Shown here: positions 1-31,895 of the stretch, piece by piece | Layout of the letters: each line of letters starts with the position of its first letter | Position numbering within the stretch: the stretch's first letter is position 1 | IMG/VR virus record: IMGVR_UViG_3300028920_000722 | Coordinates: 1 to 31,895 of that record | DNA length: 31,895 nucleotides | Origin: a virus | Strand: one strand, 5' to 3' | Program-made: the position numbers and the translations under genes | The notes under the pieces: model-generated | What the model saw: the letters and a program-made list of their open reading frames with translations, nothing else | Told to the model about the DNA's origin: nothing | The model's database searches: none

Positions 1-489
1 TGTGTATCGTATGATGCTCCTAATAGTAGCAGCGGTTTCGCTGACATCCGCTCCATTGGCCATAACCAATTTAGCATAGATACCAACCCTCTTATTGGTA
101 ACAGTAGCAAACTTATCATACTGTAACCTCAAGGTTGTCGCTGTATTAGGGTTAAATACCGCAGCTGAGAAGTCATCAGATTTCATAGCACCAAGATAGC
201 AGCTTCCTGCAGTCATTAGGAATGTAGCCGCTGATCCTAAGAACAGCGTTCCTAATGATCCTTCGTCTGTGCTGATTGCTGGCATCTGTAATACGATCTC
301 TGTGATCTTCTTGTTCTTCGGTACATAACCAAGCAGAAGCGTATCATCACTTCCGAGAGCGGTAGTGCCGGTAGCTACCGAGTCAATCCATACCTTCTCT
401 ACAGACTTGATGTACCCATCAGAGATATAATTATCTCCACTTCCACCTGCATCATACTTTGTTACATTTGTTGCATTCAAAGTAGCCAT
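1..489 (-). CDS. decoration-like virion protein, copy 1 (stop just outside window)
   Basis: The frame is open from ATG at 489 to base 1, giving exactly 163 codons with no stop. The neighbouring paralogue is also about 163 residues and ends in the same way (IRSILKYT there, IRSIIRYT here), so the stop codon probably lies just beyond the edge. Residues 1-37 match the paralogue at 35 positions (shared VTKYDAGGSGDN and YIKSVEKVWIDS), while the rest has diverged apart from short blocks such as NTATTLRL. SD AAAGGAG sits 8 nt before the ATG. Its place directly after the major capsid gene suggests a head decoration or accessory capsid protein; I recognise no catalytic motif. The structural role is inferred from context. 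Confidence 0.75.
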   Translation of the reverse strand, partial: MATLNATNVTKYDAGGSGDNYISDGYIKSVEKVWIDSVATGTTALGSDDTLLLGYVPKNKKITEIVLQMPAISTDEGSLGTLFLGSAATFLMTAGSCYLGAMKSDDFSAAVFNPNTATTLRLQYDKFATVTNKRVGIYAKLVMANGADVSETAATIRSIIRYT

Positions 490-504
490 TTCTGTTTCTC
501 CTTT

Positions 505-519
505 CGCGCTTACTGCGCG
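505..519 (-). other. small hairpin between the two decoration-like genes
   Basis: A perfect 5-bp stem CGCGC/GCGCG with a 5-nt loop lies between the stop of one decoration-like gene and the SD of the next. No T-run follows, so it is not an intrinsic terminator. An effect on mRNA stability or relative expression is possible but unproven. Confidence 0.35.
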
Positions 520-528
520 TTGGCCCTG

Positions 529-1017
529 TTATGTGTACTTCAATATACTTCTGATAGTAGCACCTGTACCAGCCATTGTTTTGCCATCAGATTGATGTAT
601 AGAGATATACACTTTGGTAGTACTTCCTGTTGGCAGCGTTGGGTTCATATACCCTGATGCTAATCTGACAGTTGTTGCTGTAGCCGGGCCAAATGCTGTA
701 GCTGAAGGTAGCCCATCTGGCGCTAATGTGCCAAAGAATGTGCTTGTATCTACAGTAGCACCGGTGCAGCAATAACATGTTGCGGATGTCAATGCTACTC
801 CAAGTATAGGCAGATGCACTACTATATCTGTCAATCTTGCGTTCTCAGGTAATATACCAATACATATAGAGGTAGCTGATGTAAGGCCTGAAGTTCCAAG
901 CGTATAGCTGTCTATCCACACCTTCTCTACACTTTTGATATAGCCATCCGATATGATGTTGTCGCCTGAGCCACCAGCATCATATTTTGTTACATTTGTA
1001 CCATTTAGTGTTGCCAT
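529..1017 (-). CDS. decoration-like virion protein, copy 2
   Basis: A 162-residue protein if started at the second of two adjacent ATGs. The SD GGAG ends only 2 nt before the first ATG (1020) but 5 nt before the second (1017), and only the second aligns with MATLN of the paralogue downstream. The first 37 residues are almost identical to that paralogue (A/G and Y/I differences) although many codons differ synonymously. The remainder is Thr/Ser/Ala/Gly-rich and beta-prone. The gene follows the major capsid gene behind two hairpins. A capsid-surface or head-completion role is inferred from position and duplication; no enzymatic motif is visible. Confidence 0.78.
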   Translation of the reverse strand: MATLNGTNVTKYDAGGSGDNIISDGYIKSVEKVWIDSYTLGTSGLTSATSICIGILPENARLTDIVVHLPILGVALTSATCYCCTGATVDTSTFFGTLAPDGLPSATAFGPATATTVRLASGYMNPTLPTGSTTKVYISIHQSDGKTMAGTGATIRSILKYT

Positions 1018-1029
1018 CATAACTCCTTT

Positions 1030-1070
1030 ACCGCCTATAGCGGTGGTTTGTGGGGCGGCTATACCGCCCC
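1030..1070 (-). promoter_or_regulatory. twin hairpins with a shared CTATA loop after the capsid gene
   Basis: Two adjacent inverted repeats occur: GGGGCGG-CTATA-CCGCCCC (1052-1070, 7 bp perfect) and ACCGC-CTATA-GCGGT (1030-1044, 5 bp). Both place CTATA in the loop on the plus strand. They fill the gap between the major capsid stop and the SD of the next gene. No T-run follows, so processing, stability or expression control between capsid and decoration genes is more likely than termination. Confidence 0.5.
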
Positions 1071-1079
1071 TACAACCGG

Positions 1080-1928
1080 TTATCCTTCTATGATCTTCCT
1101 GATCCTATCTTCTTCAAGCCTTACTGCACCGCAATTAAGCTCATAGTAGATCTGCCAAGAGTATGATAGATCTTCTCTCTCATCAGTTCTTACTATTGGT
1201 TGCGCGCTCATTGCCATACATAAAGCATACTTCTGATACACAAGCCCTATCAGGCCTGATTGCTCAGATAGTCTTGTTGATACAATCCAATTAAAGCCTA
1301 AGAAGGTGCTTACTTCGCCCTTTACAAGCGCTCTTATTGAATTATAATCAGCTGAACCTATCTCTGTTACATCCAGCAATGAGGATAAGCTCTGTGTATC
1401 TATTACAGCATACCTATCTTCCATCTCTACATCATTATCATCTAATGCCTTCTTCCATGATAGAATGCTGGTTAGAGTGATATTAGCTGCTGATGCGAGG
1501 ATTGTGGTTGTGGTAGGTGCTGTGGTAGAGCCTGTTTCACCGCTCTTTGTGCTGGTTGATACTGCTGCTGCAATTATTACATCATCAATCTTGCGACCAA
1601 GAGATCTGGCTGCCGCAATAGTGTAAGCGCTTCTTGGATCTGATATGGATCTTAGCTCATCACCACGATCAAGTAGTCTTGCATCATGGTAATCAAGCAT
1701 AGTACCCATACGCCTTGCTAATGCTGGATCGTTGTTCGGTGTTGCTACATTTCTGCCACCCTTCGTTTCCATAGACCATTCACCGATCTGGTCTTGAAAG
1801 AAGGTCTTACCTCTTACATTTGGCTTCATATATACAGTATTAAGTAGCTTACTGTATTTCTGTTGAGCCAACTGCATGATGTTCCGGCCATACGCTTGCG
1901 CATATATTTCATTCTGTGTATCAGCCAT
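1080..1928 (-). CDS. major capsid protein
   Basis: A 282-residue protein immediately downstream of the scaffold gene, in the classic portal-scaffold-capsid order. The N-terminal part has features of small HK97-fold capsid proteins of podovirus-like phages: a long helical start (YAQAYGRNIMQLAQQKYS), a KTFFQDQIGEWSMETK segment, and an RRMGTMLDYHDARLLDRGDE segment, which I associate with the Phage_capsid_2 group. The middle carries a T/A-rich linker near residue 130-145, then a VIDTQSLSSLLDV block. The C-terminus is charged. SD AAGGGG lies 6-10 nt before ATG 1928. It would form the icosahedral shell. The family call is from memory of the pattern; the capsid role is well supported by context. Confidence 0.85.
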   Translation of the reverse strand: MADTQNEIYAQAYGRNIMQLAQQKYSKLLNTVYMKPNVRGKTFFQDQIGEWSMETKGGRNVATPNNDPALARRMGTMLDYHDARLLDRGDELRSISDPRSAYTIAAARSLGRKIDDVIIAAAVSTSTKSGETGSTTAPTTTTILASAANITLTSILSWKKALDDNDVEMEDRYAVIDTQSLSSLLDVTEIGSADYNSIRALVKGEVSTFLGFNWIVSTRLSEQSGLIGLVYQKYALCMAMSAQPIVRTDEREDLSYSWQIYYELNCGAVRLEEDRIRKIIEG

Positions 1929-2079
1929 TGCGTTTCCCCTTTCAGTTTTTGGTTAATATTCTTGCTTGTTTGACTGCCCTCTGAAAGAGGATCGCACAAG
2001 GTACTGCACGATTTGCAGGGGCTTCACAGCTTATCCTGCCCTACTAAATACTGCTACCGGGTAAGGGCCTATGCTTGTC
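1929..2079 (-). other. 151-bp capsid-scaffold intergenic spacer
   Basis: This is the longest gap within the virion operon. It contains a 5-bp hairpin CCTCT-GAA-AGAGG (1978-1990) and ends with the SD of the capsid gene. I find no convincing ORF, sigma-70 promoter or T-run. It could insulate the scaffold from capsid expression through mRNA processing, but nothing in the sequence proves that. Confidence 0.4.
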
Positions 2080-3027
2080 TTATCCGGATCTTTTCATACT
2101 TATTGCTGTCAATCTATTCACATGCTCTACTGCTGCTAAGTGTTCTTTCTCAGTAGCTTTAGGATTATTGTATGGATGATTAGGATCTGATTGTATCTTT
2201 GCTATCTCATCCGCAGCTTCCTCAGCATTAAGAGCATGACGCTTATATTGGAAATCGCCTACTTTGTTTTCAGCAAACTGTGTTCCTATCTTAGCCAAGA
2301 ACTTCTGGCCTGCTGGATCTTTGCTCAGGGCTGCTGTTATGAAATCAGCCATATCCTGATCATCAGCAAACTTAGCCACTACCATCTCACCAAGCTCTAT
2401 ATTGGCTGCATAGGTATCACCCCATTCAGATCTGAGCTTATTAGCGCGCTCTGCCATATCAGCCTTGACTTTGTTTACCTGATCCTGATAGGTCTTACCC
2501 ATCATATCTGTATATGTTTTCCATAGGCCATTAGCCTGATCTGGCGTAAGGTTGTTCTCTTTGGCTATCTCTGCGAACTTGCCCTTGTCAAAGGTAATGC
2601 TGCTTAGATCCTCTGGCAATGTAACCTCAGATAGATTATATCCATCTGCTGTTTCAGGTACGCCCATAGCCTTATTAAACCTTGCTATACCTTCAGTATC
2701 ATCAGGGCCTTTAGGTAAAGGCACTTTCTCATGGCCTAATAGTTTCTCTAAGTTTAGATGGCTTTTAACTATCTTCTCTAAGCCCTCTGGTGTATCTTCA
2801 AAGCCTTGTACTAATGGTGATTTAGCAATATCTTCCGGTAAGCCTGACTTCCAGCCTGTTGGTTTAGCCGGCTCTGGTGCTGGTGCTGGTGCTGTTTCCG
2901 GCTTTGATTGTATATCCTCTGGTGCGCCATCTCCTGTTAGATCTCCTGCATCATCTGCAAAACTCATACCAAGCCTGGGCATAAGCTGTCCAAATAATGG
3001 ACTTATGTTATCCAGTATTCCAAACAT
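2080..3027 (-). CDS. capsid scaffolding / assembly protein
   Basis: A 315-residue acidic, largely helical protein between portal and capsid genes. Residues about 25-55 form a Pro/Ala-rich low-complexity linker (ETAPAPAPEPAKPTG). The segment from about 95 to 245 carries the pattern typical of podovirus scaffold proteins: a VPETADGYNLSEV-type segment, a Lys/Gln-rich coiled helix, LRSEWGDTYAANIELGE, and a final KIG element. The C-terminus is charged and helical, as scaffolds need for capsid contact. A strong SD (AAGGAG) precedes ATG 3027. It would guide procapsid assembly and then leave the shell. The family is assigned from composition, motif style and gene order. Confidence 0.82.
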   Translation of the reverse strand: MFGILDNISPLFGQLMPRLGMSFADDAGDLTGDGAPEDIQSKPETAPAPAPEPAKPTGWKSGLPEDIAKSPLVQGFEDTPEGLEKIVKSHLNLEKLLGHEKVPLPKGPDDTEGIARFNKAMGVPETADGYNLSEVTLPEDLSSITFDKGKFAEIAKENNLTPDQANGLWKTYTDMMGKTYQDQVNKVKADMAERANKLRSEWGDTYAANIELGEMVVAKFADDQDMADFITAALSKDPAGQKFLAKIGTQFAENKVGDFQYKRHALNAEEAADEIAKIQSDPNHPYNNPKATEKEHLAAVEHVNRLTAISMKRSG

Positions 3028-3285
3028 TTAAGACTCCTTTTGTTTTGCCATTGCGACTATATGCTCTGGCTCATGGTTTAGGAAGGTCTTGATGGTAGCT
3101 ACTACCTCACGCCTTCCTGCATTTATTAAGATCCTATCTTTACTCTGAGGATCAAAGATACTCTCGTACCAGCCACAGGCCTGCTCAAGAAACTTCAGGG
3201 TTTCCTCGCCTGATGGGCCACCGAAAGTAGATTTTATATGTCCTTGTAATGACTTTACCTGTCTTATATCAGTTAAGTTTATCAT
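3028..3285 (-). CDS. Bbp19-like small virion-operon protein
   Basis: 85 residues, overlapping the portal stop by ATGA and ending directly at the SD of the scaffold gene. The pattern FGGPSGEETLKFLEQACG, then a short spacer, then INAGRREVVATIKTFL, resembles the Bbp19-type proteins found next to podovirus portal genes, where a GR-x-V helix is conserved. No catalytic motif is seen. Context points to a head-assembly or ejection accessory role; the precise function in that family is not known to me. The similarity is recalled, not computed. Confidence 0.65.
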   Translation of the reverse strand: MINLTDIRQVKSLQGHIKSTFGGPSGEETLKFLEQACGWYESIFDPQSKDRILINAGRREVVATIKTFLNHEPEHIVAMAKQKES

Positions 3286-4970
3286 TGTGCAAACCTCGCC
3301 TTGCTCTTAGTAGCAGCCTCAGCAAGATCCTTCTCACCAGCTGCTACATCTTTAGCCACCTTAGCGCTACTCTCCATTATCTGTGCTTGCTGGGCCTGAG
3401 CAGCTGCTTCAGCCCTTGCTTCTCTTATATCAGATACTTCCTGATCATCACGCAATACCTTAACAGGCGCGCCAAGTATATCCCATGCTTCATCTATGGC
3501 TGTATCAGGATTTACCTTATCAAGGGCCTCTGGTGTAAACTGTGCCATCTGGCCTACTAAGCTAAGGCCATTCATTAGGCTTGATAGCTCACTTCTCTTT
3601 TGTGCCTGTGCAAGCTGAGATACAAAGTCTATATCAAAGGTAGGATTGGTTATTAAAGCATCAGGTACAGGTGGTAGCTTGCCCCTGCGCTCTAATATGC
3701 CTATTGTCCTTATGATAATAGGATTAAGTACAGCTCCCATGTATCTGCCTACAGCCGGGCCAAGCATAGCCATCTTCTCATTGATGCGCTCTTGTACCTC
3801 TGGGTTTTGCATCTGCTTAGTTATGTTCTCAAAGGTAAGGAATATATCATTGTATAATAAACTCTTTATCTGCTGCGTATAATACTCAACAGCGCTCATA
3901 CCTACCTTTGGATCACCAAAGTTAGCAAAGCTAAATATATCCTTAGCGCTGTCCATAACATTCTTCTTGTAATAGTTTAAGGCTCTGGGGTTAGAATTAA
4001 ATGGCATTATAAAAGCATTGTGAGGTAGCGCTATTGGCGGATCAGTCTGCTTCATCATGGCCCTTAGATTAGTCTTGGCTATGGCATTTAAGAGCCTTGC
4101 AAATGGTAGAGCCTTCATGGCAGGTGAAAAGCCCCATGGAATGAATGGGCGCTTGTCAAATCTATGTGTCATGGCCGGCATTTCAAAGTAGCCGCCTTCT
4201 TCCATTATCTTCTCATTCTCAACATCTATCCATGTAGCCTCAATAGGCATGTTGGATTTATCTGTCTTGGTAACATCTCTGGCTTCTCTGTGTGCTATGT
4301 AGAGTAGAAACTTATGCTTCTTGTTCTGATCTTGGCCTGATAGCTCCTCACGCTGTACCTGAGTAAGGGCATCTTCGCCCCATCTGCTTGCAGCCTGAAA
4401 TGCAGTATATTCAAACTCTATGTAATATGCTACTACACGCCCTCTGGCATCATCTACGATACATACCTGAGTAAGCGGCAATGAGTAGAAGCGCACTACA
4501 TCTTGAAGATCATCTTCTTCTAAGAGTACGCTTGTGCCATATACGCCTGATGATTTATAGTTAGGGAATGATTGCTCATAGAAGTTGCTGGTATTAAGCG
4601 TATGATATACCTCATCAGCTACATCATCCAAGAAGTCAGTTACTTCCTTGTTGTCCACTAAGCGCGGATCTTTGCTTCTTAGCCTGAACCATTTGGCTGT
4701 AGGCGGGGTAAGATAGTTCATAAAGCCTGATGCAAGTATATCAGGTGCTTCTAATGTGGTAGAGTCATAAAGCTTATTAGTATCAAGCTCAGTACCGGGA
4801 TAGTATGCCTTCTGTGAGTCCGGGCTTTCAATGTAGAAATACTCATGCAGGTCTTGCCAATAGCTTGCAAAGTTCTCTCTCTGGCCCAACAGTTCCTTAA
4901 ACCTGCGGATCTTATCCTTTGCCCTCTCAGGCTGTATCTTAGGCGGCTTTACCTTTTCAGTTATCTGCAT
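3282..4970 (-). CDS. portal protein (head-to-tail connector)
   Basis: 562 residues, the usual size of T7-type head-to-tail connecting proteins. The N-terminal half carries the family hallmarks: a helical start, YFYIESPDSQ, then LYDSTTLEAPDILASGFMNY followed by LTPPTAKWFRLR. The centre contains FYSLPLTQVCI and the YIEFEYTAFQAA region, and later RPFIPWGFSPA and LRAMMKQTDPPIALP. The last ~70 residues are an Ala/Gln/Lys-rich coiled coil. It forms the dodecameric ring at the packaging vertex through which DNA enters and leaves. It is coupled to genes on both sides (TAATG with the acetyltransferase, ATGA with the Bbp19-like gene). SD GGGAG precedes ATG 4970. Confidence 0.92.
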   Translation of the reverse strand: MQITEKVKPPKIQPERAKDKIRRFKELLGQRENFASYWQDLHEYFYIESPDSQKAYYPGTELDTNKLYDSTTLEAPDILASGFMNYLTPPTAKWFRLRSKDPRLVDNKEVTDFLDDVADEVYHTLNTSNFYEQSFPNYKSSGVYGTSVLLEEDDLQDVVRFYSLPLTQVCIVDDARGRVVAYYIEFEYTAFQAASRWGEDALTQVQREELSGQDQNKKHKFLLYIAHREARDVTKTDKSNMPIEATWIDVENEKIMEEGGYFEMPAMTHRFDKRPFIPWGFSPAMKALPFARLLNAIAKTNLRAMMKQTDPPIALPHNAFIMPFNSNPRALNYYKKNVMDSAKDIFSFANFGDPKVGMSAVEYYTQQIKSLLYNDIFLTFENITKQMQNPEVQERINEKMAMLGPAVGRYMGAVLNPIIIRTIGILERRGKLPPVPDALITNPTFDIDFVSQLAQAQKRSELSSLMNGLSLVGQMAQFTPEALDKVNPDTAIDEAWDILGAPVKVLRDDQEVSDIREARAEAAAQAQQAQIMESSAKVAKDVAAGEKDLAEAATKSKARFAQ

Positions 4971-5404
4971 TATAATCTCCCTATGAAATGAGTTTCCATT
5001 GTTACAAAGCCCATCTTGTTATATAGATCAAAGAGCTTCTCTGTCTTTGAATTGTGCATACATACCATTATAATTGCCTTAAACCCTTCACTCTTTAGTA
5101 TCTGCCTTGCCTTCTTCAGCAGGCTCACTCCATACTTGCGGTGATCAGGCATTACATACCATATTACCTCATGCCATATAGGATCATCACTCAGCGGAGT
5201 CTTTGTCTTTTTGCCTGCTAATAAGCCCTCACAGCGGCCATTTATTACCAGCATGAAGGCCTGATCCTTTAGTTCATCTATTGTCTTTGAAAGAGCTTCT
5301 GTGTCAAAACTTAACCCATATCCTGCAAGCGACTCATCCTGAAATGACTGCACTATGCGCCTGATGTCATCCTTGTACTTATCAGAATAGCGCTCAACAA
5401 TCAT
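4970..5404 (-). CDS. GNAT-family N-acetyltransferase-like protein
   Basis: 144 residues with a GNAT outline: an N-terminal helix pair, a beta strand FMLVINGRCEGLLAGK, the WHEVIWYVMPDHRKYGVSLL segment corresponding to the acetyl-CoA motif A region (R/K-x-x-G-x-x-L), and a C-terminal FDLYNKMGF. Such single-domain GNAT proteins are common in podovirus head operons, between portal and internal protein genes. It may acetylate a virion or host protein; the acceptor is unknown. It overlaps its neighbours by 4 nt upstream and 1 nt downstream, so it is translated with the virion genes. Motif A is recognisable but not the full canonical QxxGxG/A form. Confidence 0.75.
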   Translation of the reverse strand: MIVERYSDKYKDDIRRIVQSFQDESLAGYGLSFDTEALSKTIDELKDQAFMLVINGRCEGLLAGKKTKTPLSDDPIWHEVIWYVMPDHRKYGVSLLKKARQILKSEGFKAIIMVCMHNSKTEKLFDLYNKMGFVTMETHFIGRL

Positions 5405-5733
5405 AACCCCAACAATGATTTGCGTGCTATATCAGCCTGTCCGCCAACGCCAAGAGGATCTGTTCTTACTGATTGTGATCTGGAAGCTGCTGTTCTACGC
5501 CTCTTAATGCCCTCTTTAGCCTTAGCTGCTGCTATCTCAGGAGCTTGTGCTAATGCTGCTGCTCTATCAGCATCTGCCTGAGCTGCTTGTTTCTGCGCCT
5601 TAGCTGCATCCTTAGCTGCTGAGGCCTGAGATTTGCTCGCTACATATTGCCTGTTAGCACCATAAACTGCACTACCACCTAATATGCCAGCTCCTATGGT
5701 TAATAATGTTGCAGCTGTTGTTGATAATGCCAT
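5401..5733 (-). CDS. small internal virion / ejection-type protein
   Basis: 110 residues. A hydrophobic Gly/Ala-rich segment at residues 9-27 (LLTIGAGILGGSAVYGA) could insert in a membrane. It is followed by an Ala/Gln/Lys coiled coil, a basic KRRRTAASRSQ patch, and the tail TDPLGVGGQADIARKSLLGL. The closing pattern (LGV...KSLLG) recurs in small podovirus proteins encoded beside terminase and portal genes and often described as internal or tail proteins. SD AAGGAG precedes ATG 5733, and the stop overlaps the acetyltransferase start (ATGA). The role is inferred from context and composition. Confidence 0.62.
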   Translation of the reverse strand: MALSTTAATLLTIGAGILGGSAVYGANRQYVASKSQASAAKDAAKAQKQAAQADADRAAALAQAPEIAAAKAKEGIKRRRTAASRSQSVRTDPLGVGGQADIARKSLLGL

Positions 5734-5743
5734 ATCCTTCTCC

Positions 5744-7087
5744 TTATCTTATGCCGGCTGTAGCAAATAGATTGTCCTCTTTGCTGTATGCCGGCTGTAT
5801 TGTTTGGAATTGCTCCATTTGTTGATAGTTTATCTCACCTATCATACTTACTGCCATAATAAGCGCATCAGCTAAGTTAGGTGATTTAATGCCATCCTTG
5901 CGCATCTTCTCTTTGGATATTAGTCTTTTGCGCTGATAATGGTCATACTCATATCTTAGAGTACATAGCTCCCGGATAGTTTCCTCATCTGTTATTACAA
6001 TATGGCCTGCTGTTACCATCTCTTTTAGCTTATAAACATTGGCTGTTCTGGGATTGGCATACTCTTTATTATCACGATAGTTGATCTGTGGGTTTCTAAA
6101 GCCTTCAAACATAACTAAGCCTCTGCCCTTATTGAGTGTATCTAATGGCCCAGCGCCAATGCCATCCTCATCTATCTTAGCCTTATTAACATTCTGTGCA
6201 TTAGTTGTGGATAATATCCTGCCTGTGGTATAGTTTAAATCCATGTGATCCCATTGATCAGCAAATATCATCTCCCAATGTAATGCTCCCATCTGCTGTA
6301 CTATTACAGCTGCGCATCTATCATCACCATATCTGGCTATATCAAAGCCTGCTAAGCGTAGCCCATAGTTTTCTCTTAGCGTATGCTTATGCTTGTATGT
6401 ATCTTTAAGCTCCCGGTAAGTAAATACACAATCCTCTAATTGCAGCAATGGCTCACCTTGCCATATATGCAGGTAATCCTTCATACTCTTGGCCTTACAC
6501 TCAGCAGCTTCATTCTTTAGTGCATCAGTACAGAATGGGTTCTCATCATAGTTTATGTGGATATGCAGGCAATCCTTGCGTCCCACTAAGAACTCAAACA
6601 CAGGATCATGCTCTAAGTGTCTGTTCATGGTAAAGTATATCTTGGCTTTCTGTTTTCTTATGGTAGGAATAAGCACATCTAAGGTCTGCTTAGTTATTGC
6701 TTGAGCTTCATCTATCCATAGTACATCAACACCTTCCATACCCTGGATATTAAATACTCCCTGCTCCCGGAAGCCCCTAAAGTTTATTGTGCTGCCTGTT
6801 ACCTTATGCACTATCTTAGTACTGAATACATCAAATGCTAAGTTGTGTGTCCTGATTAGATCTACAAGGAGTGAGTAAACGCTCTCATTGATACTGTTCT
6901 GTGTTTCTCTACCGCATACCATTCTAAGATGCTTCTGCTCTGCTAAATACAAAAAGAGCCGGGCTACTGCCTGACTCTTTCCACCACCTCTACCACCTTC
7001 TGCTAAGAAATATCTGTACTCATTTATCTTGAGTATCAATGCCATTAGTTTTTCAGGCACAGATAATATCTTAGGTAGTTGTATCAT
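5744..7087 (-). CDS. terL: terminase large subunit
   Basis: 447 residues, normal for a TerL. The packaging ATPase domain has a Walker A GGRGGGKS at about residues 31-38 and Walker B VDVLWIDEA at about 120-128, with a coupling segment around IYFTMNR. The C-terminal RNase-H-like nuclease shows AGFDIARYGDD (first acidic site), AKIDEDGIGAG (second) and SPNLADALIMA (third, D near the end). The order and motif style fit the Terminase_3/PBSX-type group. It cuts concatemeric DNA and pumps it through the portal. The start is ATG 7087, with SD AAAGGA 9 nt upstream, overlapping the small-subunit candidate by 17 nt. Confidence 0.95.
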   Translation of the reverse strand: MIQLPKILSVPEKLMALILKINEYRYFLAEGGRGGGKSQAVARLFLYLAEQKHLRMVCGRETQNSINESVYSLLVDLIRTHNLAFDVFSTKIVHKVTGSTINFRGFREQGVFNIQGMEGVDVLWIDEAQAITKQTLDVLIPTIRKQKAKIYFTMNRHLEHDPVFEFLVGRKDCLHIHINYDENPFCTDALKNEAAECKAKSMKDYLHIWQGEPLLQLEDCVFTYRELKDTYKHKHTLRENYGLRLAGFDIARYGDDRCAAVIVQQMGALHWEMIFADQWDHMDLNYTTGRILSTTNAQNVNKAKIDEDGIGAGPLDTLNKGRGLVMFEGFRNPQINYRDNKEYANPRTANVYKLKEMVTAGHIVITDEETIRELCTLRYEYDHYQRKRLISKEKMRKDGIKSPNLADALIMAVSMIGEINYQQMEQFQTIQPAYSKEDNLFATAGIR

Positions 7088-7355
7088 GCATACGATCCTT
7101 TATTGGTTGTGGTATATCCTCACCAAGATCTAATTCCAATGGCTTATGCTCAACAGTAATCATAGTCATCTTGGTATATTTTATCTCACCTTCTACTACT
7201 TGAGGAATATCCTTCTTAGTTAATTCTAAAGCAATCTTTATCTTATTGCCCTGACTAAACTTATGAAAGTTATCATCAAGGTATTTCCAGCACTTCTGTA
7301 TAAACAGACTCTTAATTGCTTTGTCATTCATACATTGCTTCTTAGCGATATTCAT
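7071..7355 (-). CDS. terminase small subunit candidate
   Basis: 94 residues directly upstream of, and overlapping, the large terminase gene, which is the usual place for the DNA-recognition subunit. The middle segment KIKIALELTKKDIPQVVEGE resembles the helical stretch K-x-x-LALEL-x-x-K-x-x-P seen in short phage proteins annotated as small terminases. A full helix-turn-helix domain is not obvious, so it may be a reduced TerS or a TerL-associated factor. The start ATG 7355 has SD GGAG 10 nt upstream; an internal ATG at codon 9 is an alternative. Confidence 0.5.
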   Translation of the reverse strand: MNIAKKQCMNDKAIKSLFIQKCWKYLDDNFHKFSQGNKIKIALELTKKDIPQVVEGEIKYTKMTMITVEHKPLELDLGEDIPQPIKDRMHDTTT

Positions 7356-7524
7356 CTTCTTGTATCTCCAGTTTTAGAGGCTTGTATAAGAATGTATGTA
7401 TTTTGTTTATATCTACCTCATTATCTTCTGTTAAGTTTATATCAAAAATAAGCCGCACACTTTTATCCATGCTTGCTAATGCTTTAATGTTTGCACTCTT
7501 TAGTTCAACCTGCTTAATCTGCAT
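7342..7524 (-). CDS. unknown 60-residue protein, first gene of virion operon
   Basis: A short protein beginning MQIKQVELKSANIKAL at ATG 7524, chosen because SD AGGAG stands 4 nt upstream. An upstream in-frame ATG would start inside the terminator hairpin. Composition is mixed alpha/beta with an acidic C-terminus; I do not recognise a family. It is the first gene behind promoter P1 and its attenuator-like terminator and overlaps the small-terminase candidate by 14 nt. It could be a packaging accessory protein. Confidence 0.6.
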   Translation of the reverse strand: MQIKQVELKSANIKALASMDKSVRLIFDINLTEDNEVDINKIHTFLYKPLKLEIQEDEYR

Positions 7525-7535
7525 CTTGCTCCTAT

Positions 7536-7571
7536 AAAAGAAAACGAGTAAGGCGGTGTACACCTCACTCG
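7536..7571 (-). terminator. intrinsic terminator in the P1 leader
   Basis: Read on the minus strand, 7571-7545 folds into an 11-bp stem (CGAGTGAGGTG / CGCCTTACTCG, two G-T wobbles) with loop TACAC, followed at once by TTTTCTTTT (7544-7536). This is a textbook Rho-independent terminator. It ends transcripts from the upstream small-gene region. It also lies only about 36 nt downstream of the predicted P1 start and just ahead of the SD of the virion operon, so virion transcription must read through it. Confidence 0.78.
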
Positions 7572-7586
7572 CTTATAAAAAGTATA

Positions 7587-7608
7587 TAGATAGGGAGCTA
7601 CCCTTCTA
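7587..7608 (-). promoter_or_regulatory. 5'-terminal leader hairpin of P1 transcript
   Basis: TAGA-AGGG / CCCT-(A)-TCTA forms an 8-bp stem with a single bulged A and loop TAGCT. It begins at the predicted transcription start of P1. A 5'-terminal hairpin can stabilise mRNA or, next to a terminator, act as a cis antitermination element. The pairing is visible; the role is inferred. Confidence 0.45.
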
Positions 7609-7613
7609 CCTTA

Positions 7614-7642
7614 AACATACACTATATATAGTATATTGTCAA
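7614..7642 (-). promoter_or_regulatory. sigma-70 promoter P1 with overlapping palindrome
   Basis: Perfect -35 TTGACA (7642-7637), 17-bp spacer, and -10 TATGTT (7619-7614). An A-rich block (GAAAAAATATC) lies directly upstream of the -35. The spacer contains the palindrome ACTATATATAGT (7621-7632), well placed to be a repressor operator. It points into the virion operon through the leader hairpin and terminator. The upstream block plus -35 recurs almost unchanged at P2. Confidence 0.7.
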
Positions 7643-7661
7643 GATATTTTTTCTATATAAG

Positions 7662-7763
7662 CTATTTTTTTCTTGGCTGCCTTGAAGTTCCTCTGTTACC
7701 TTTTCCACCACCTGAGCCATCTAAGCGCCTTTTGCCACCACATGCTCCTTTTCCTCTTGCCAT
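7662..7763 (-). CDS. 33-residue Gly/Arg/Lys-rich peptide
   Basis: ATG 7763 follows SD AAGGAG and opens a 33-codon frame ending in TAG. It begins MARGKGACGGKRR and ends NRGTSRQPRKK. It is highly basic and glycine-rich and could bind nucleic acid. It overlaps the 3' 68 nt of the preceding gene in another frame, so one of the two may be spurious there. It is the last gene before P1. I recognise no family. Confidence 0.5.
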   Translation of the reverse strand: MARGKGACGGKRRLDGSGGGKGNRGTSRQPRKK

Positions 7764-7875
7764 GATCCTTCTCCTTCTGAGGCCTGATCTTCTTGCCCCG
7801 GTTCTGCGGAGCTTTAGGCGTGATGATGCCTTGCTCCCGCTTGCTTGTACCTAATGATCTATCCCATTTCTTCAC
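7696..7875 (-). CDS. 59-residue basic protein (GTG start)
   Basis: Start GTG 7875 is proposed because GTGA overlaps the upstream stop and SD GAGGTGG lies 5 nt before it. The protein is Lys/Arg-rich, starting KKWDRSLGTSKREQG, with a Trp-rich tail (WWQKALRWLRWWKR) that runs antiparallel in frame to the Gly-rich 33-mer. The tail may be an out-of-frame shadow, in which case the real gene is shorter or has shifted. Function unknown. Confidence 0.42.
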   Translation of the reverse strand: MKKWDRSLGTSKREQGIITPKAPQNRGKKIRPQKEKDHGKRKRSMWWQKALRWLRWWKR

Positions 7876-8117
7876 TTTGACCACCTCTTTGTTATTTGGT
7901 CAATTGCTTGATTGAAGCCTTCTTTAGTATGACTTCTCCAATCATAATCATTTGGATATTCTATTTTTAACTCTTTCTTCTCAGGCAAACTCTCTAAGAA
8001 TAGCTTGGTGATGGCTTGGGCAAGATGCTTTCTATCTCCATCATCTATTGTTAAGTCATTACCCTCTATATCTTTTGTAGCACCATCTATTATCCTACTC
8101 AATTCCTCTTGTATCAT
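7872..8117 (-). CDS. small paralogous protein A (MIQEEL family)
   Basis: 81 residues from ATG 8117, which forms ATGA with the upstream stop and has SD AAAGGTGG. It begins MIQEELSRIID, contains LAQAITKLFLESL in the middle, and ends FNQAIDQITKRWSK. The next upstream gene shares all three blocks, so the two are tandem duplicates. The fold is probably all-helical. I recognise no characterised family; the position among tiny genes suggests an accessory or host-takeover role. Confidence 0.65.
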   Translation of the reverse strand: MIQEELSRIIDGATKDIEGNDLTIDDGDRKHLAQAITKLFLESLPEKKELKIEYPNDYDWRSHTKEGFNQAIDQITKRWSK

Positions 8118-8353
8118 CTCAACCACCTTTGTGTTATTTGGTCTAAATAATTATTTATAATCTTATCTTCTTGGGTTTCGTATCCTTCGCCCTGACCAAT
8201 TTTAAAATGTTTTGCTCTGCCTAAACTCTCTACGAATAGCTTGGTGATGGCTTGGGCTAAATCCCTTTTTATATCCCATAATGTATTTTGGTCATCTTCT
8301 ACTACCCTTAATAACGATTTTGATAGTATCTTATCTAATTCCTCTTGTATCAT
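8114..8353 (-). CDS. small paralogous protein B (MIQEEL family)
   Basis: 79 residues. It shares MIQEEL at the N-terminus, LAQAITKLFVESL near residue 35, and LDQITQRWLR at the C-terminus with the adjacent gene, which it overlaps by ATGA. The initiation region is a 20-bp leader (AAGGATTAGG before ATG) that recurs exactly upstream of two other genes nearby. Helical and charged; function unknown. High similarity and head-to-tail order indicate recent tandem duplication. Confidence 0.65.
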   Translation of the reverse strand: MIQEELDKILSKSLLRVVEDDQNTLWDIKRDLAQAITKLFVESLGRAKHFKIGQGEGYETQEDKIINNYLDQITQRWLR

Positions 8354-8370
8354 AACCTAATCCTTTCAGG
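8351..8370 (-). repeat. repeated translation-initiation leader, copy 1 of 3
   Basis: A 20-bp unit reading CCTGAAAGGATTAGGTTATG on the minus strand. It recurs at 8607-8626 (identical) and 9006-9024 (19 of its bases). Each copy supplies the SD and start codon of a different small gene. Such reuse points to duplication of gene starts or recombination at these sites. Confidence 0.75.
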
Positions 8371-8373
8371 GAG

Positions 8374-8393
8374 CCACCTTTGTGTTATTTGGT
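8374..8393 (-). pseudogene. C-terminal fossil of a third MIQEEL-family copy
   Basis: These 20 bases are identical to 8123-8142, where they encode the QITQRW end of paralogue B. Here they sit between genes, yet the same frame reads NFNQITQRWLPERIRL and ends at a TGA overlapping the ATG of paralogue B, just as the intact copies overlap. The N-terminal half of such a copy (MIQEELREI) is found at 9008. The simplest reading is a copy split by insertion or recombination. Confidence 0.5.
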
Positions 8394-8609
8394 TAAAGTT
8401 TTCCCTATATATTGTAACTGTGATAATCTTTTCCAAGTAATTTCAGGATAGCAGGGCATAATCCATTTCCCACTATTTGATGAATTACAATATTCCCTTA
8501 CTACCCAAGTAAAAGATTTAGGAATTGTGTTTTTTGATGGTTTTCTATTTTCTTTTATTCTGATAATTCCCTCATCTTCACATAAATAATAAAAATAATA
8601 CGGCTTCAT
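8385..8609 (-). CDS. unknown 74-residue protein
   Basis: Begins MKPYYFYYLCEDEGIIRIKE and includes a SFTWVVREYCNSSNSG segment; rich in Tyr, Lys and Trp and probably a small beta-rich fold. It uses the repeated leader with AAGGATTAGG before ATG 8609. Its 3' end runs into the fossil paralogue segment, where its TAA stop lies. I do not recognise a family. It may be a newcomer that replaced the middle of an older gene. Confidence 0.55.
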   Translation of the reverse strand: MKPYYFYYLCEDEGIIRIKENRKPSKNTIPKSFTWVVREYCNSSNSGKWIMPCYPEITWKRLSQLQYIGKTLTK

Positions 8610-8626
8610 AACCTAATCCTTTCAGG
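8607..8626 (-). repeat. repeated translation-initiation leader, copy 2 of 3
   Basis: Identical to 8351-8370. It provides SD and ATG for the 74-residue MKPYYF gene, which is otherwise unrelated to the MIQEEL family. Confidence 0.75.
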
Positions 8627-8630
8627 GGGT

Positions 8631-8756
8631 TTATGGTGTTATCCAAATAACAGTTCCAACTATAAACATTATCCCTATCAATATCTGCTTCCACTTAGGT
8701 TCATTTGATGGTATAAGGCTTGCAACAAATATTAAAACTAATCCAATATATTTCAT
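8631..8756 (-). CDS. 41-residue membrane peptide
   Basis: ATG 8756 follows a strong SD (GGGGG, 5 nt spacing) and opens 41 codons ending in TAA. It has two hydrophobic stretches, YIGLVLIFVASLI and ILIGIMFIVGTVIWI, separated by a charged turn (PSNEPKWKQ). This is the shape of a two-helix membrane hairpin. It neighbours another small membrane protein. A membrane-acting role such as superinfection exclusion is possible but not shown. Confidence 0.55.
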   Translation of the reverse strand: MKYIGLVLIFVASLIPSNEPKWKQILIGIMFIVGTVIWITP

Positions 8757-8786
8757 ATCTTCCCCCTTTCTGCTATTTGTTTTACC

Positions 8787-9008
8787 TTATCCTTCATACC
8801 AATCTCCTTCCCATTTAAAGCATAGTGGTAACCAACTAAAAAATATAGCTAGTGCTAGAAATGGTAACGACATTAAATCCCTACCAATCCTTATACAAGC
8901 AATTCCAAACAATAAACTACTTAGAAAACTTAATATGCTAAAAACTCTATATTGATATAAATTAAGGCGTGTAAATTCCTTTATCTCCCTCAATTCCTCT
9001 TGTATCAT
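8787..9008 (-). CDS. 73-residue two-helix membrane protein with MIQEEL start
   Basis: The first residues, MIQEELREI, match the paralogous family nearby, but the remainder differs. There are two transmembrane segments (about residues 23-41, FSILSFLSSLLFGIACIRI, and 45-64, LMSLPFLALAIFFSWLPLCF), and a charged Trp-rich end. It uses the repeated 20-bp leader at ATG 9008. It looks like the start of an old family copy fused to a membrane segment. Function unknown. Confidence 0.6.
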   Translation of the reverse strand: MIQEELREIKEFTRLNLYQYRVFSILSFLSSLLFGIACIRIGRDLMSLPFLALAIFFSWLPLCFKWEGDWYEG

Positions 9009-9024
9009 AACCTAATCCTTTCAG
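9006..9024 (-). repeat. repeated translation-initiation leader, copy 3 of 3
   Basis: Nineteen bases identical to the other two leaders. It directs initiation of the membrane protein whose N-terminus is MIQEEL-like, directly downstream of the SDR gene that ends the metabolic island. Confidence 0.72.
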
Positions 9025-9036
9025 CTATGACGTGGG

Positions 9037-9810
9037 CTATTCCACTCTCCGCATTTTAAACTTGTTTTTGCTTTCCCTTAAACTATGAGATAATTTCTCA
9101 GTACCCCACTCATCAGCCACTACGCTTATATTCCTGCCGCCTATTACCTCTTTAGGCTGTGATAATATCCAATCACAGCAATCTAATACTTTATCCATTG
9201 GAGTACACCTATCACTTGCCAGCTGCTCTACTGTTCTTTTGTAATCTTGGCCTGCGCGTTCTTTGGCCTTTAGTGTAGAGTCATGTATCTTAGTCTTTAC
9301 CCAGCCAGGGCCTACTATTGTAAATGCTGTATCAGGTATCTCAAGAGCAAGTAGTTCTGTCATCCTCACTAAAGCCACCTTAGATGCTGTATAAGCTGAG
9401 TAATACTTTGTAGCCCTGTTCATGCTGCCGCCTGCAAATAATAATACTCTTGCTCTCTTGCTGCGGGAAGGCAGAAGCGCGTGAAGTATTCTCATTTGAT
9501 TAGTAAAGTTTATAGTGATAGACTCAGCCCAGTCATCAAAGTTATGATCCTGAAATAAACCTACCGGCTCTTGAGTACCCGGACACATTGCTAATATATC
9601 CCAGTTGTTACCAATTCTTTTAAGTTCATCTGTTGCCCACATAACGCTTTCATCATCAGATAGATCACAGCTGATTAAATTAGCATTCAGCTTGTCTATG
9701 TTTTTATTAGGTGTTCTATATGTACCTGTTATCTCATAGCCTCTCTTTTGCCAGCGCTTGGCTAAAGCTGCGCCTATATCACTTGATATTGATATTATTA
9801 TAGCCTTCAT
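9037..9810 (-). CDS. SDR-family NAD(P)-dependent oxidoreductase
   Basis: 257 residues from ATG 9810, chosen because it overlaps the upstream stop as ATGA; three earlier in-frame ATGs lie inside the upstream gene. Short-chain dehydrogenase features: a nucleotide-binding start IIISISSDIGAALA (degenerate form of TGxxxGIG), an acidic CDLSDD near residue 48, the CPG of the NAG region at 76-78, and a catalytic Ser129, Tyr140, Lys144 (YTASK). It would oxidise or reduce a hydroxyl or keto group, plausibly on a sugar nucleotide given the surrounding glycan genes. It is the last enzyme of the island. The substrate is unknown. Confidence 0.85.
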   Translation of the reverse strand: MKAIIISISSDIGAALAKRWQKRGYEITGTYRTPNKNIDKLNANLISCDLSDDESVMWATDELKRIGNNWDILAMCPGTQEPVGLFQDHNFDDWAESITINFTNQMRILHALLPSRSKRARVLLFAGGSMNRATKYYSAYTASKVALVRMTELLALEIPDTAFTIVGPGWVKTKIHDSTLKAKERAGQDYKRTVEQLASDRCTPMDKVLDCCDWILSQPKEVIGGRNISVVADEWGTEKLSHSLRESKNKFKMRRVE

Positions 9811-10730
9811 CTTAACCATCCGCATCTGTTGCACGCAGCAACTGTTCCTTGTTTTTTTATAGTATCTTTAAAGCGCAAAGCCTGCTTGCTCTGTATAATA
9901 CGCTTTAACGCACGCCTTTTGACATTACCCCATGATACTGCAAGGCATGGAAAAACCTCGCCATCTGAGTTTATATGTACGCTTGAGAATGCAAACTTAC
10001 AGGGCTTATAACGCTTAGGGTTATGATCTGCATCATTGATAAATATCTTAGGGTGCATAAACACTTGGCCCTTCAGGCGCTTGATGGCTTTTTTGGTATC
10101 TTCATTGTAAACATGCGCCTTGCTGGGCTTGAATATATCATCAAAGGCTACCATTGTATCTGAATGCTGGATGGGAGATCCTTTTAATAATTGCAGGGTA
10201 TGAGTATCAACACCTATATCCATATACTCTTTATGTATGCTCATTAGATCCTGATCATCTACAACTGTAGTCTTGGCATCTAAGATAGCATCTGATTTTC
10301 TCTTGTTGCGCTGTGCTATAAAGTATCGCATCATCTTTTCATTCTTGATTGATAGGCTAAGTACCTTAAAGCGGGTAAATGATAGCATGAGGTCTATAAG
10401 ATCAGTAGTAAGTAAGGTGCCATTTGTAATAATGTTACAGTCAAAGCGGCCTGCTGTTATGGCAAATATATCCTTAAAGTCTTTATATACCAATGGCTCA
10501 CCACCTGTTAATGTTACCCTGGCATATCTTGGCAGCTGGTTTAATACCTTTATCCAATCTGCCTTAGTCATGGTATCTTTATGATCTCTTGATTGATAGC
10601 AGTATGGGCAGTTAAGATTGCACTTTGTGGTAAGTATAAATACATATCTATCCGGCATAAGAGTAGGATCTTGGTATGCCTGCTCTGTGAATATCTCATG
10701 TTTTAAGTGAAATGCCTGCTTTAAGTTCAT
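9807..10730 (-). CDS. radical SAM protein with C-terminal Cys cluster
   Basis: 307 residues. The [4Fe-4S]-SAM motif is CNLNCPYC (Cys37, 41, 44), followed by the SAM-contact TLTGGEPLVY. The C-terminal part has CKFAFSSVHINSDGEVFPC and a final CNRCGW, the layout of a reduced SPASM/twitch auxiliary-cluster domain. It would generate a 5'-deoxyadenosyl radical; the substrate is unknown. It is joined by ATGA overlaps to the membrane glycosyltransferase upstream and the SDR downstream, so the three are probably co-translated. A role in modifying a sugar or small peptide is inference only. Confidence 0.88.
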   Translation of the reverse strand: MNLKQAFHLKHEIFTEQAYQDPTLMPDRYVFILTTKCNLNCPYCYQSRDHKDTMTKADWIKVLNQLPRYARVTLTGGEPLVYKDFKDIFAITAGRFDCNIITNGTLLTTDLIDLMLSFTRFKVLSLSIKNEKMMRYFIAQRNKRKSDAILDAKTTVVDDQDLMSIHKEYMDIGVDTHTLQLLKGSPIQHSDTMVAFDDIFKPSKAHVYNEDTKKAIKRLKGQVFMHPKIFINDADHNPKRYKPCKFAFSSVHINSDGEVFPCLAVSWGNVKRRALKRIIQSKQALRFKDTIKKQGTVAACNRCGWLR

Positions 10731-12034
10731 ATCAGTAAGTGATACTTTCCTCTCTTGTAATTGTTTATAAGCACCTCGGCTGTTTTCTCCTGGCCCGGTA
10801 TTATGTTAGCCTCAGCCATCTTCATATACTCTAAGCTCTCACCATCTCTTTTTAAAAACTTTAGCACTATGGCTATATTATAAAGTATCTTAAACTCTTT
10901 AGGTGAAAGCATCTTGGCCATTACCCACATGTTAAGCGCTTCCCGGTATGATTGCTGCTGCCACCTTTTATGCGCCCTGATATACCATACAAACCAAGCT
11001 GCCGGATCTTCAGTTACAGAATGCTCTATCAACCAATAGTCATCTGTGTATGCCGGGATATATATCATAAGCCTTGCTACATATATGCCAAACACAAAGC
11101 AGTACACAGGAAATGGCAGTATATTAGCCAGCGCAAACATAACGCCTATGTTAGCTATGTAGCAATAGCGCTCAGCTATCTCCTGTTGCATGCGGAATAA
11201 GTTTAAGTATGGGGCTATAGCGCATGAGTACCAGAATATGCCCCAGCTTATGGGAGTCCAATTAAATATAGCTGAGTATAACAAATACCCTATCAAGCTA
11301 AGGCCCAGCCAGAAGCACCAATCAAGCCTGATAGCCTTCTTTTTCATAATATCATTGCCGCCACCAGCACCACTCTGCATGAAAGCATGGTAAAATGTAA
11401 GCGTAAATGGCACTACACATAAGCCAAAGTAGAAGCCATAGATCTTAATAGCTATGATGAGCTTCTCCCAGCTTAGCTTCCTATCAAACGCTACTGTTTC
11501 ATTACCCCTGCGGCTTGTTACCTCTGTCTTTAAATGCTTATAATGTATAAACCATACTATCGGCAAAAAGAATATCAGATACCACCTCGCAGATCCTATA
11601 AATCCAAATGGCGCAAAGAATGCTGTAGGGTGTACAGTAGCCGCTATCATAGCAAAGGGAGCGCTCCATACGCAGGTCATTGACATCATCATAAACAGCC
11701 CGCACCATGCATAGTGCCGGCCTGAGATCCATACAGTAGCTTGATTGTTCACCGGGTTAGCTGCAAACAATAGCGCTGCCATGAATGATATATCATTAGC
11801 ACCTAACGCAGTATATATAAAGCATGCGCATACAGCATGCACTATTATACTAAGTAAATGGTCATACTTAGGTTTACCTGATGGTGATGATTGCCAGATG
11901 GCTTCATCCTTGCCTGTTTTCTTATCTACCCTTCTGCGCTCTGCCGGTAGATCATCTGATACATACCCGCATCTTGTAGCGCGTGCATATATCAATACTG
12001 TGGTAGCAAGTATGATTATTATCTTCCAAGCCAT
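10727..12034 (-). CDS. TMTC-like multi-membrane glycosyltransferase with TPR-like tail
   Basis: 435 residues with roughly eight to ten hydrophobic helices. Two features point to the TMTC/GT-C group: an early luminal-type acidic pair in GYVSDDLP (Asp27-Asp28) after the first helix, and NPVNNQATVWISGR (about 93-106), close to the bacterial HPV-x-x-E-A-V-x-WISGR signature. The last ~90 residues are soluble and helical with TPR-like spacing (AHKRWQQQSYREALNMWVMA, then LYNIAIVLKF). Relatives move sugars from polyprenyl-phosphate donors to proteins or glycans on the outer face of the membrane. In phage genomes such a protein is unusual. The GT2 polyprenol-type enzyme in the same operon could supply its donor. 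Confidence 0.62.
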   Translation of the reverse strand: MAWKIIIILATTVLIYARATRCGYVSDDLPAERRRVDKKTGKDEAIWQSSPSGKPKYDHLLSIIVHAVCACFIYTALGANDISFMAALLFAANPVNNQATVWISGRHYAWCGLFMMMSMTCVWSAPFAMIAATVHPTAFFAPFGFIGSARWYLIFFLPIVWFIHYKHLKTEVTSRRGNETVAFDRKLSWEKLIIAIKIYGFYFGLCVVPFTLTFYHAFMQSGAGGGNDIMKKKAIRLDWCFWLGLSLIGYLLYSAIFNWTPISWGIFWYSCAIAPYLNLFRMQQEIAERYCYIANIGVMFALANILPFPVYCFVFGIYVARLMIYIPAYTDDYWLIEHSVTEDPAAWFVWYIRAHKRWQQQSYREALNMWVMAKMLSPKEFKILYNIAIVLKFLKRDGESLEYMKMAEANIIPGQEKTAEVLINNYKRGKYHLLI

Positions 12035-12984
12035 GATTTAATTCCTCTCCAAATGTATCTTATATCATCTATGCTTCTTATATCAATAATTTTATTTATC
12101 CAAAAGTCCGGGTAAAATCCTGCATGATATATGCGCTTGATGTATTTCTTGTGGGCCTTATCGCCATCTTTCATCAGCTGTGGCCTGTAGAATGAGGCTT
12201 GGGCTGTCTTAGCAAAGCCTTTGCGCAATAAGAATTGTACTACCTTTAATGTATGCTCTGCATCTTGATCTGTTTCCCAGGGATAGCCAAACATTACTGC
12301 TATGTGAGGCTCAAGGCCATAGCTGCTGGCTTTGACAAGCTCATCTAAGGCATCATTTACATTGATACCTTTGTTTATTCTATCTAATGTAAATTGATTT
12401 GCGCTCTCTAAGCCATATAATAGCATCCTAAATCCTGAGTATTTTAAACATAGAAAATCATTATCTTTTAAAGTGCCAAATCGCATGTTACAGCTAAAGG
12501 TTATATCTAAGGGCCTAAGCTGCCTGCAAAACTCTAAGCGCCAATCGCCTGCCGGGAATGTATCTGAGTCATCAAATATCTCTCTAAAGCCTAAGCGCTT
12601 GCACTCTGCTATCTCTGCTATTACATCCTTTACCGGCCTTACCTCATACTTCTTGCCCTTCTCTACACAAAACTCACACTTACCCCACCAGCAGCCAGAC
12701 GCGGCCATAATATGAGTACCCGGTAGGTGCTTATAATTACCGCTGGTGTATTCCTTAGCATAGGTAAACACTCTGTCTGGCTGTGGCAAACTTAAAAATG
12801 GTAGGCCTTCTGGCTCTACTATCTGTCTATCAACACTTTCAGGAGCGGCTTCATCCCAATATACTGTATGGCCCATATTGCGATACCATTGTGCTTCCAT
12901 AGCCATCCTGACCGGATAGATCTTGGCCTTCTTTTCATGCTGGCGCTGTTGGGAATAGTAATGTGGCTTGTATAATATTTTCAT
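12019..12984 (-). CDS. radical SAM protein with CX4CX2C motif
   Basis: 321 residues. The likely cluster motif is GCWWGKCEFC (Cys98, 103, 106), i.e. CX4CX2C rather than the usual CX3CX2C. The following segments are typical of B12-type radical SAM cores (IFDDSDTFP, LLYGLESANQFTLDRINKG, IAVMFGYPWET), although the first ~90 residues are too short for a full cobalamin domain. The glutamate in YGLES and the GYPWET loop match Elp3-like TIM-barrel positions. It could act on sugars or lipids. It overlaps the methyltransferase upstream (ATGA) and the membrane glycosyltransferase downstream (16 nt). Confidence 0.85.
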   Translation of the reverse strand: MKILYKPHYYSQQRQHEKKAKIYPVRMAMEAQWYRNMGHTVYWDEAAPESVDRQIVEPEGLPFLSLPQPDRVFTYAKEYTSGNYKHLPGTHIMAASGCWWGKCEFCVEKGKKYEVRPVKDVIAEIAECKRLGFREIFDDSDTFPAGDWRLEFCRQLRPLDITFSCNMRFGTLKDNDFLCLKYSGFRMLLYGLESANQFTLDRINKGINVNDALDELVKASSYGLEPHIAVMFGYPWETDQDAEHTLKVVQFLLRKGFAKTAQASFYRPQLMKDGDKAHKKYIKRIYHAGFYPDFWINKIIDIRSIDDIRYIWRGIKSWLGR

Positions 12985-13511
12985 TTCTTAATACCCTTCC
13001 ATATCACTTCCCGGCATTGTATGGCCGGGCAAAATAGGTTCTCAAATACTCTTGGCGTAACTATGGCTATTATAAACCTTATACATATATCCATTATTTT
13101 TATAGGCCCATGCATCCACTCAGGCACATTGCCTTCTGCATCTATCTCCTCATACCACCAGCGCAGATCCTGCTCTACTGTCTTAAAGCCCTTAATATAA
13201 TCCTTAAAAGCATTATAACTATAAGTCCTATAATGCTCAAGGCAACCTACGCTTGTTACGCAGGAAGCATGCGGGCCTACTATGCGCAGGAAGCCACCGG
13301 GCTTTAATATCCTTTTGCACTCATCTACAAAGGCCCTTTGGTCTTTTATATGCTCCATGATATGTGAAGCATGTATGCCATCAACGCTATTATCTTCCCA
13401 GGGCCAGGGAAACTTTGACAAATCCACTACCATATCGCCCCGGCCTGCCTTTATATCTACATTGACAGCCTCTATGTATTTCTTTTTACCGCTTCCTAAA
13501 TTGAGTATCAA
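12981..13511 (-). CDS. class-I SAM methyltransferase (type 11-like)
   Basis: 176 residues. Motif I is ILNLGSGKK at the extreme N-terminus, followed by VNVDIKAG (acidic end of strand 2), HIMEHIKD (post-II region) and ILKPGGFLRIV (motif IV/V), the order of Methyltransf_11 enzymes. The C-terminal third has a hydrophobic stretch (ICIRFIIAIVTP) that may bind a lipid or membrane. It is coupled by ATGA overlaps on both sides. It would methylate a glycan or sugar precursor by context. The N-terminal cap is short for the family, so the protein may be trimmed. Confidence 0.85.
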   Translation of the reverse strand: MILNLGSGKKKYIEAVNVDIKAGRGDMVVDLSKFPWPWEDNSVDGIHASHIMEHIKDQRAFVDECKRILKPGGFLRIVGPHASCVTSVGCLEHYRTYSYNAFKDYIKGFKTVEQDLRWWYEEIDAEGNVPEWMHGPIKIMDICIRFIIAIVTPRVFENLFCPAIQCREVIWKGIKK

Positions 13512-14548
13512 GCGAACTCCTTATGTTCTACATCTAAGTATTCTATAAGCATCCTATTGCCGGCATCTATCACACAATGGTGATTGCAATGCTTTGAAGG
13601 ATCTATCTTATAAAACTTTTGCCGGCCATTAAACCAAAAGTCTTTGAAACTCTGATCCTTTATACTACCTAATAAGCCTGTATCTTTGTTGTAGGCTTTA
13701 TCATGGCAGGTATATACATTACAATCTGCTCCTATGATAGGCACTATCTGTATGTAAGGACACCAATGGTAATTCTTTTGAAAGCCCTCAAGCTGTAAGT
13801 GATAAGAATTATATATCTCAATTCCCTCTGCTCTTACCTTAGCCACCTGCTCTATGGCAGTACCTAATAAATCTTGATGGTATTCATTGTTTTCCCGGCC
13901 CTTATTGCTGATAATACAAGGTGATACTTTGATAGATTTTATGCCTAAATCATGCACCATCTTTACCATATCATACACATGATCGGCATTTTTCCTATCT
14001 ATTATTATATTTACACCTACTACACAATCCCCTGTATATGTAGATATAGAGGCTAAATTAGCCATTAAAGTATCAAAATCTGCCTCTTTACAGCGCCTAT
14101 ACTCGCTATAACTCTTTCTATCCCAGCCATCCATGGATATTCTTATCCATGAGCAGGCTTTTAAGGCGCTCTCTGCTATCTTGTCTTTAAGCAATACGCC
14201 ATTAGTAAGCAGAGCTGATTTAACATTTGTTGAGCCTACAAAGTCCAGCACTCTATCTATGCCCGGATATACTAATGGCTCTCCACCACCTGAGAATATA
14301 ACAGCCTTAACGCCCATGTTATCGCAGTCTGCTATTACTTCCATTAGCTTATCAGCCGGCATGCTATCCTGCTTTTCCATATCTTTGCCCAGCTGGCCAT
14401 AGCTGTTCTGGTATGAGCAGTATGAGCAGTTATGATTGCATCTGTTAGTAGGCTTTATCCTTACATTTACCGGTGCTGATACCTCGCCTGTCTTAAAACT
14501 ATCCAGCTTATCCCTGTGATGGAATATCTTTAATTTTGAATAATACAT
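13508..14548 (-). CDS. radical SAM/SPASM-domain protein
   Basis: 346 residues. Core motif CNHNCSYC (Cys37, 41, 44), then IFSGGGEPLVYP for SAM contact. The C-terminal region has CPYIQIVPIIGADCNVYTC followed by SFKDFWF and a CNHHC pair, matching a SPASM domain that carries auxiliary [4Fe-4S] clusters. SPASM proteins modify peptides, sugars or aminoglycosides by radical dehydrogenation or coupling. The surrounding methyltransferases and glycosyltransferases favour a carbohydrate substrate, but this is not proven. SD GGGGAG precedes ATG 14548; the stop overlaps the next methyltransferase (ATGA). Confidence 0.9.
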   Translation of the reverse strand: MYYSKLKIFHHRDKLDSFKTGEVSAPVNVRIKPTNRCNHNCSYCSYQNSYGQLGKDMEKQDSMPADKLMEVIADCDNMGVKAVIFSGGGEPLVYPGIDRVLDFVGSTNVKSALLTNGVLLKDKIAESALKACSWIRISMDGWDRKSYSEYRRCKEADFDTLMANLASISTYTGDCVVGVNIIIDRKNADHVYDMVKMVHDLGIKSIKVSPCIISNKGRENNEYHQDLLGTAIEQVAKVRAEGIEIYNSYHLQLEGFQKNYHWCPYIQIVPIIGADCNVYTCHDKAYNKDTGLLGSIKDQSFKDFWFNGRQKFYKIDPSKHCNHHCVIDAGNRMLIEYLDVEHKEFA

Positions 14549-14557
14549 TTTCTCCCC

Positions 14558-15178
14558 TTATTTAAAAAACAGAAACTCATAATCTCCTGTATATCCCCAC
14601 TCCTTGAATAAAAACTGCCATTCTCTTGGCATGAAAAACTGCTCGCATGTTAAGCCCCAGCATTGCAGGTTAAACAGCTCCCGGATATTGCGATAGCTAT
14701 CTATTGTGATATAGCTGTTAGTAGCTGCAAGCTCAAAGTATTGCAGTATAGTCTTTAAATCCTTTAGCTTTAGGTTATGTACAGTACCTAAAGATACTAT
14801 CAAATCAAAGGTCTGCCTTGGATCAGGCTTTACTATTGGCACAACAGCATTCTTTAGGGCATAGCCTGACACATCATAGCCATAACATTTACAGCCTACT
14901 ACATCCTGAAGCTCTTTTATTAAAAAACCCTTAGCGCATCCATAGTCAAGTACCTCTGATTTCTTGGTGAGCTTGTATCTCTTGGCTAATGCCTCTGCTA
15001 CCTGCTTAAACCTGCCATCATAGCGGTAGCCACCATATCCAAATCTGCGCTCTCCATCAAAAAACTCTTTACCAAACTTCCGGGCTACCCTCATGCACTT
15101 TACTTTTTCATTTACCATCCTACCTAAATAATCTCTGCTGGTACTGTGATGCAACTTGCTTATTATATCAACTTTCAC
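14558..15178 (-). CDS. class-I SAM methyltransferase (sugar/glycan type)
   Basis: 206 residues, start GTG 15178 (GTGA overlap with the upstream stop; SD AAGGAG 8 nt away). An N-terminal segment RRFGYGGYRYDGRFKQVAEAL precedes motif I VLDYGCAKGFL, then YGYDVSGYAL and the FDLIVSLGTVHNL region. This arrangement, with the Gly/Tyr-rich lead-in, recurs in methyltransferases of surface-polysaccharide and sugar-modification clusters. The C-terminal half is aromatic-rich. It probably methylates a sugar or its nucleotide precursor; the position of methylation cannot be told from sequence. Confidence 0.85.
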   Translation of the reverse strand: MKVDIISKLHHSTSRDYLGRMVNEKVKCMRVARKFGKEFFDGERRFGYGGYRYDGRFKQVAEALAKRYKLTKKSEVLDYGCAKGFLIKELQDVVGCKCYGYDVSGYALKNAVVPIVKPDPRQTFDLIVSLGTVHNLKLKDLKTILQYFELAATNSYITIDSYRNIRELFNLQCWGLTCEQFFMPREWQFLFKEWGYTGDYEFLFFK

Positions 15179-15318
15179 TTCTTTATCTCCTTAAAGTTTA
15201 TACAATTTTCGCATTTGTGTTTATGCCTATTTTCCAAAAACTTTCTGTGTTCCTTATCTTCCTCTTTCATTACTAAAATAAAAAAAATAATTATAAACAG
15301 TATAAATAGTATAGTCAT
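15175..15318 (-). CDS. 47-residue membrane-anchored CxxC peptide
   Basis: ATG 15318 with SD AAGGAG at 5 nt spacing opens 47 codons whose TGA overlaps the following GTG start. The first ~16 residues are a hydrophobic helix (TILFILFIIIFFILV), and the rest is charged with HKCENC near the C-terminus. It looks like a single-pass membrane peptide with a metal-binding or redox CxxC. It lies between the GIY-YIG gene and a methyltransferase in the same coupled operon. I recognise no family. Confidence 0.58.
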   Translation of the reverse strand: MTILFILFIIIFFILVMKEEDKEHRKFLENRHKHKCENCINFKEIKK

Positions 15319-15328
15319 AGCTTCTCCT

Positions 15329-15622
15329 TCAAGTATAGTTAAAAATACCTGGTGTTACTTTGTTGTACTCTGGTTTTAATATATTATGGAAATCTATTTC
15401 GGCTTGTTGGTAATCATTTGTTTCGTGTATATATATTTTTAACTTATTGTTTATTCTTGCTCTATGTATTGCAAAATAAGCATCTTTATTTATAGAGTCA
15501 AAAAAATACCTACCTGTTGACTTGTAAAAATATTTTGCTATACGCTCTTTTAAGTTTTTAGATCTGCCAACATATAAACATCTATCCCCATCAAAGAATG
15601 CATAAACTCCACACTGCTTCAT
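15329..15622 (-). CDS. GIY-YIG nuclease-domain protein
   Basis: 97 residues, essentially one GIY-YIG domain. It has GVY at residues 5-7, YVG at 17-19, the arginine helix SKNLKERIAKYF, and the catalytic-position glutamate Glu75 in the YQQAEIDFHN helix ending in LKPEYN. Stand-alone domains of this size occur as homing endonucleases in phages and as UvrC-like nucleases. It sits inside the glycan operon, overlapping the upstream glycosyltransferase by ATGA, so it has adapted to the operon rather than interrupting a gene. It may have mobilised neighbouring cassettes. Confidence 0.85.
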   Translation of the reverse strand: MKQCGVYAFFDGDRCLYVGRSKNLKERIAKYFYKSTGRYFFDSINKDAYFAIHRARINNKLKIYIHETNDYQQAEIDFHNILKPEYNKVTPGIFNYT

Positions 15623-16491
15623 AGCTTCTCTATCCTTTCATCATAACTATAAAACCAATTATAGAATATTAACCTTGCCCACTTAGGCATCTTCATTATG
15701 GCCCATAGCGCAAATAGTGCTTTCCTGCGCTGCTTATCTTCCCATATACCGCTTTCTGTGGCCCTCTTAAATACACCTGTGTATCTGGCATACATCATCT
15801 TGTGCATCTTTGTAGCATGTATTATCTTTTTACTGCATCCGGTAGCACCCCAGCTGTTAGGGTATGATCTATAAACTGTTAAACTCTCTCCTAAGTTTAC
15901 AAATCCTTTTTGAAATGCTGCAAAGTAAGCGCACATGCCATCAAAGTTTACCTTTGTATTTTTACCGCCCTGTTCCCAGCACCTCTCTACCAGCTCCTTG
16001 CGCATAAGGAAGCCGCATTGATTAAGGTTCTTAGCAAAACCTGCCCTGTGTATCTTAACGGCATAATCCGGTGATACATAGGCTGTAAATGGGAATAGTG
16101 TTCTATGGTATAGCCGGCCTTCCCGGATCACATCTCCATTGCAAGTAAACAGATCTACAAAAGGATAATCCTGAGTAGCCTGCTTCATGGCCTTAAAATA
16201 GCCCTGCTTAGGGTAGTCATCTGCTGAGAAAAAGGCTACATACTCTGCATCTGTAGCAGCGCAACCTCTAAGGCTTGAATGGAATGGCCCATTAGCACCT
16301 TCATTGACTACTACCTTAAAATTATACTTCATTTGCAGGCACTCTAAAAGATCCATGCTGTTATCTGTGGACTCATCATCTACCACTATAAACTCATCCG
16401 GCTGCATAGCTGCTATCCTGCCTACAGCATCTATCAGAAATCTGCTGTCATTATAGTTTACTAATATTATGGCTATCTTATGCTCTGACAT
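15619..16491 (-). CDS. GT2 family glycosyltransferase
   Basis: 290 residues from ATG 16491 (SD GGGAAG; an ATG 15 nt upstream is an alternative). The GT-A fold starts IAIILVNYNDSRFL, with VVDDESTDNS as the nucleotide-binding Asp pair and FFSADDYPK as the DXD-like metal site. The segment HRAGFAKNLNQCGFLMRKEL holds the acceptor side. The C-terminal third is helical and aromatic, probably membrane-associated but not spanning. It would transfer a sugar from a nucleotide donor to a growing surface glycan. It overlaps the B12 radical-SAM gene by 14 nt. Confidence 0.9.
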   Translation of the reverse strand: MSEHKIAIILVNYNDSRFLIDAVGRIAAMQPDEFIVVDDESTDNSMDLLECLQMKYNFKVVVNEGANGPFHSSLRGCAATDAEYVAFFSADDYPKQGYFKAMKQATQDYPFVDLFTCNGDVIREGRLYHRTLFPFTAYVSPDYAVKIHRAGFAKNLNQCGFLMRKELVERCWEQGGKNTKVNFDGMCAYFAAFQKGFVNLGESLTVYRSYPNSWGATGCSKKIIHATKMHKMMYARYTGVFKRATESGIWEDKQRRKALFALWAIMKMPKWARLIFYNWFYSYDERIEKL

Positions 16492-17944
16492 ATTGTTTCT
16501 TCCCATATATATAGTCTTTGCTTGTAGCTATCTTCTTACCCTGCCTTAGCTTCATCTGAATACCAAACCAGCCAACCTTTATTAAGTATAGCAAATCCTC
16601 TATTGAGTGTATCTTTTGAAGTAATAGCCAGGGCTTCTTTATATACTGCCACATCTTATGCTCAACAAACTCATTGTATGCCTGCTGTTGGAAGTCTTTG
16701 ATCTGCTGCTTAGTAAAGTTTACTGTCTTACAACCGCCTTCATTTAAGGCTGAAAACATATCATCCTTGTCTATCAGGCCTTCTTTTACAAAATCCTTAT
16801 ATACTCTTGCTGATGGATGCGGTAATAGTGTAAAGAATGTAGCAAAATCAGCCCCGGAGTCCTTGGCAAAGTCTATTGTACGCCTTATCTGCTTCTCTGT
16901 TTCATAAGGAAAACCTATTATATTTGTAATAATAGTCCACATGCCTATCTTATTGGCATATTCTATAACTTCTTTTGCCTTATCTAAAGAGTAGTTCTTG
17001 CCTATATATTCTCTCATCAAAGGATCTGCACTCTCTATGCCAAAGGTAAGCCGGTAGCATCCTGAGCGCTTCATTAGCCTTAGTAAATCCTCATCTAACA
17101 ACCAATATGGTATGCCATTAGGAGTAGCCCACTTGATATTAAGCTCACGCTTTATTATAAGCTCGCATATCTCTCTTAGTCTTTGCCTGCTTACAGCCAT
17201 GTTATCATCTAAGAAGTGAAACTCTTTTATACCATAGGCCCATATCAAAACCTGCATCTCAGCTACTACTGCTTTTGGGCTTTTAGCGCGCCACTTCCTT
17301 TGCCATACTCCATTAGCTGTACAGAATACACAGTCGTTAGGGCAACCTCTGCTACTTATTATGCCAGCGCCAGGGCTTGCCATCATAAAAGGATTGCTTA
17401 CTTCTATATACCGCATAAAATCTATCATATCATAGGCCGGCATAGGCAGGCCATCAAGATCCTTTATAAACTCTCTCTGCACTATCGGATCTCTATTGCC
17501 TTCTATTATATCCATGAAAGCCTGCTCTCCTTCGCCTACTACTACCTGATCCGCGCCTGCCTCAAGCATTCGGTGGGGAAAACTTGAGGCATGATTGCCA
17601 CCTACAACCACGCGGATTTTAGGGTTTAGAGCTTTTATCAGCTTAATAAGCTCTACATAATCTTTATGAAATACTGTGTACATTGTAGATATGCCTATTA
17701 TATCAGGATCTTCTGCTTTTATAATCTCCCATATATCTATATCAGATATGCCGCAGCGCTTATGATCTACATATTTAATAACATCATTCTCATCAAACAC
17801 ACCAAGCTCATATATCTTTGCATATATGCCATGATCTTTTAGGTAGGCTGCTATGTTGCATAGCCCATAAGGCACAGATGCCCGGTAAAATACATAAGCT
17901 GTTTTATCAAAGCTGCAATATGGATTGAACAGTATTATCTTCAT
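16478..17944 (-). CDS. B12-binding radical SAM protein
   Basis: 488 residues, two full domains. Residues ~1-150 form a cobalamin-binding Rossmann domain (IGISTMYTVFHKDY, VVVGGNHASSFP, VVVGEGEQAF). The radical core has SSRGCPNDCVFC (Cys201, 205, 208), then FHFLDDNMAV and YRLTFGIESADPLM and IIGFPYET, the usual Elp3-like elements. Residues ~390-488 form a helical tail. Members methylate unactivated carbons or rearrange carbon skeletons of sugars, lipids and antibiotics. Here it is flanked by two glycosyltransferases with ATGA and 14-nt overlaps. C-methylation or other radical editing of a glycan is a reasonable inference, not a demonstrated role. Confidence 0.93.
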   Translation of the reverse strand: MKIILFNPYCSFDKTAYVFYRASVPYGLCNIAAYLKDHGIYAKIYELGVFDENDVIKYVDHKRCGISDIDIWEIIKAEDPDIIGISTMYTVFHKDYVELIKLIKALNPKIRVVVGGNHASSFPHRMLEAGADQVVVGEGEQAFMDIIEGNRDPIVQREFIKDLDGLPMPAYDMIDFMRYIEVSNPFMMASPGAGIISSRGCPNDCVFCTANGVWQRKWRAKSPKAVVAEMQVLIWAYGIKEFHFLDDNMAVSRQRLREICELIIKRELNIKWATPNGIPYWLLDEDLLRLMKRSGCYRLTFGIESADPLMREYIGKNYSLDKAKEVIEYANKIGMWTIITNIIGFPYETEKQIRRTIDFAKDSGADFATFFTLLPHPSARVYKDFVKEGLIDKDDMFSALNEGGCKTVNFTKQQIKDFQQQAYNEFVEHKMWQYIKKPWLLLQKIHSIEDLLYLIKVGWFGIQMKLRQGKKIATSKDYIYGKKQYVRA

Positions 17945-18636
17945 CTTAGTTTATATATTATCCCTCTTACCAGCAATAAGAATATCAGCTTTAAAGTCAT
18001 TGCAGGATGCCTTAGCAGTATCTTCCACTTACCGCGCTCTGTAAATACAGTCCAGCATCTATACTTAAAGTCAAGTACTTTCGCTTGCGGATGCTTCTTT
18101 TTAAATCTATCCATGCTCTTAGAATAATATGCCTTTTTCTTAATATAATTCTTGAAAGATACATCATCCATGTGGTATAATGGATTTTTGGCTATAACCT
18201 TTAGCCCTTTTATCCTCAAATCCCAATCAGCATCTTCCGGGCCTGACATACTCTCATCAAACTTAGGGCAGTTATTGGCTCTTACAAACCTTACACAATC
18301 TACCAAAGTGCCTGTATAAAACTGCCTCTCAAAGTATCGCAGGCGTGTAAACCAATCATCTCCTACTATATGCTCGGGTATATATACACCTACTACATCA
18401 GGGTTATCTTCCATTATGCTGACACACTCCATTATTAGCTCCTGCGTAGGTACTTGATCGCTGTCTAATATAAATATATATCTGCCCTTAGCCTGCTCTA
18501 TTCCTATGTTGCGCTGGGCTGATCTCTCCATACCTACATCTATCTCAAGTATCTCAACACCTACCATATCGCCTATAGACTCTCTTATCTGCGATATATC
18601 CCGGCCATTATTAGGTATTACTACTGATACTCTCAT
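17941..18636 (-). CDS. GT2-like glycosyltransferase
   Basis: 231 residues. GT-A features: RVSVVIPNNGRD at the start, RSAQRNIGIEQAKGRYIFI, and ILDSDQVPTQ as the DXD-type site (Asp at the ends of DSD). A later MSGPEDADWDLRIKG matches the GPEDxDWxxR acceptor-side motif common in GT2 enzymes. The C-terminus has a hydrophobic helix (LIFLLLVRGIIY) that may anchor it at the inner membrane. It is joined by ATGA overlaps to the glycosyltransferase upstream and the B12 radical-SAM gene downstream. Donor and acceptor unknown. Confidence 0.88.
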   Translation of the reverse strand: MRVSVVIPNNGRDISQIRESIGDMVGVEILEIDVGMERSAQRNIGIEQAKGRYIFILDSDQVPTQELIMECVSIMEDNPDVVGVYIPEHIVGDDWFTRLRYFERQFYTGTLVDCVRFVRANNCPKFDESMSGPEDADWDLRIKGLKVIAKNPLYHMDDVSFKNYIKKKAYYSKSMDRFKKKHPQAKVLDFKYRCWTVFTERGKWKILLRHPAMTLKLIFLLLVRGIIYKLR

Positions 18637-19187
18637 AGCCCCATCCTTATCTTTATAGTATCTATTAGTGTTGATAGTATATCCTTAAAACTCTTGCCAT
18701 CCGATACTGTAGCATGTATAGGTATCTGCTGCATGGTCTTTTTGTCTTTTCTGGCTTTGTACAGTATCTCTATATCAAAGGCCCAGCCATCTGTTTTCCA
18801 CTCTGGCTTATAGTTAAAGCCTTTGATGCCGGTCTGGGTATCAACCTCTATTCTAAACAGCAGCCATATCCATATCCTTGATAAAAAGGTAAGCAGTTTC
18901 CTTTTTAGCTTCCTTGGCAGAGCCTTCCTGCCTACTACAATATCATACTCATTAAGATAAAATATTATCTTAAATATCTCTCTTGGCGGTATATCTCTAT
19001 CACCATCTATAAAGATATAGTAATCACCGGTAGCCTGCTCTAAGGCTTCTCTTATAGCATAGCCTTTGCCCTTGCCATAACGGTCATTGTATATCACTAT
19101 CTGAGCCGGGCCTATCTCCTGCTCTATCTCATTGACAAGATCATGTATCTTAGGCTCATTATATGATGGCACTATAACGCTTATCAT
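18633..19187 (-). CDS. GT2 polyprenyl-phosphate-type glycosyltransferase
   Basis: 184 residues from ATG 19187 (ATGA overlap with the transketolase fragment). SVIVPSYNEP, IVIYNDRYGKGKGYAIREAL and DYYIFIDGDRDIPP follow the Alg5/DPM1-like pattern, with DGD as metal site. VDTQTGIKGFN and WAFDIEILYKA match the TG-x-KGF and FD-x-E-x-L motifs of dolichyl/undecaprenyl-phosphate glucose or mannose synthases. A short basic hydrophobic segment near residue 100 (LLTFLSRIWIWLLF) suits a membrane interface. It would make a lipid-linked monosaccharide, a fitting donor for the TMTC-like enzyme at 10727-12034. Confidence 0.88.
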   Translation of the reverse strand: MISVIVPSYNEPKIHDLVNEIEQEIGPAQIVIYNDRYGKGKGYAIREALEQATGDYYIFIDGDRDIPPREIFKIIFYLNEYDIVVGRKALPRKLKRKLLTFLSRIWIWLLFRIEVDTQTGIKGFNYKPEWKTDGWAFDIEILYKARKDKKTMQQIPIHATVSDGKSFKDILSTLIDTIKIRMGL

Positions 19188-19636
19188 ACTCTTATATACC
19201 CCGGTTTTAGGCTGTTTATCCAAATATCAAACTCTTTGCCATTATATACAGGCATCTTAATTGCATTCATAACAGCTATATCATCCTCATATACACAATG
19301 GCAATCTCCTAAGCCTTTGAAAAAATCACCCACTCCATTACCTATTATCTTAACATTTCTATTCATAAGCACTACATCATTTCGGATCTGCTCTAAGCCT
19401 TTAAATGCTATGAAGCTGGCTATGGAATATATTATAGGCTTTAGTCCTGCCTGGGCCATGCCTGCTGCTATGCCTACTGTAGCCTGCTCCATTATACCGC
19501 AGTTAATAACCCTATTAGGATATTGCTTCATAAGCATATCTATCTTAGCAAACCCGCAGTCGCATACCAAAAGATAATATCTCTTATCCTCAAATATATC
19601 TACTAAGTTATCTATAATGGTATTTCTATCTACCAT
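19184..19636 (-). CDS. transketolase-like Pyr domain, pair 1 (short C-half)
   Basis: 150 residues from ATG 19636 (SD AGGTG, overlapping the N-half stop by 11 nt). It contains the thiamine-pyrimidine-binding domain: RVINCGIMEQATVGIAAGMA with the conserved Glu50, PIIYSIASFIAFKGLEQIRND, and a GVGDFFKGLGDCHCVYEDD loop. Typical split transketolase C-halves are near 300 residues; this one stops after the Pyr domain and lacks the C-terminal regulatory-like domain present in pair 2. With the adjacent N-half it should form a two-carbon ketol transferase or a relative acting on a sugar. Confidence 0.83.
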   Translation of the reverse strand: MVDRNTIIDNLVDIFEDKRYYLLVCDCGFAKIDMLMKQYPNRVINCGIMEQATVGIAAGMAQAGLKPIIYSIASFIAFKGLEQIRNDVVLMNRNVKIIGNGVGDFFKGLGDCHCVYEDDIAVMNAIKMPVYNGKEFDIWINSLKPGYIRV

Positions 19637-20306
19637 CAGGACACCTGAAGTGCCACTCGGCCCTGTTTTCCATATATGGCACACCCTTTCCTTTTGTAGT
19701 AGTAGCAACCAAAATCATAGGCTTTGAGTCAAGCCACCTGTATAATTGCTTATGGTCATGGCCATCACAATGATAAACCATAAAACCCCAGCCCTTAAAT
19801 CTATGGAATATATTTTGGTATAATATCTTATCAACATAATCCATAGCTTGTAAGCCATTATCATCTACTATAACACTTATATTAGTTAATTGGTGGTGAT
19901 ACATAAAACTTAATGCTTCCCAATTAGAGCCTTCCTGAAGTTCGCCATCACCTACTATTACCCATGTATGATTATCGTTGCCTAATTTCTTATTAGCATA
20001 AGCTACCCCCACCGCTACCGGTAGCCCATGGCCTAATGATCCATACCCATCTACACAGCCGGGCATATCAAAGTTCTCCCATTTCTTCTTAGCAAGTAAG
20101 CCCAGATCTGCCCATATAGCATAAAGGCCATAACATCCATGGCCTTTAGATAATATAATTGTATCTTGCGGTTTTGCTACTTTATAATGCAATACTGTTA
20201 ATATATCAAGGCATGATAAAGATGGCGCTATATGGCCCTGCTTATTCCTTGTGGCTACCCTTACAACCTCAGCCCTTAGCTTGTCTGCCTTTACTACTGT
20301 GTTCAC
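19626..20306 (-). CDS. transketolase-like N-half, pair 1 (ThDP diphosphate domain)
   Basis: 226 residues, start GTG 20306 (TAGTG overlap, SD AGGAG). It holds the PP domain: IILSKGHGCYGLYAIWADLG, LGHGLPVAVGVAYA, and the thiamine diphosphate motif VGDGELQEGSNWEA (GDG at 119-121) ending at VDDN (Asn150) for Mg2+ and diphosphate. GKGVPYMENRAEWHF near the end matches the transketolase loop GKGV-x-x-MEN-x-x-WH. At 226 residues it is somewhat shorter than usual (about 270). It lies directly upstream of its short C-half. Confidence 0.88.
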   Translation of the reverse strand: MNTVVKADKLRAEVVRVATRNKQGHIAPSLSCLDILTVLHYKVAKPQDTIILSKGHGCYGLYAIWADLGLLAKKKWENFDMPGCVDGYGSLGHGLPVAVGVAYANKKLGNDNHTWVIVGDGELQEGSNWEALSFMYHHQLTNISVIVDDNGLQAMDYVDKILYQNIFHRFKGWGFMVYHCDGHDHKQLYRWLDSKPMILVATTTKGKGVPYMENRAEWHFRCPDGR

Positions 20307-20683
20307 TATCTACTCCTGTGTTGCACCTTAAACTCGCGCCAACCCATTTCAGTAAGTCGGTTCAATTCGTTTTTGTATTCTACTCGCTTACTATTAAAGT
20401 TCCTAACCTCTATCATCATCTTCTTAACATCTTCTGCACTCATATCCTCACCACGCCTGAAAGCATTTTCTCTATTCCATACCTCAAAGTTCATCTGAGC
20501 AATCCTTATGATACAAGCCAGCAGCGCACCTGATAGTTTAATGTTTAACTTATCAATTCCCTCTGATAAGGTAGTATGCTCCTTGTATGCTCCTTCTTCT
20601 CCAAAAAATATCTTCCTGCTGAGAATAGTCAGCCTATCAATTACATCCCCCACGGACATATCAATATTAGTTTTATTTTTCAT
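20306..20683 (-). CDS. DUF6165-like protein
   Basis: 125 residues. The pattern SVGDVIDRLTILSRKI at the start and NFEVWNRENAFRRGEDMS in the middle, then FNSKRVEYKNELNRL, resembles DUF6165-type proteins (G-E-x-x-DK-x-TIL-x-x-K, then N-x-x-LW-x-x-E-x-x-R), found in lipopolysaccharide and sugar-modification loci. No catalytic residues can be assigned. It is tightly placed between the HNH-like gene (11-nt overlap) and the transketolase N-half (1-nt overlap). SD GGGGG precedes ATG 20683. The family link is from pattern memory. Confidence 0.55.
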   Translation of the reverse strand: MKNKTNIDMSVGDVIDRLTILSRKIFFGEEGAYKEHTTLSEGIDKLNIKLSGALLACIIRIAQMNFEVWNRENAFRRGEDMSAEDVKKMMIEVRNFNSKRVEYKNELNRLTEMGWREFKVQHRSR

Positions 20684-21056
20684 TGTTCCCCCATTTTAAT
20701 TGCATTGCCCTTTTCATTGACTTACTGATATTATTTTTCCATTCCTGCGTAAGCGGTCCTCTCTTATTTCCTATTTTGTCCTTACGACTATTCTCGCTTT
20801 TTTCTATGAACCTACAATTCCCTAAAACATAATCGCCATTGTTGTCTATCCTATCTATGCTTGGTTGATTAAGACGATAAGCTCTATCTCTCGCCCATAA
20901 ATAAGCTACATCTTCAAGGGTTAAGAAGTTTCTAATACCTTTATCAGCATATCTCCCATTCCGGCATCTCGCTACAATGTTATCATAACGCCTTTTCCAA
21001 GGGCGTGCTTCGTAATATCTTTTGTTATATCTTAATTTAGCTTCTGAAGTAATCAT
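20673..21056 (-). CDS. HNH-like endonuclease
   Basis: 127 residues. A central block SIDRIDNNGDYVLGNCRFIE (about 67-86) fits the D-R-I-D-x-x-G-x-Y-x-x-x-N-C-R form of phage HNH endonucleases, followed by SENSRKDK. The first motif residue is Arg instead of the classical His, a known variant pattern. The N-terminus is Tyr/Arg-rich and the C-terminus is a basic helix (LTQEWKNNISKSMKRAMQ) resembling a NUMOD-type DNA-binding element. It is likely a free-standing homing endonuclease lodged in the operon, with ATGA coupling to the upstream radical-SAM gene. Confidence 0.75.
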   Translation of the reverse strand: MITSEAKLRYNKRYYEARPWKRRYDNIVARCRNGRYADKGIRNFLTLEDVAYLWARDRAYRLNQPSIDRIDNNGDYVLGNCRFIEKSENSRKDKIGNKRGPLTQEWKNNISKSMKRAMQLKWGNNEK

Positions 21057-21877
21057 CTTATTTCCTTAATAGTTACAGAACACCAATTTTTTTCTTGAAA
21101 TCTATTAAACTTGAGCTTAATATCACAAGGATTGCAAAGCCCATAGTTATCACATGGCAGGTATGTAGTAGGTAGTTTAACATCCTTATCAAGTATATGC
21201 CCATAGGAATTGATGCCATGGTATAGATCATAATGGCATCTAAACAGCCTGCCATCTGGGGCTATCAGCATTTCACTTGGCTTACATAGGCACTTCTTGC
21301 GCTTCCCATTTACAGCATCTGGGTATTTATAAGTGCCATGCGTTTCATCTAAAAGTTCCTTCAGCCTAAAGTCTATGCCTAATCCCTTGCCCATAAGCAT
21401 TGCCCTTGCCACGCTGTAATTATTAGTATCAACAGCCCAAACGCCCACAGAATAGCCTGCCTTTTGCAATGAGCGCACATCACACAATAAATCTAATGCT
21501 TTCGTCTGGCCGGGATGAAAAGAAAATCTTATAGAAGCATACTTAGCTTCACGCTTAAATCTATAAGGGCCTATCTTATATCTAAACTGTTCTATATCAA
21601 ACTTACCATTTGTTAAAAGATCTAATGGCAGGTCTTTCCTTATGCCATCTATAAGCCTGTAAAACCCTCTATAAACTGTAGGCTCGCCACCTGTGATAGT
21701 AACCGGTAAGTCTGGCCTTGTCTTTATTCTGTTTAGGCCTTCAGCCCATTGCTCTGGACTCATCAGTTTATACTTATACAGACCATTGTATTTGTTGATA
21801 CAGTATGAGCATTTGAAGTTACAGGCAAATGTTAAGAATGCGCTGATATAGTTATAGCTTTTTGGAATATTGAGCAT
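21053..21877 (-). CDS. radical SAM protein with C-terminal Cys-rich domain
   Basis: 274 residues. The cluster motif is CNFKCSYC (Cys19, 23, 26), then VTITGGEPTVYRG. The C-terminal part has KKCLCKPSEMLIAPDGRLFRC and CDNYGLCNPCDIKLK, enough cysteines for at least one auxiliary [4Fe-4S] cluster. The short N-terminus (18 residues before the first Cys) suits a compact core. It overlaps the C-half of transketolase pair 2 by 26 nt and the HNH gene by ATGA. It might act on the product of the transketolase, but that is speculation from order. Confidence 0.88.
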   Translation of the reverse strand: MLNIPKSYNYISAFLTFACNFKCSYCINKYNGLYKYKLMSPEQWAEGLNRIKTRPDLPVTITGGEPTVYRGFYRLIDGIRKDLPLDLLTNGKFDIEQFRYKIGPYRFKREAKYASIRFSFHPGQTKALDLLCDVRSLQKAGYSVGVWAVDTNNYSVARAMLMGKGLGIDFRLKELLDETHGTYKYPDAVNGKRKKCLCKPSEMLIAPDGRLFRCHYDLYHGINSYGHILDKDVKLPTTYLPCDNYGLCNPCDIKLKFNRFQEKNWCSVTIKEIR

Positions 21878-22742
21878 TGATTTTCTTTCGTATATCTGCT
21901 TCTGTTAATCCTATGTGCTTGCATAGATCCTCATAACTTCCATACTCTCTTATAAATGTTTCTGGGATAGCCATGTTGCGGCATATAATATTATTGTTAC
22001 AGCTATGTAACACCTCATCCCCTAAGCCACCATATCTGCTGTGTTCCTCTACTACTAATACATTCTTTGTTTTTTGTATGCTTTGTGCTATTAGCTTACA
22101 ATCAAGGGGCTTTATAGTATGTATATATATAATCTCTACATCCTTTTTGCCTACTGCCTTTACTACATTATCCAGCTGGCCGCCTGTTACTATAACTGTC
22201 ATGCGGCTACCTTCCTTTACAAGCACACCGTTGCCTACTGTAGCATCCAGCTTTAAGCTATGGGATTTATTAGATAGCCTAAAATAGTTTATCTTATTAT
22301 TCTTATATACCTGCCTGAATAACTGATCAAACTCTTGCTTGCTACCTGGGCAGAATATATTTGTATTAGGTAGTGGCTTCAATAGCGCAAAGTCAGTATA
22401 GCAATGATGGGTAGCGCCTAATGTAGAGTAGTCAAATGCGCCACCTGTAGTTACTATGTTACAGCCAAGCTCCTGATGGGCCAGATCCAGCTTTATCTGC
22501 TCGTAACACTTCTCTACCACAAAAGGAGTCATGGAGTGTATAACCGGTATTAGACCTACCATTCTAAGGCCGGATGCCATTGTAGTCATGGTGTTCTCAC
22601 AGATGCCTACATTGTAGTACCTGCCGGGGCAAGCCTTAGCAAATGGCTCTAACCTGTAATGGCTAATATCTGCTGTTAAGACAACAAGGCTATTATCCTT
22701 TTTACCAATGCTTGTTACTGTCTTTACAAACTGCTCTCTCAT
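21852..22742 (-). CDS. transketolase-like C-half, pair 2
   Basis: 296 residues from ATG 22742 (ATGA overlap). The Pyr domain begins with LVVLTADISHYRL and holds YYNVGICENTMTTMASGLRM with the catalytic-position Glu49, then VIHSMTPFVVEKCYEQIKLD and GATHHCYTDFALLKPLPN. A transketolase C-terminal domain follows (MTVIVTGGQLDNVVKAVGKK, VLVVEEHSRYGGLGDEV). This is the full-length form, unlike pair 1. It should pair with the N-half at 23205-23969, although a methyltransferase gene separates them. Confidence 0.9.
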   Translation of the reverse strand: MREQFVKTVTSIGKKDNSLVVLTADISHYRLEPFAKACPGRYYNVGICENTMTTMASGLRMVGLIPVIHSMTPFVVEKCYEQIKLDLAHQELGCNIVTTGGAFDYSTLGATHHCYTDFALLKPLPNTNIFCPGSKQEFDQLFRQVYKNNKINYFRLSNKSHSLKLDATVGNGVLVKEGSRMTVIVTGGQLDNVVKAVGKKDVEIIYIHTIKPLDCKLIAQSIQKTKNVLVVEEHSRYGGLGDEVLHSCNNNIICRNMAIPETFIREYGSYEDLCKHIGLTEADIRKKINAQYSKKL

Positions 22743-23242
22743 TTTATAACCCACCAATCAACGCCCATAACATTAAGTTCCAATCCTTCCCTTTGTATAA
22801 ACTCATTAACAGCTTGCTCAACCCCGGGCTGTAGCGGCTCTTTATAGTCATGGCCTGCAAAGACTCCGCCCTTCTTAACCTTTGACCACCATAGATGTAA
22901 GTCCTGCTTTACTGACTCGTAATCATGGGCAGCATCTATATACACATAGTCTATTGACTCATCTGGTATATATTTATATGCTATATGCGTACCTGTAACA
23001 AACCACTCGCAAATACCCTTATAAGGTTCTAAGTTCTTATAGGCTTCCCGGTATCTTGCAACCGATTGTGTATATCCAATTATTTCTTTTTCAGTATTAT
23101 AGTCATCTACAAGATACATCTTGCTAATATTCATATTCGTTATCATATCTAAAGCATTAAGTCCTAAGTGTACGCCAAGCTCTGCCACTACTATTGCGCT
23201 ATCCTTATACTTTTCTTTTACGAATTGTGCTGAGTATCGCAT
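22739..23242 (-). CDS. class-I SAM methyltransferase (Methyltransf_24-like)
   Basis: 167 residues. Motif I is IVVAELGVHLGLNALDMI, with MYLVDDYN as strand-2 acid, then SIDYVYIDAAHDYESVKQDL and VKKGGVFAGHDY. The D-A-x-H-x-Y-E and G-G-x-x-x-x-H-D-Y elements are hallmarks of the Methyltransf_24/TylF-CmcI group, which binds a metal ion and often methylates sugars or macrolide hydroxyls. It is inserted between the two halves of transketolase pair 2, overlapping them by 38 and 4 nt. SD GAGG is somewhat distant from ATG 23242, so translation may rely on coupling. Confidence 0.85.
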   Translation of the reverse strand: MRYSAQFVKEKYKDSAIVVAELGVHLGLNALDMITNMNISKMYLVDDYNTEKEIIGYTQSVARYREAYKNLEPYKGICEWFVTGTHIAYKYIPDESIDYVYIDAAHDYESVKQDLHLWWSKVKKGGVFAGHDYKEPLQPGVEQAVNEFIQREGLELNVMGVDWWVIK

Positions 23243-23969
23243 CTATCTTTTTCCTCTCTTGCTTGTTTGGTACTTTATAATGCCACTTGCCATTGTTCTC
23301 CATGAAGCTAACACCTTTACCCTTTATGGTATCTGCTACAATTACTTTAGGCACGCCTGAGTCAATAGCGCATCTTCTGTATGCTTTGGCTATTCTTGCC
23401 TTATCATGGCCATCTATTCTATAGGCAAACCAACCAAAGGATTGCCATTTATCTTTCATGCTATACATAGGCAATACCTCGTATGAGGATTTGTTATTAT
23501 CTACTATTGCTATTAAATTACCTAATCGTAGATGGCTTGCCAATAAAGCTGCTTCCCATACAGTACCCTCATTACACTCGCCATCACCTAATAATACTAT
23601 TACTTTATTGTCTTTGCCCTGTATCTTTAAGCCCAGAGCTATGCCTAAGCCTATTGCTAAGCCATGGCCTAATGATCCTAAGCTGGCATCCACCCCTGGC
23701 ACAAGTAGCCTATCAGGATGCCCGCCTAAGATAGATCCGGGCTTACTCTTATTATCTAAGTCTTTTTGTGTAATAAAACCCTTATTCTTTAGAATAGCAT
23801 ATAAAGCAGCGCATCCATGGGCCTTAGATAGTATGAAATAATCCTTATCTTTACCCTTTAGCCTTATATTATCGTATATATATTCCATTATCTCTGCAAT
23901 AGAAAAGGCCGAAGGGATATGCCCCTCTCCGGCCTTACATACTATATCTAAAATGTCTTTTCTAATCAT
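23205..23969 (-). CDS. transketolase-like N-half, pair 2 (ThDP diphosphate domain)
   Basis: 254 residues from ATG 23969, two bases after the upstream stop; no clear SD, so it is probably translated by coupling. FILSKAHGCAALYAIL, SLGSLGHGLAIGLGIALG and VLLGDGECNEGTVWEA (GDG at 128-130) ending VDNN (Asn159) form the ThDP site. GKGVSFMENNGKWHY near the end is the transketolase loop. The size is normal for a split transketolase N-half. It is only moderately similar to pair 1, so the two pairs probably have different substrates. Confidence 0.9.
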   Translation of the reverse strand: MIRKDILDIVCKAGEGHIPSAFSIAEIMEYIYDNIRLKGKDKDYFILSKAHGCAALYAILKNKGFITQKDLDNKSKPGSILGGHPDRLLVPGVDASLGSLGHGLAIGLGIALGLKIQGKDNKVIVLLGDGECNEGTVWEAALLASHLRLGNLIAIVDNNKSSYEVLPMYSMKDKWQSFGWFAYRIDGHDKARIAKAYRRCAIDSGVPKVIVADTIKGKGVSFMENNGKWHYKVPNKQERKKIDAILSTIRKRKV

Positions 23970-23970
23970 A

Positions 23971-25137
23971 TCACACAAAGTTTAAATGTTCAGGCGGTTT
24001 CGCCATCAATTCCTCATACTTCTCCTTTGAGCCGCATAGCTTGTGTAGTGTTTCTTCTGTGTTGCCATTATATTCTTTTAAAAACTTATCCATGAATTGG
24101 TTAGTCATACAATGGCGGCATTGTCCTTCACATAAGTCTTTAAGCGGTATCTTAGAGATCTTCTCTATTACATCCCAATACCTGCGGCTATGTAGTATAT
24201 CCCAGAGCCTCTGCTTTGTTACATCTCCATAACAATACTCATCCTTGTTAAATAAGTACCCGCAAGGATAGCATTTGCCATTACCTGACATCTGAAATAA
24301 GAATGGCAGATCCACGCAATAGTCAAAATCCCACTTCTTTTCTCCTGTTATCTTCTTGGTATCTTCTATGGCCTTCCACTTAATTACTATCTTGGTCTTA
24401 TCTGTAGTCATAGCCTCTGCCTCTTTGAGTATATTTACCACTTCATCATACCTGTTCATATCAAAGTGCATAGGCATGCCTGATCCTGCATCTGAAAACT
24501 GCTTGATCTGTACATAATCTACCCCTAAATCTATGCCTAATTGGGCCATAGGTATTACCTGATCAAAGCATTGAGGCACTAATACCATCTGCATTCCTAT
24601 TGTACAGTTATCATTGTTTTTGGCAGCGTGTCCTATAATGCCCTTTAATCGCTGGAAATCGGCCTCTGTTGTGCCTTTGTGTATCTGAGGGTACTTATTA
24701 CCTACCGCAGATATATTAAAGCGTACCCATGTACAGTTTTTAGTAAGTATATCTGTCTTTTGCTTATCTAAAAGCAGGCCATTTGTAGCCACAGCACTCT
24801 CTACACCATGGTTAGTTAAGGCCTCTACAAAAGGATACAGGCCCTCATTTAAGGTAGGTTCTCCATCTCCTATTATTGCTACACCTTTTACACCGGCCCT
24901 ACCGGCATCCTGGGCTACCATCAATAGCCTATCTGTAGGTATATAATCCATAGATGGCTTCTGATATGTACCATAGCAGAATATACAGCGCATATTACAG
25001 CCTTTATGAATACCCATATCTATTGTGATAGGCATCTGATATTGGCCCTGTGTAAATTGTTCTAAGCGATCCTTGTACCATGCCAGCTTGCATGCATCAA
25101 ATAGGTACTTCTGCGGTGGTTGCTTTAAGTAGTCCAT
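23971..25137 (-). CDS. radical SAM/SPASM protein, first gene of the island
   Basis: 388 residues. The core motif is CNMRCIFC (Cys47, 51, 54), with AIIGDGEPTLNEG as SAM contact. The C-terminal SPASM-like domain runs from YCVDLPFLFQMSGNGKCYPC through YCYGDV to LCEGQCRHC, giving enough cysteines for auxiliary clusters. It is the promoter-proximal gene of the 16-kb operon, behind an AT-rich palindrome region and a good SD (AAGGAG). SPASM enzymes modify peptides or sugars; the surrounding transketolases and glycosyltransferases favour a sugar here. Confidence 0.9.
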   Translation of the reverse strand: MDYLKQPPQKYLFDACKLAWYKDRLEQFTQGQYQMPITIDMGIHKGCNMRCIFCYGTYQKPSMDYIPTDRLLMVAQDAGRAGVKGVAIIGDGEPTLNEGLYPFVEALTNHGVESAVATNGLLLDKQKTDILTKNCTWVRFNISAVGNKYPQIHKGTTEADFQRLKGIIGHAAKNNDNCTIGMQMVLVPQCFDQVIPMAQLGIDLGVDYVQIKQFSDAGSGMPMHFDMNRYDEVVNILKEAEAMTTDKTKIVIKWKAIEDTKKITGEKKWDFDYCVDLPFLFQMSGNGKCYPCGYLFNKDEYCYGDVTKQRLWDILHSRRYWDVIEKISKIPLKDLCEGQCRHCMTNQFMDKFLKEYNGNTEETLHKLCGSKEKYEELMAKPPEHLNFV

Positions 25138-25250
25138 TATCTCTCCTTATATAGTATATAGTATTTATTATCTTTAAAGATATATTTTTAAAGATATATC
25201 TTTTAAGGGGAATATCTTTATATAATAATATAATAATATAATATAATATA
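25138..25250. other. AT-rich palindromic region: candidate origin and/or operator
   Basis: This gap separates the lambda-O-like gene from the island. It contains TATCTTTAAAGATA (25169-25182) and AAAGATATATCTTT (25190-25203), both perfect 14-bp palindromes built from the 7-mer AAAGATA, plus another TATCTTT at 25213-25219. From about 25219 to 25258 the sequence is almost pure A/T with TAATAA-type repeats, suitable for strand opening. An origin bound by the adjacent O-like protein and an operator for the island promoter are both consistent; I cannot tell them apart. Confidence 0.5.
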
Positions 25251-25559
25251 TTATATAGTCCATTGATCATAGTTTTTTTCTATACCTAATACGCATTGTT
25301 TTCCATCTTTTGTGTAAAGTATAAGGCCAAGAAACTCCATTTGTGTCAATATGGTTTTTAATTCTTCTTCAGTAAGATTAAGAGCGCCTGCCATTGTGCT
25401 GTAATTAGTTATAGTTATCTTTTTATGAAAACCATAAGTATATCTTATAATATAAAGCATTATTCTTAAATAGTTAATATCTGATATTTTAATAATTAAA
25501 TGTTCTAATAACTCATGCGCTATTCTGGTATATCCATGCTCTATCTGCGGGCTTGCCAT
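25251..25559 (-). CDS. phage replication protein O-like winged helix
   Basis: 102 residues. SPQIEHGYTRIAHELLEHLI, then IMLYIIRYTYGFHKK and a C-terminal L-x-x-LGLI element match the N-terminal DNA-binding domain of lambda O-type proteins (S-P-Q-I-E-N-G-Y-T-R-I-A-N-E-L-L; I-I-R-x-T-Y-G-x-x-K). In lambda this domain binds origin iterons, and a C-terminal part recruits the helicase loader; that part is missing here. SD AAAGGAG precedes ATG 25559. It borders the AT-rich palindrome region, so it probably binds there. It could alternatively act as a transcription regulator. Confidence 0.85.
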   Translation of the reverse strand: MASPQIEHGYTRIAHELLEHLIIKISDINYLRIMLYIIRYTYGFHKKITITNYSTMAGALNLTEEELKTILTQMEFLGLILYTKDGKQCVLGIEKNYDQWTI

Positions 25560-25568
25560 AAATCTCCT

Positions 25569-25778
25569 TTAAGTATTTGGTAAGCTGATAAATAATTTAC
25601 ACTCATTATCTAATTGATCTGAATAGCTTTTTATTATTTGTTTTAAAATATAGCGCTTTTTAGATTTTTTAGAAAAATAAGCCCGGCTGTCTAAGACATT
25701 TGAACTCTGGGGAGTACCGGGCATAAAATTAGCGCAGCTTCTTTTGCTACGCTCTATCTTTGGTTTTGTCTTAAACAT
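25569..25778 (-). CDS. 69-residue basic protein downstream of P2
   Basis: ATG 25778 with SD GGGGAG. The N-terminal half is very basic (MFKTKPKIERSKRSC), the middle SKKSKKRYILKQIIKSY, with a short neutral end. It ends 9 nt before the O-like start, its stop lying in that gene's SD, which supports translation. Its mRNA contains two hairpins and a three-way junction, so the segment may also work as RNA. A small basic protein at this place recalls lambda-type antiterminators, but no true N-like motif is evident. Confidence 0.5.
   Translation of the reverse strand: MFKTKPKIERSKRSCANFMPGTPQSSNVLDSRAYFSKKSKKRYILKQIIKSYSDQLDNECKLFISLPNT
25681..25722 (-). promoter_or_regulatory. three-way-junction RNA element with U-rich tail
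   Basis: A closing stem GCCCGG/CCGGGC (25717-25722 with 25681-25686) encloses two 4-bp hairpins: ACTC/GAGT (25704-25715) and TGTC/GACA (25688-25698). On the minus strand TTATTTTTCT follows immediately. The element's ACTCCCC on the minus strand is complementary to the SD GGGGAGT of the same gene (25783-25789), so an alternative long-range pairing could hide the SD. It could be a terminator/attenuator or an autoregulatory switch. Confidence 0.4.
25731..25753 (-). promoter_or_regulatory. 8-bp hairpin with purine-rich loop in P2 transcript
   Basis: On the minus strand AGCGTAGC-AAAAGAA-GCTGCGCT pairs in all eight positions (one G-T). It lies between the start codon of the basic protein and the three-way junction. 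A stem capped by a purine loop loosely recalls boxB of nut sites; no boxA is seen. Interpretation is tentative. Confidence 0.4.
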
Positions 25779-25808
25779 TTAAACTCCCCATTTTTTAAGG
25801 TTACTTTT

Positions 25809-25837
25809 AACTTACTACTTTTTCAGGATCTTGTCAA
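25809..25837 (-). promoter_or_regulatory. sigma-70 promoter P2
   Basis: Perfect -35 TTGACA (25837-25832), 17-bp spacer, weaker -10 TAAGTT (25814-25809). The upstream block GAAAAAATATC is the same as at P1. The -35 overlaps the stop of the preceding gene. It would start transcripts near 25802, running into the basic protein, the O-like gene and the island. Confidence 0.6.
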
Positions 25838-26100
25838 GATATTTTTTCACCAACTACAAGTTTTTTTGGAAGCCACTCATAATAGTAAAGATAGTAAAAT
25901 CCTCTACCATACTTATCAGTAAACTTCCGACGAGCTACCGGCTCTTTGCCGGCTATTGGCATAAGTTTATTGCCAAATGCCACAGGCCCGCCGCTCTCAG
26001 CAGTTTTCTGTGGCACAGCAATATATTGCTTATCACCAAACTTTTTACCTAACTTGTAGCCGGGTATTAAAGTCTTAGCGCGATAAGTTTTAGAAGCCAT
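25834..26100 (-). CDS. unknown 88-residue protein
   Basis: Starts MASKTYRAKTLIPGYKLGKKFG and carries VARRKFTDKYGRGFYYLYYYEWLP near the C-terminus. The protein is basic and aromatic, probably a small beta-rich nucleic-acid or partner-binding fold. SD GGAG is 6 nt upstream of ATG 26100. Its last codons double as the -35 region of promoter P2. I do not recognise a family. It sits in the early, replication-type gene block. Confidence 0.6.
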   Translation of the reverse strand: MASKTYRAKTLIPGYKLGKKFGDKQYIAVPQKTAESGGPVAFGNKLMPIAGKEPVARRKFTDKYGRGFYYLYYYEWLPKKLVVGEKIS

Positions 26101-26103
26101 GGT

Positions 26104-26589
26104 TTACTCCTCTGGTGGGATTGGTACATCCGGTGTTTCATAAACATAATCTACAAGCTGTGATGCTATAAGCTGTACCATGCCTACTACCTCTACATCC
26201 GGTGATCCTTGTTTTTTCATATCATCACTTAGCATACTTGCTGCTATTGCAAGACATGCCCTGCGGTGAGAGCGCATCTCTTTTTGATCCCACATCTCTT
26301 TTTCTTCATCAGCTAATTCCTTCTCAGGATCTACCTTTGGCATCTCTTTCATCTTCCATATAGCCATTGAGTACTGCTTGCAGCCTTTATAAGGCTTGCC
26401 TTCTTCAAGCTCTGCCTCATAGTCTGAGCCTACCTTTATATCAGCCGGTGTTCCATCTTTACCTAAGAAGCATGTTACATTTAAAGTTTCCTTTAGATCT
26501 AATGTTAGCAATTCTACCTTGCATATCCTTGTACCATTGCTTCCTACTTCCTTCTCTGGCCCTACACTTAATACTTTGATCGGTTTCAT
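26104..26589 (-). CDS. unknown 161-residue early protein, possible OB-fold
   Basis: The N-terminal ~75 residues alternate short strands (IKVLSVGPEKEV, RICKVELLTLD, TLNVTCFLGKDG) and resemble an OB-fold single-stranded-DNA-binding style, which would fit the replication context, but no signature allows a firm call. The rest is helical and acidic (DPEKELADEEKEMWDQKE), ending with an acidic proline tail (DVPIPPEE) as in many SSB-like proteins. SD AGGAG precedes ATG 26589. It lies upstream of the O-like gene in the P3 transcript. Confidence 0.55.
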   Translation of the reverse strand: MKPIKVLSVGPEKEVGSNGTRICKVELLTLDLKETLNVTCFLGKDGTPADIKVGSDYEAELEEGKPYKGCKQYSMAIWKMKEMPKVDPEKELADEEKEMWDQKEMRSHRRACLAIAASMLSDDMKKQGSPDVEVVGMVQLIASQLVDYVYETPDVPIPPEE

Positions 26590-26590
26590 G

Positions 26591-26692
26591 TTATTCTCCT
26601 TTCACCTGGTCAACAGCTTCTTCTTCCTGTCTTTCTTCCTCTGACTCCATTTTCTCTAACATACATTGTTCCTCATAAGCATTACCGCTCAT
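26591..26692 (-). CDS. 33-residue acidic peptide
   Basis: ATG 26692 after a strong SD (AGGAGAGGAAG) opens 33 codons ending in TAA one base before the next ATG. It is very rich in Glu (EKMESEEERQEEE) and likely helical, possibly a DNA-mimic or protein-binding peptide. It overlaps its upstream neighbour by 11 nt. No family is recognised. Confidence 0.5.
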   Translation of the reverse strand: MSGNAYEEQCMLEKMESEEERQEEEAVDQVKGE

Positions 26693-26837
26693 CTTCCTCT
26701 CCTTCCTTTATTTTTACCTCTATGTTATTTATTGCATCCTCATATACTGCATCCAGCGCTGTCTTTTCGCTTTCAGTATCTATGGTTACATCTGCCACCC
26801 AGCATCCATCATATAATACTTCTACAGTATGTTTCAT
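26682..26837 (-). CDS. 51-residue small protein
   Basis: ATG 26837 overlaps the RlpA-like stop (ATGA) and opens 51 codons ending in TAA. The N-terminus (KHTVEVLYDGCWVADV) looks like a beta hairpin, followed by an acidic helix (EKTALDAVYEDAINNI) and a charged tail. The tight coupling on both sides supports translation. Function unknown. Confidence 0.6.
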   Translation of the reverse strand: MKHTVEVLYDGCWVADVTIDTESEKTALDAVYEDAINNIEVKIKEGEEDER

Positions 26838-27235
26838 CTTATTACCTCTATTTTTACCGGGACAACACCCTGTTTAATACCATCAAGTCTATACATTGCT
26901 TCGTAACTAAGGTCAATTTTCCTACCTTGATTATATAGCTTCTTATTAGGGCCTCTATCTGTGATTTCCACAATAACTGTTTTATTATTGTTAAGATTAG
27001 TAACACGCAGATAAGTTCCAAAGCTATAATCCCAAGAAGCAGCGGTGAGTTCTCCATCTTTTAGCTCCTTTCCATTGGCCATAATGCCGGAAGTACCTTC
27101 CCTTAAACATGACTCTCTGTTATACCAACTTGCTGTTATCTCTGCTGCATGGGCCAGGCTGCATATAACAATTACTGCTGTTATTGCTAAGATCCATATA
27201 AGCCAATTTTTTTGATACTCAATAAATGGTTTCAT
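26834..27235 (-). CDS. RlpA-like double-psi beta-barrel protein
   Basis: 133 residues from ATG 27235 (ATGA overlap; a GTG 21 nt upstream is less likely). Residues 11-31 form a signal or anchor helix ending SLAHA. The barrel has ITASWYNRESC, GTSGIMANG, FGTYLRVTNL and VIVEITDRGPN with the conserved Asp93, then KIDLS. RlpA enzymes cleave peptidoglycan strands lacking peptides. The His of the usual T-A-A-H region is Ser67 here, so full lytic transglycosylase activity is doubtful. It may be an exported lysis or cell-wall remodelling factor. It follows the zinc-ribbon gene from P3. Confidence 0.82.
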   Translation of the reverse strand: MKPFIEYQKNWLIWILAITAVIVICSLAHAAEITASWYNRESCLREGTSGIMANGKELKDGELTAASWDYSFGTYLRVTNLNNNKTVIVEITDRGPNKKLYNQGRKIDLSYEAMYRLDGIKQGVVPVKIEVIR

Positions 27236-27354
27236 GCCTGTACCTTCCTTTTCCACTCATAGCCGCATACCCGGCAATAAAGAGTTTTGGTTTTCCTTCT
27301 AAATAATATCTGCCTACTTCCGCACTTCTTGCATTCTGGTTTCTCTCTTTTCAT
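27232..27354 (-). CDS. 40-residue zinc-ribbon protein
   Basis: ATG 27354 with a strong SD (GGGGGTGATACC) opens 40 codons ending TGA, which overlaps the RlpA-like start. Two CxxC knuckles (CKKC at 8-11 and CRVC at 27-30) separated by a basic beta hairpin (RQILFRRKTKTLY) form a zinc ribbon. Such mini-ribbons bind DNA, RNA or RNA polymerase. As the first gene after promoter P3 it is a candidate early regulator. Confidence 0.72.
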   Translation of the reverse strand: MKREKPECKKCGSRQILFRRKTKTLYCRVCGYEWKRKVQA

Positions 27355-27378
27355 GGTATCACCCCCTTTCCATAAAAG

Positions 27379-27407
27379 AGTTTACCACACCACACACACA
27401 TTGTCAA
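27379..27407 (-). promoter_or_regulatory. sigma-70 promoter P3
   Basis: Perfect -35 TTGACA (27407-27402), 17-bp spacer, -10 TAAACT (27384-27379), preceded by a long A-rich stretch (AAAAAAAATAC). The spacer is a TG-repeat (ATGTGTGTGTGGTGTGG). It drives the zinc-ribbon gene, 25 nt downstream of the -10, and probably the early block. The -35 context matches P1 and P2. Confidence 0.68.
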
Positions 27408-27450
27408 GTATTTTTTTTATTTTTTTTCAGATTGATTTTACCGACGAGGA

Positions 27451-27762
27451 TTAAGGGAATTGTTTGATTACATCATCTAAAGAGTAGGCTAAAATGTAGG
27501 GAATATTAGCTTTTTCGCAAAGGCATTGGAAGGCTATCTGGTCTTTGGATTGTTTGTTGCGGCCATACTTTACTTCAATAAAAGCAAGCGCAGGAGTAAA
27601 AACTAAAAGATCCGCAACACCCTTAAAGTGATATGGATCTAAAATAAAAGCATTACCCCTGCGCGCTCCTTGTGTCTTTATCTTGCCTACTGTAAAACCT
27701 TTAAGGCGCAGGTATTTAATTATCTGAAGCTGTAAATGTTTTTCCGGTTGCCTTCTTACCAT
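27451..27762 (-). CDS. VRR-NUC domain nuclease
   Basis: 103 residues from ATG 27762 (the upstream in-frame TTG is less likely). It is a single VRR-NUC domain: EKHLQLQIIKYLRLKGF at the start, FKGVADLLVF with the active-site Asp, FIEVKYGRNKQSKDQ with the E-x-K pair and following Gln, and a last helix ending LDDVI. In phages these cut branched or single-stranded DNA during replication or recombination. It is the last gene before P3 and overlaps the upstream ORF by 7 nt (ATGGTAA). Confidence 0.9.
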   Translation of the reverse strand: MVRRQPEKHLQLQIIKYLRLKGFTVGKIKTQGARRGNAFILDPYHFKGVADLLVFTPALAFIEVKYGRNKQSKDQIAFQCLCEKANIPYILAYSLDDVIKQFP

Positions 27763-27908
27763 TTCCAAGATAGTTTAAACCCCTTGTACTTAGTGCCATC
27801 AGGAGTAGTACACTCCCCTACCTCAAGATGGCGTACTATAAACAGCAATAGTTTCTGATGCCTAAAAAGCCAAATGCCTACCCGCCACTTCCAGGGTAAG
27901 CATTTTAT
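27756..27908 (-). CDS. ORF with no normal start codon (ATA?), coupled to VRR-NUC
   Basis: The frame reads IKCLPWKWRVGIWLFRHQKL, continues, and ends FKLSWKW, TAA, overlapping the VRR-NUC ATG. It is rich in Trp and basic residues and looks protein-like. It begins at ATA overlapping the holin-like stop (ATAA), where an ATGA would be expected; no ATG, GTG or in-frame start lies upstream before a stop. Either a rare start is used, or the gene is a recent start-codon pseudogene. Confidence 0.35.
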   Translation of the reverse strand: MKCLPWKWRVGIWLFRHQKLLLFIVRHLEVGECTTPDGTKYKGFKLSWKW

Positions 27909-28126
27909 GAGTTTGGGGCTGTTGGTGCTTTCCCGGCTAACTTATCTGCTACTGTATATAATACTTTCTTTATAGCAGAGAATGCCTTGTCAATCATCTC
28001 CACTATCGCATCATCACTCTTAGTAGGAGTTAATGATACAATGCCTGCTGCTACTTTAAGTATAGCCTCTACTATGCCTATAAGCAGAGCCATATTCTTA
28101 AAGATATAGCTTATTATCTTACTCAT
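27905..28126 (-). CDS. holin-like small membrane protein
   Basis: 73 residues from ATG 28126; an upstream ATG at 28144 would start inside the SD GGAG. SKIISYIFKNMALLIGIVEAILKVAAGIVSL includes one clear transmembrane helix, then a charged turn and an amphipathic helix (AFSAIKKVLYTVADKLAG). The gene lies in a cluster with an XhlA-like protein, the usual setting of holin and lysis proteins. Holin function is inferred; no signature is unique. Confidence 0.55.
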   Translation of the reverse strand: MSKIISYIFKNMALLIGIVEAILKVAAGIVSLTPTKSDDAIVEMIDKAFSAIKKVLYTVADKLAGKAPTAPNS

Positions 28127-28244
28127 CTTCTTGCTCCTTTCCATTTAGCTCTAATGCCAGAGCATCCATTTCCTCACTTAATACCTGCATAAGATGGGAT
28201 ATGCGCTTTAGGAAGTGAAGGATCTTTCCCTTTTTCTCATCCAT
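28119..28244 (-). CDS. 41-residue coiled-coil peptide
   Basis: ATG 28244 overlaps the upstream stop (TGATG) and opens 41 codons ending in TAA, 8 nt into the holin-like gene. It is an amphipathic helix with heptads (FLKRISHLMQVLSEEMDALALEL) and a charged end. Coupling on both sides supports translation. It may be a partner or chaperone for the adjacent membrane proteins. Confidence 0.6.
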   Translation of the reverse strand: MDEKKGKILHFLKRISHLMQVLSEEMDALALELNGKEQEDE

Positions 28245-28516
28245 CACATACCCCAAAATACTTTTATACTATATCCTATTATAGCAAGTATGATAGCGCT
28301 TATCAATACCCAATGCAGTTTTAGCTGATTTAACATGCCACGCACCTTAGATATAAGGCCTTCGTGGCCATTGCCATATATAAGGTTATGCAGCTCATCC
28401 TTAAATTGTATGATCATATCCATCTTTGTATTAGTCTGTACCTGGGCCTCTTTAATAGTATGTATCTCAGTAAAGAGCCTATCCATTACCTCATCATGTT
28501 TTACGCATTTATCCAT
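28244..28516 (-). CDS. XhlA-like membrane protein
   Basis: 90 residues. The N-terminal 45 residues are a coiled coil (DRLFTEIHTIKEAQVQTNTK), followed by a short LIYGNGHEGLISK link and a single C-terminal transmembrane helix (WVLISAIILAIIGYSIKVFW). This architecture fits the hemolysin XhlA family of phage lysis and holin-associated proteins. SD GGGGG precedes ATG 28516. It likely sits in the inner membrane with the coil in the cytoplasm. Confidence 0.65.
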   Translation of the reverse strand: MDKCVKHDEVMDRLFTEIHTIKEAQVQTNTKMDMIIQFKDELHNLIYGNGHEGLISKVRGMLNQLKLHWVLISAIILAIIGYSIKVFWGM

Positions 28517-28524
28517 AGTACCCC

Positions 28525-28767
28525 CTACTTATTTTTATCTAAATTAACTTTGTACTTATCTTTAACTTCCTGAGTCCATACAGCATTAGCAACAGTTTTT
28601 ATCTTATTTGTTTGTTTTGAAATATCATCACCCGGAACTAACACCCATCTATGATAGGTTTTGGATAATTCATTCCCATCCTCTAAGATCTTTATTGCCT
28701 GACGAACTTGTATTTGTCCATCCTCTAATATTTCTATTTTATCTATTACTACTTTTTTTTCTAACAT
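28525..28767 (-). CDS. small conserved tail-region protein
   Basis: 80 residues. MLEKKVVIDKIEILEDGQIQ, then VRQAIKILEDGNEL and TYHRWVLVPGDDIS form a beta-rich protein I associate with small proteins encoded right after phage tail fibers (pattern EILEDGQIQVR, HRxxLxPGDD). The function is unknown; a fiber-associated or chaperone role is suggested by position. SD AAAGGAG precedes ATG 28767, 11 nt after the fiber stop. Confidence 0.6.
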   Translation of the reverse strand: MLEKKVVIDKIEILEDGQIQVRQAIKILEDGNELSKTYHRWVLVPGDDISKQTNKIKTVANAVWTQEVKDKYKVNLDKNK

Positions 28768-28778
28768 AGTTTTCTCCT

Positions 28779-31130
28779 TTATGTTGTAAAATAAGTTGCA
28801 TTGATAACAATTTGTGATCCTGCTTTTATATCATCTGCTGATGATGTTCTTACACCAGCAGCAAAATGAGATACACGAATGTAGGCAGAATTATTAGCAA
28901 GATCTCCCACCATTGATGTTGCTGCTGAAGTCTGCAGATTGTATGGATATATTGCTACCGCAGTCTTACATGAGTTCTCATCCACACTCGTAAAAGGCAA
29001 CCCTCTTAAAGTTAAAGTACCGGTAGGAGAGCTAACGCTATCAACATTAAATCCACCTGATATTGATACTTGCCGGCCTATTTTAGTATAAGCACCGGTG
29101 GTTGTGCCGGCAAGAGGTGTAATGGCTCCACTTGTTGAACAAGACCATACTACTGTCCATGTACCTTCCTCATAATCATCTATAGTATTAGCGTCTGCTG
29201 AAGGGACTGCTGTGGCAGGGAAAGCTATTTGTCCACCTACAACAGATATAGTGCTTACTGTAATTGTAGATGCGCTTAGAGCGGTTATTTCAGCATTAGC
29301 TATAGTGGCTTTAGTTGTTACTGTTAAGGTAGCTATAGTAGCATTCTCTATGGTAGCTCTGGTTGCTACCGATATACTACCTGCTGTTATGTTACCCTCT
29401 ACATTACCAGCTAAATCACCGGTAACATCCCCAGTTAATGCCCCTGATATAGTACCGGCACTTAAAGTAGTAATTTGAGCAGTAGCAATAGTCAAAGCTG
29501 TAGCCTCTCCATTGGCAATATCTATATCAGTTATTGTAGCATTAGTTGCTGTTAAACCAGCTATAGTCGCGCTTGTATTAACCTGCAAGGTAGATATGGT
29601 CAAAGTTGTTGCTATCCCCATATCAATCTTTATATTTCCTATAGTTAAAGCAGTTGCTTGCCCCGTATCAATACCTATCTGGGTTGTAGCTACTGTTCCT
29701 GCTGCGACATACGCTGCCTGTAAAATTGTACTCACAGTAAAACCTGTAGCCATTCCCCCGGTAATTTCTATATTAGATATTGTAAGAGCATCAGCTATCC
29801 CAGCGGTAATCTCTATGTTAGATACTGTTAAAGCATCAGCGCTTCCCGCAGTAATTTCTATATTAGAAGCTGTTAATGCCGTAGCGGCCAACATTGCTAT
29901 AGTAGCAGAAGTTAATACACTTAGACTACTTATTGTTGCCCCGGCAGGGTTTATCCTTATAGTAGTAGATGAGCCTATACACCCTATTTTTACAGCCTCA
30001 CTTCCATTTAGGGTATCTACGCAAATATACCTATTTGCGCCTTGTGTTACCCCCCAAGCATTTTCAGCATCATCTGATAAATCAAAATGCGCAAAAGCGG
30101 TAACCGCTAATGAGCTGACTGTTATTGTAGTGGCTGCAATATCAGATATGGTTGCTTTAGTGGTAATATTAACAGTAGCTGCGGTTAGGTTCTCTATGGT
30201 AGCGGTTGTGGTTACTAAGAGCTGGCCTGCTGTAGCAGACGCCATATCCATCATATTGGCTGTAGCGGCTGTTGTAATATTAAGTGTCGCAATTGTTGCA
30301 TTCTCAATTATAGCCAGCTCTATGGTAGCTGATGTTGTAATGGTGGTAGAGCCTATGGTTACTGTGTCCATATTTGTAATATTCACAGTTCCTACAGTCA
30401 AGCCTGTTATGTTCGCAGTAGTAGCGTTTAAAGTATTAAGGCCTGTAGCGCCAGATACATTAAGTGCTGCAATGGTTGCATCTGTGGTAATAGTGGCTGA
30501 TCCTATTGTAACAGTATCCATATTTGTTATGTTTACTGTGCCTACTGTAAGACCTGTAATATTGGCTACAGTTGCTTCTAAGTCGGCTATGGTAGCTTTT
30601 GTTCTTACTGTAATATTGCCAAAGGTATGCGCGGCCACTATTGCAAACTCAGAATTAACTAATGTGCCATCTGTGCCAGACCATACCAGCACCTGACCAT
30701 TTACCGGAGTAGGCAGATCTATGTTGGCCCTGCTTGATGTAATGGGAAACTTTATGGCCCGGGTAATAGCCTCATCCTGTTCCTGTGATTTTAAAGTTCT
30801 TCTATCAAGATCTGTTTCTACTGTTTCAGCAGGAAATTGGTTATAGTCCTCATAATCTGACTCTTGAAGATCTGTAGTATCTCTATATACAAAAAGAGTA
30901 TCTGTGCCGGCAGAGCTTACCAATGTTACTACACCGCCAGATCCATCTACATTTACAGCTACAGAGTAGTCTGTAGTATAGGCCAGAGTAGATACACTTC
31001 CATTGGTGTCTATCTTTTTGCACTTTATATCTTCCGGGCTTGCATGTAAGGCATTAAAGGTAAAAGTAAACTCTGCTGTCGCATTATCCATTGTAAAGCG
31101 TTGTGATATATTAGTATTATCTACAGACAT
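28779..31130 (-). CDS. tail fiber protein with T7-type N-terminus and repetitive shaft
   Basis: 783 residues from ATG 31130 (SD AAGGAG; an ATG 27 nt upstream lacks one). Residues ~1-125 match the T7 fiber N-terminal domain: FTFTFNALHASPEDIKC, FVYRDTTDLQESDYEDYNQF, then AETVETDLDRRTLKSQEQDE. A shaft of ~480 residues repeats Ala-Thr-Ile units (ATIENATIATLNVTT). A C-terminal ~150-residue domain begins DDYEEGTWTVVWSCST, common at the tips of phage receptor-binding proteins. It would attach to the portal-proximal tail and bind the host surface. It is a recombination-prone gene. Confidence 0.9.
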   Translation of the reverse strand: MSVDNTNISQRFTMDNATAEFTFTFNALHASPEDIKCKKIDTNGSVSTLAYTTDYSVAVNVDGSGGVVTLVSSAGTDTLFVYRDTTDLQESDYEDYNQFPAETVETDLDRRTLKSQEQDEAITRAIKFPITSSRANIDLPTPVNGQVLVWSGTDGTLVNSEFAIVAAHTFGNITVRTKATIADLEATVANITGLTVGTVNITNMDTVTIGSATITTDATIAALNVSGATGLNTLNATTANITGLTVGTVNITNMDTVTIGSTTITTSATIELAIIENATIATLNITTAATANMMDMASATAGQLLVTTTATIENLTAATVNITTKATISDIAATTITVSSLAVTAFAHFDLSDDAENAWGVTQGANRYICVDTLNGSEAVKIGCIGSSTTIRINPAGATISSLSVLTSATIAMLAATALTASNIEITAGSADALTVSNIEITAGIADALTISNIEITGGMATGFTVSTILQAAYVAAGTVATTQIGIDTGQATALTIGNIKIDMGIATTLTISTLQVNTSATIAGLTATNATITDIDIANGEATALTIATAQITTLSAGTISGALTGDVTGDLAGNVEGNITAGSISVATRATIENATIATLTVTTKATIANAEITALSASTITVSTISVVGGQIAFPATAVPSADANTIDDYEEGTWTVVWSCSTSGAITPLAGTTTGAYTKIGRQVSISGGFNVDSVSSPTGTLTLRGLPFTSVDENSCKTAVAIYPYNLQTSAATSMVGDLANNSAYIRVSHFAAGVRTSSADDIKAGSQIVINATYFTT
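29750..29880 (-). repeat. three tandem ~16-codon shaft repeats
   Basis: The fiber has three consecutive units of the form SNIEITAGSADALTV (then AGIADALTI, then GGMATGFTV). DNA copies differ mainly at synonymous or conservative positions, showing expansion by unequal recombination or slippage. Confidence 0.7.
30358..30583 (-). repeat. ~75-bp direct repeat within fiber shaft
   Basis: Segments 30358-30432 and 30508-30583 encode the same ANITGLTVGTVNITNMDTV block twice, followed by TIGS. Nucleotide copies have drifted while the protein is identical, so the length of the unit seems to be selected. Confidence 0.7.
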
Positions 31131-31143
31131 TTTAATCTCCTTT

Positions 31144-31895
31144 TTAATCAATAACACCTATAAAATCAATACATACAGCACCACTTAAAGTATCTGTTGT
31201 AGTCCAGCTCTCCCCTATTTCTACAAACCCAATGGGGCAAACATTATAAGGTTGCCAATCTGGTATATCTGCTGCTGCCTGTGAAGCGGCTACTGTTCCA
31301 TAAATTACACTTGCTGTACCAGACGCATTTAAACATAACAATGCTTTTCGGAACTCCCCTGCTCCTGTATTTCCTGCAGCTCCAATAGTCCATAAGTTAT
31401 CAGTTTGAGTCTTAGCATATTTCCTGCCATTTATCTCAAATACTATACCAGCTGCAGTATCAAGACTTACCTTAGATGATGCTTCCCCAAATAATGTAGC
31501 TCCATTTGTTGTAGCACCAGATAAACTTAATATTGCTACTCTTTGTTTTTGGCCTTTTAATATATTTCTTTTAAAACGAGTACGAGTACCGGCATCACTT
31601 ATAGGATTTGTTTGAGTATAATCAAAAAAATCATTATTTTCAATTATTGTATCTGTTGAACTTGCTCCGATAACTAATATATATGTCATTTCTGAAGTAA
31701 TATCACTCCAAATATGGTTATTTTTAATTGATATGTTTGATGTTGTAGATGCTATATAAATACCATAAGGATTAGTATCACTACGAATATCAGAAACTTC
31801 ATTTCCAAATATGCTTGTATTGCTACCCTGAATAAGCATGCCTGGCGAGTTGTTGCGCAGTCTATTATTAGAAATAATAGCATTATCAACAACAC
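31144..31895 (-). CDS. beta-helix virion protein, 5' end outside window
   Basis: The frame is open to the window edge; upstream of the first internal ATG (31839) it reads VVDNAIISNNRLRNNSPG, so the true start lies beyond 31895. This and the visible N-terminal segment (SNTSIFGNEVSDI, NISIKNNHIWSD, DTIIENNDFFDY) are short N-rich strands of a right-handed parallel beta-helix as in phage tailspikes. The later part (GQKQRVAILSLSG, then FEINGRKYAKTQTDN) is a separate beta-rich C-terminal domain. Probably a tailspike or depolymerase-type adhesin; no catalytic residues can be assigned. Confidence 0.72.
   Translation of the reverse strand, partial: VVDNAIISNNRLRNNSPGMLIQGSNTSIFGNEVSDIRSDTNPYGIYIASTTSNISIKNNHIWSDITSEMTYILVIGASSTDTIIENNDFFDYTQTNPISDAGTRTRFKRNILKGQKQRVAILSLSGATTNGATLFGEASSKVSLDTAAGIVFEINGRKYAKTQTDNLWTIGAAGNTGAGEFRKALLCLNASGTASVIYGTVAASQAAADIPDWQPYNVCPIGFVEIGESWTTTDTLSGAVCIDFIGVID

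Follow-up and report, generated by a model that had tools for sequence, protein, structure and literature searches.

The virion operon of the virus record analysed here appears to lie behind a gate, in which a sigma-70-type promoter leads into an intrinsic terminator that immediately precedes the first late gene. The record, IMG/VR virus record IMGVR_UViG_3300028920_000722, was analysed over its full 31,895 bases (positions 1 to 31,895, hereafter the window). Judged from the sequence, the locus is a terminator-gated late promoter, consisting of a promoter and then a terminator, after which no further promoter precedes the late genes, and terminator gating of the late operon is well supported by this arrangement and its conservation. 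On balance, and with some reserve, we favour a gate resembling the PR′–tR′ pair of phage λ, with a hairpin at the 5′ end of the transcript as the likely recognition element.

We propose that the promoter would give rise to an RNA of approximately 65–70 nt, which carries the 5′ hairpin (GGGUAGCUCCC) and ends at the terminator. As the terminator stands directly before the Shine–Dalgarno (SD) sequence of the packaging operon, the late genes would be expressed only upon read-through, which is presumably regulated during infection. The 5′ hairpin may recruit the antiterminating agent, as a boxB/nut-like protein site, or may itself be that agent, as a put-like RNA; in either case it would act as a recognition signal, not as one half of a two-state RNA switch.

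The late operon and its promoter

The promoter and leader are located on the minus strand, as are the likely genes of the window, with a series of small genes on one side and the packaging operon on the other (Table 1). The record has no end repeats and part of the genome is missing from the window. The order of the operon is p60, p94, TerL, a 110-aa gene, a GNAT-like gene, portal, a scaffold-like gene and capsid, and the family matches for TerL, portal and capsid are in agreement with the first-pass annotation, which had considered this to be the virion operon. The fold predicted for p60 is of low confidence (mean pLDDT 65). No transcription factor was detected by protein-family search among the genes around the promoter, and the 33-aa mini-ORF had no match among annotated phages. 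Inspection by eye of translations only indicated a long run of radical-SAM-like, glycosyltransferase-like and methyltransferase-like genes between 9037 and 25137, which includes two split transketolase-like genes in what is a small phage genome. At 7872–9024 there are several small paralogues, p84, p79 and neighbouring genes, and direct repeats surround their start regions.

Table 1. Features of the promoter, leader and late operon in the window
Feature	Position	Strand	Remarks
Basic mini-ORF MARGKGACGGKRRLDGSGGGKGNRGTSRQPRKK, 33 aa, Gly/Arg/Lys-rich	7662..7763	-	just upstream of promoter
-35 element TTGACA, 6/6	7637..7642	-	TTGAC[AT] at matching place in 8 clade members
12-bp palindrome ACTATATATAGT in promoter spacer	7621..7632		perfect; between -35 and -10
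-10 element TATGTT, 4/6 only	7614..7619	-	weak
5′ hairpin AGAAGGGTAGCTCCCTATCT	7588..7607	-	-5.7 kcal/mol; at about +1 of predicted transcript
Unpaired 13-nt linker between hairpins	7575..7587	-	no boxA-like motif in window
Intrinsic terminator stem-loop	7542..7574	-	14 pairs including G-U; -19.5 kcal/mol
U-tract TTTTCTTTT	7536..7544	-	first bases also paired in stem
SD AGGAG of p60	7529..7533	-	2 nt past U-tract
p60 start codon ATG	7524	-	downstream of SD AGGAG
p60, first late-operon gene, 60 aa	7342..7524	-	kept in 7 relatives; no assigned function
p94, second late-operon gene	7071..7355	-	no assigned function
Terminase large subunit TerL (Terminase_3)	5744..7087	-	family match
Portal (Head-tail_con)	3282..4970	-	family match
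Major capsid protein (Phage_capsid_2)	1080..1928	-	family match

A perfect -35 element, a 17-bp spacer containing a palindrome and a hairpin at the 5′ end of the transcript had all been described in the first-pass annotation, and each was recovered at the positions given in Table 1, with transcription predicted to start near 7607. The core of the 5′ hairpin, GGGTAGCTCCC, lies at 7603–7593 and has a 5-nt loop, UAGCU; its recurrent form is written GGGUAGCUCCC. The hairpin has the size of a boxB and is situated upstream of the terminator. A boxA-like CTCTTTG is present in the linkers of the related contigs L012, L025 and L007 and is absent from that of the window. The leader as a whole folds with z = -3.2, and none of 200 shuffles was as stable.

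The terminator and the virion-operon SD that follows it were likewise as first described, except that the stem comprises 14 pairs including G–U, not 11. Its base lies some 33 nt past the predicted start, roughly in line with the 36 nt after the promoter given earlier. Since the gap of 2 nt between the end of the U-tract and the SD leaves no room for a promoter, any transcript that reaches p60 must pass the terminator. Transcripts from this promoter or from further upstream would all meet it, and expression of the late genes thus requires read-through.

Promoter-like sites in the window are found at chance frequency (51 observed, 46.6 expected), so that it is the combination of elements, and their conservation, that supports the promoter call. 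We defined an event as a promoter matching at least 10 of 12 positions, followed no more than 100 nt later by a stem of at least 10 pairs and a U-tract. The window contains one such event and none arose in 200 dinucleotide shuffles; a search of both strands of related contigs, 1.32 Mb in all, recovered it at this locus only. Hence the hexamers alone prove nothing, but their combination with the terminator does. A repeat of the promoter at 25825–25848 was discarded, because the match is confined to the -35 side and no leader lies downstream.

Conservation of the layout among relatives

Approximately 150 loci were gathered through portal and TerL alignments. When used alone as a query TerL found no relatives in viral contigs, whereas the portal query together with the alignments did retrieve them; two MAG contigs from a search of genome contigs were not trusted as hosts. 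The TerL tree places the window in an 11-row group (100/100 support) with L004, L006, L007, L009, L012, L013, L014, L025, L003 and L010. The order promoter, 5′ hairpin, terminator, SD and first late gene is kept in nine of these 11 TerL-nearest contigs, that is, all except L003 and L010, notwithstanding their diverged sequence, and in all nine the 5′ hairpin and the terminator fold next to each other. A clear promoter is seen in the terminator-bearing members other than L007. The hairpin takes the form GGGUNRCNCCC in seven of the nine and a diverged form in the other two. It tracks the terminator, as both are missing in L003 and L010, which have other leaders: by eye, L003 has in place of the terminator layout a hairpin whose loop contains the SD, and the promoter of L010 leaves almost no leader. 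At L003:980–1030 the promoter is followed by an 11-bp hairpin with an SD-like GGGGG in the loop and the start codon in the 3′ arm, ahead of a TerS-like gene. Just outside the clade, L018 has a promoter and terminator without the 5′ hairpin, and this pair directly precedes a homologue of the 33-aa mini-ORF of the window.

When seven leaders were aligned, 94% pairing was seen over hairpin and terminator, compared with 79% in shuffles and 44–64% when the structure was slid along the alignment, and covariation over the whole structure was 0.527 as against 0.190. The outer stem of the terminator was 96% paired, with two-sided changes at all eight pairs. Pairing kept above both the shuffled and the slid controls, in conjunction with these two-sided changes, shows that the predicted terminator is under selection at this place. 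The earlier proposal that the late genes are held off until read-through is allowed is partly supported, with regard to the need for read-through and to a layout kept across the clade, but not as to a particular mechanism.

Comparison with known systems and alternative explanations

In lambdoid phages the late genes wait for read-through of terminator tR′, downstream of promoter PR′, under the control of antiterminator Q (PMC6606751). Virion or lysis genes are similarly terminator-gated in the systems of AlpA from Pseudomonas (PMC7969949) and GafZ from the Caulobacter gene transfer agent (GTA) (PMC11150451). The window resembles these systems in having a promoter and then an intrinsic terminator ahead of virion genes. 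However, Q, AlpA and GafZ all load on DNA between the -35 and -10 elements (PMC6606751, PMC7969949, PMC11150451), whereas the element conserved with the terminator in the window clade is an RNA hairpin, not a DNA element in the spacer. Unlike the lambdoid system, moreover, no Q-type gene was found in 15 related records, mostly fragments, in which the NusG, Phage_antitermQ and Antiterm families were all without a match. PF06323 had no match in the related records either, but the control for this family likewise found nothing, so that its absence is uninformative. An antitermination protein, one of three routes suggested earlier, accordingly has no candidate from the NusG or lambda-type Q families in those records.

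An antiterminator of the same kind as Q, AlpA and GafZ might bind the spacer palindrome and ride with polymerase through the terminator, and the palindrome is perfect and lies where their sites are found. Its distribution among relatives does not support it as the DNA site of the gate. Palindromes similar to ACTATATATAGT occur in L014 and in the terminator-less L003, and are absent from the terminator-bearing L004, L006, L012, L013 and L025. Given also that the Pfam families of Q are unmatched in the 15 mostly fragmentary records, with the reservation that the PF06323 control was blank, we judge such a DNA-loaded protein to be quite improbable here.

The put RNA of phage HK022 on its own renders polymerase terminator-resistant, through the β′ zinc-binding domain. 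The put RNAs are approximately 70 nt long and form two hairpins where the transcript begins; their targets are early genes and remote terminators (PMC9378689). The window transcript similarly has two hairpins at its 5′ end just past the promoter, but unlike in put the second of these is the terminator itself. When compared with annotated phages by blastn, the window leader gave only two chance-level matches, neither of them to a lambdoid phage. The suggestion of a cis-acting RNA of the put kind therefore keeps its analogy of layout, with no similarity found to any annotated phage record.

Leader switching, the remaining earlier suggestion, is not supported by the structures, since no helix competes with the 5′ arm of the terminator and hairpin and terminator coexist in the nine members. 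Pairing of the 5′ hairpin or linker with the terminator arm was rejected (own-arm duplex -7.9, compared with -9.0 for mismatched pairs). A different type of switch could operate within the terminator, the apex of which (GGUG) has two mutually exclusive partners in seven relatives, a near CACC and a far CRYC. In a leader that responds to a factor or ligand, binding might shift the apex between the two, and this would relate the window to int-alpA-like leaders (see below) that end in a U-tract or in a pseudoknot near the SD. In the relatives' alignment the near partner is 92.9% paired and almost invariant and the far partner 96% paired with changes; the inner form, in which GGUG pairs with the near CACC to give an inner hairpin and a 5-nt bulge, is weaker by 3.9–8.3 kcal/mol. 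The U-tract after P1 in the int-alpA consensus, and a pseudoknot that in related leaders is far above shuffles, also favour a switch. On the other hand, the lower 8-pair stem and the U-tract are intact in both apex states, so that the effect on termination may be small, the far-partner covariation was equalled in 58 of 500 shuffles, and the window leader has neither the P1 stem and GAAA junction nor the pseudoknot of those leaders. We consider a switch improbable, even though the alternative apex pairings themselves are conserved.

The layout might also be explained without any regulator, if the terminator is a constitutive attenuator that cuts late transcription by a fixed fraction, or if an abundant 65–70-nt RNA is its by-product, with the 5′ hairpin protecting the RNA end. 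The terminator may indeed leak constitutively, because the -10 element matches at four of six positions only and the U-tract of the window is interrupted by a C; that of L012 consists of five U residues. The unmatched antiterminator families in the 15 mostly fragmentary records agree with this explanation, and the position of the hairpin at about +1 would suit a stabilising role. Mere stability would not need a conserved UAGCU loop, however, nor does attenuation readily account for the joint loss of terminator and hairpin in L003 and L010 or for the fact that unrelated leaders carry the same hairpin, and we regard a constitutive attenuator as rather unlikely. Within the λ-like gate, the 5′ hairpin is favoured as the recognition element because it tracks the terminator where the palindrome does not, no competing leader helix was found and no antiterminator family was matched in the 15 mostly fragmentary records. 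Its role need not be antitermination, since some leaders that carry the hairpin seem to exert their effect on translation, and the promoter and terminator of L018, which lack it, also count against this reading.

Recurrence of the hairpin in other phage leaders

We searched viral contigs for AGGGTAGCTCCCT followed 30–60 nt later by six T residues. The pattern was present in 20 contigs, compared with one when the loop was scrambled. In the unrelated phage L171 a TTGACA promoter, the hairpin and a terminator precede TerS-like and TerL genes; two further unrelated phages have the same hairpin and terminator, L157 before TerS- and TerL-like genes and L160 in the interval from TerL to a lambda-type portal. 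The matches in L162, L164/L172, L165/L166 and L168 are probably due to chance (coding sequence or no context), as perhaps is that in L155. In L158 and L170 a U-tract comes after the stem that encloses the GGGUAGCUCCC hairpin. A promoter-anchored version of the hairpin pattern was found in 89 contigs, of which a rough uniform-base estimate attributes about 12 to chance. Among leaders without a three-way junction, the pair closing GGG/CCC is kept in 33 of 35 clusters and occurs as all four Watson–Crick types, which fixes the register of the hairpin.

A large subset of the leaders follows a fixed plan, P1-UA-GGGUAGCUCCC-GAAA-P3, in which P1 covaries; the 3′ ends of these three-way-junction leaders align poorly, and the genes downstream, endonuclease-like in some phages, include HNH-, AP2-type and integrase genes. 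In a set of 71 distinct leaders, complementarity between the next hairpin's loop and downstream sequence extended over a mean of 4.56 nt, against 2.40 nt in shuffles (largest shuffle mean 3.04); it is, by prediction, a pseudoknot that often adjoins the SD. The L196 leader matches the Rfam family int-alpA (RF02996) above the gathering score. Using a query derived from L219 with a small alteration in the junction, we found E. coli leaders, among which the prophage leader L270 matches int-alpA with 45.1 bits and lies in a late region where lysis and packaging genes flank it. GGGUAGCUCCC corresponds to the P2 hairpin of the int-alpA-matching leaders in L196 and in this E. coli prophage late region. 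At L270:3990–4085 the int-alpA loop CTCGTC is complementary to a GACGAG that overlaps the SD side of the next gene. Members from INPHARED that are near TerL or portal belong to Aeromonas, Vibrio and Shewanella phages, and by eye the Shewanella Y11 leader has an extended GAAGGGTAGCTCCCTAT hairpin, like that of the window, within a three-way junction.

A second type of leader with the same hairpin was seen in L176, L178, L181–L183, L191, L200, L215, L217, L235 and L264. Its P3 loop pairs downstream (CCAATT/AATTGG, CCGATT/AATCGG, CTAACT/AGTTAG), and it mostly precedes a zinc-ribbon-like gene family and is outside Rfam at the thresholds applied.

The window leader shares with int-alpA a 5′ hairpin with a 5-nt loop, and the int-alpA consensus, too, ends in a U-tract. 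In contrast to int-alpA, which forms a P1-UA-P2-GAAA-P3 three-way junction, and to the related leaders that add a pseudoknot between loop and SD side, the window has only the P2-like hairpin. It had no match to the int-alpA covariance model, either at the gathering score or at E values up to 5, and was rejected as a member of the family.

Significance

To our knowledge, little is known of late-gene gating outside the lambdoid phages. A terminator-gated late operon is of a known kind; the RNA element found here is of wider interest, and the recurrent phage leader-RNA theme that contains it is barely catalogued. A literature search on the hairpin sequence yielded nothing relevant. The shared hairpin may reflect either common descent or independent evolution towards the same binder. 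Tentatively, and as a possibility to which we give less than even weight, GGGUAGCUCCC at the 5′ ends of phage transcripts might be an RNA signal of general use, recognised by a conserved component of the bacterial cell (polymerase, ribosome or nuclease). Unrelated phages would have attached it to different outputs, either a terminator before virion genes or a three-way junction with an SD-side pseudoknot before mobile-type and late genes; int-alpA would then be the only branch to have been catalogued.

The uncharacterised int-alpA RNA gains a context from these comparisons, in leaders that are promoter-proximal and lie close to genes of the packaging, portal and endonuclease types, and the SD-side pseudoknot of the related leaders is a feature absent from the Rfam model. 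Laboratory strains offer a way to examine the role of the hairpin, which is also present in leaders of culturable phages and of E. coli prophages (L270 and L271). For the viruses themselves, the findings suggest that an entire uncultured clade has a gate of which the conserved part is RNA.

Follow-up and report, generated by a model that had tools for sequence, protein, structure and literature searches.

A radical-SAM and TMTC-like gene island native to a phage lineage and its probable role in envelope glycan modification

Among described systems close to the locus reported here, the gtrABC seroconversion cassettes of P22, epsilon34 and Shigella phages combine a phage-encoded polyprenyl-phosphate sugar synthase with a membrane transferase and have a proposed role in changing the host surface glycan (for P22 gtrABC, cited in PMC8787464). 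Our island has a putative counterpart of each of these two enzymes. In contrast to gtrABC, it comprises 22 ORFs rather than three, contains no recognised GtrA-type flippase, carries a TMTC-like transferase with TPR and appears to make its own modified sugar, and no integrase is encoded in the window (the whole stretch of DNA analysed, a 31,895-bp linear IMG/VR fragment) or in a near-complete relative, G002. The LPS clusters of the cyanophages P-SSM2, S-SSM7 and S-SM2 likewise hold many surface-polysaccharide genes and have the same proposed role against coinfection; with 24 LPS genes in P-SSM2 (PMC2984593, PMC3037559), the gene number of the island is not unprecedented in a phage, contrary to what the first-pass annotation had implied. 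However, those clusters belong to myoviruses with large genomes (S-SSM7 and P-SSM2 have 232-252 kb) and occur in few of them, whereas the core of the island is a gene set found across a podovirus-type lineage of roughly 40 kb and is joined by radical-SAM and transketolase chemistry.

Other systems share parts of this content. Hypervariable regions of pelagimyophages carry glycosyltransferases with radical-SAM cassettes (PMC7029224), but they lie with the tail fibres, whereas the island occupies a fixed slot upstream of TerL and has a conserved rSAM2-TMTC core. The podovirus ctQWt234 (MW202801) encodes radical-SAM, glycosyltransferase, methyltransferase, PhyH and NodB-like genes; in this case, the genes are inserted after the MCP gene, and its radical-SAM protein shares just 22% identity with rSAM6. 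In anoxic methane ecosystems, viruses carry O-antigen and glycosyltransferase genes, and one huge virus encodes 15 radical-SAM enzymes (PMC9723712); the likeness noted here is one of gene content. In Streptomyces, protein O-mannosylation also uses a polyprenol-phosphate sugar synthase (Ppm1) and an extracytoplasmic transferase (Pmt), and their loss gives resistance to phiC31 (PMC5982138), indicating that such glycans matter to phages; unlike the island, this system is host-encoded, uses mannose and has a transferase of a different family. With gtrABC and the cyanophage LPS clusters as precedents, what is new here is the core radical-SAM/TMTC pair with its non-standard iron-sulphur motif.

Layout of the island and its flanks

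The island coordinates in the first-pass annotation proved exact: the first ORF starts at 25137, the last ends at 9037, and the minus strand encodes all 22 ORFs. Nineteen of the 21 gene junctions overlap by 1 to 83 nt, many of them of the 4-nt stop/start type, and the other two are gaps of 9-10 nt. The flanking genes are those already described, placing the island between early-type and virion modules; a replication-O-like initiator, an RlpA-like lytic transglycosylase and a tail fibre lie on the 5' side, and TerL, GNAT, portal, scaffold, MCP and minor-capsid genes on the 3' side. The frequency of promoter-like sites did not exceed that in shuffled sequence.

25251..25559, minus strand: replication protein O-like initiator, the island's 5' neighbour (Phage_rep_O 1.9e-13; DnaD-like loader PHROG)
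7542..7574, minus strand: terminator-like stem of 14 pairs between island and TerL (consensus match only)
5744..7087, minus strand: TerL, start of the virion module (PHROG 3717, E 1.3e-41)
3282..4970, minus strand: portal/head-tail adaptor (PHROG 332, E 1.1e-121)
1080..1928, minus strand: major capsid protein, MCP (PHROG 3437, E 1.2e-58)

As the window is a linear fragment from one metagenome assembly, phage and bacterial DNA might have been joined artificially; this can practically be dismissed, being contradicted by identical joins in one MAG contig and in many IMG/VR records that were assembled independently. The first-pass annotation had named the lack of any other phage contig with this neighbourhood as a refutation of its reading; when looked for, the neighbourhood was present in many contigs. 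The island is native to the phage.

Enzymes of the island

HMM searches bore out most of the enzyme inventory of the first-pass annotation: six radical-SAM proteins, with all six domains above the cut-off (a B12-binding domain accompanies one of them, and SPASM was matched in Pfam by two, in one case below cut-off), two split transketolases (two Transketolase_N and two Transket_pyr matches), three methyltransferases, three GT2 enzymes and one SDR. A protein listed as DUF6165-like gave only a sub-threshold DUF4254 match. In addition, the island holds a GIY-YIG ORF and an HNH-like ORF, probably both homing endonucleases. Identities below refer to orthologues in mapped relatives (G002, G003, G004, G008).

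23971..25137, minus strand: rSAM6, radical SAM/SPASM-type, first island gene (Radical_SAM E 5.7e-19)
21053..21877, minus strand: rSAM5, radical SAM (HMM; 65-68% in G002 and G003)
16478..17944, minus strand: B12-binding radical SAM (Radical_SAM 2.6e-27, B12-binding 3e-21)
13508..14548, minus strand: rSAM3, radical SAM/SPASM-type (HMM; 64% to G003)
12019..12984, minus strand: rSAM2, core radical SAM, motif CWWGKCEFC, CX4CX2C (HMM, motif)
9807..10730, minus strand: rSAM1, radical SAM/SPASM (HMM)

The orthologues of rSAM6 in G002 and G003 share 65-69% identity with it, against 31% for enzymes of bacterial sugar clusters; its bacterial homologues lie in nucleotide-sugar clusters with transketolase, methyltransferase and either pseC or DegT genes. 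Its PDB profile matches are SkfB, MoaA, BtrN and DesII, and those of rSAM3 include cytosylglucuronate decarboxylase. The B12-binding enzyme is 69% identical in G002 and absent from G003. Five of the six proteins have the CX3CX2C motif. The exception, rSAM2, shows CX4CX2C in 27 of 30 homologues and CX7CX2C in the other three, and is a variant of the radical-SAM superfamily because Pfam and the fold still recognise the domain (AlphaFold pLDDT 92.3; nearest PDB fold the sugar diol dehydratase AprD4, E 1.4e-12). The substrate of AprD4 is a sugar of paromamine.

These enzymes could instead serve a small molecule or RiPP, secreted or cell-bound, with radical-SAM/SPASM proteins maturing a peptide and glycosyltransferases glycosylating it. 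Several match NCBIfam peptide-maturase models (the SPASM enzymes mostly peptide- or cofactor-maturase models), in all cases far below cut-offs, and the motif spacing of rSAM2 presumably resembles that of RiPP C-methyltransferases. We nevertheless regard this reading as distinctly improbable: no precursor peptide was recognised by eye among ORFs of at least 45 aa, the sole 47-aa ORF being a membrane segment, relatives exchange in nucleotide-sugar enzymes rather than RiPP genes, and the homologous radical-SAM genes are located in sugar clusters.

The split transketolases and the remaining small genes are as follows.

23205..23978, minus strand: TKN2, N-terminal half of split transketolase 2 (Transketolase_N E 1.6e-31; ThDP motif GDG...NN)
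21852..22757, minus strand: TKC2, C-terminal half, Pyr and C domains, of split transketolase 2 (Transket_pyr 9.9e-21, Transketolase_C 3.1e-17)
19626..20306, minus strand: TKN1, N-terminal half of split transketolase 1 (HMM; 73-74% to G002 and G003)
19184..19708, minus strand: TKC1, pyrimidine-binding domain of transketolase 1 (Transket_pyr 4.1e-9; GIMEQ motif; 65-71% to G002 and G003); true start probably the ATG near 19633
22739..23242, minus strand: MT3, Methyltransf_24 with weak TylF similarity (HMM)
14558..15178, minus strand: MT2, methyltransferase (HMM; 69% to G003)
12981..13511, minus strand: MT1, methyltransferase (HMM; 56-62% to G002, G003 and G004; 42% to G008)
9037..9834, minus strand: SDR oxidoreductase, last island gene (HMM)
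20673..21056, minus strand: HNH-like ORF, probable homing endonuclease, a weak assignment (37% to a G003 ORF that weakly matches I-HmuI NUMOD)
20306..20683, minus strand: small protein with sub-threshold DUF4254 similarity only (33-35% in G002 and G003)
15329..15622, minus strand: GIY-YIG nuclease, probably a recent homing endonuclease (PF01541 2.1e-5; GC3 0.22 against about 0.39 in its surroundings)
15175..15318, minus strand: 47-aa membrane mini-protein with CxxC (ORF list)

A ThDP-binding N half with the GDG...N motif is adjoined by a Pyr half, as expected of a split transketolase, and the best PDB match of a profile combining TKN1 and TKN2 is the split-chain transketolase 6yak (E 9e-59). 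That enzyme likewise has separate N and C polypeptides, but phage transketolase 1 apparently differs in lacking a C-terminal domain: the HMM detected Transketolase_C in TKC2 and not in TKC1. G002 and G003 each have one Transketolase_N protein, which aligned to TKN1, and no counterpart of TKN2 was seen in them. Literature searches for split transketolases, and for transketolase with radical SAM in O-antigen clusters, found nothing.

18633..19223, minus strand: GT2c, polyprenyl-phosphate sugar synthase-like GT2 of the DPM1/GtrB/ArnC group (profile search)
17941..18636, minus strand: GT2b, glycosyltransferase (HMM; 58-61% to G002 and G003)
15619..16506, minus strand: GT2a, glycosyltransferase (HMM; 54-56% to G002 and G003)
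10727..12034, minus strand: TMTC-like membrane protein, core gene, GT-C-like membrane part and C-terminal TPR (motifs, AlphaFold model)

The PDB matches of the GT2c profile (A12) are led by DPMS (5mlz, E 2.8e-10), followed by GtrB sll0501 and ArnC, and its NCBIfam matches are AglJ, PgfS and ArnC; at the superfamily level these point to a putative GtrB-type polyprenyl-phosphate sugar synthase. The label 'TMTC-like' is backed by motifs and the AlphaFold model, and not by Pfam, in which none of 41 members matched DUF1736/TMTC, the domain expected of TMTC (GT105). Several hydrophobic segments form a multi-span membrane part, SDD at residues 26-28, after the first membrane helix, is at least 90% conserved (41 sequences), and the C-terminus is helical in the model, with TPR_2 matches in 18 of the 41. 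Foldseek comparison of the model with PDB and BFVD gave weak, TPR-dominated matches and did not recover the GT-C fold. No flippase or nucleotidyltransferase was recognised in the island, and GtrA had no match among its Pfam-scanned proteins (a set without the 47-aa ORF). Phage glycosyltransferases can glycosylate DNA (cited in PMC7029224), and the island might hypermodify phage DNA with sugar; a membrane transferase and a polyprenyl-phosphate-type glycosyltransferase would be unexpected in that case, and no base-modifying enzyme was recognised among the scanned proteins, making this very unlikely.

Relatives, inheritance and host

A TMTC-profile scan of IMG/VR yielded 57 phage loci. Of the 49 in which this could be tested, 47 have TerL downstream on the same strand, and the rSAM2 partner lies upstream in 33 of 40; the island shares 12 and 14 orthologues in syntenic order with two of the relatives. 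Scans with TerL or TKN2 as a single query protein found no relatives; these were recovered with closer alignments and a single-portal query. The core pair is absent from 50,697 phage records. TMTC distances follow those of the portal (Mantel r 0.90) and MCP (r 0.86) as tightly as the distances of virion genes follow one another, and purifying selection acts on the island genes as it does on virion genes (pN about 0.18-0.26, pS saturated or near-saturated). Thus, the core (rSAM2, TMTC and the GT2c-type gene) is a gene set of the lineage, and the sugar-building enzymes vary. In relatives, the same slot holds a DegT aminotransferase, a GDP-mannose-4,6-dehydratase-like enzyme, an epimerase and GT4, indicating that the transferase core is kept and the sugar makers are swapped. 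SDR, rSAM1, TKN2, MT3 and TKC2 have no orthologue in mapped relatives, and the island does not occur throughout the wider group, since G012 has none of the radical-SAM, GT2 and transketolase families.

These data bear on two further explanations. For the LPS clusters of cyanophages, the possibility of stuffer DNA was once raised (PMC3037559), and the island might similarly be stuffer or newly captured bacterial DNA with no phage function. For the core this is contradicted by non-synonymous divergence similar to that of virion genes at saturated or nearly saturated synonymous sites, by synteny across divergent contigs and by the correlation with the portal; it could apply at most to the five genes lacking orthologues, and we hold it to be highly improbable. 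Alternatively, the decoration might be placed on the capsid or tail fibres and not on the host surface, which the first-pass annotation had offered as an equal alternative. The close tracking of portal and MCP by TMTC and the position of the island beside the packaging/virion module, in the window and most relatives, fit such virion glycosylation; vertical inheritance, however, accounts for the co-evolution with no virion role. Membrane transferases with polyprenyl-phosphate partners act outside the cytoplasmic membrane, and tailed virions are assembled in the cytoplasm. The enzyme that would act last spans the membrane several times and has a polyprenyl-phosphate-type partner; it is extracytoplasmic and of GT-C type if the assignment holds, and we therefore consider virion glycosylation unlikely and not on a par with a surface-glycan role.

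These uncultured phages resemble HTVC010P-like short-tailed phages in portal (31-32% identity), MCP (38%) and the order of portal, scaffold and MCP. A tyrosine integrase is encoded in three relatives, so that lysogen conversion is possible in part of the lineage, whereas the integrase-free G002 gives no ground for classical lysogenic conversion in its subclade. RlpA suggests a peptidoglycan-bearing host. A GTDB scan for a host or prophage gave one match, a 40.8-kb contig in a Methanoperedens MAG, which is probably a misbinned phage contig because it has the same TerL, portal and MCP; Methanoperedens was set aside as the host on this ground and on that of RlpA. Apart from this contig, 197 genomes of the Methanoperedens phylum gave almost only TPR matches; in one case the N-terminal part matched, and the protein concerned, a membrane protein of 476 aa, itself has no Pfam match.

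A proposed pathway and its meaning

A sugar or glycan pathway within a phage genome, as first annotated, is upheld, and a surface-glycan role fits best; we consider it probable that the island encodes a phage pathway for glycan modification, through which the envelope of the infected cell is remodelled. Its substrates, order of steps, acceptor and purpose are what we infer from the enzyme families. The split transketolases, SDR, radical-SAM enzymes and methyltransferases would take nucleotide sugars or sugar phosphates of the host as precursors and build or edit an unusual sugar; GT2a and GT2b would elongate or decorate a cytoplasmic glycan, GT2c would load a sugar onto a polyprenyl-phosphate carrier, and the TMTC-like protein would transfer it, outside the cytoplasmic membrane, to a protein or surface polysaccharide of the envelope. 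The altered surface would most likely stop competing phages from adsorbing and thus prevent superinfection. More tentatively, a core radical-SAM and GT-C system may be inherited with the capsid genes, each infection installing a new phage-specific envelope glycan, and the branch represented by the window may add five more radical-SAM enzymes and two split transketolases for making a sugar that bacteria are not known to produce.

Glycan clusters of phages are commonly regarded as accessory cargo of doubtful function. Here, in a widespread phage lineage, the transferase and the radical-SAM protein paired with it have the behaviour of core genes, and the sugar-making genes change around them. This core status makes the long-open question of whether glycan clusters act in infection directly testable with few genes. 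In addition, rSAM2 represents a new radical-SAM subfamily with an unusual iron-sulphur motif, and the island is a possible source of new sugar chemistry.

Gene order and content of the island

The IMG/VR record of the window is linear (31,895 bp), and all of its main genes are oriented on the minus strand. Read 5' to 3', the map starts with a tail fibre gene, small genes, a VRR-NUC-like nuclease, an RlpA-like lytic transglycosylase and a replication-O-like initiator; the island and further small genes follow, and the 3' module comprises TerL, GNAT, portal, scaffold, major capsid and duplicated minor-capsid genes.

25251-25559, minus: replication-O-like protein of only 102 aa, adjoining the island
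25137-9037, minus: island of 22 ORFs
20673-21056: HNH-like ORF inside the island
15329-15622: GIY-YIG ORF inside the island, with low GC3 (0.22)
12019-12984, minus: radical-SAM gene rSAM2
10727-12034, minus: TMTC-like membrane protein gene (TMTC)
7574-7542: terminator-like stem (match to consensus only)
1-489 and 529-1020: minor-capsid-like genes in tandem duplicate

Portal (31-32% identity) and capsid (38%) sequences group the window with HTVC010P-like short-tailed phages. No DNA polymerase or integrase was recognised in the window, and therefore this phage probably relies on its host for replication. The stem may form the divide between island and late genes.

Genes overlap at 19 of the 21 island junctions. 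The enzyme families of the first-pass annotation were borne out by Pfam: there are six radical-SAM proteins, one of which also has a B12-binding domain, three methyltransferases and three GT2s, two transketolases each split into a pair of ORFs, and one SDR; the DUF6165 assignment was not confirmed. The proposed TMTC-like glycosyltransferase stood in part: it has no Pfam match, and a structure search with its model did not recover a GT-C fold, but its family carries an SDD motif after the first hydrophobic helix and matches TPR at the C-terminal end, and the model is confident (pLDDT 88.9). The GIY-YIG and HNH-like ORFs are probably homing endonucleases. Names such as rSAM2 and GT2c were coined in this analysis.

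Conservation in related viruses

Neighbourhood comparison among viral metagenome contigs, as the first-pass annotation had proposed, found the same gene slot in several IMG/VR relatives, and the island is neither an artefact nor an isolated example. IMG/VR scans for capsid and portal yielded a clade of relatives, with radical-SAM genes in 10 and GT2 genes in 5 of the 23 fetched records. Gene maps, in which orthologues are best BLASTP hits among ORFs called by a simple method and without curated annotation, gave 12 syntenic orthologues immediately upstream of TerL in G002 (40,805 bp; 54-74% identity, only 33% for the DUF6165-called protein) and 14 in G003 (54-73%, except the DUF6165-called protein, 35%, and the HNH-like ORF, 37%). 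At minimum, rSAM2 and TMTC are kept in G004, G005, G008-G011 and G013. SDR, rSAM1 and the methyltransferase MT3 had no orthologue among the mapped relatives; transketolase was found only in the window's branch (24 records tested), and the second pair in the window only.

The TMTC profile matched 57 IMG/VR loci. Across these and a MAG contig, TerL lay up to 6 kb downstream of TMTC on the same strand at 47 of 49 testable loci and rSAM2 <=3 kb upstream at 33 of 40, counts that are not all independent because some records are near-duplicates; TerL was not in the fetched stretch of L172 and L173, and rSAM2 was not found in L152, L159, L173 and L179. Among 50,697 INPHARED records, TMTC had no match and rSAM2 a single weak one.

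Three observations concern individual records. The MAG contig, L136 (JAHFDG010000034.1; 40.8 kb), belongs to the window's phage lineage and sits within a Methanoperedens genome bin, probably through misbinning. Both G002 ends fall within the minor-capsid-like family duplicated in the window, a sign that the map, of ~41 kb, may be circularly permuted. G012 (IMGVR_UViG_3300013120_000020), a relative in which the radical-SAM and GT2 island is missing, may have a short terminal repeat, as its final 30 nt occur again at positions 90-119.

The island is old and under selection. Comparison of the window with G002 or G003 shows synonymous sites at or close to saturation (pS 0.69-0.83), with pN of 0.18-0.26 in island genes and 0.17-0.20 in the capsid, portal and TerL genes. 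In Mantel tests of pairwise distances, TMTC correlates with portal (r 0.90) and with capsid (r 0.86) no less strongly than portal and capsid do with each other (0.83), and rSAM2 correlates more weakly (0.51-0.57); TerL correlates poorly with all others (0.13-0.36), and the test is thus uneven across virion genes.

Known systems and a proposed role

Surface-glycan genes in phages are already known: gtrABC cassettes (PMC8787464), the 24 LPS genes of P-SSM2, for which a role against coinfection has been proposed (PMC2984593), cyanophage LPS genes alternatively regarded as possible stuffer DNA (PMC3037559), GT and radical-SAM cassettes of pelagimyophages (PMC7029224) and, in anoxic systems, viral O-antigen genes and viruses rich in radical-SAM (PMC9723712). 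Infection by phiC31 requires host polyprenol-phosphate glycosylation (PMC5982138). In an unrelated podovirus (L135, MW202801), a radical-SAM/GT/PhyH/methyltransferase/NodB-like block lies behind the major capsid gene (19640-24303), and in the integrase-bearing Streptomyces phage SF3 (L007) a B12-binding radical-SAM gene (11680-13179) adjoins thymidylate kinase and NUDIX genes. What is new is the core status of the gene set in a phage lineage, the rSAM2-TMTC pair, the quantity of radical-SAM and transketolase chemistry in one phage island, and the rSAM2 FeS motif, which in the window and its aligned homologues is CX4CX2C (27 of 30) or CX7CX2C (3 of 30) instead of CX3CX2C.

By profile, GT2c groups with the polyprenol-phosphate sugar synthases (best match DPMS, E 2.8e-10, then GtrB and ArnC); this affinity and a membrane partner of GT-C-like layout suggest that a lipid-linked sugar would be transferred outside the membrane. 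The rSAM2 model is closest in fold to AprD4, a sugar-diol dehydratase, alongside the methylase MgmA and MiaB/RimO, which makes a role in sugar chemistry plausible. In bacteria, homologues of rSAM6, the first island gene, occur in nucleotide-sugar clusters that also contain genes for transketolase, methyltransferase and aminotransferase. In relatives, the accessory enzymes of the window are exchanged for DegT aminotransferase, dehydratases, epimerases and GT4. Because an integrase is encoded in 3 of the 23 virus records tested and is absent from the near-complete G002, use of the island both in lysogeny and in the lytic phase is possible. Diversification of surface glycans would be expected to show just such a pattern, an unchanging delivery core combined with variable sugar makers.
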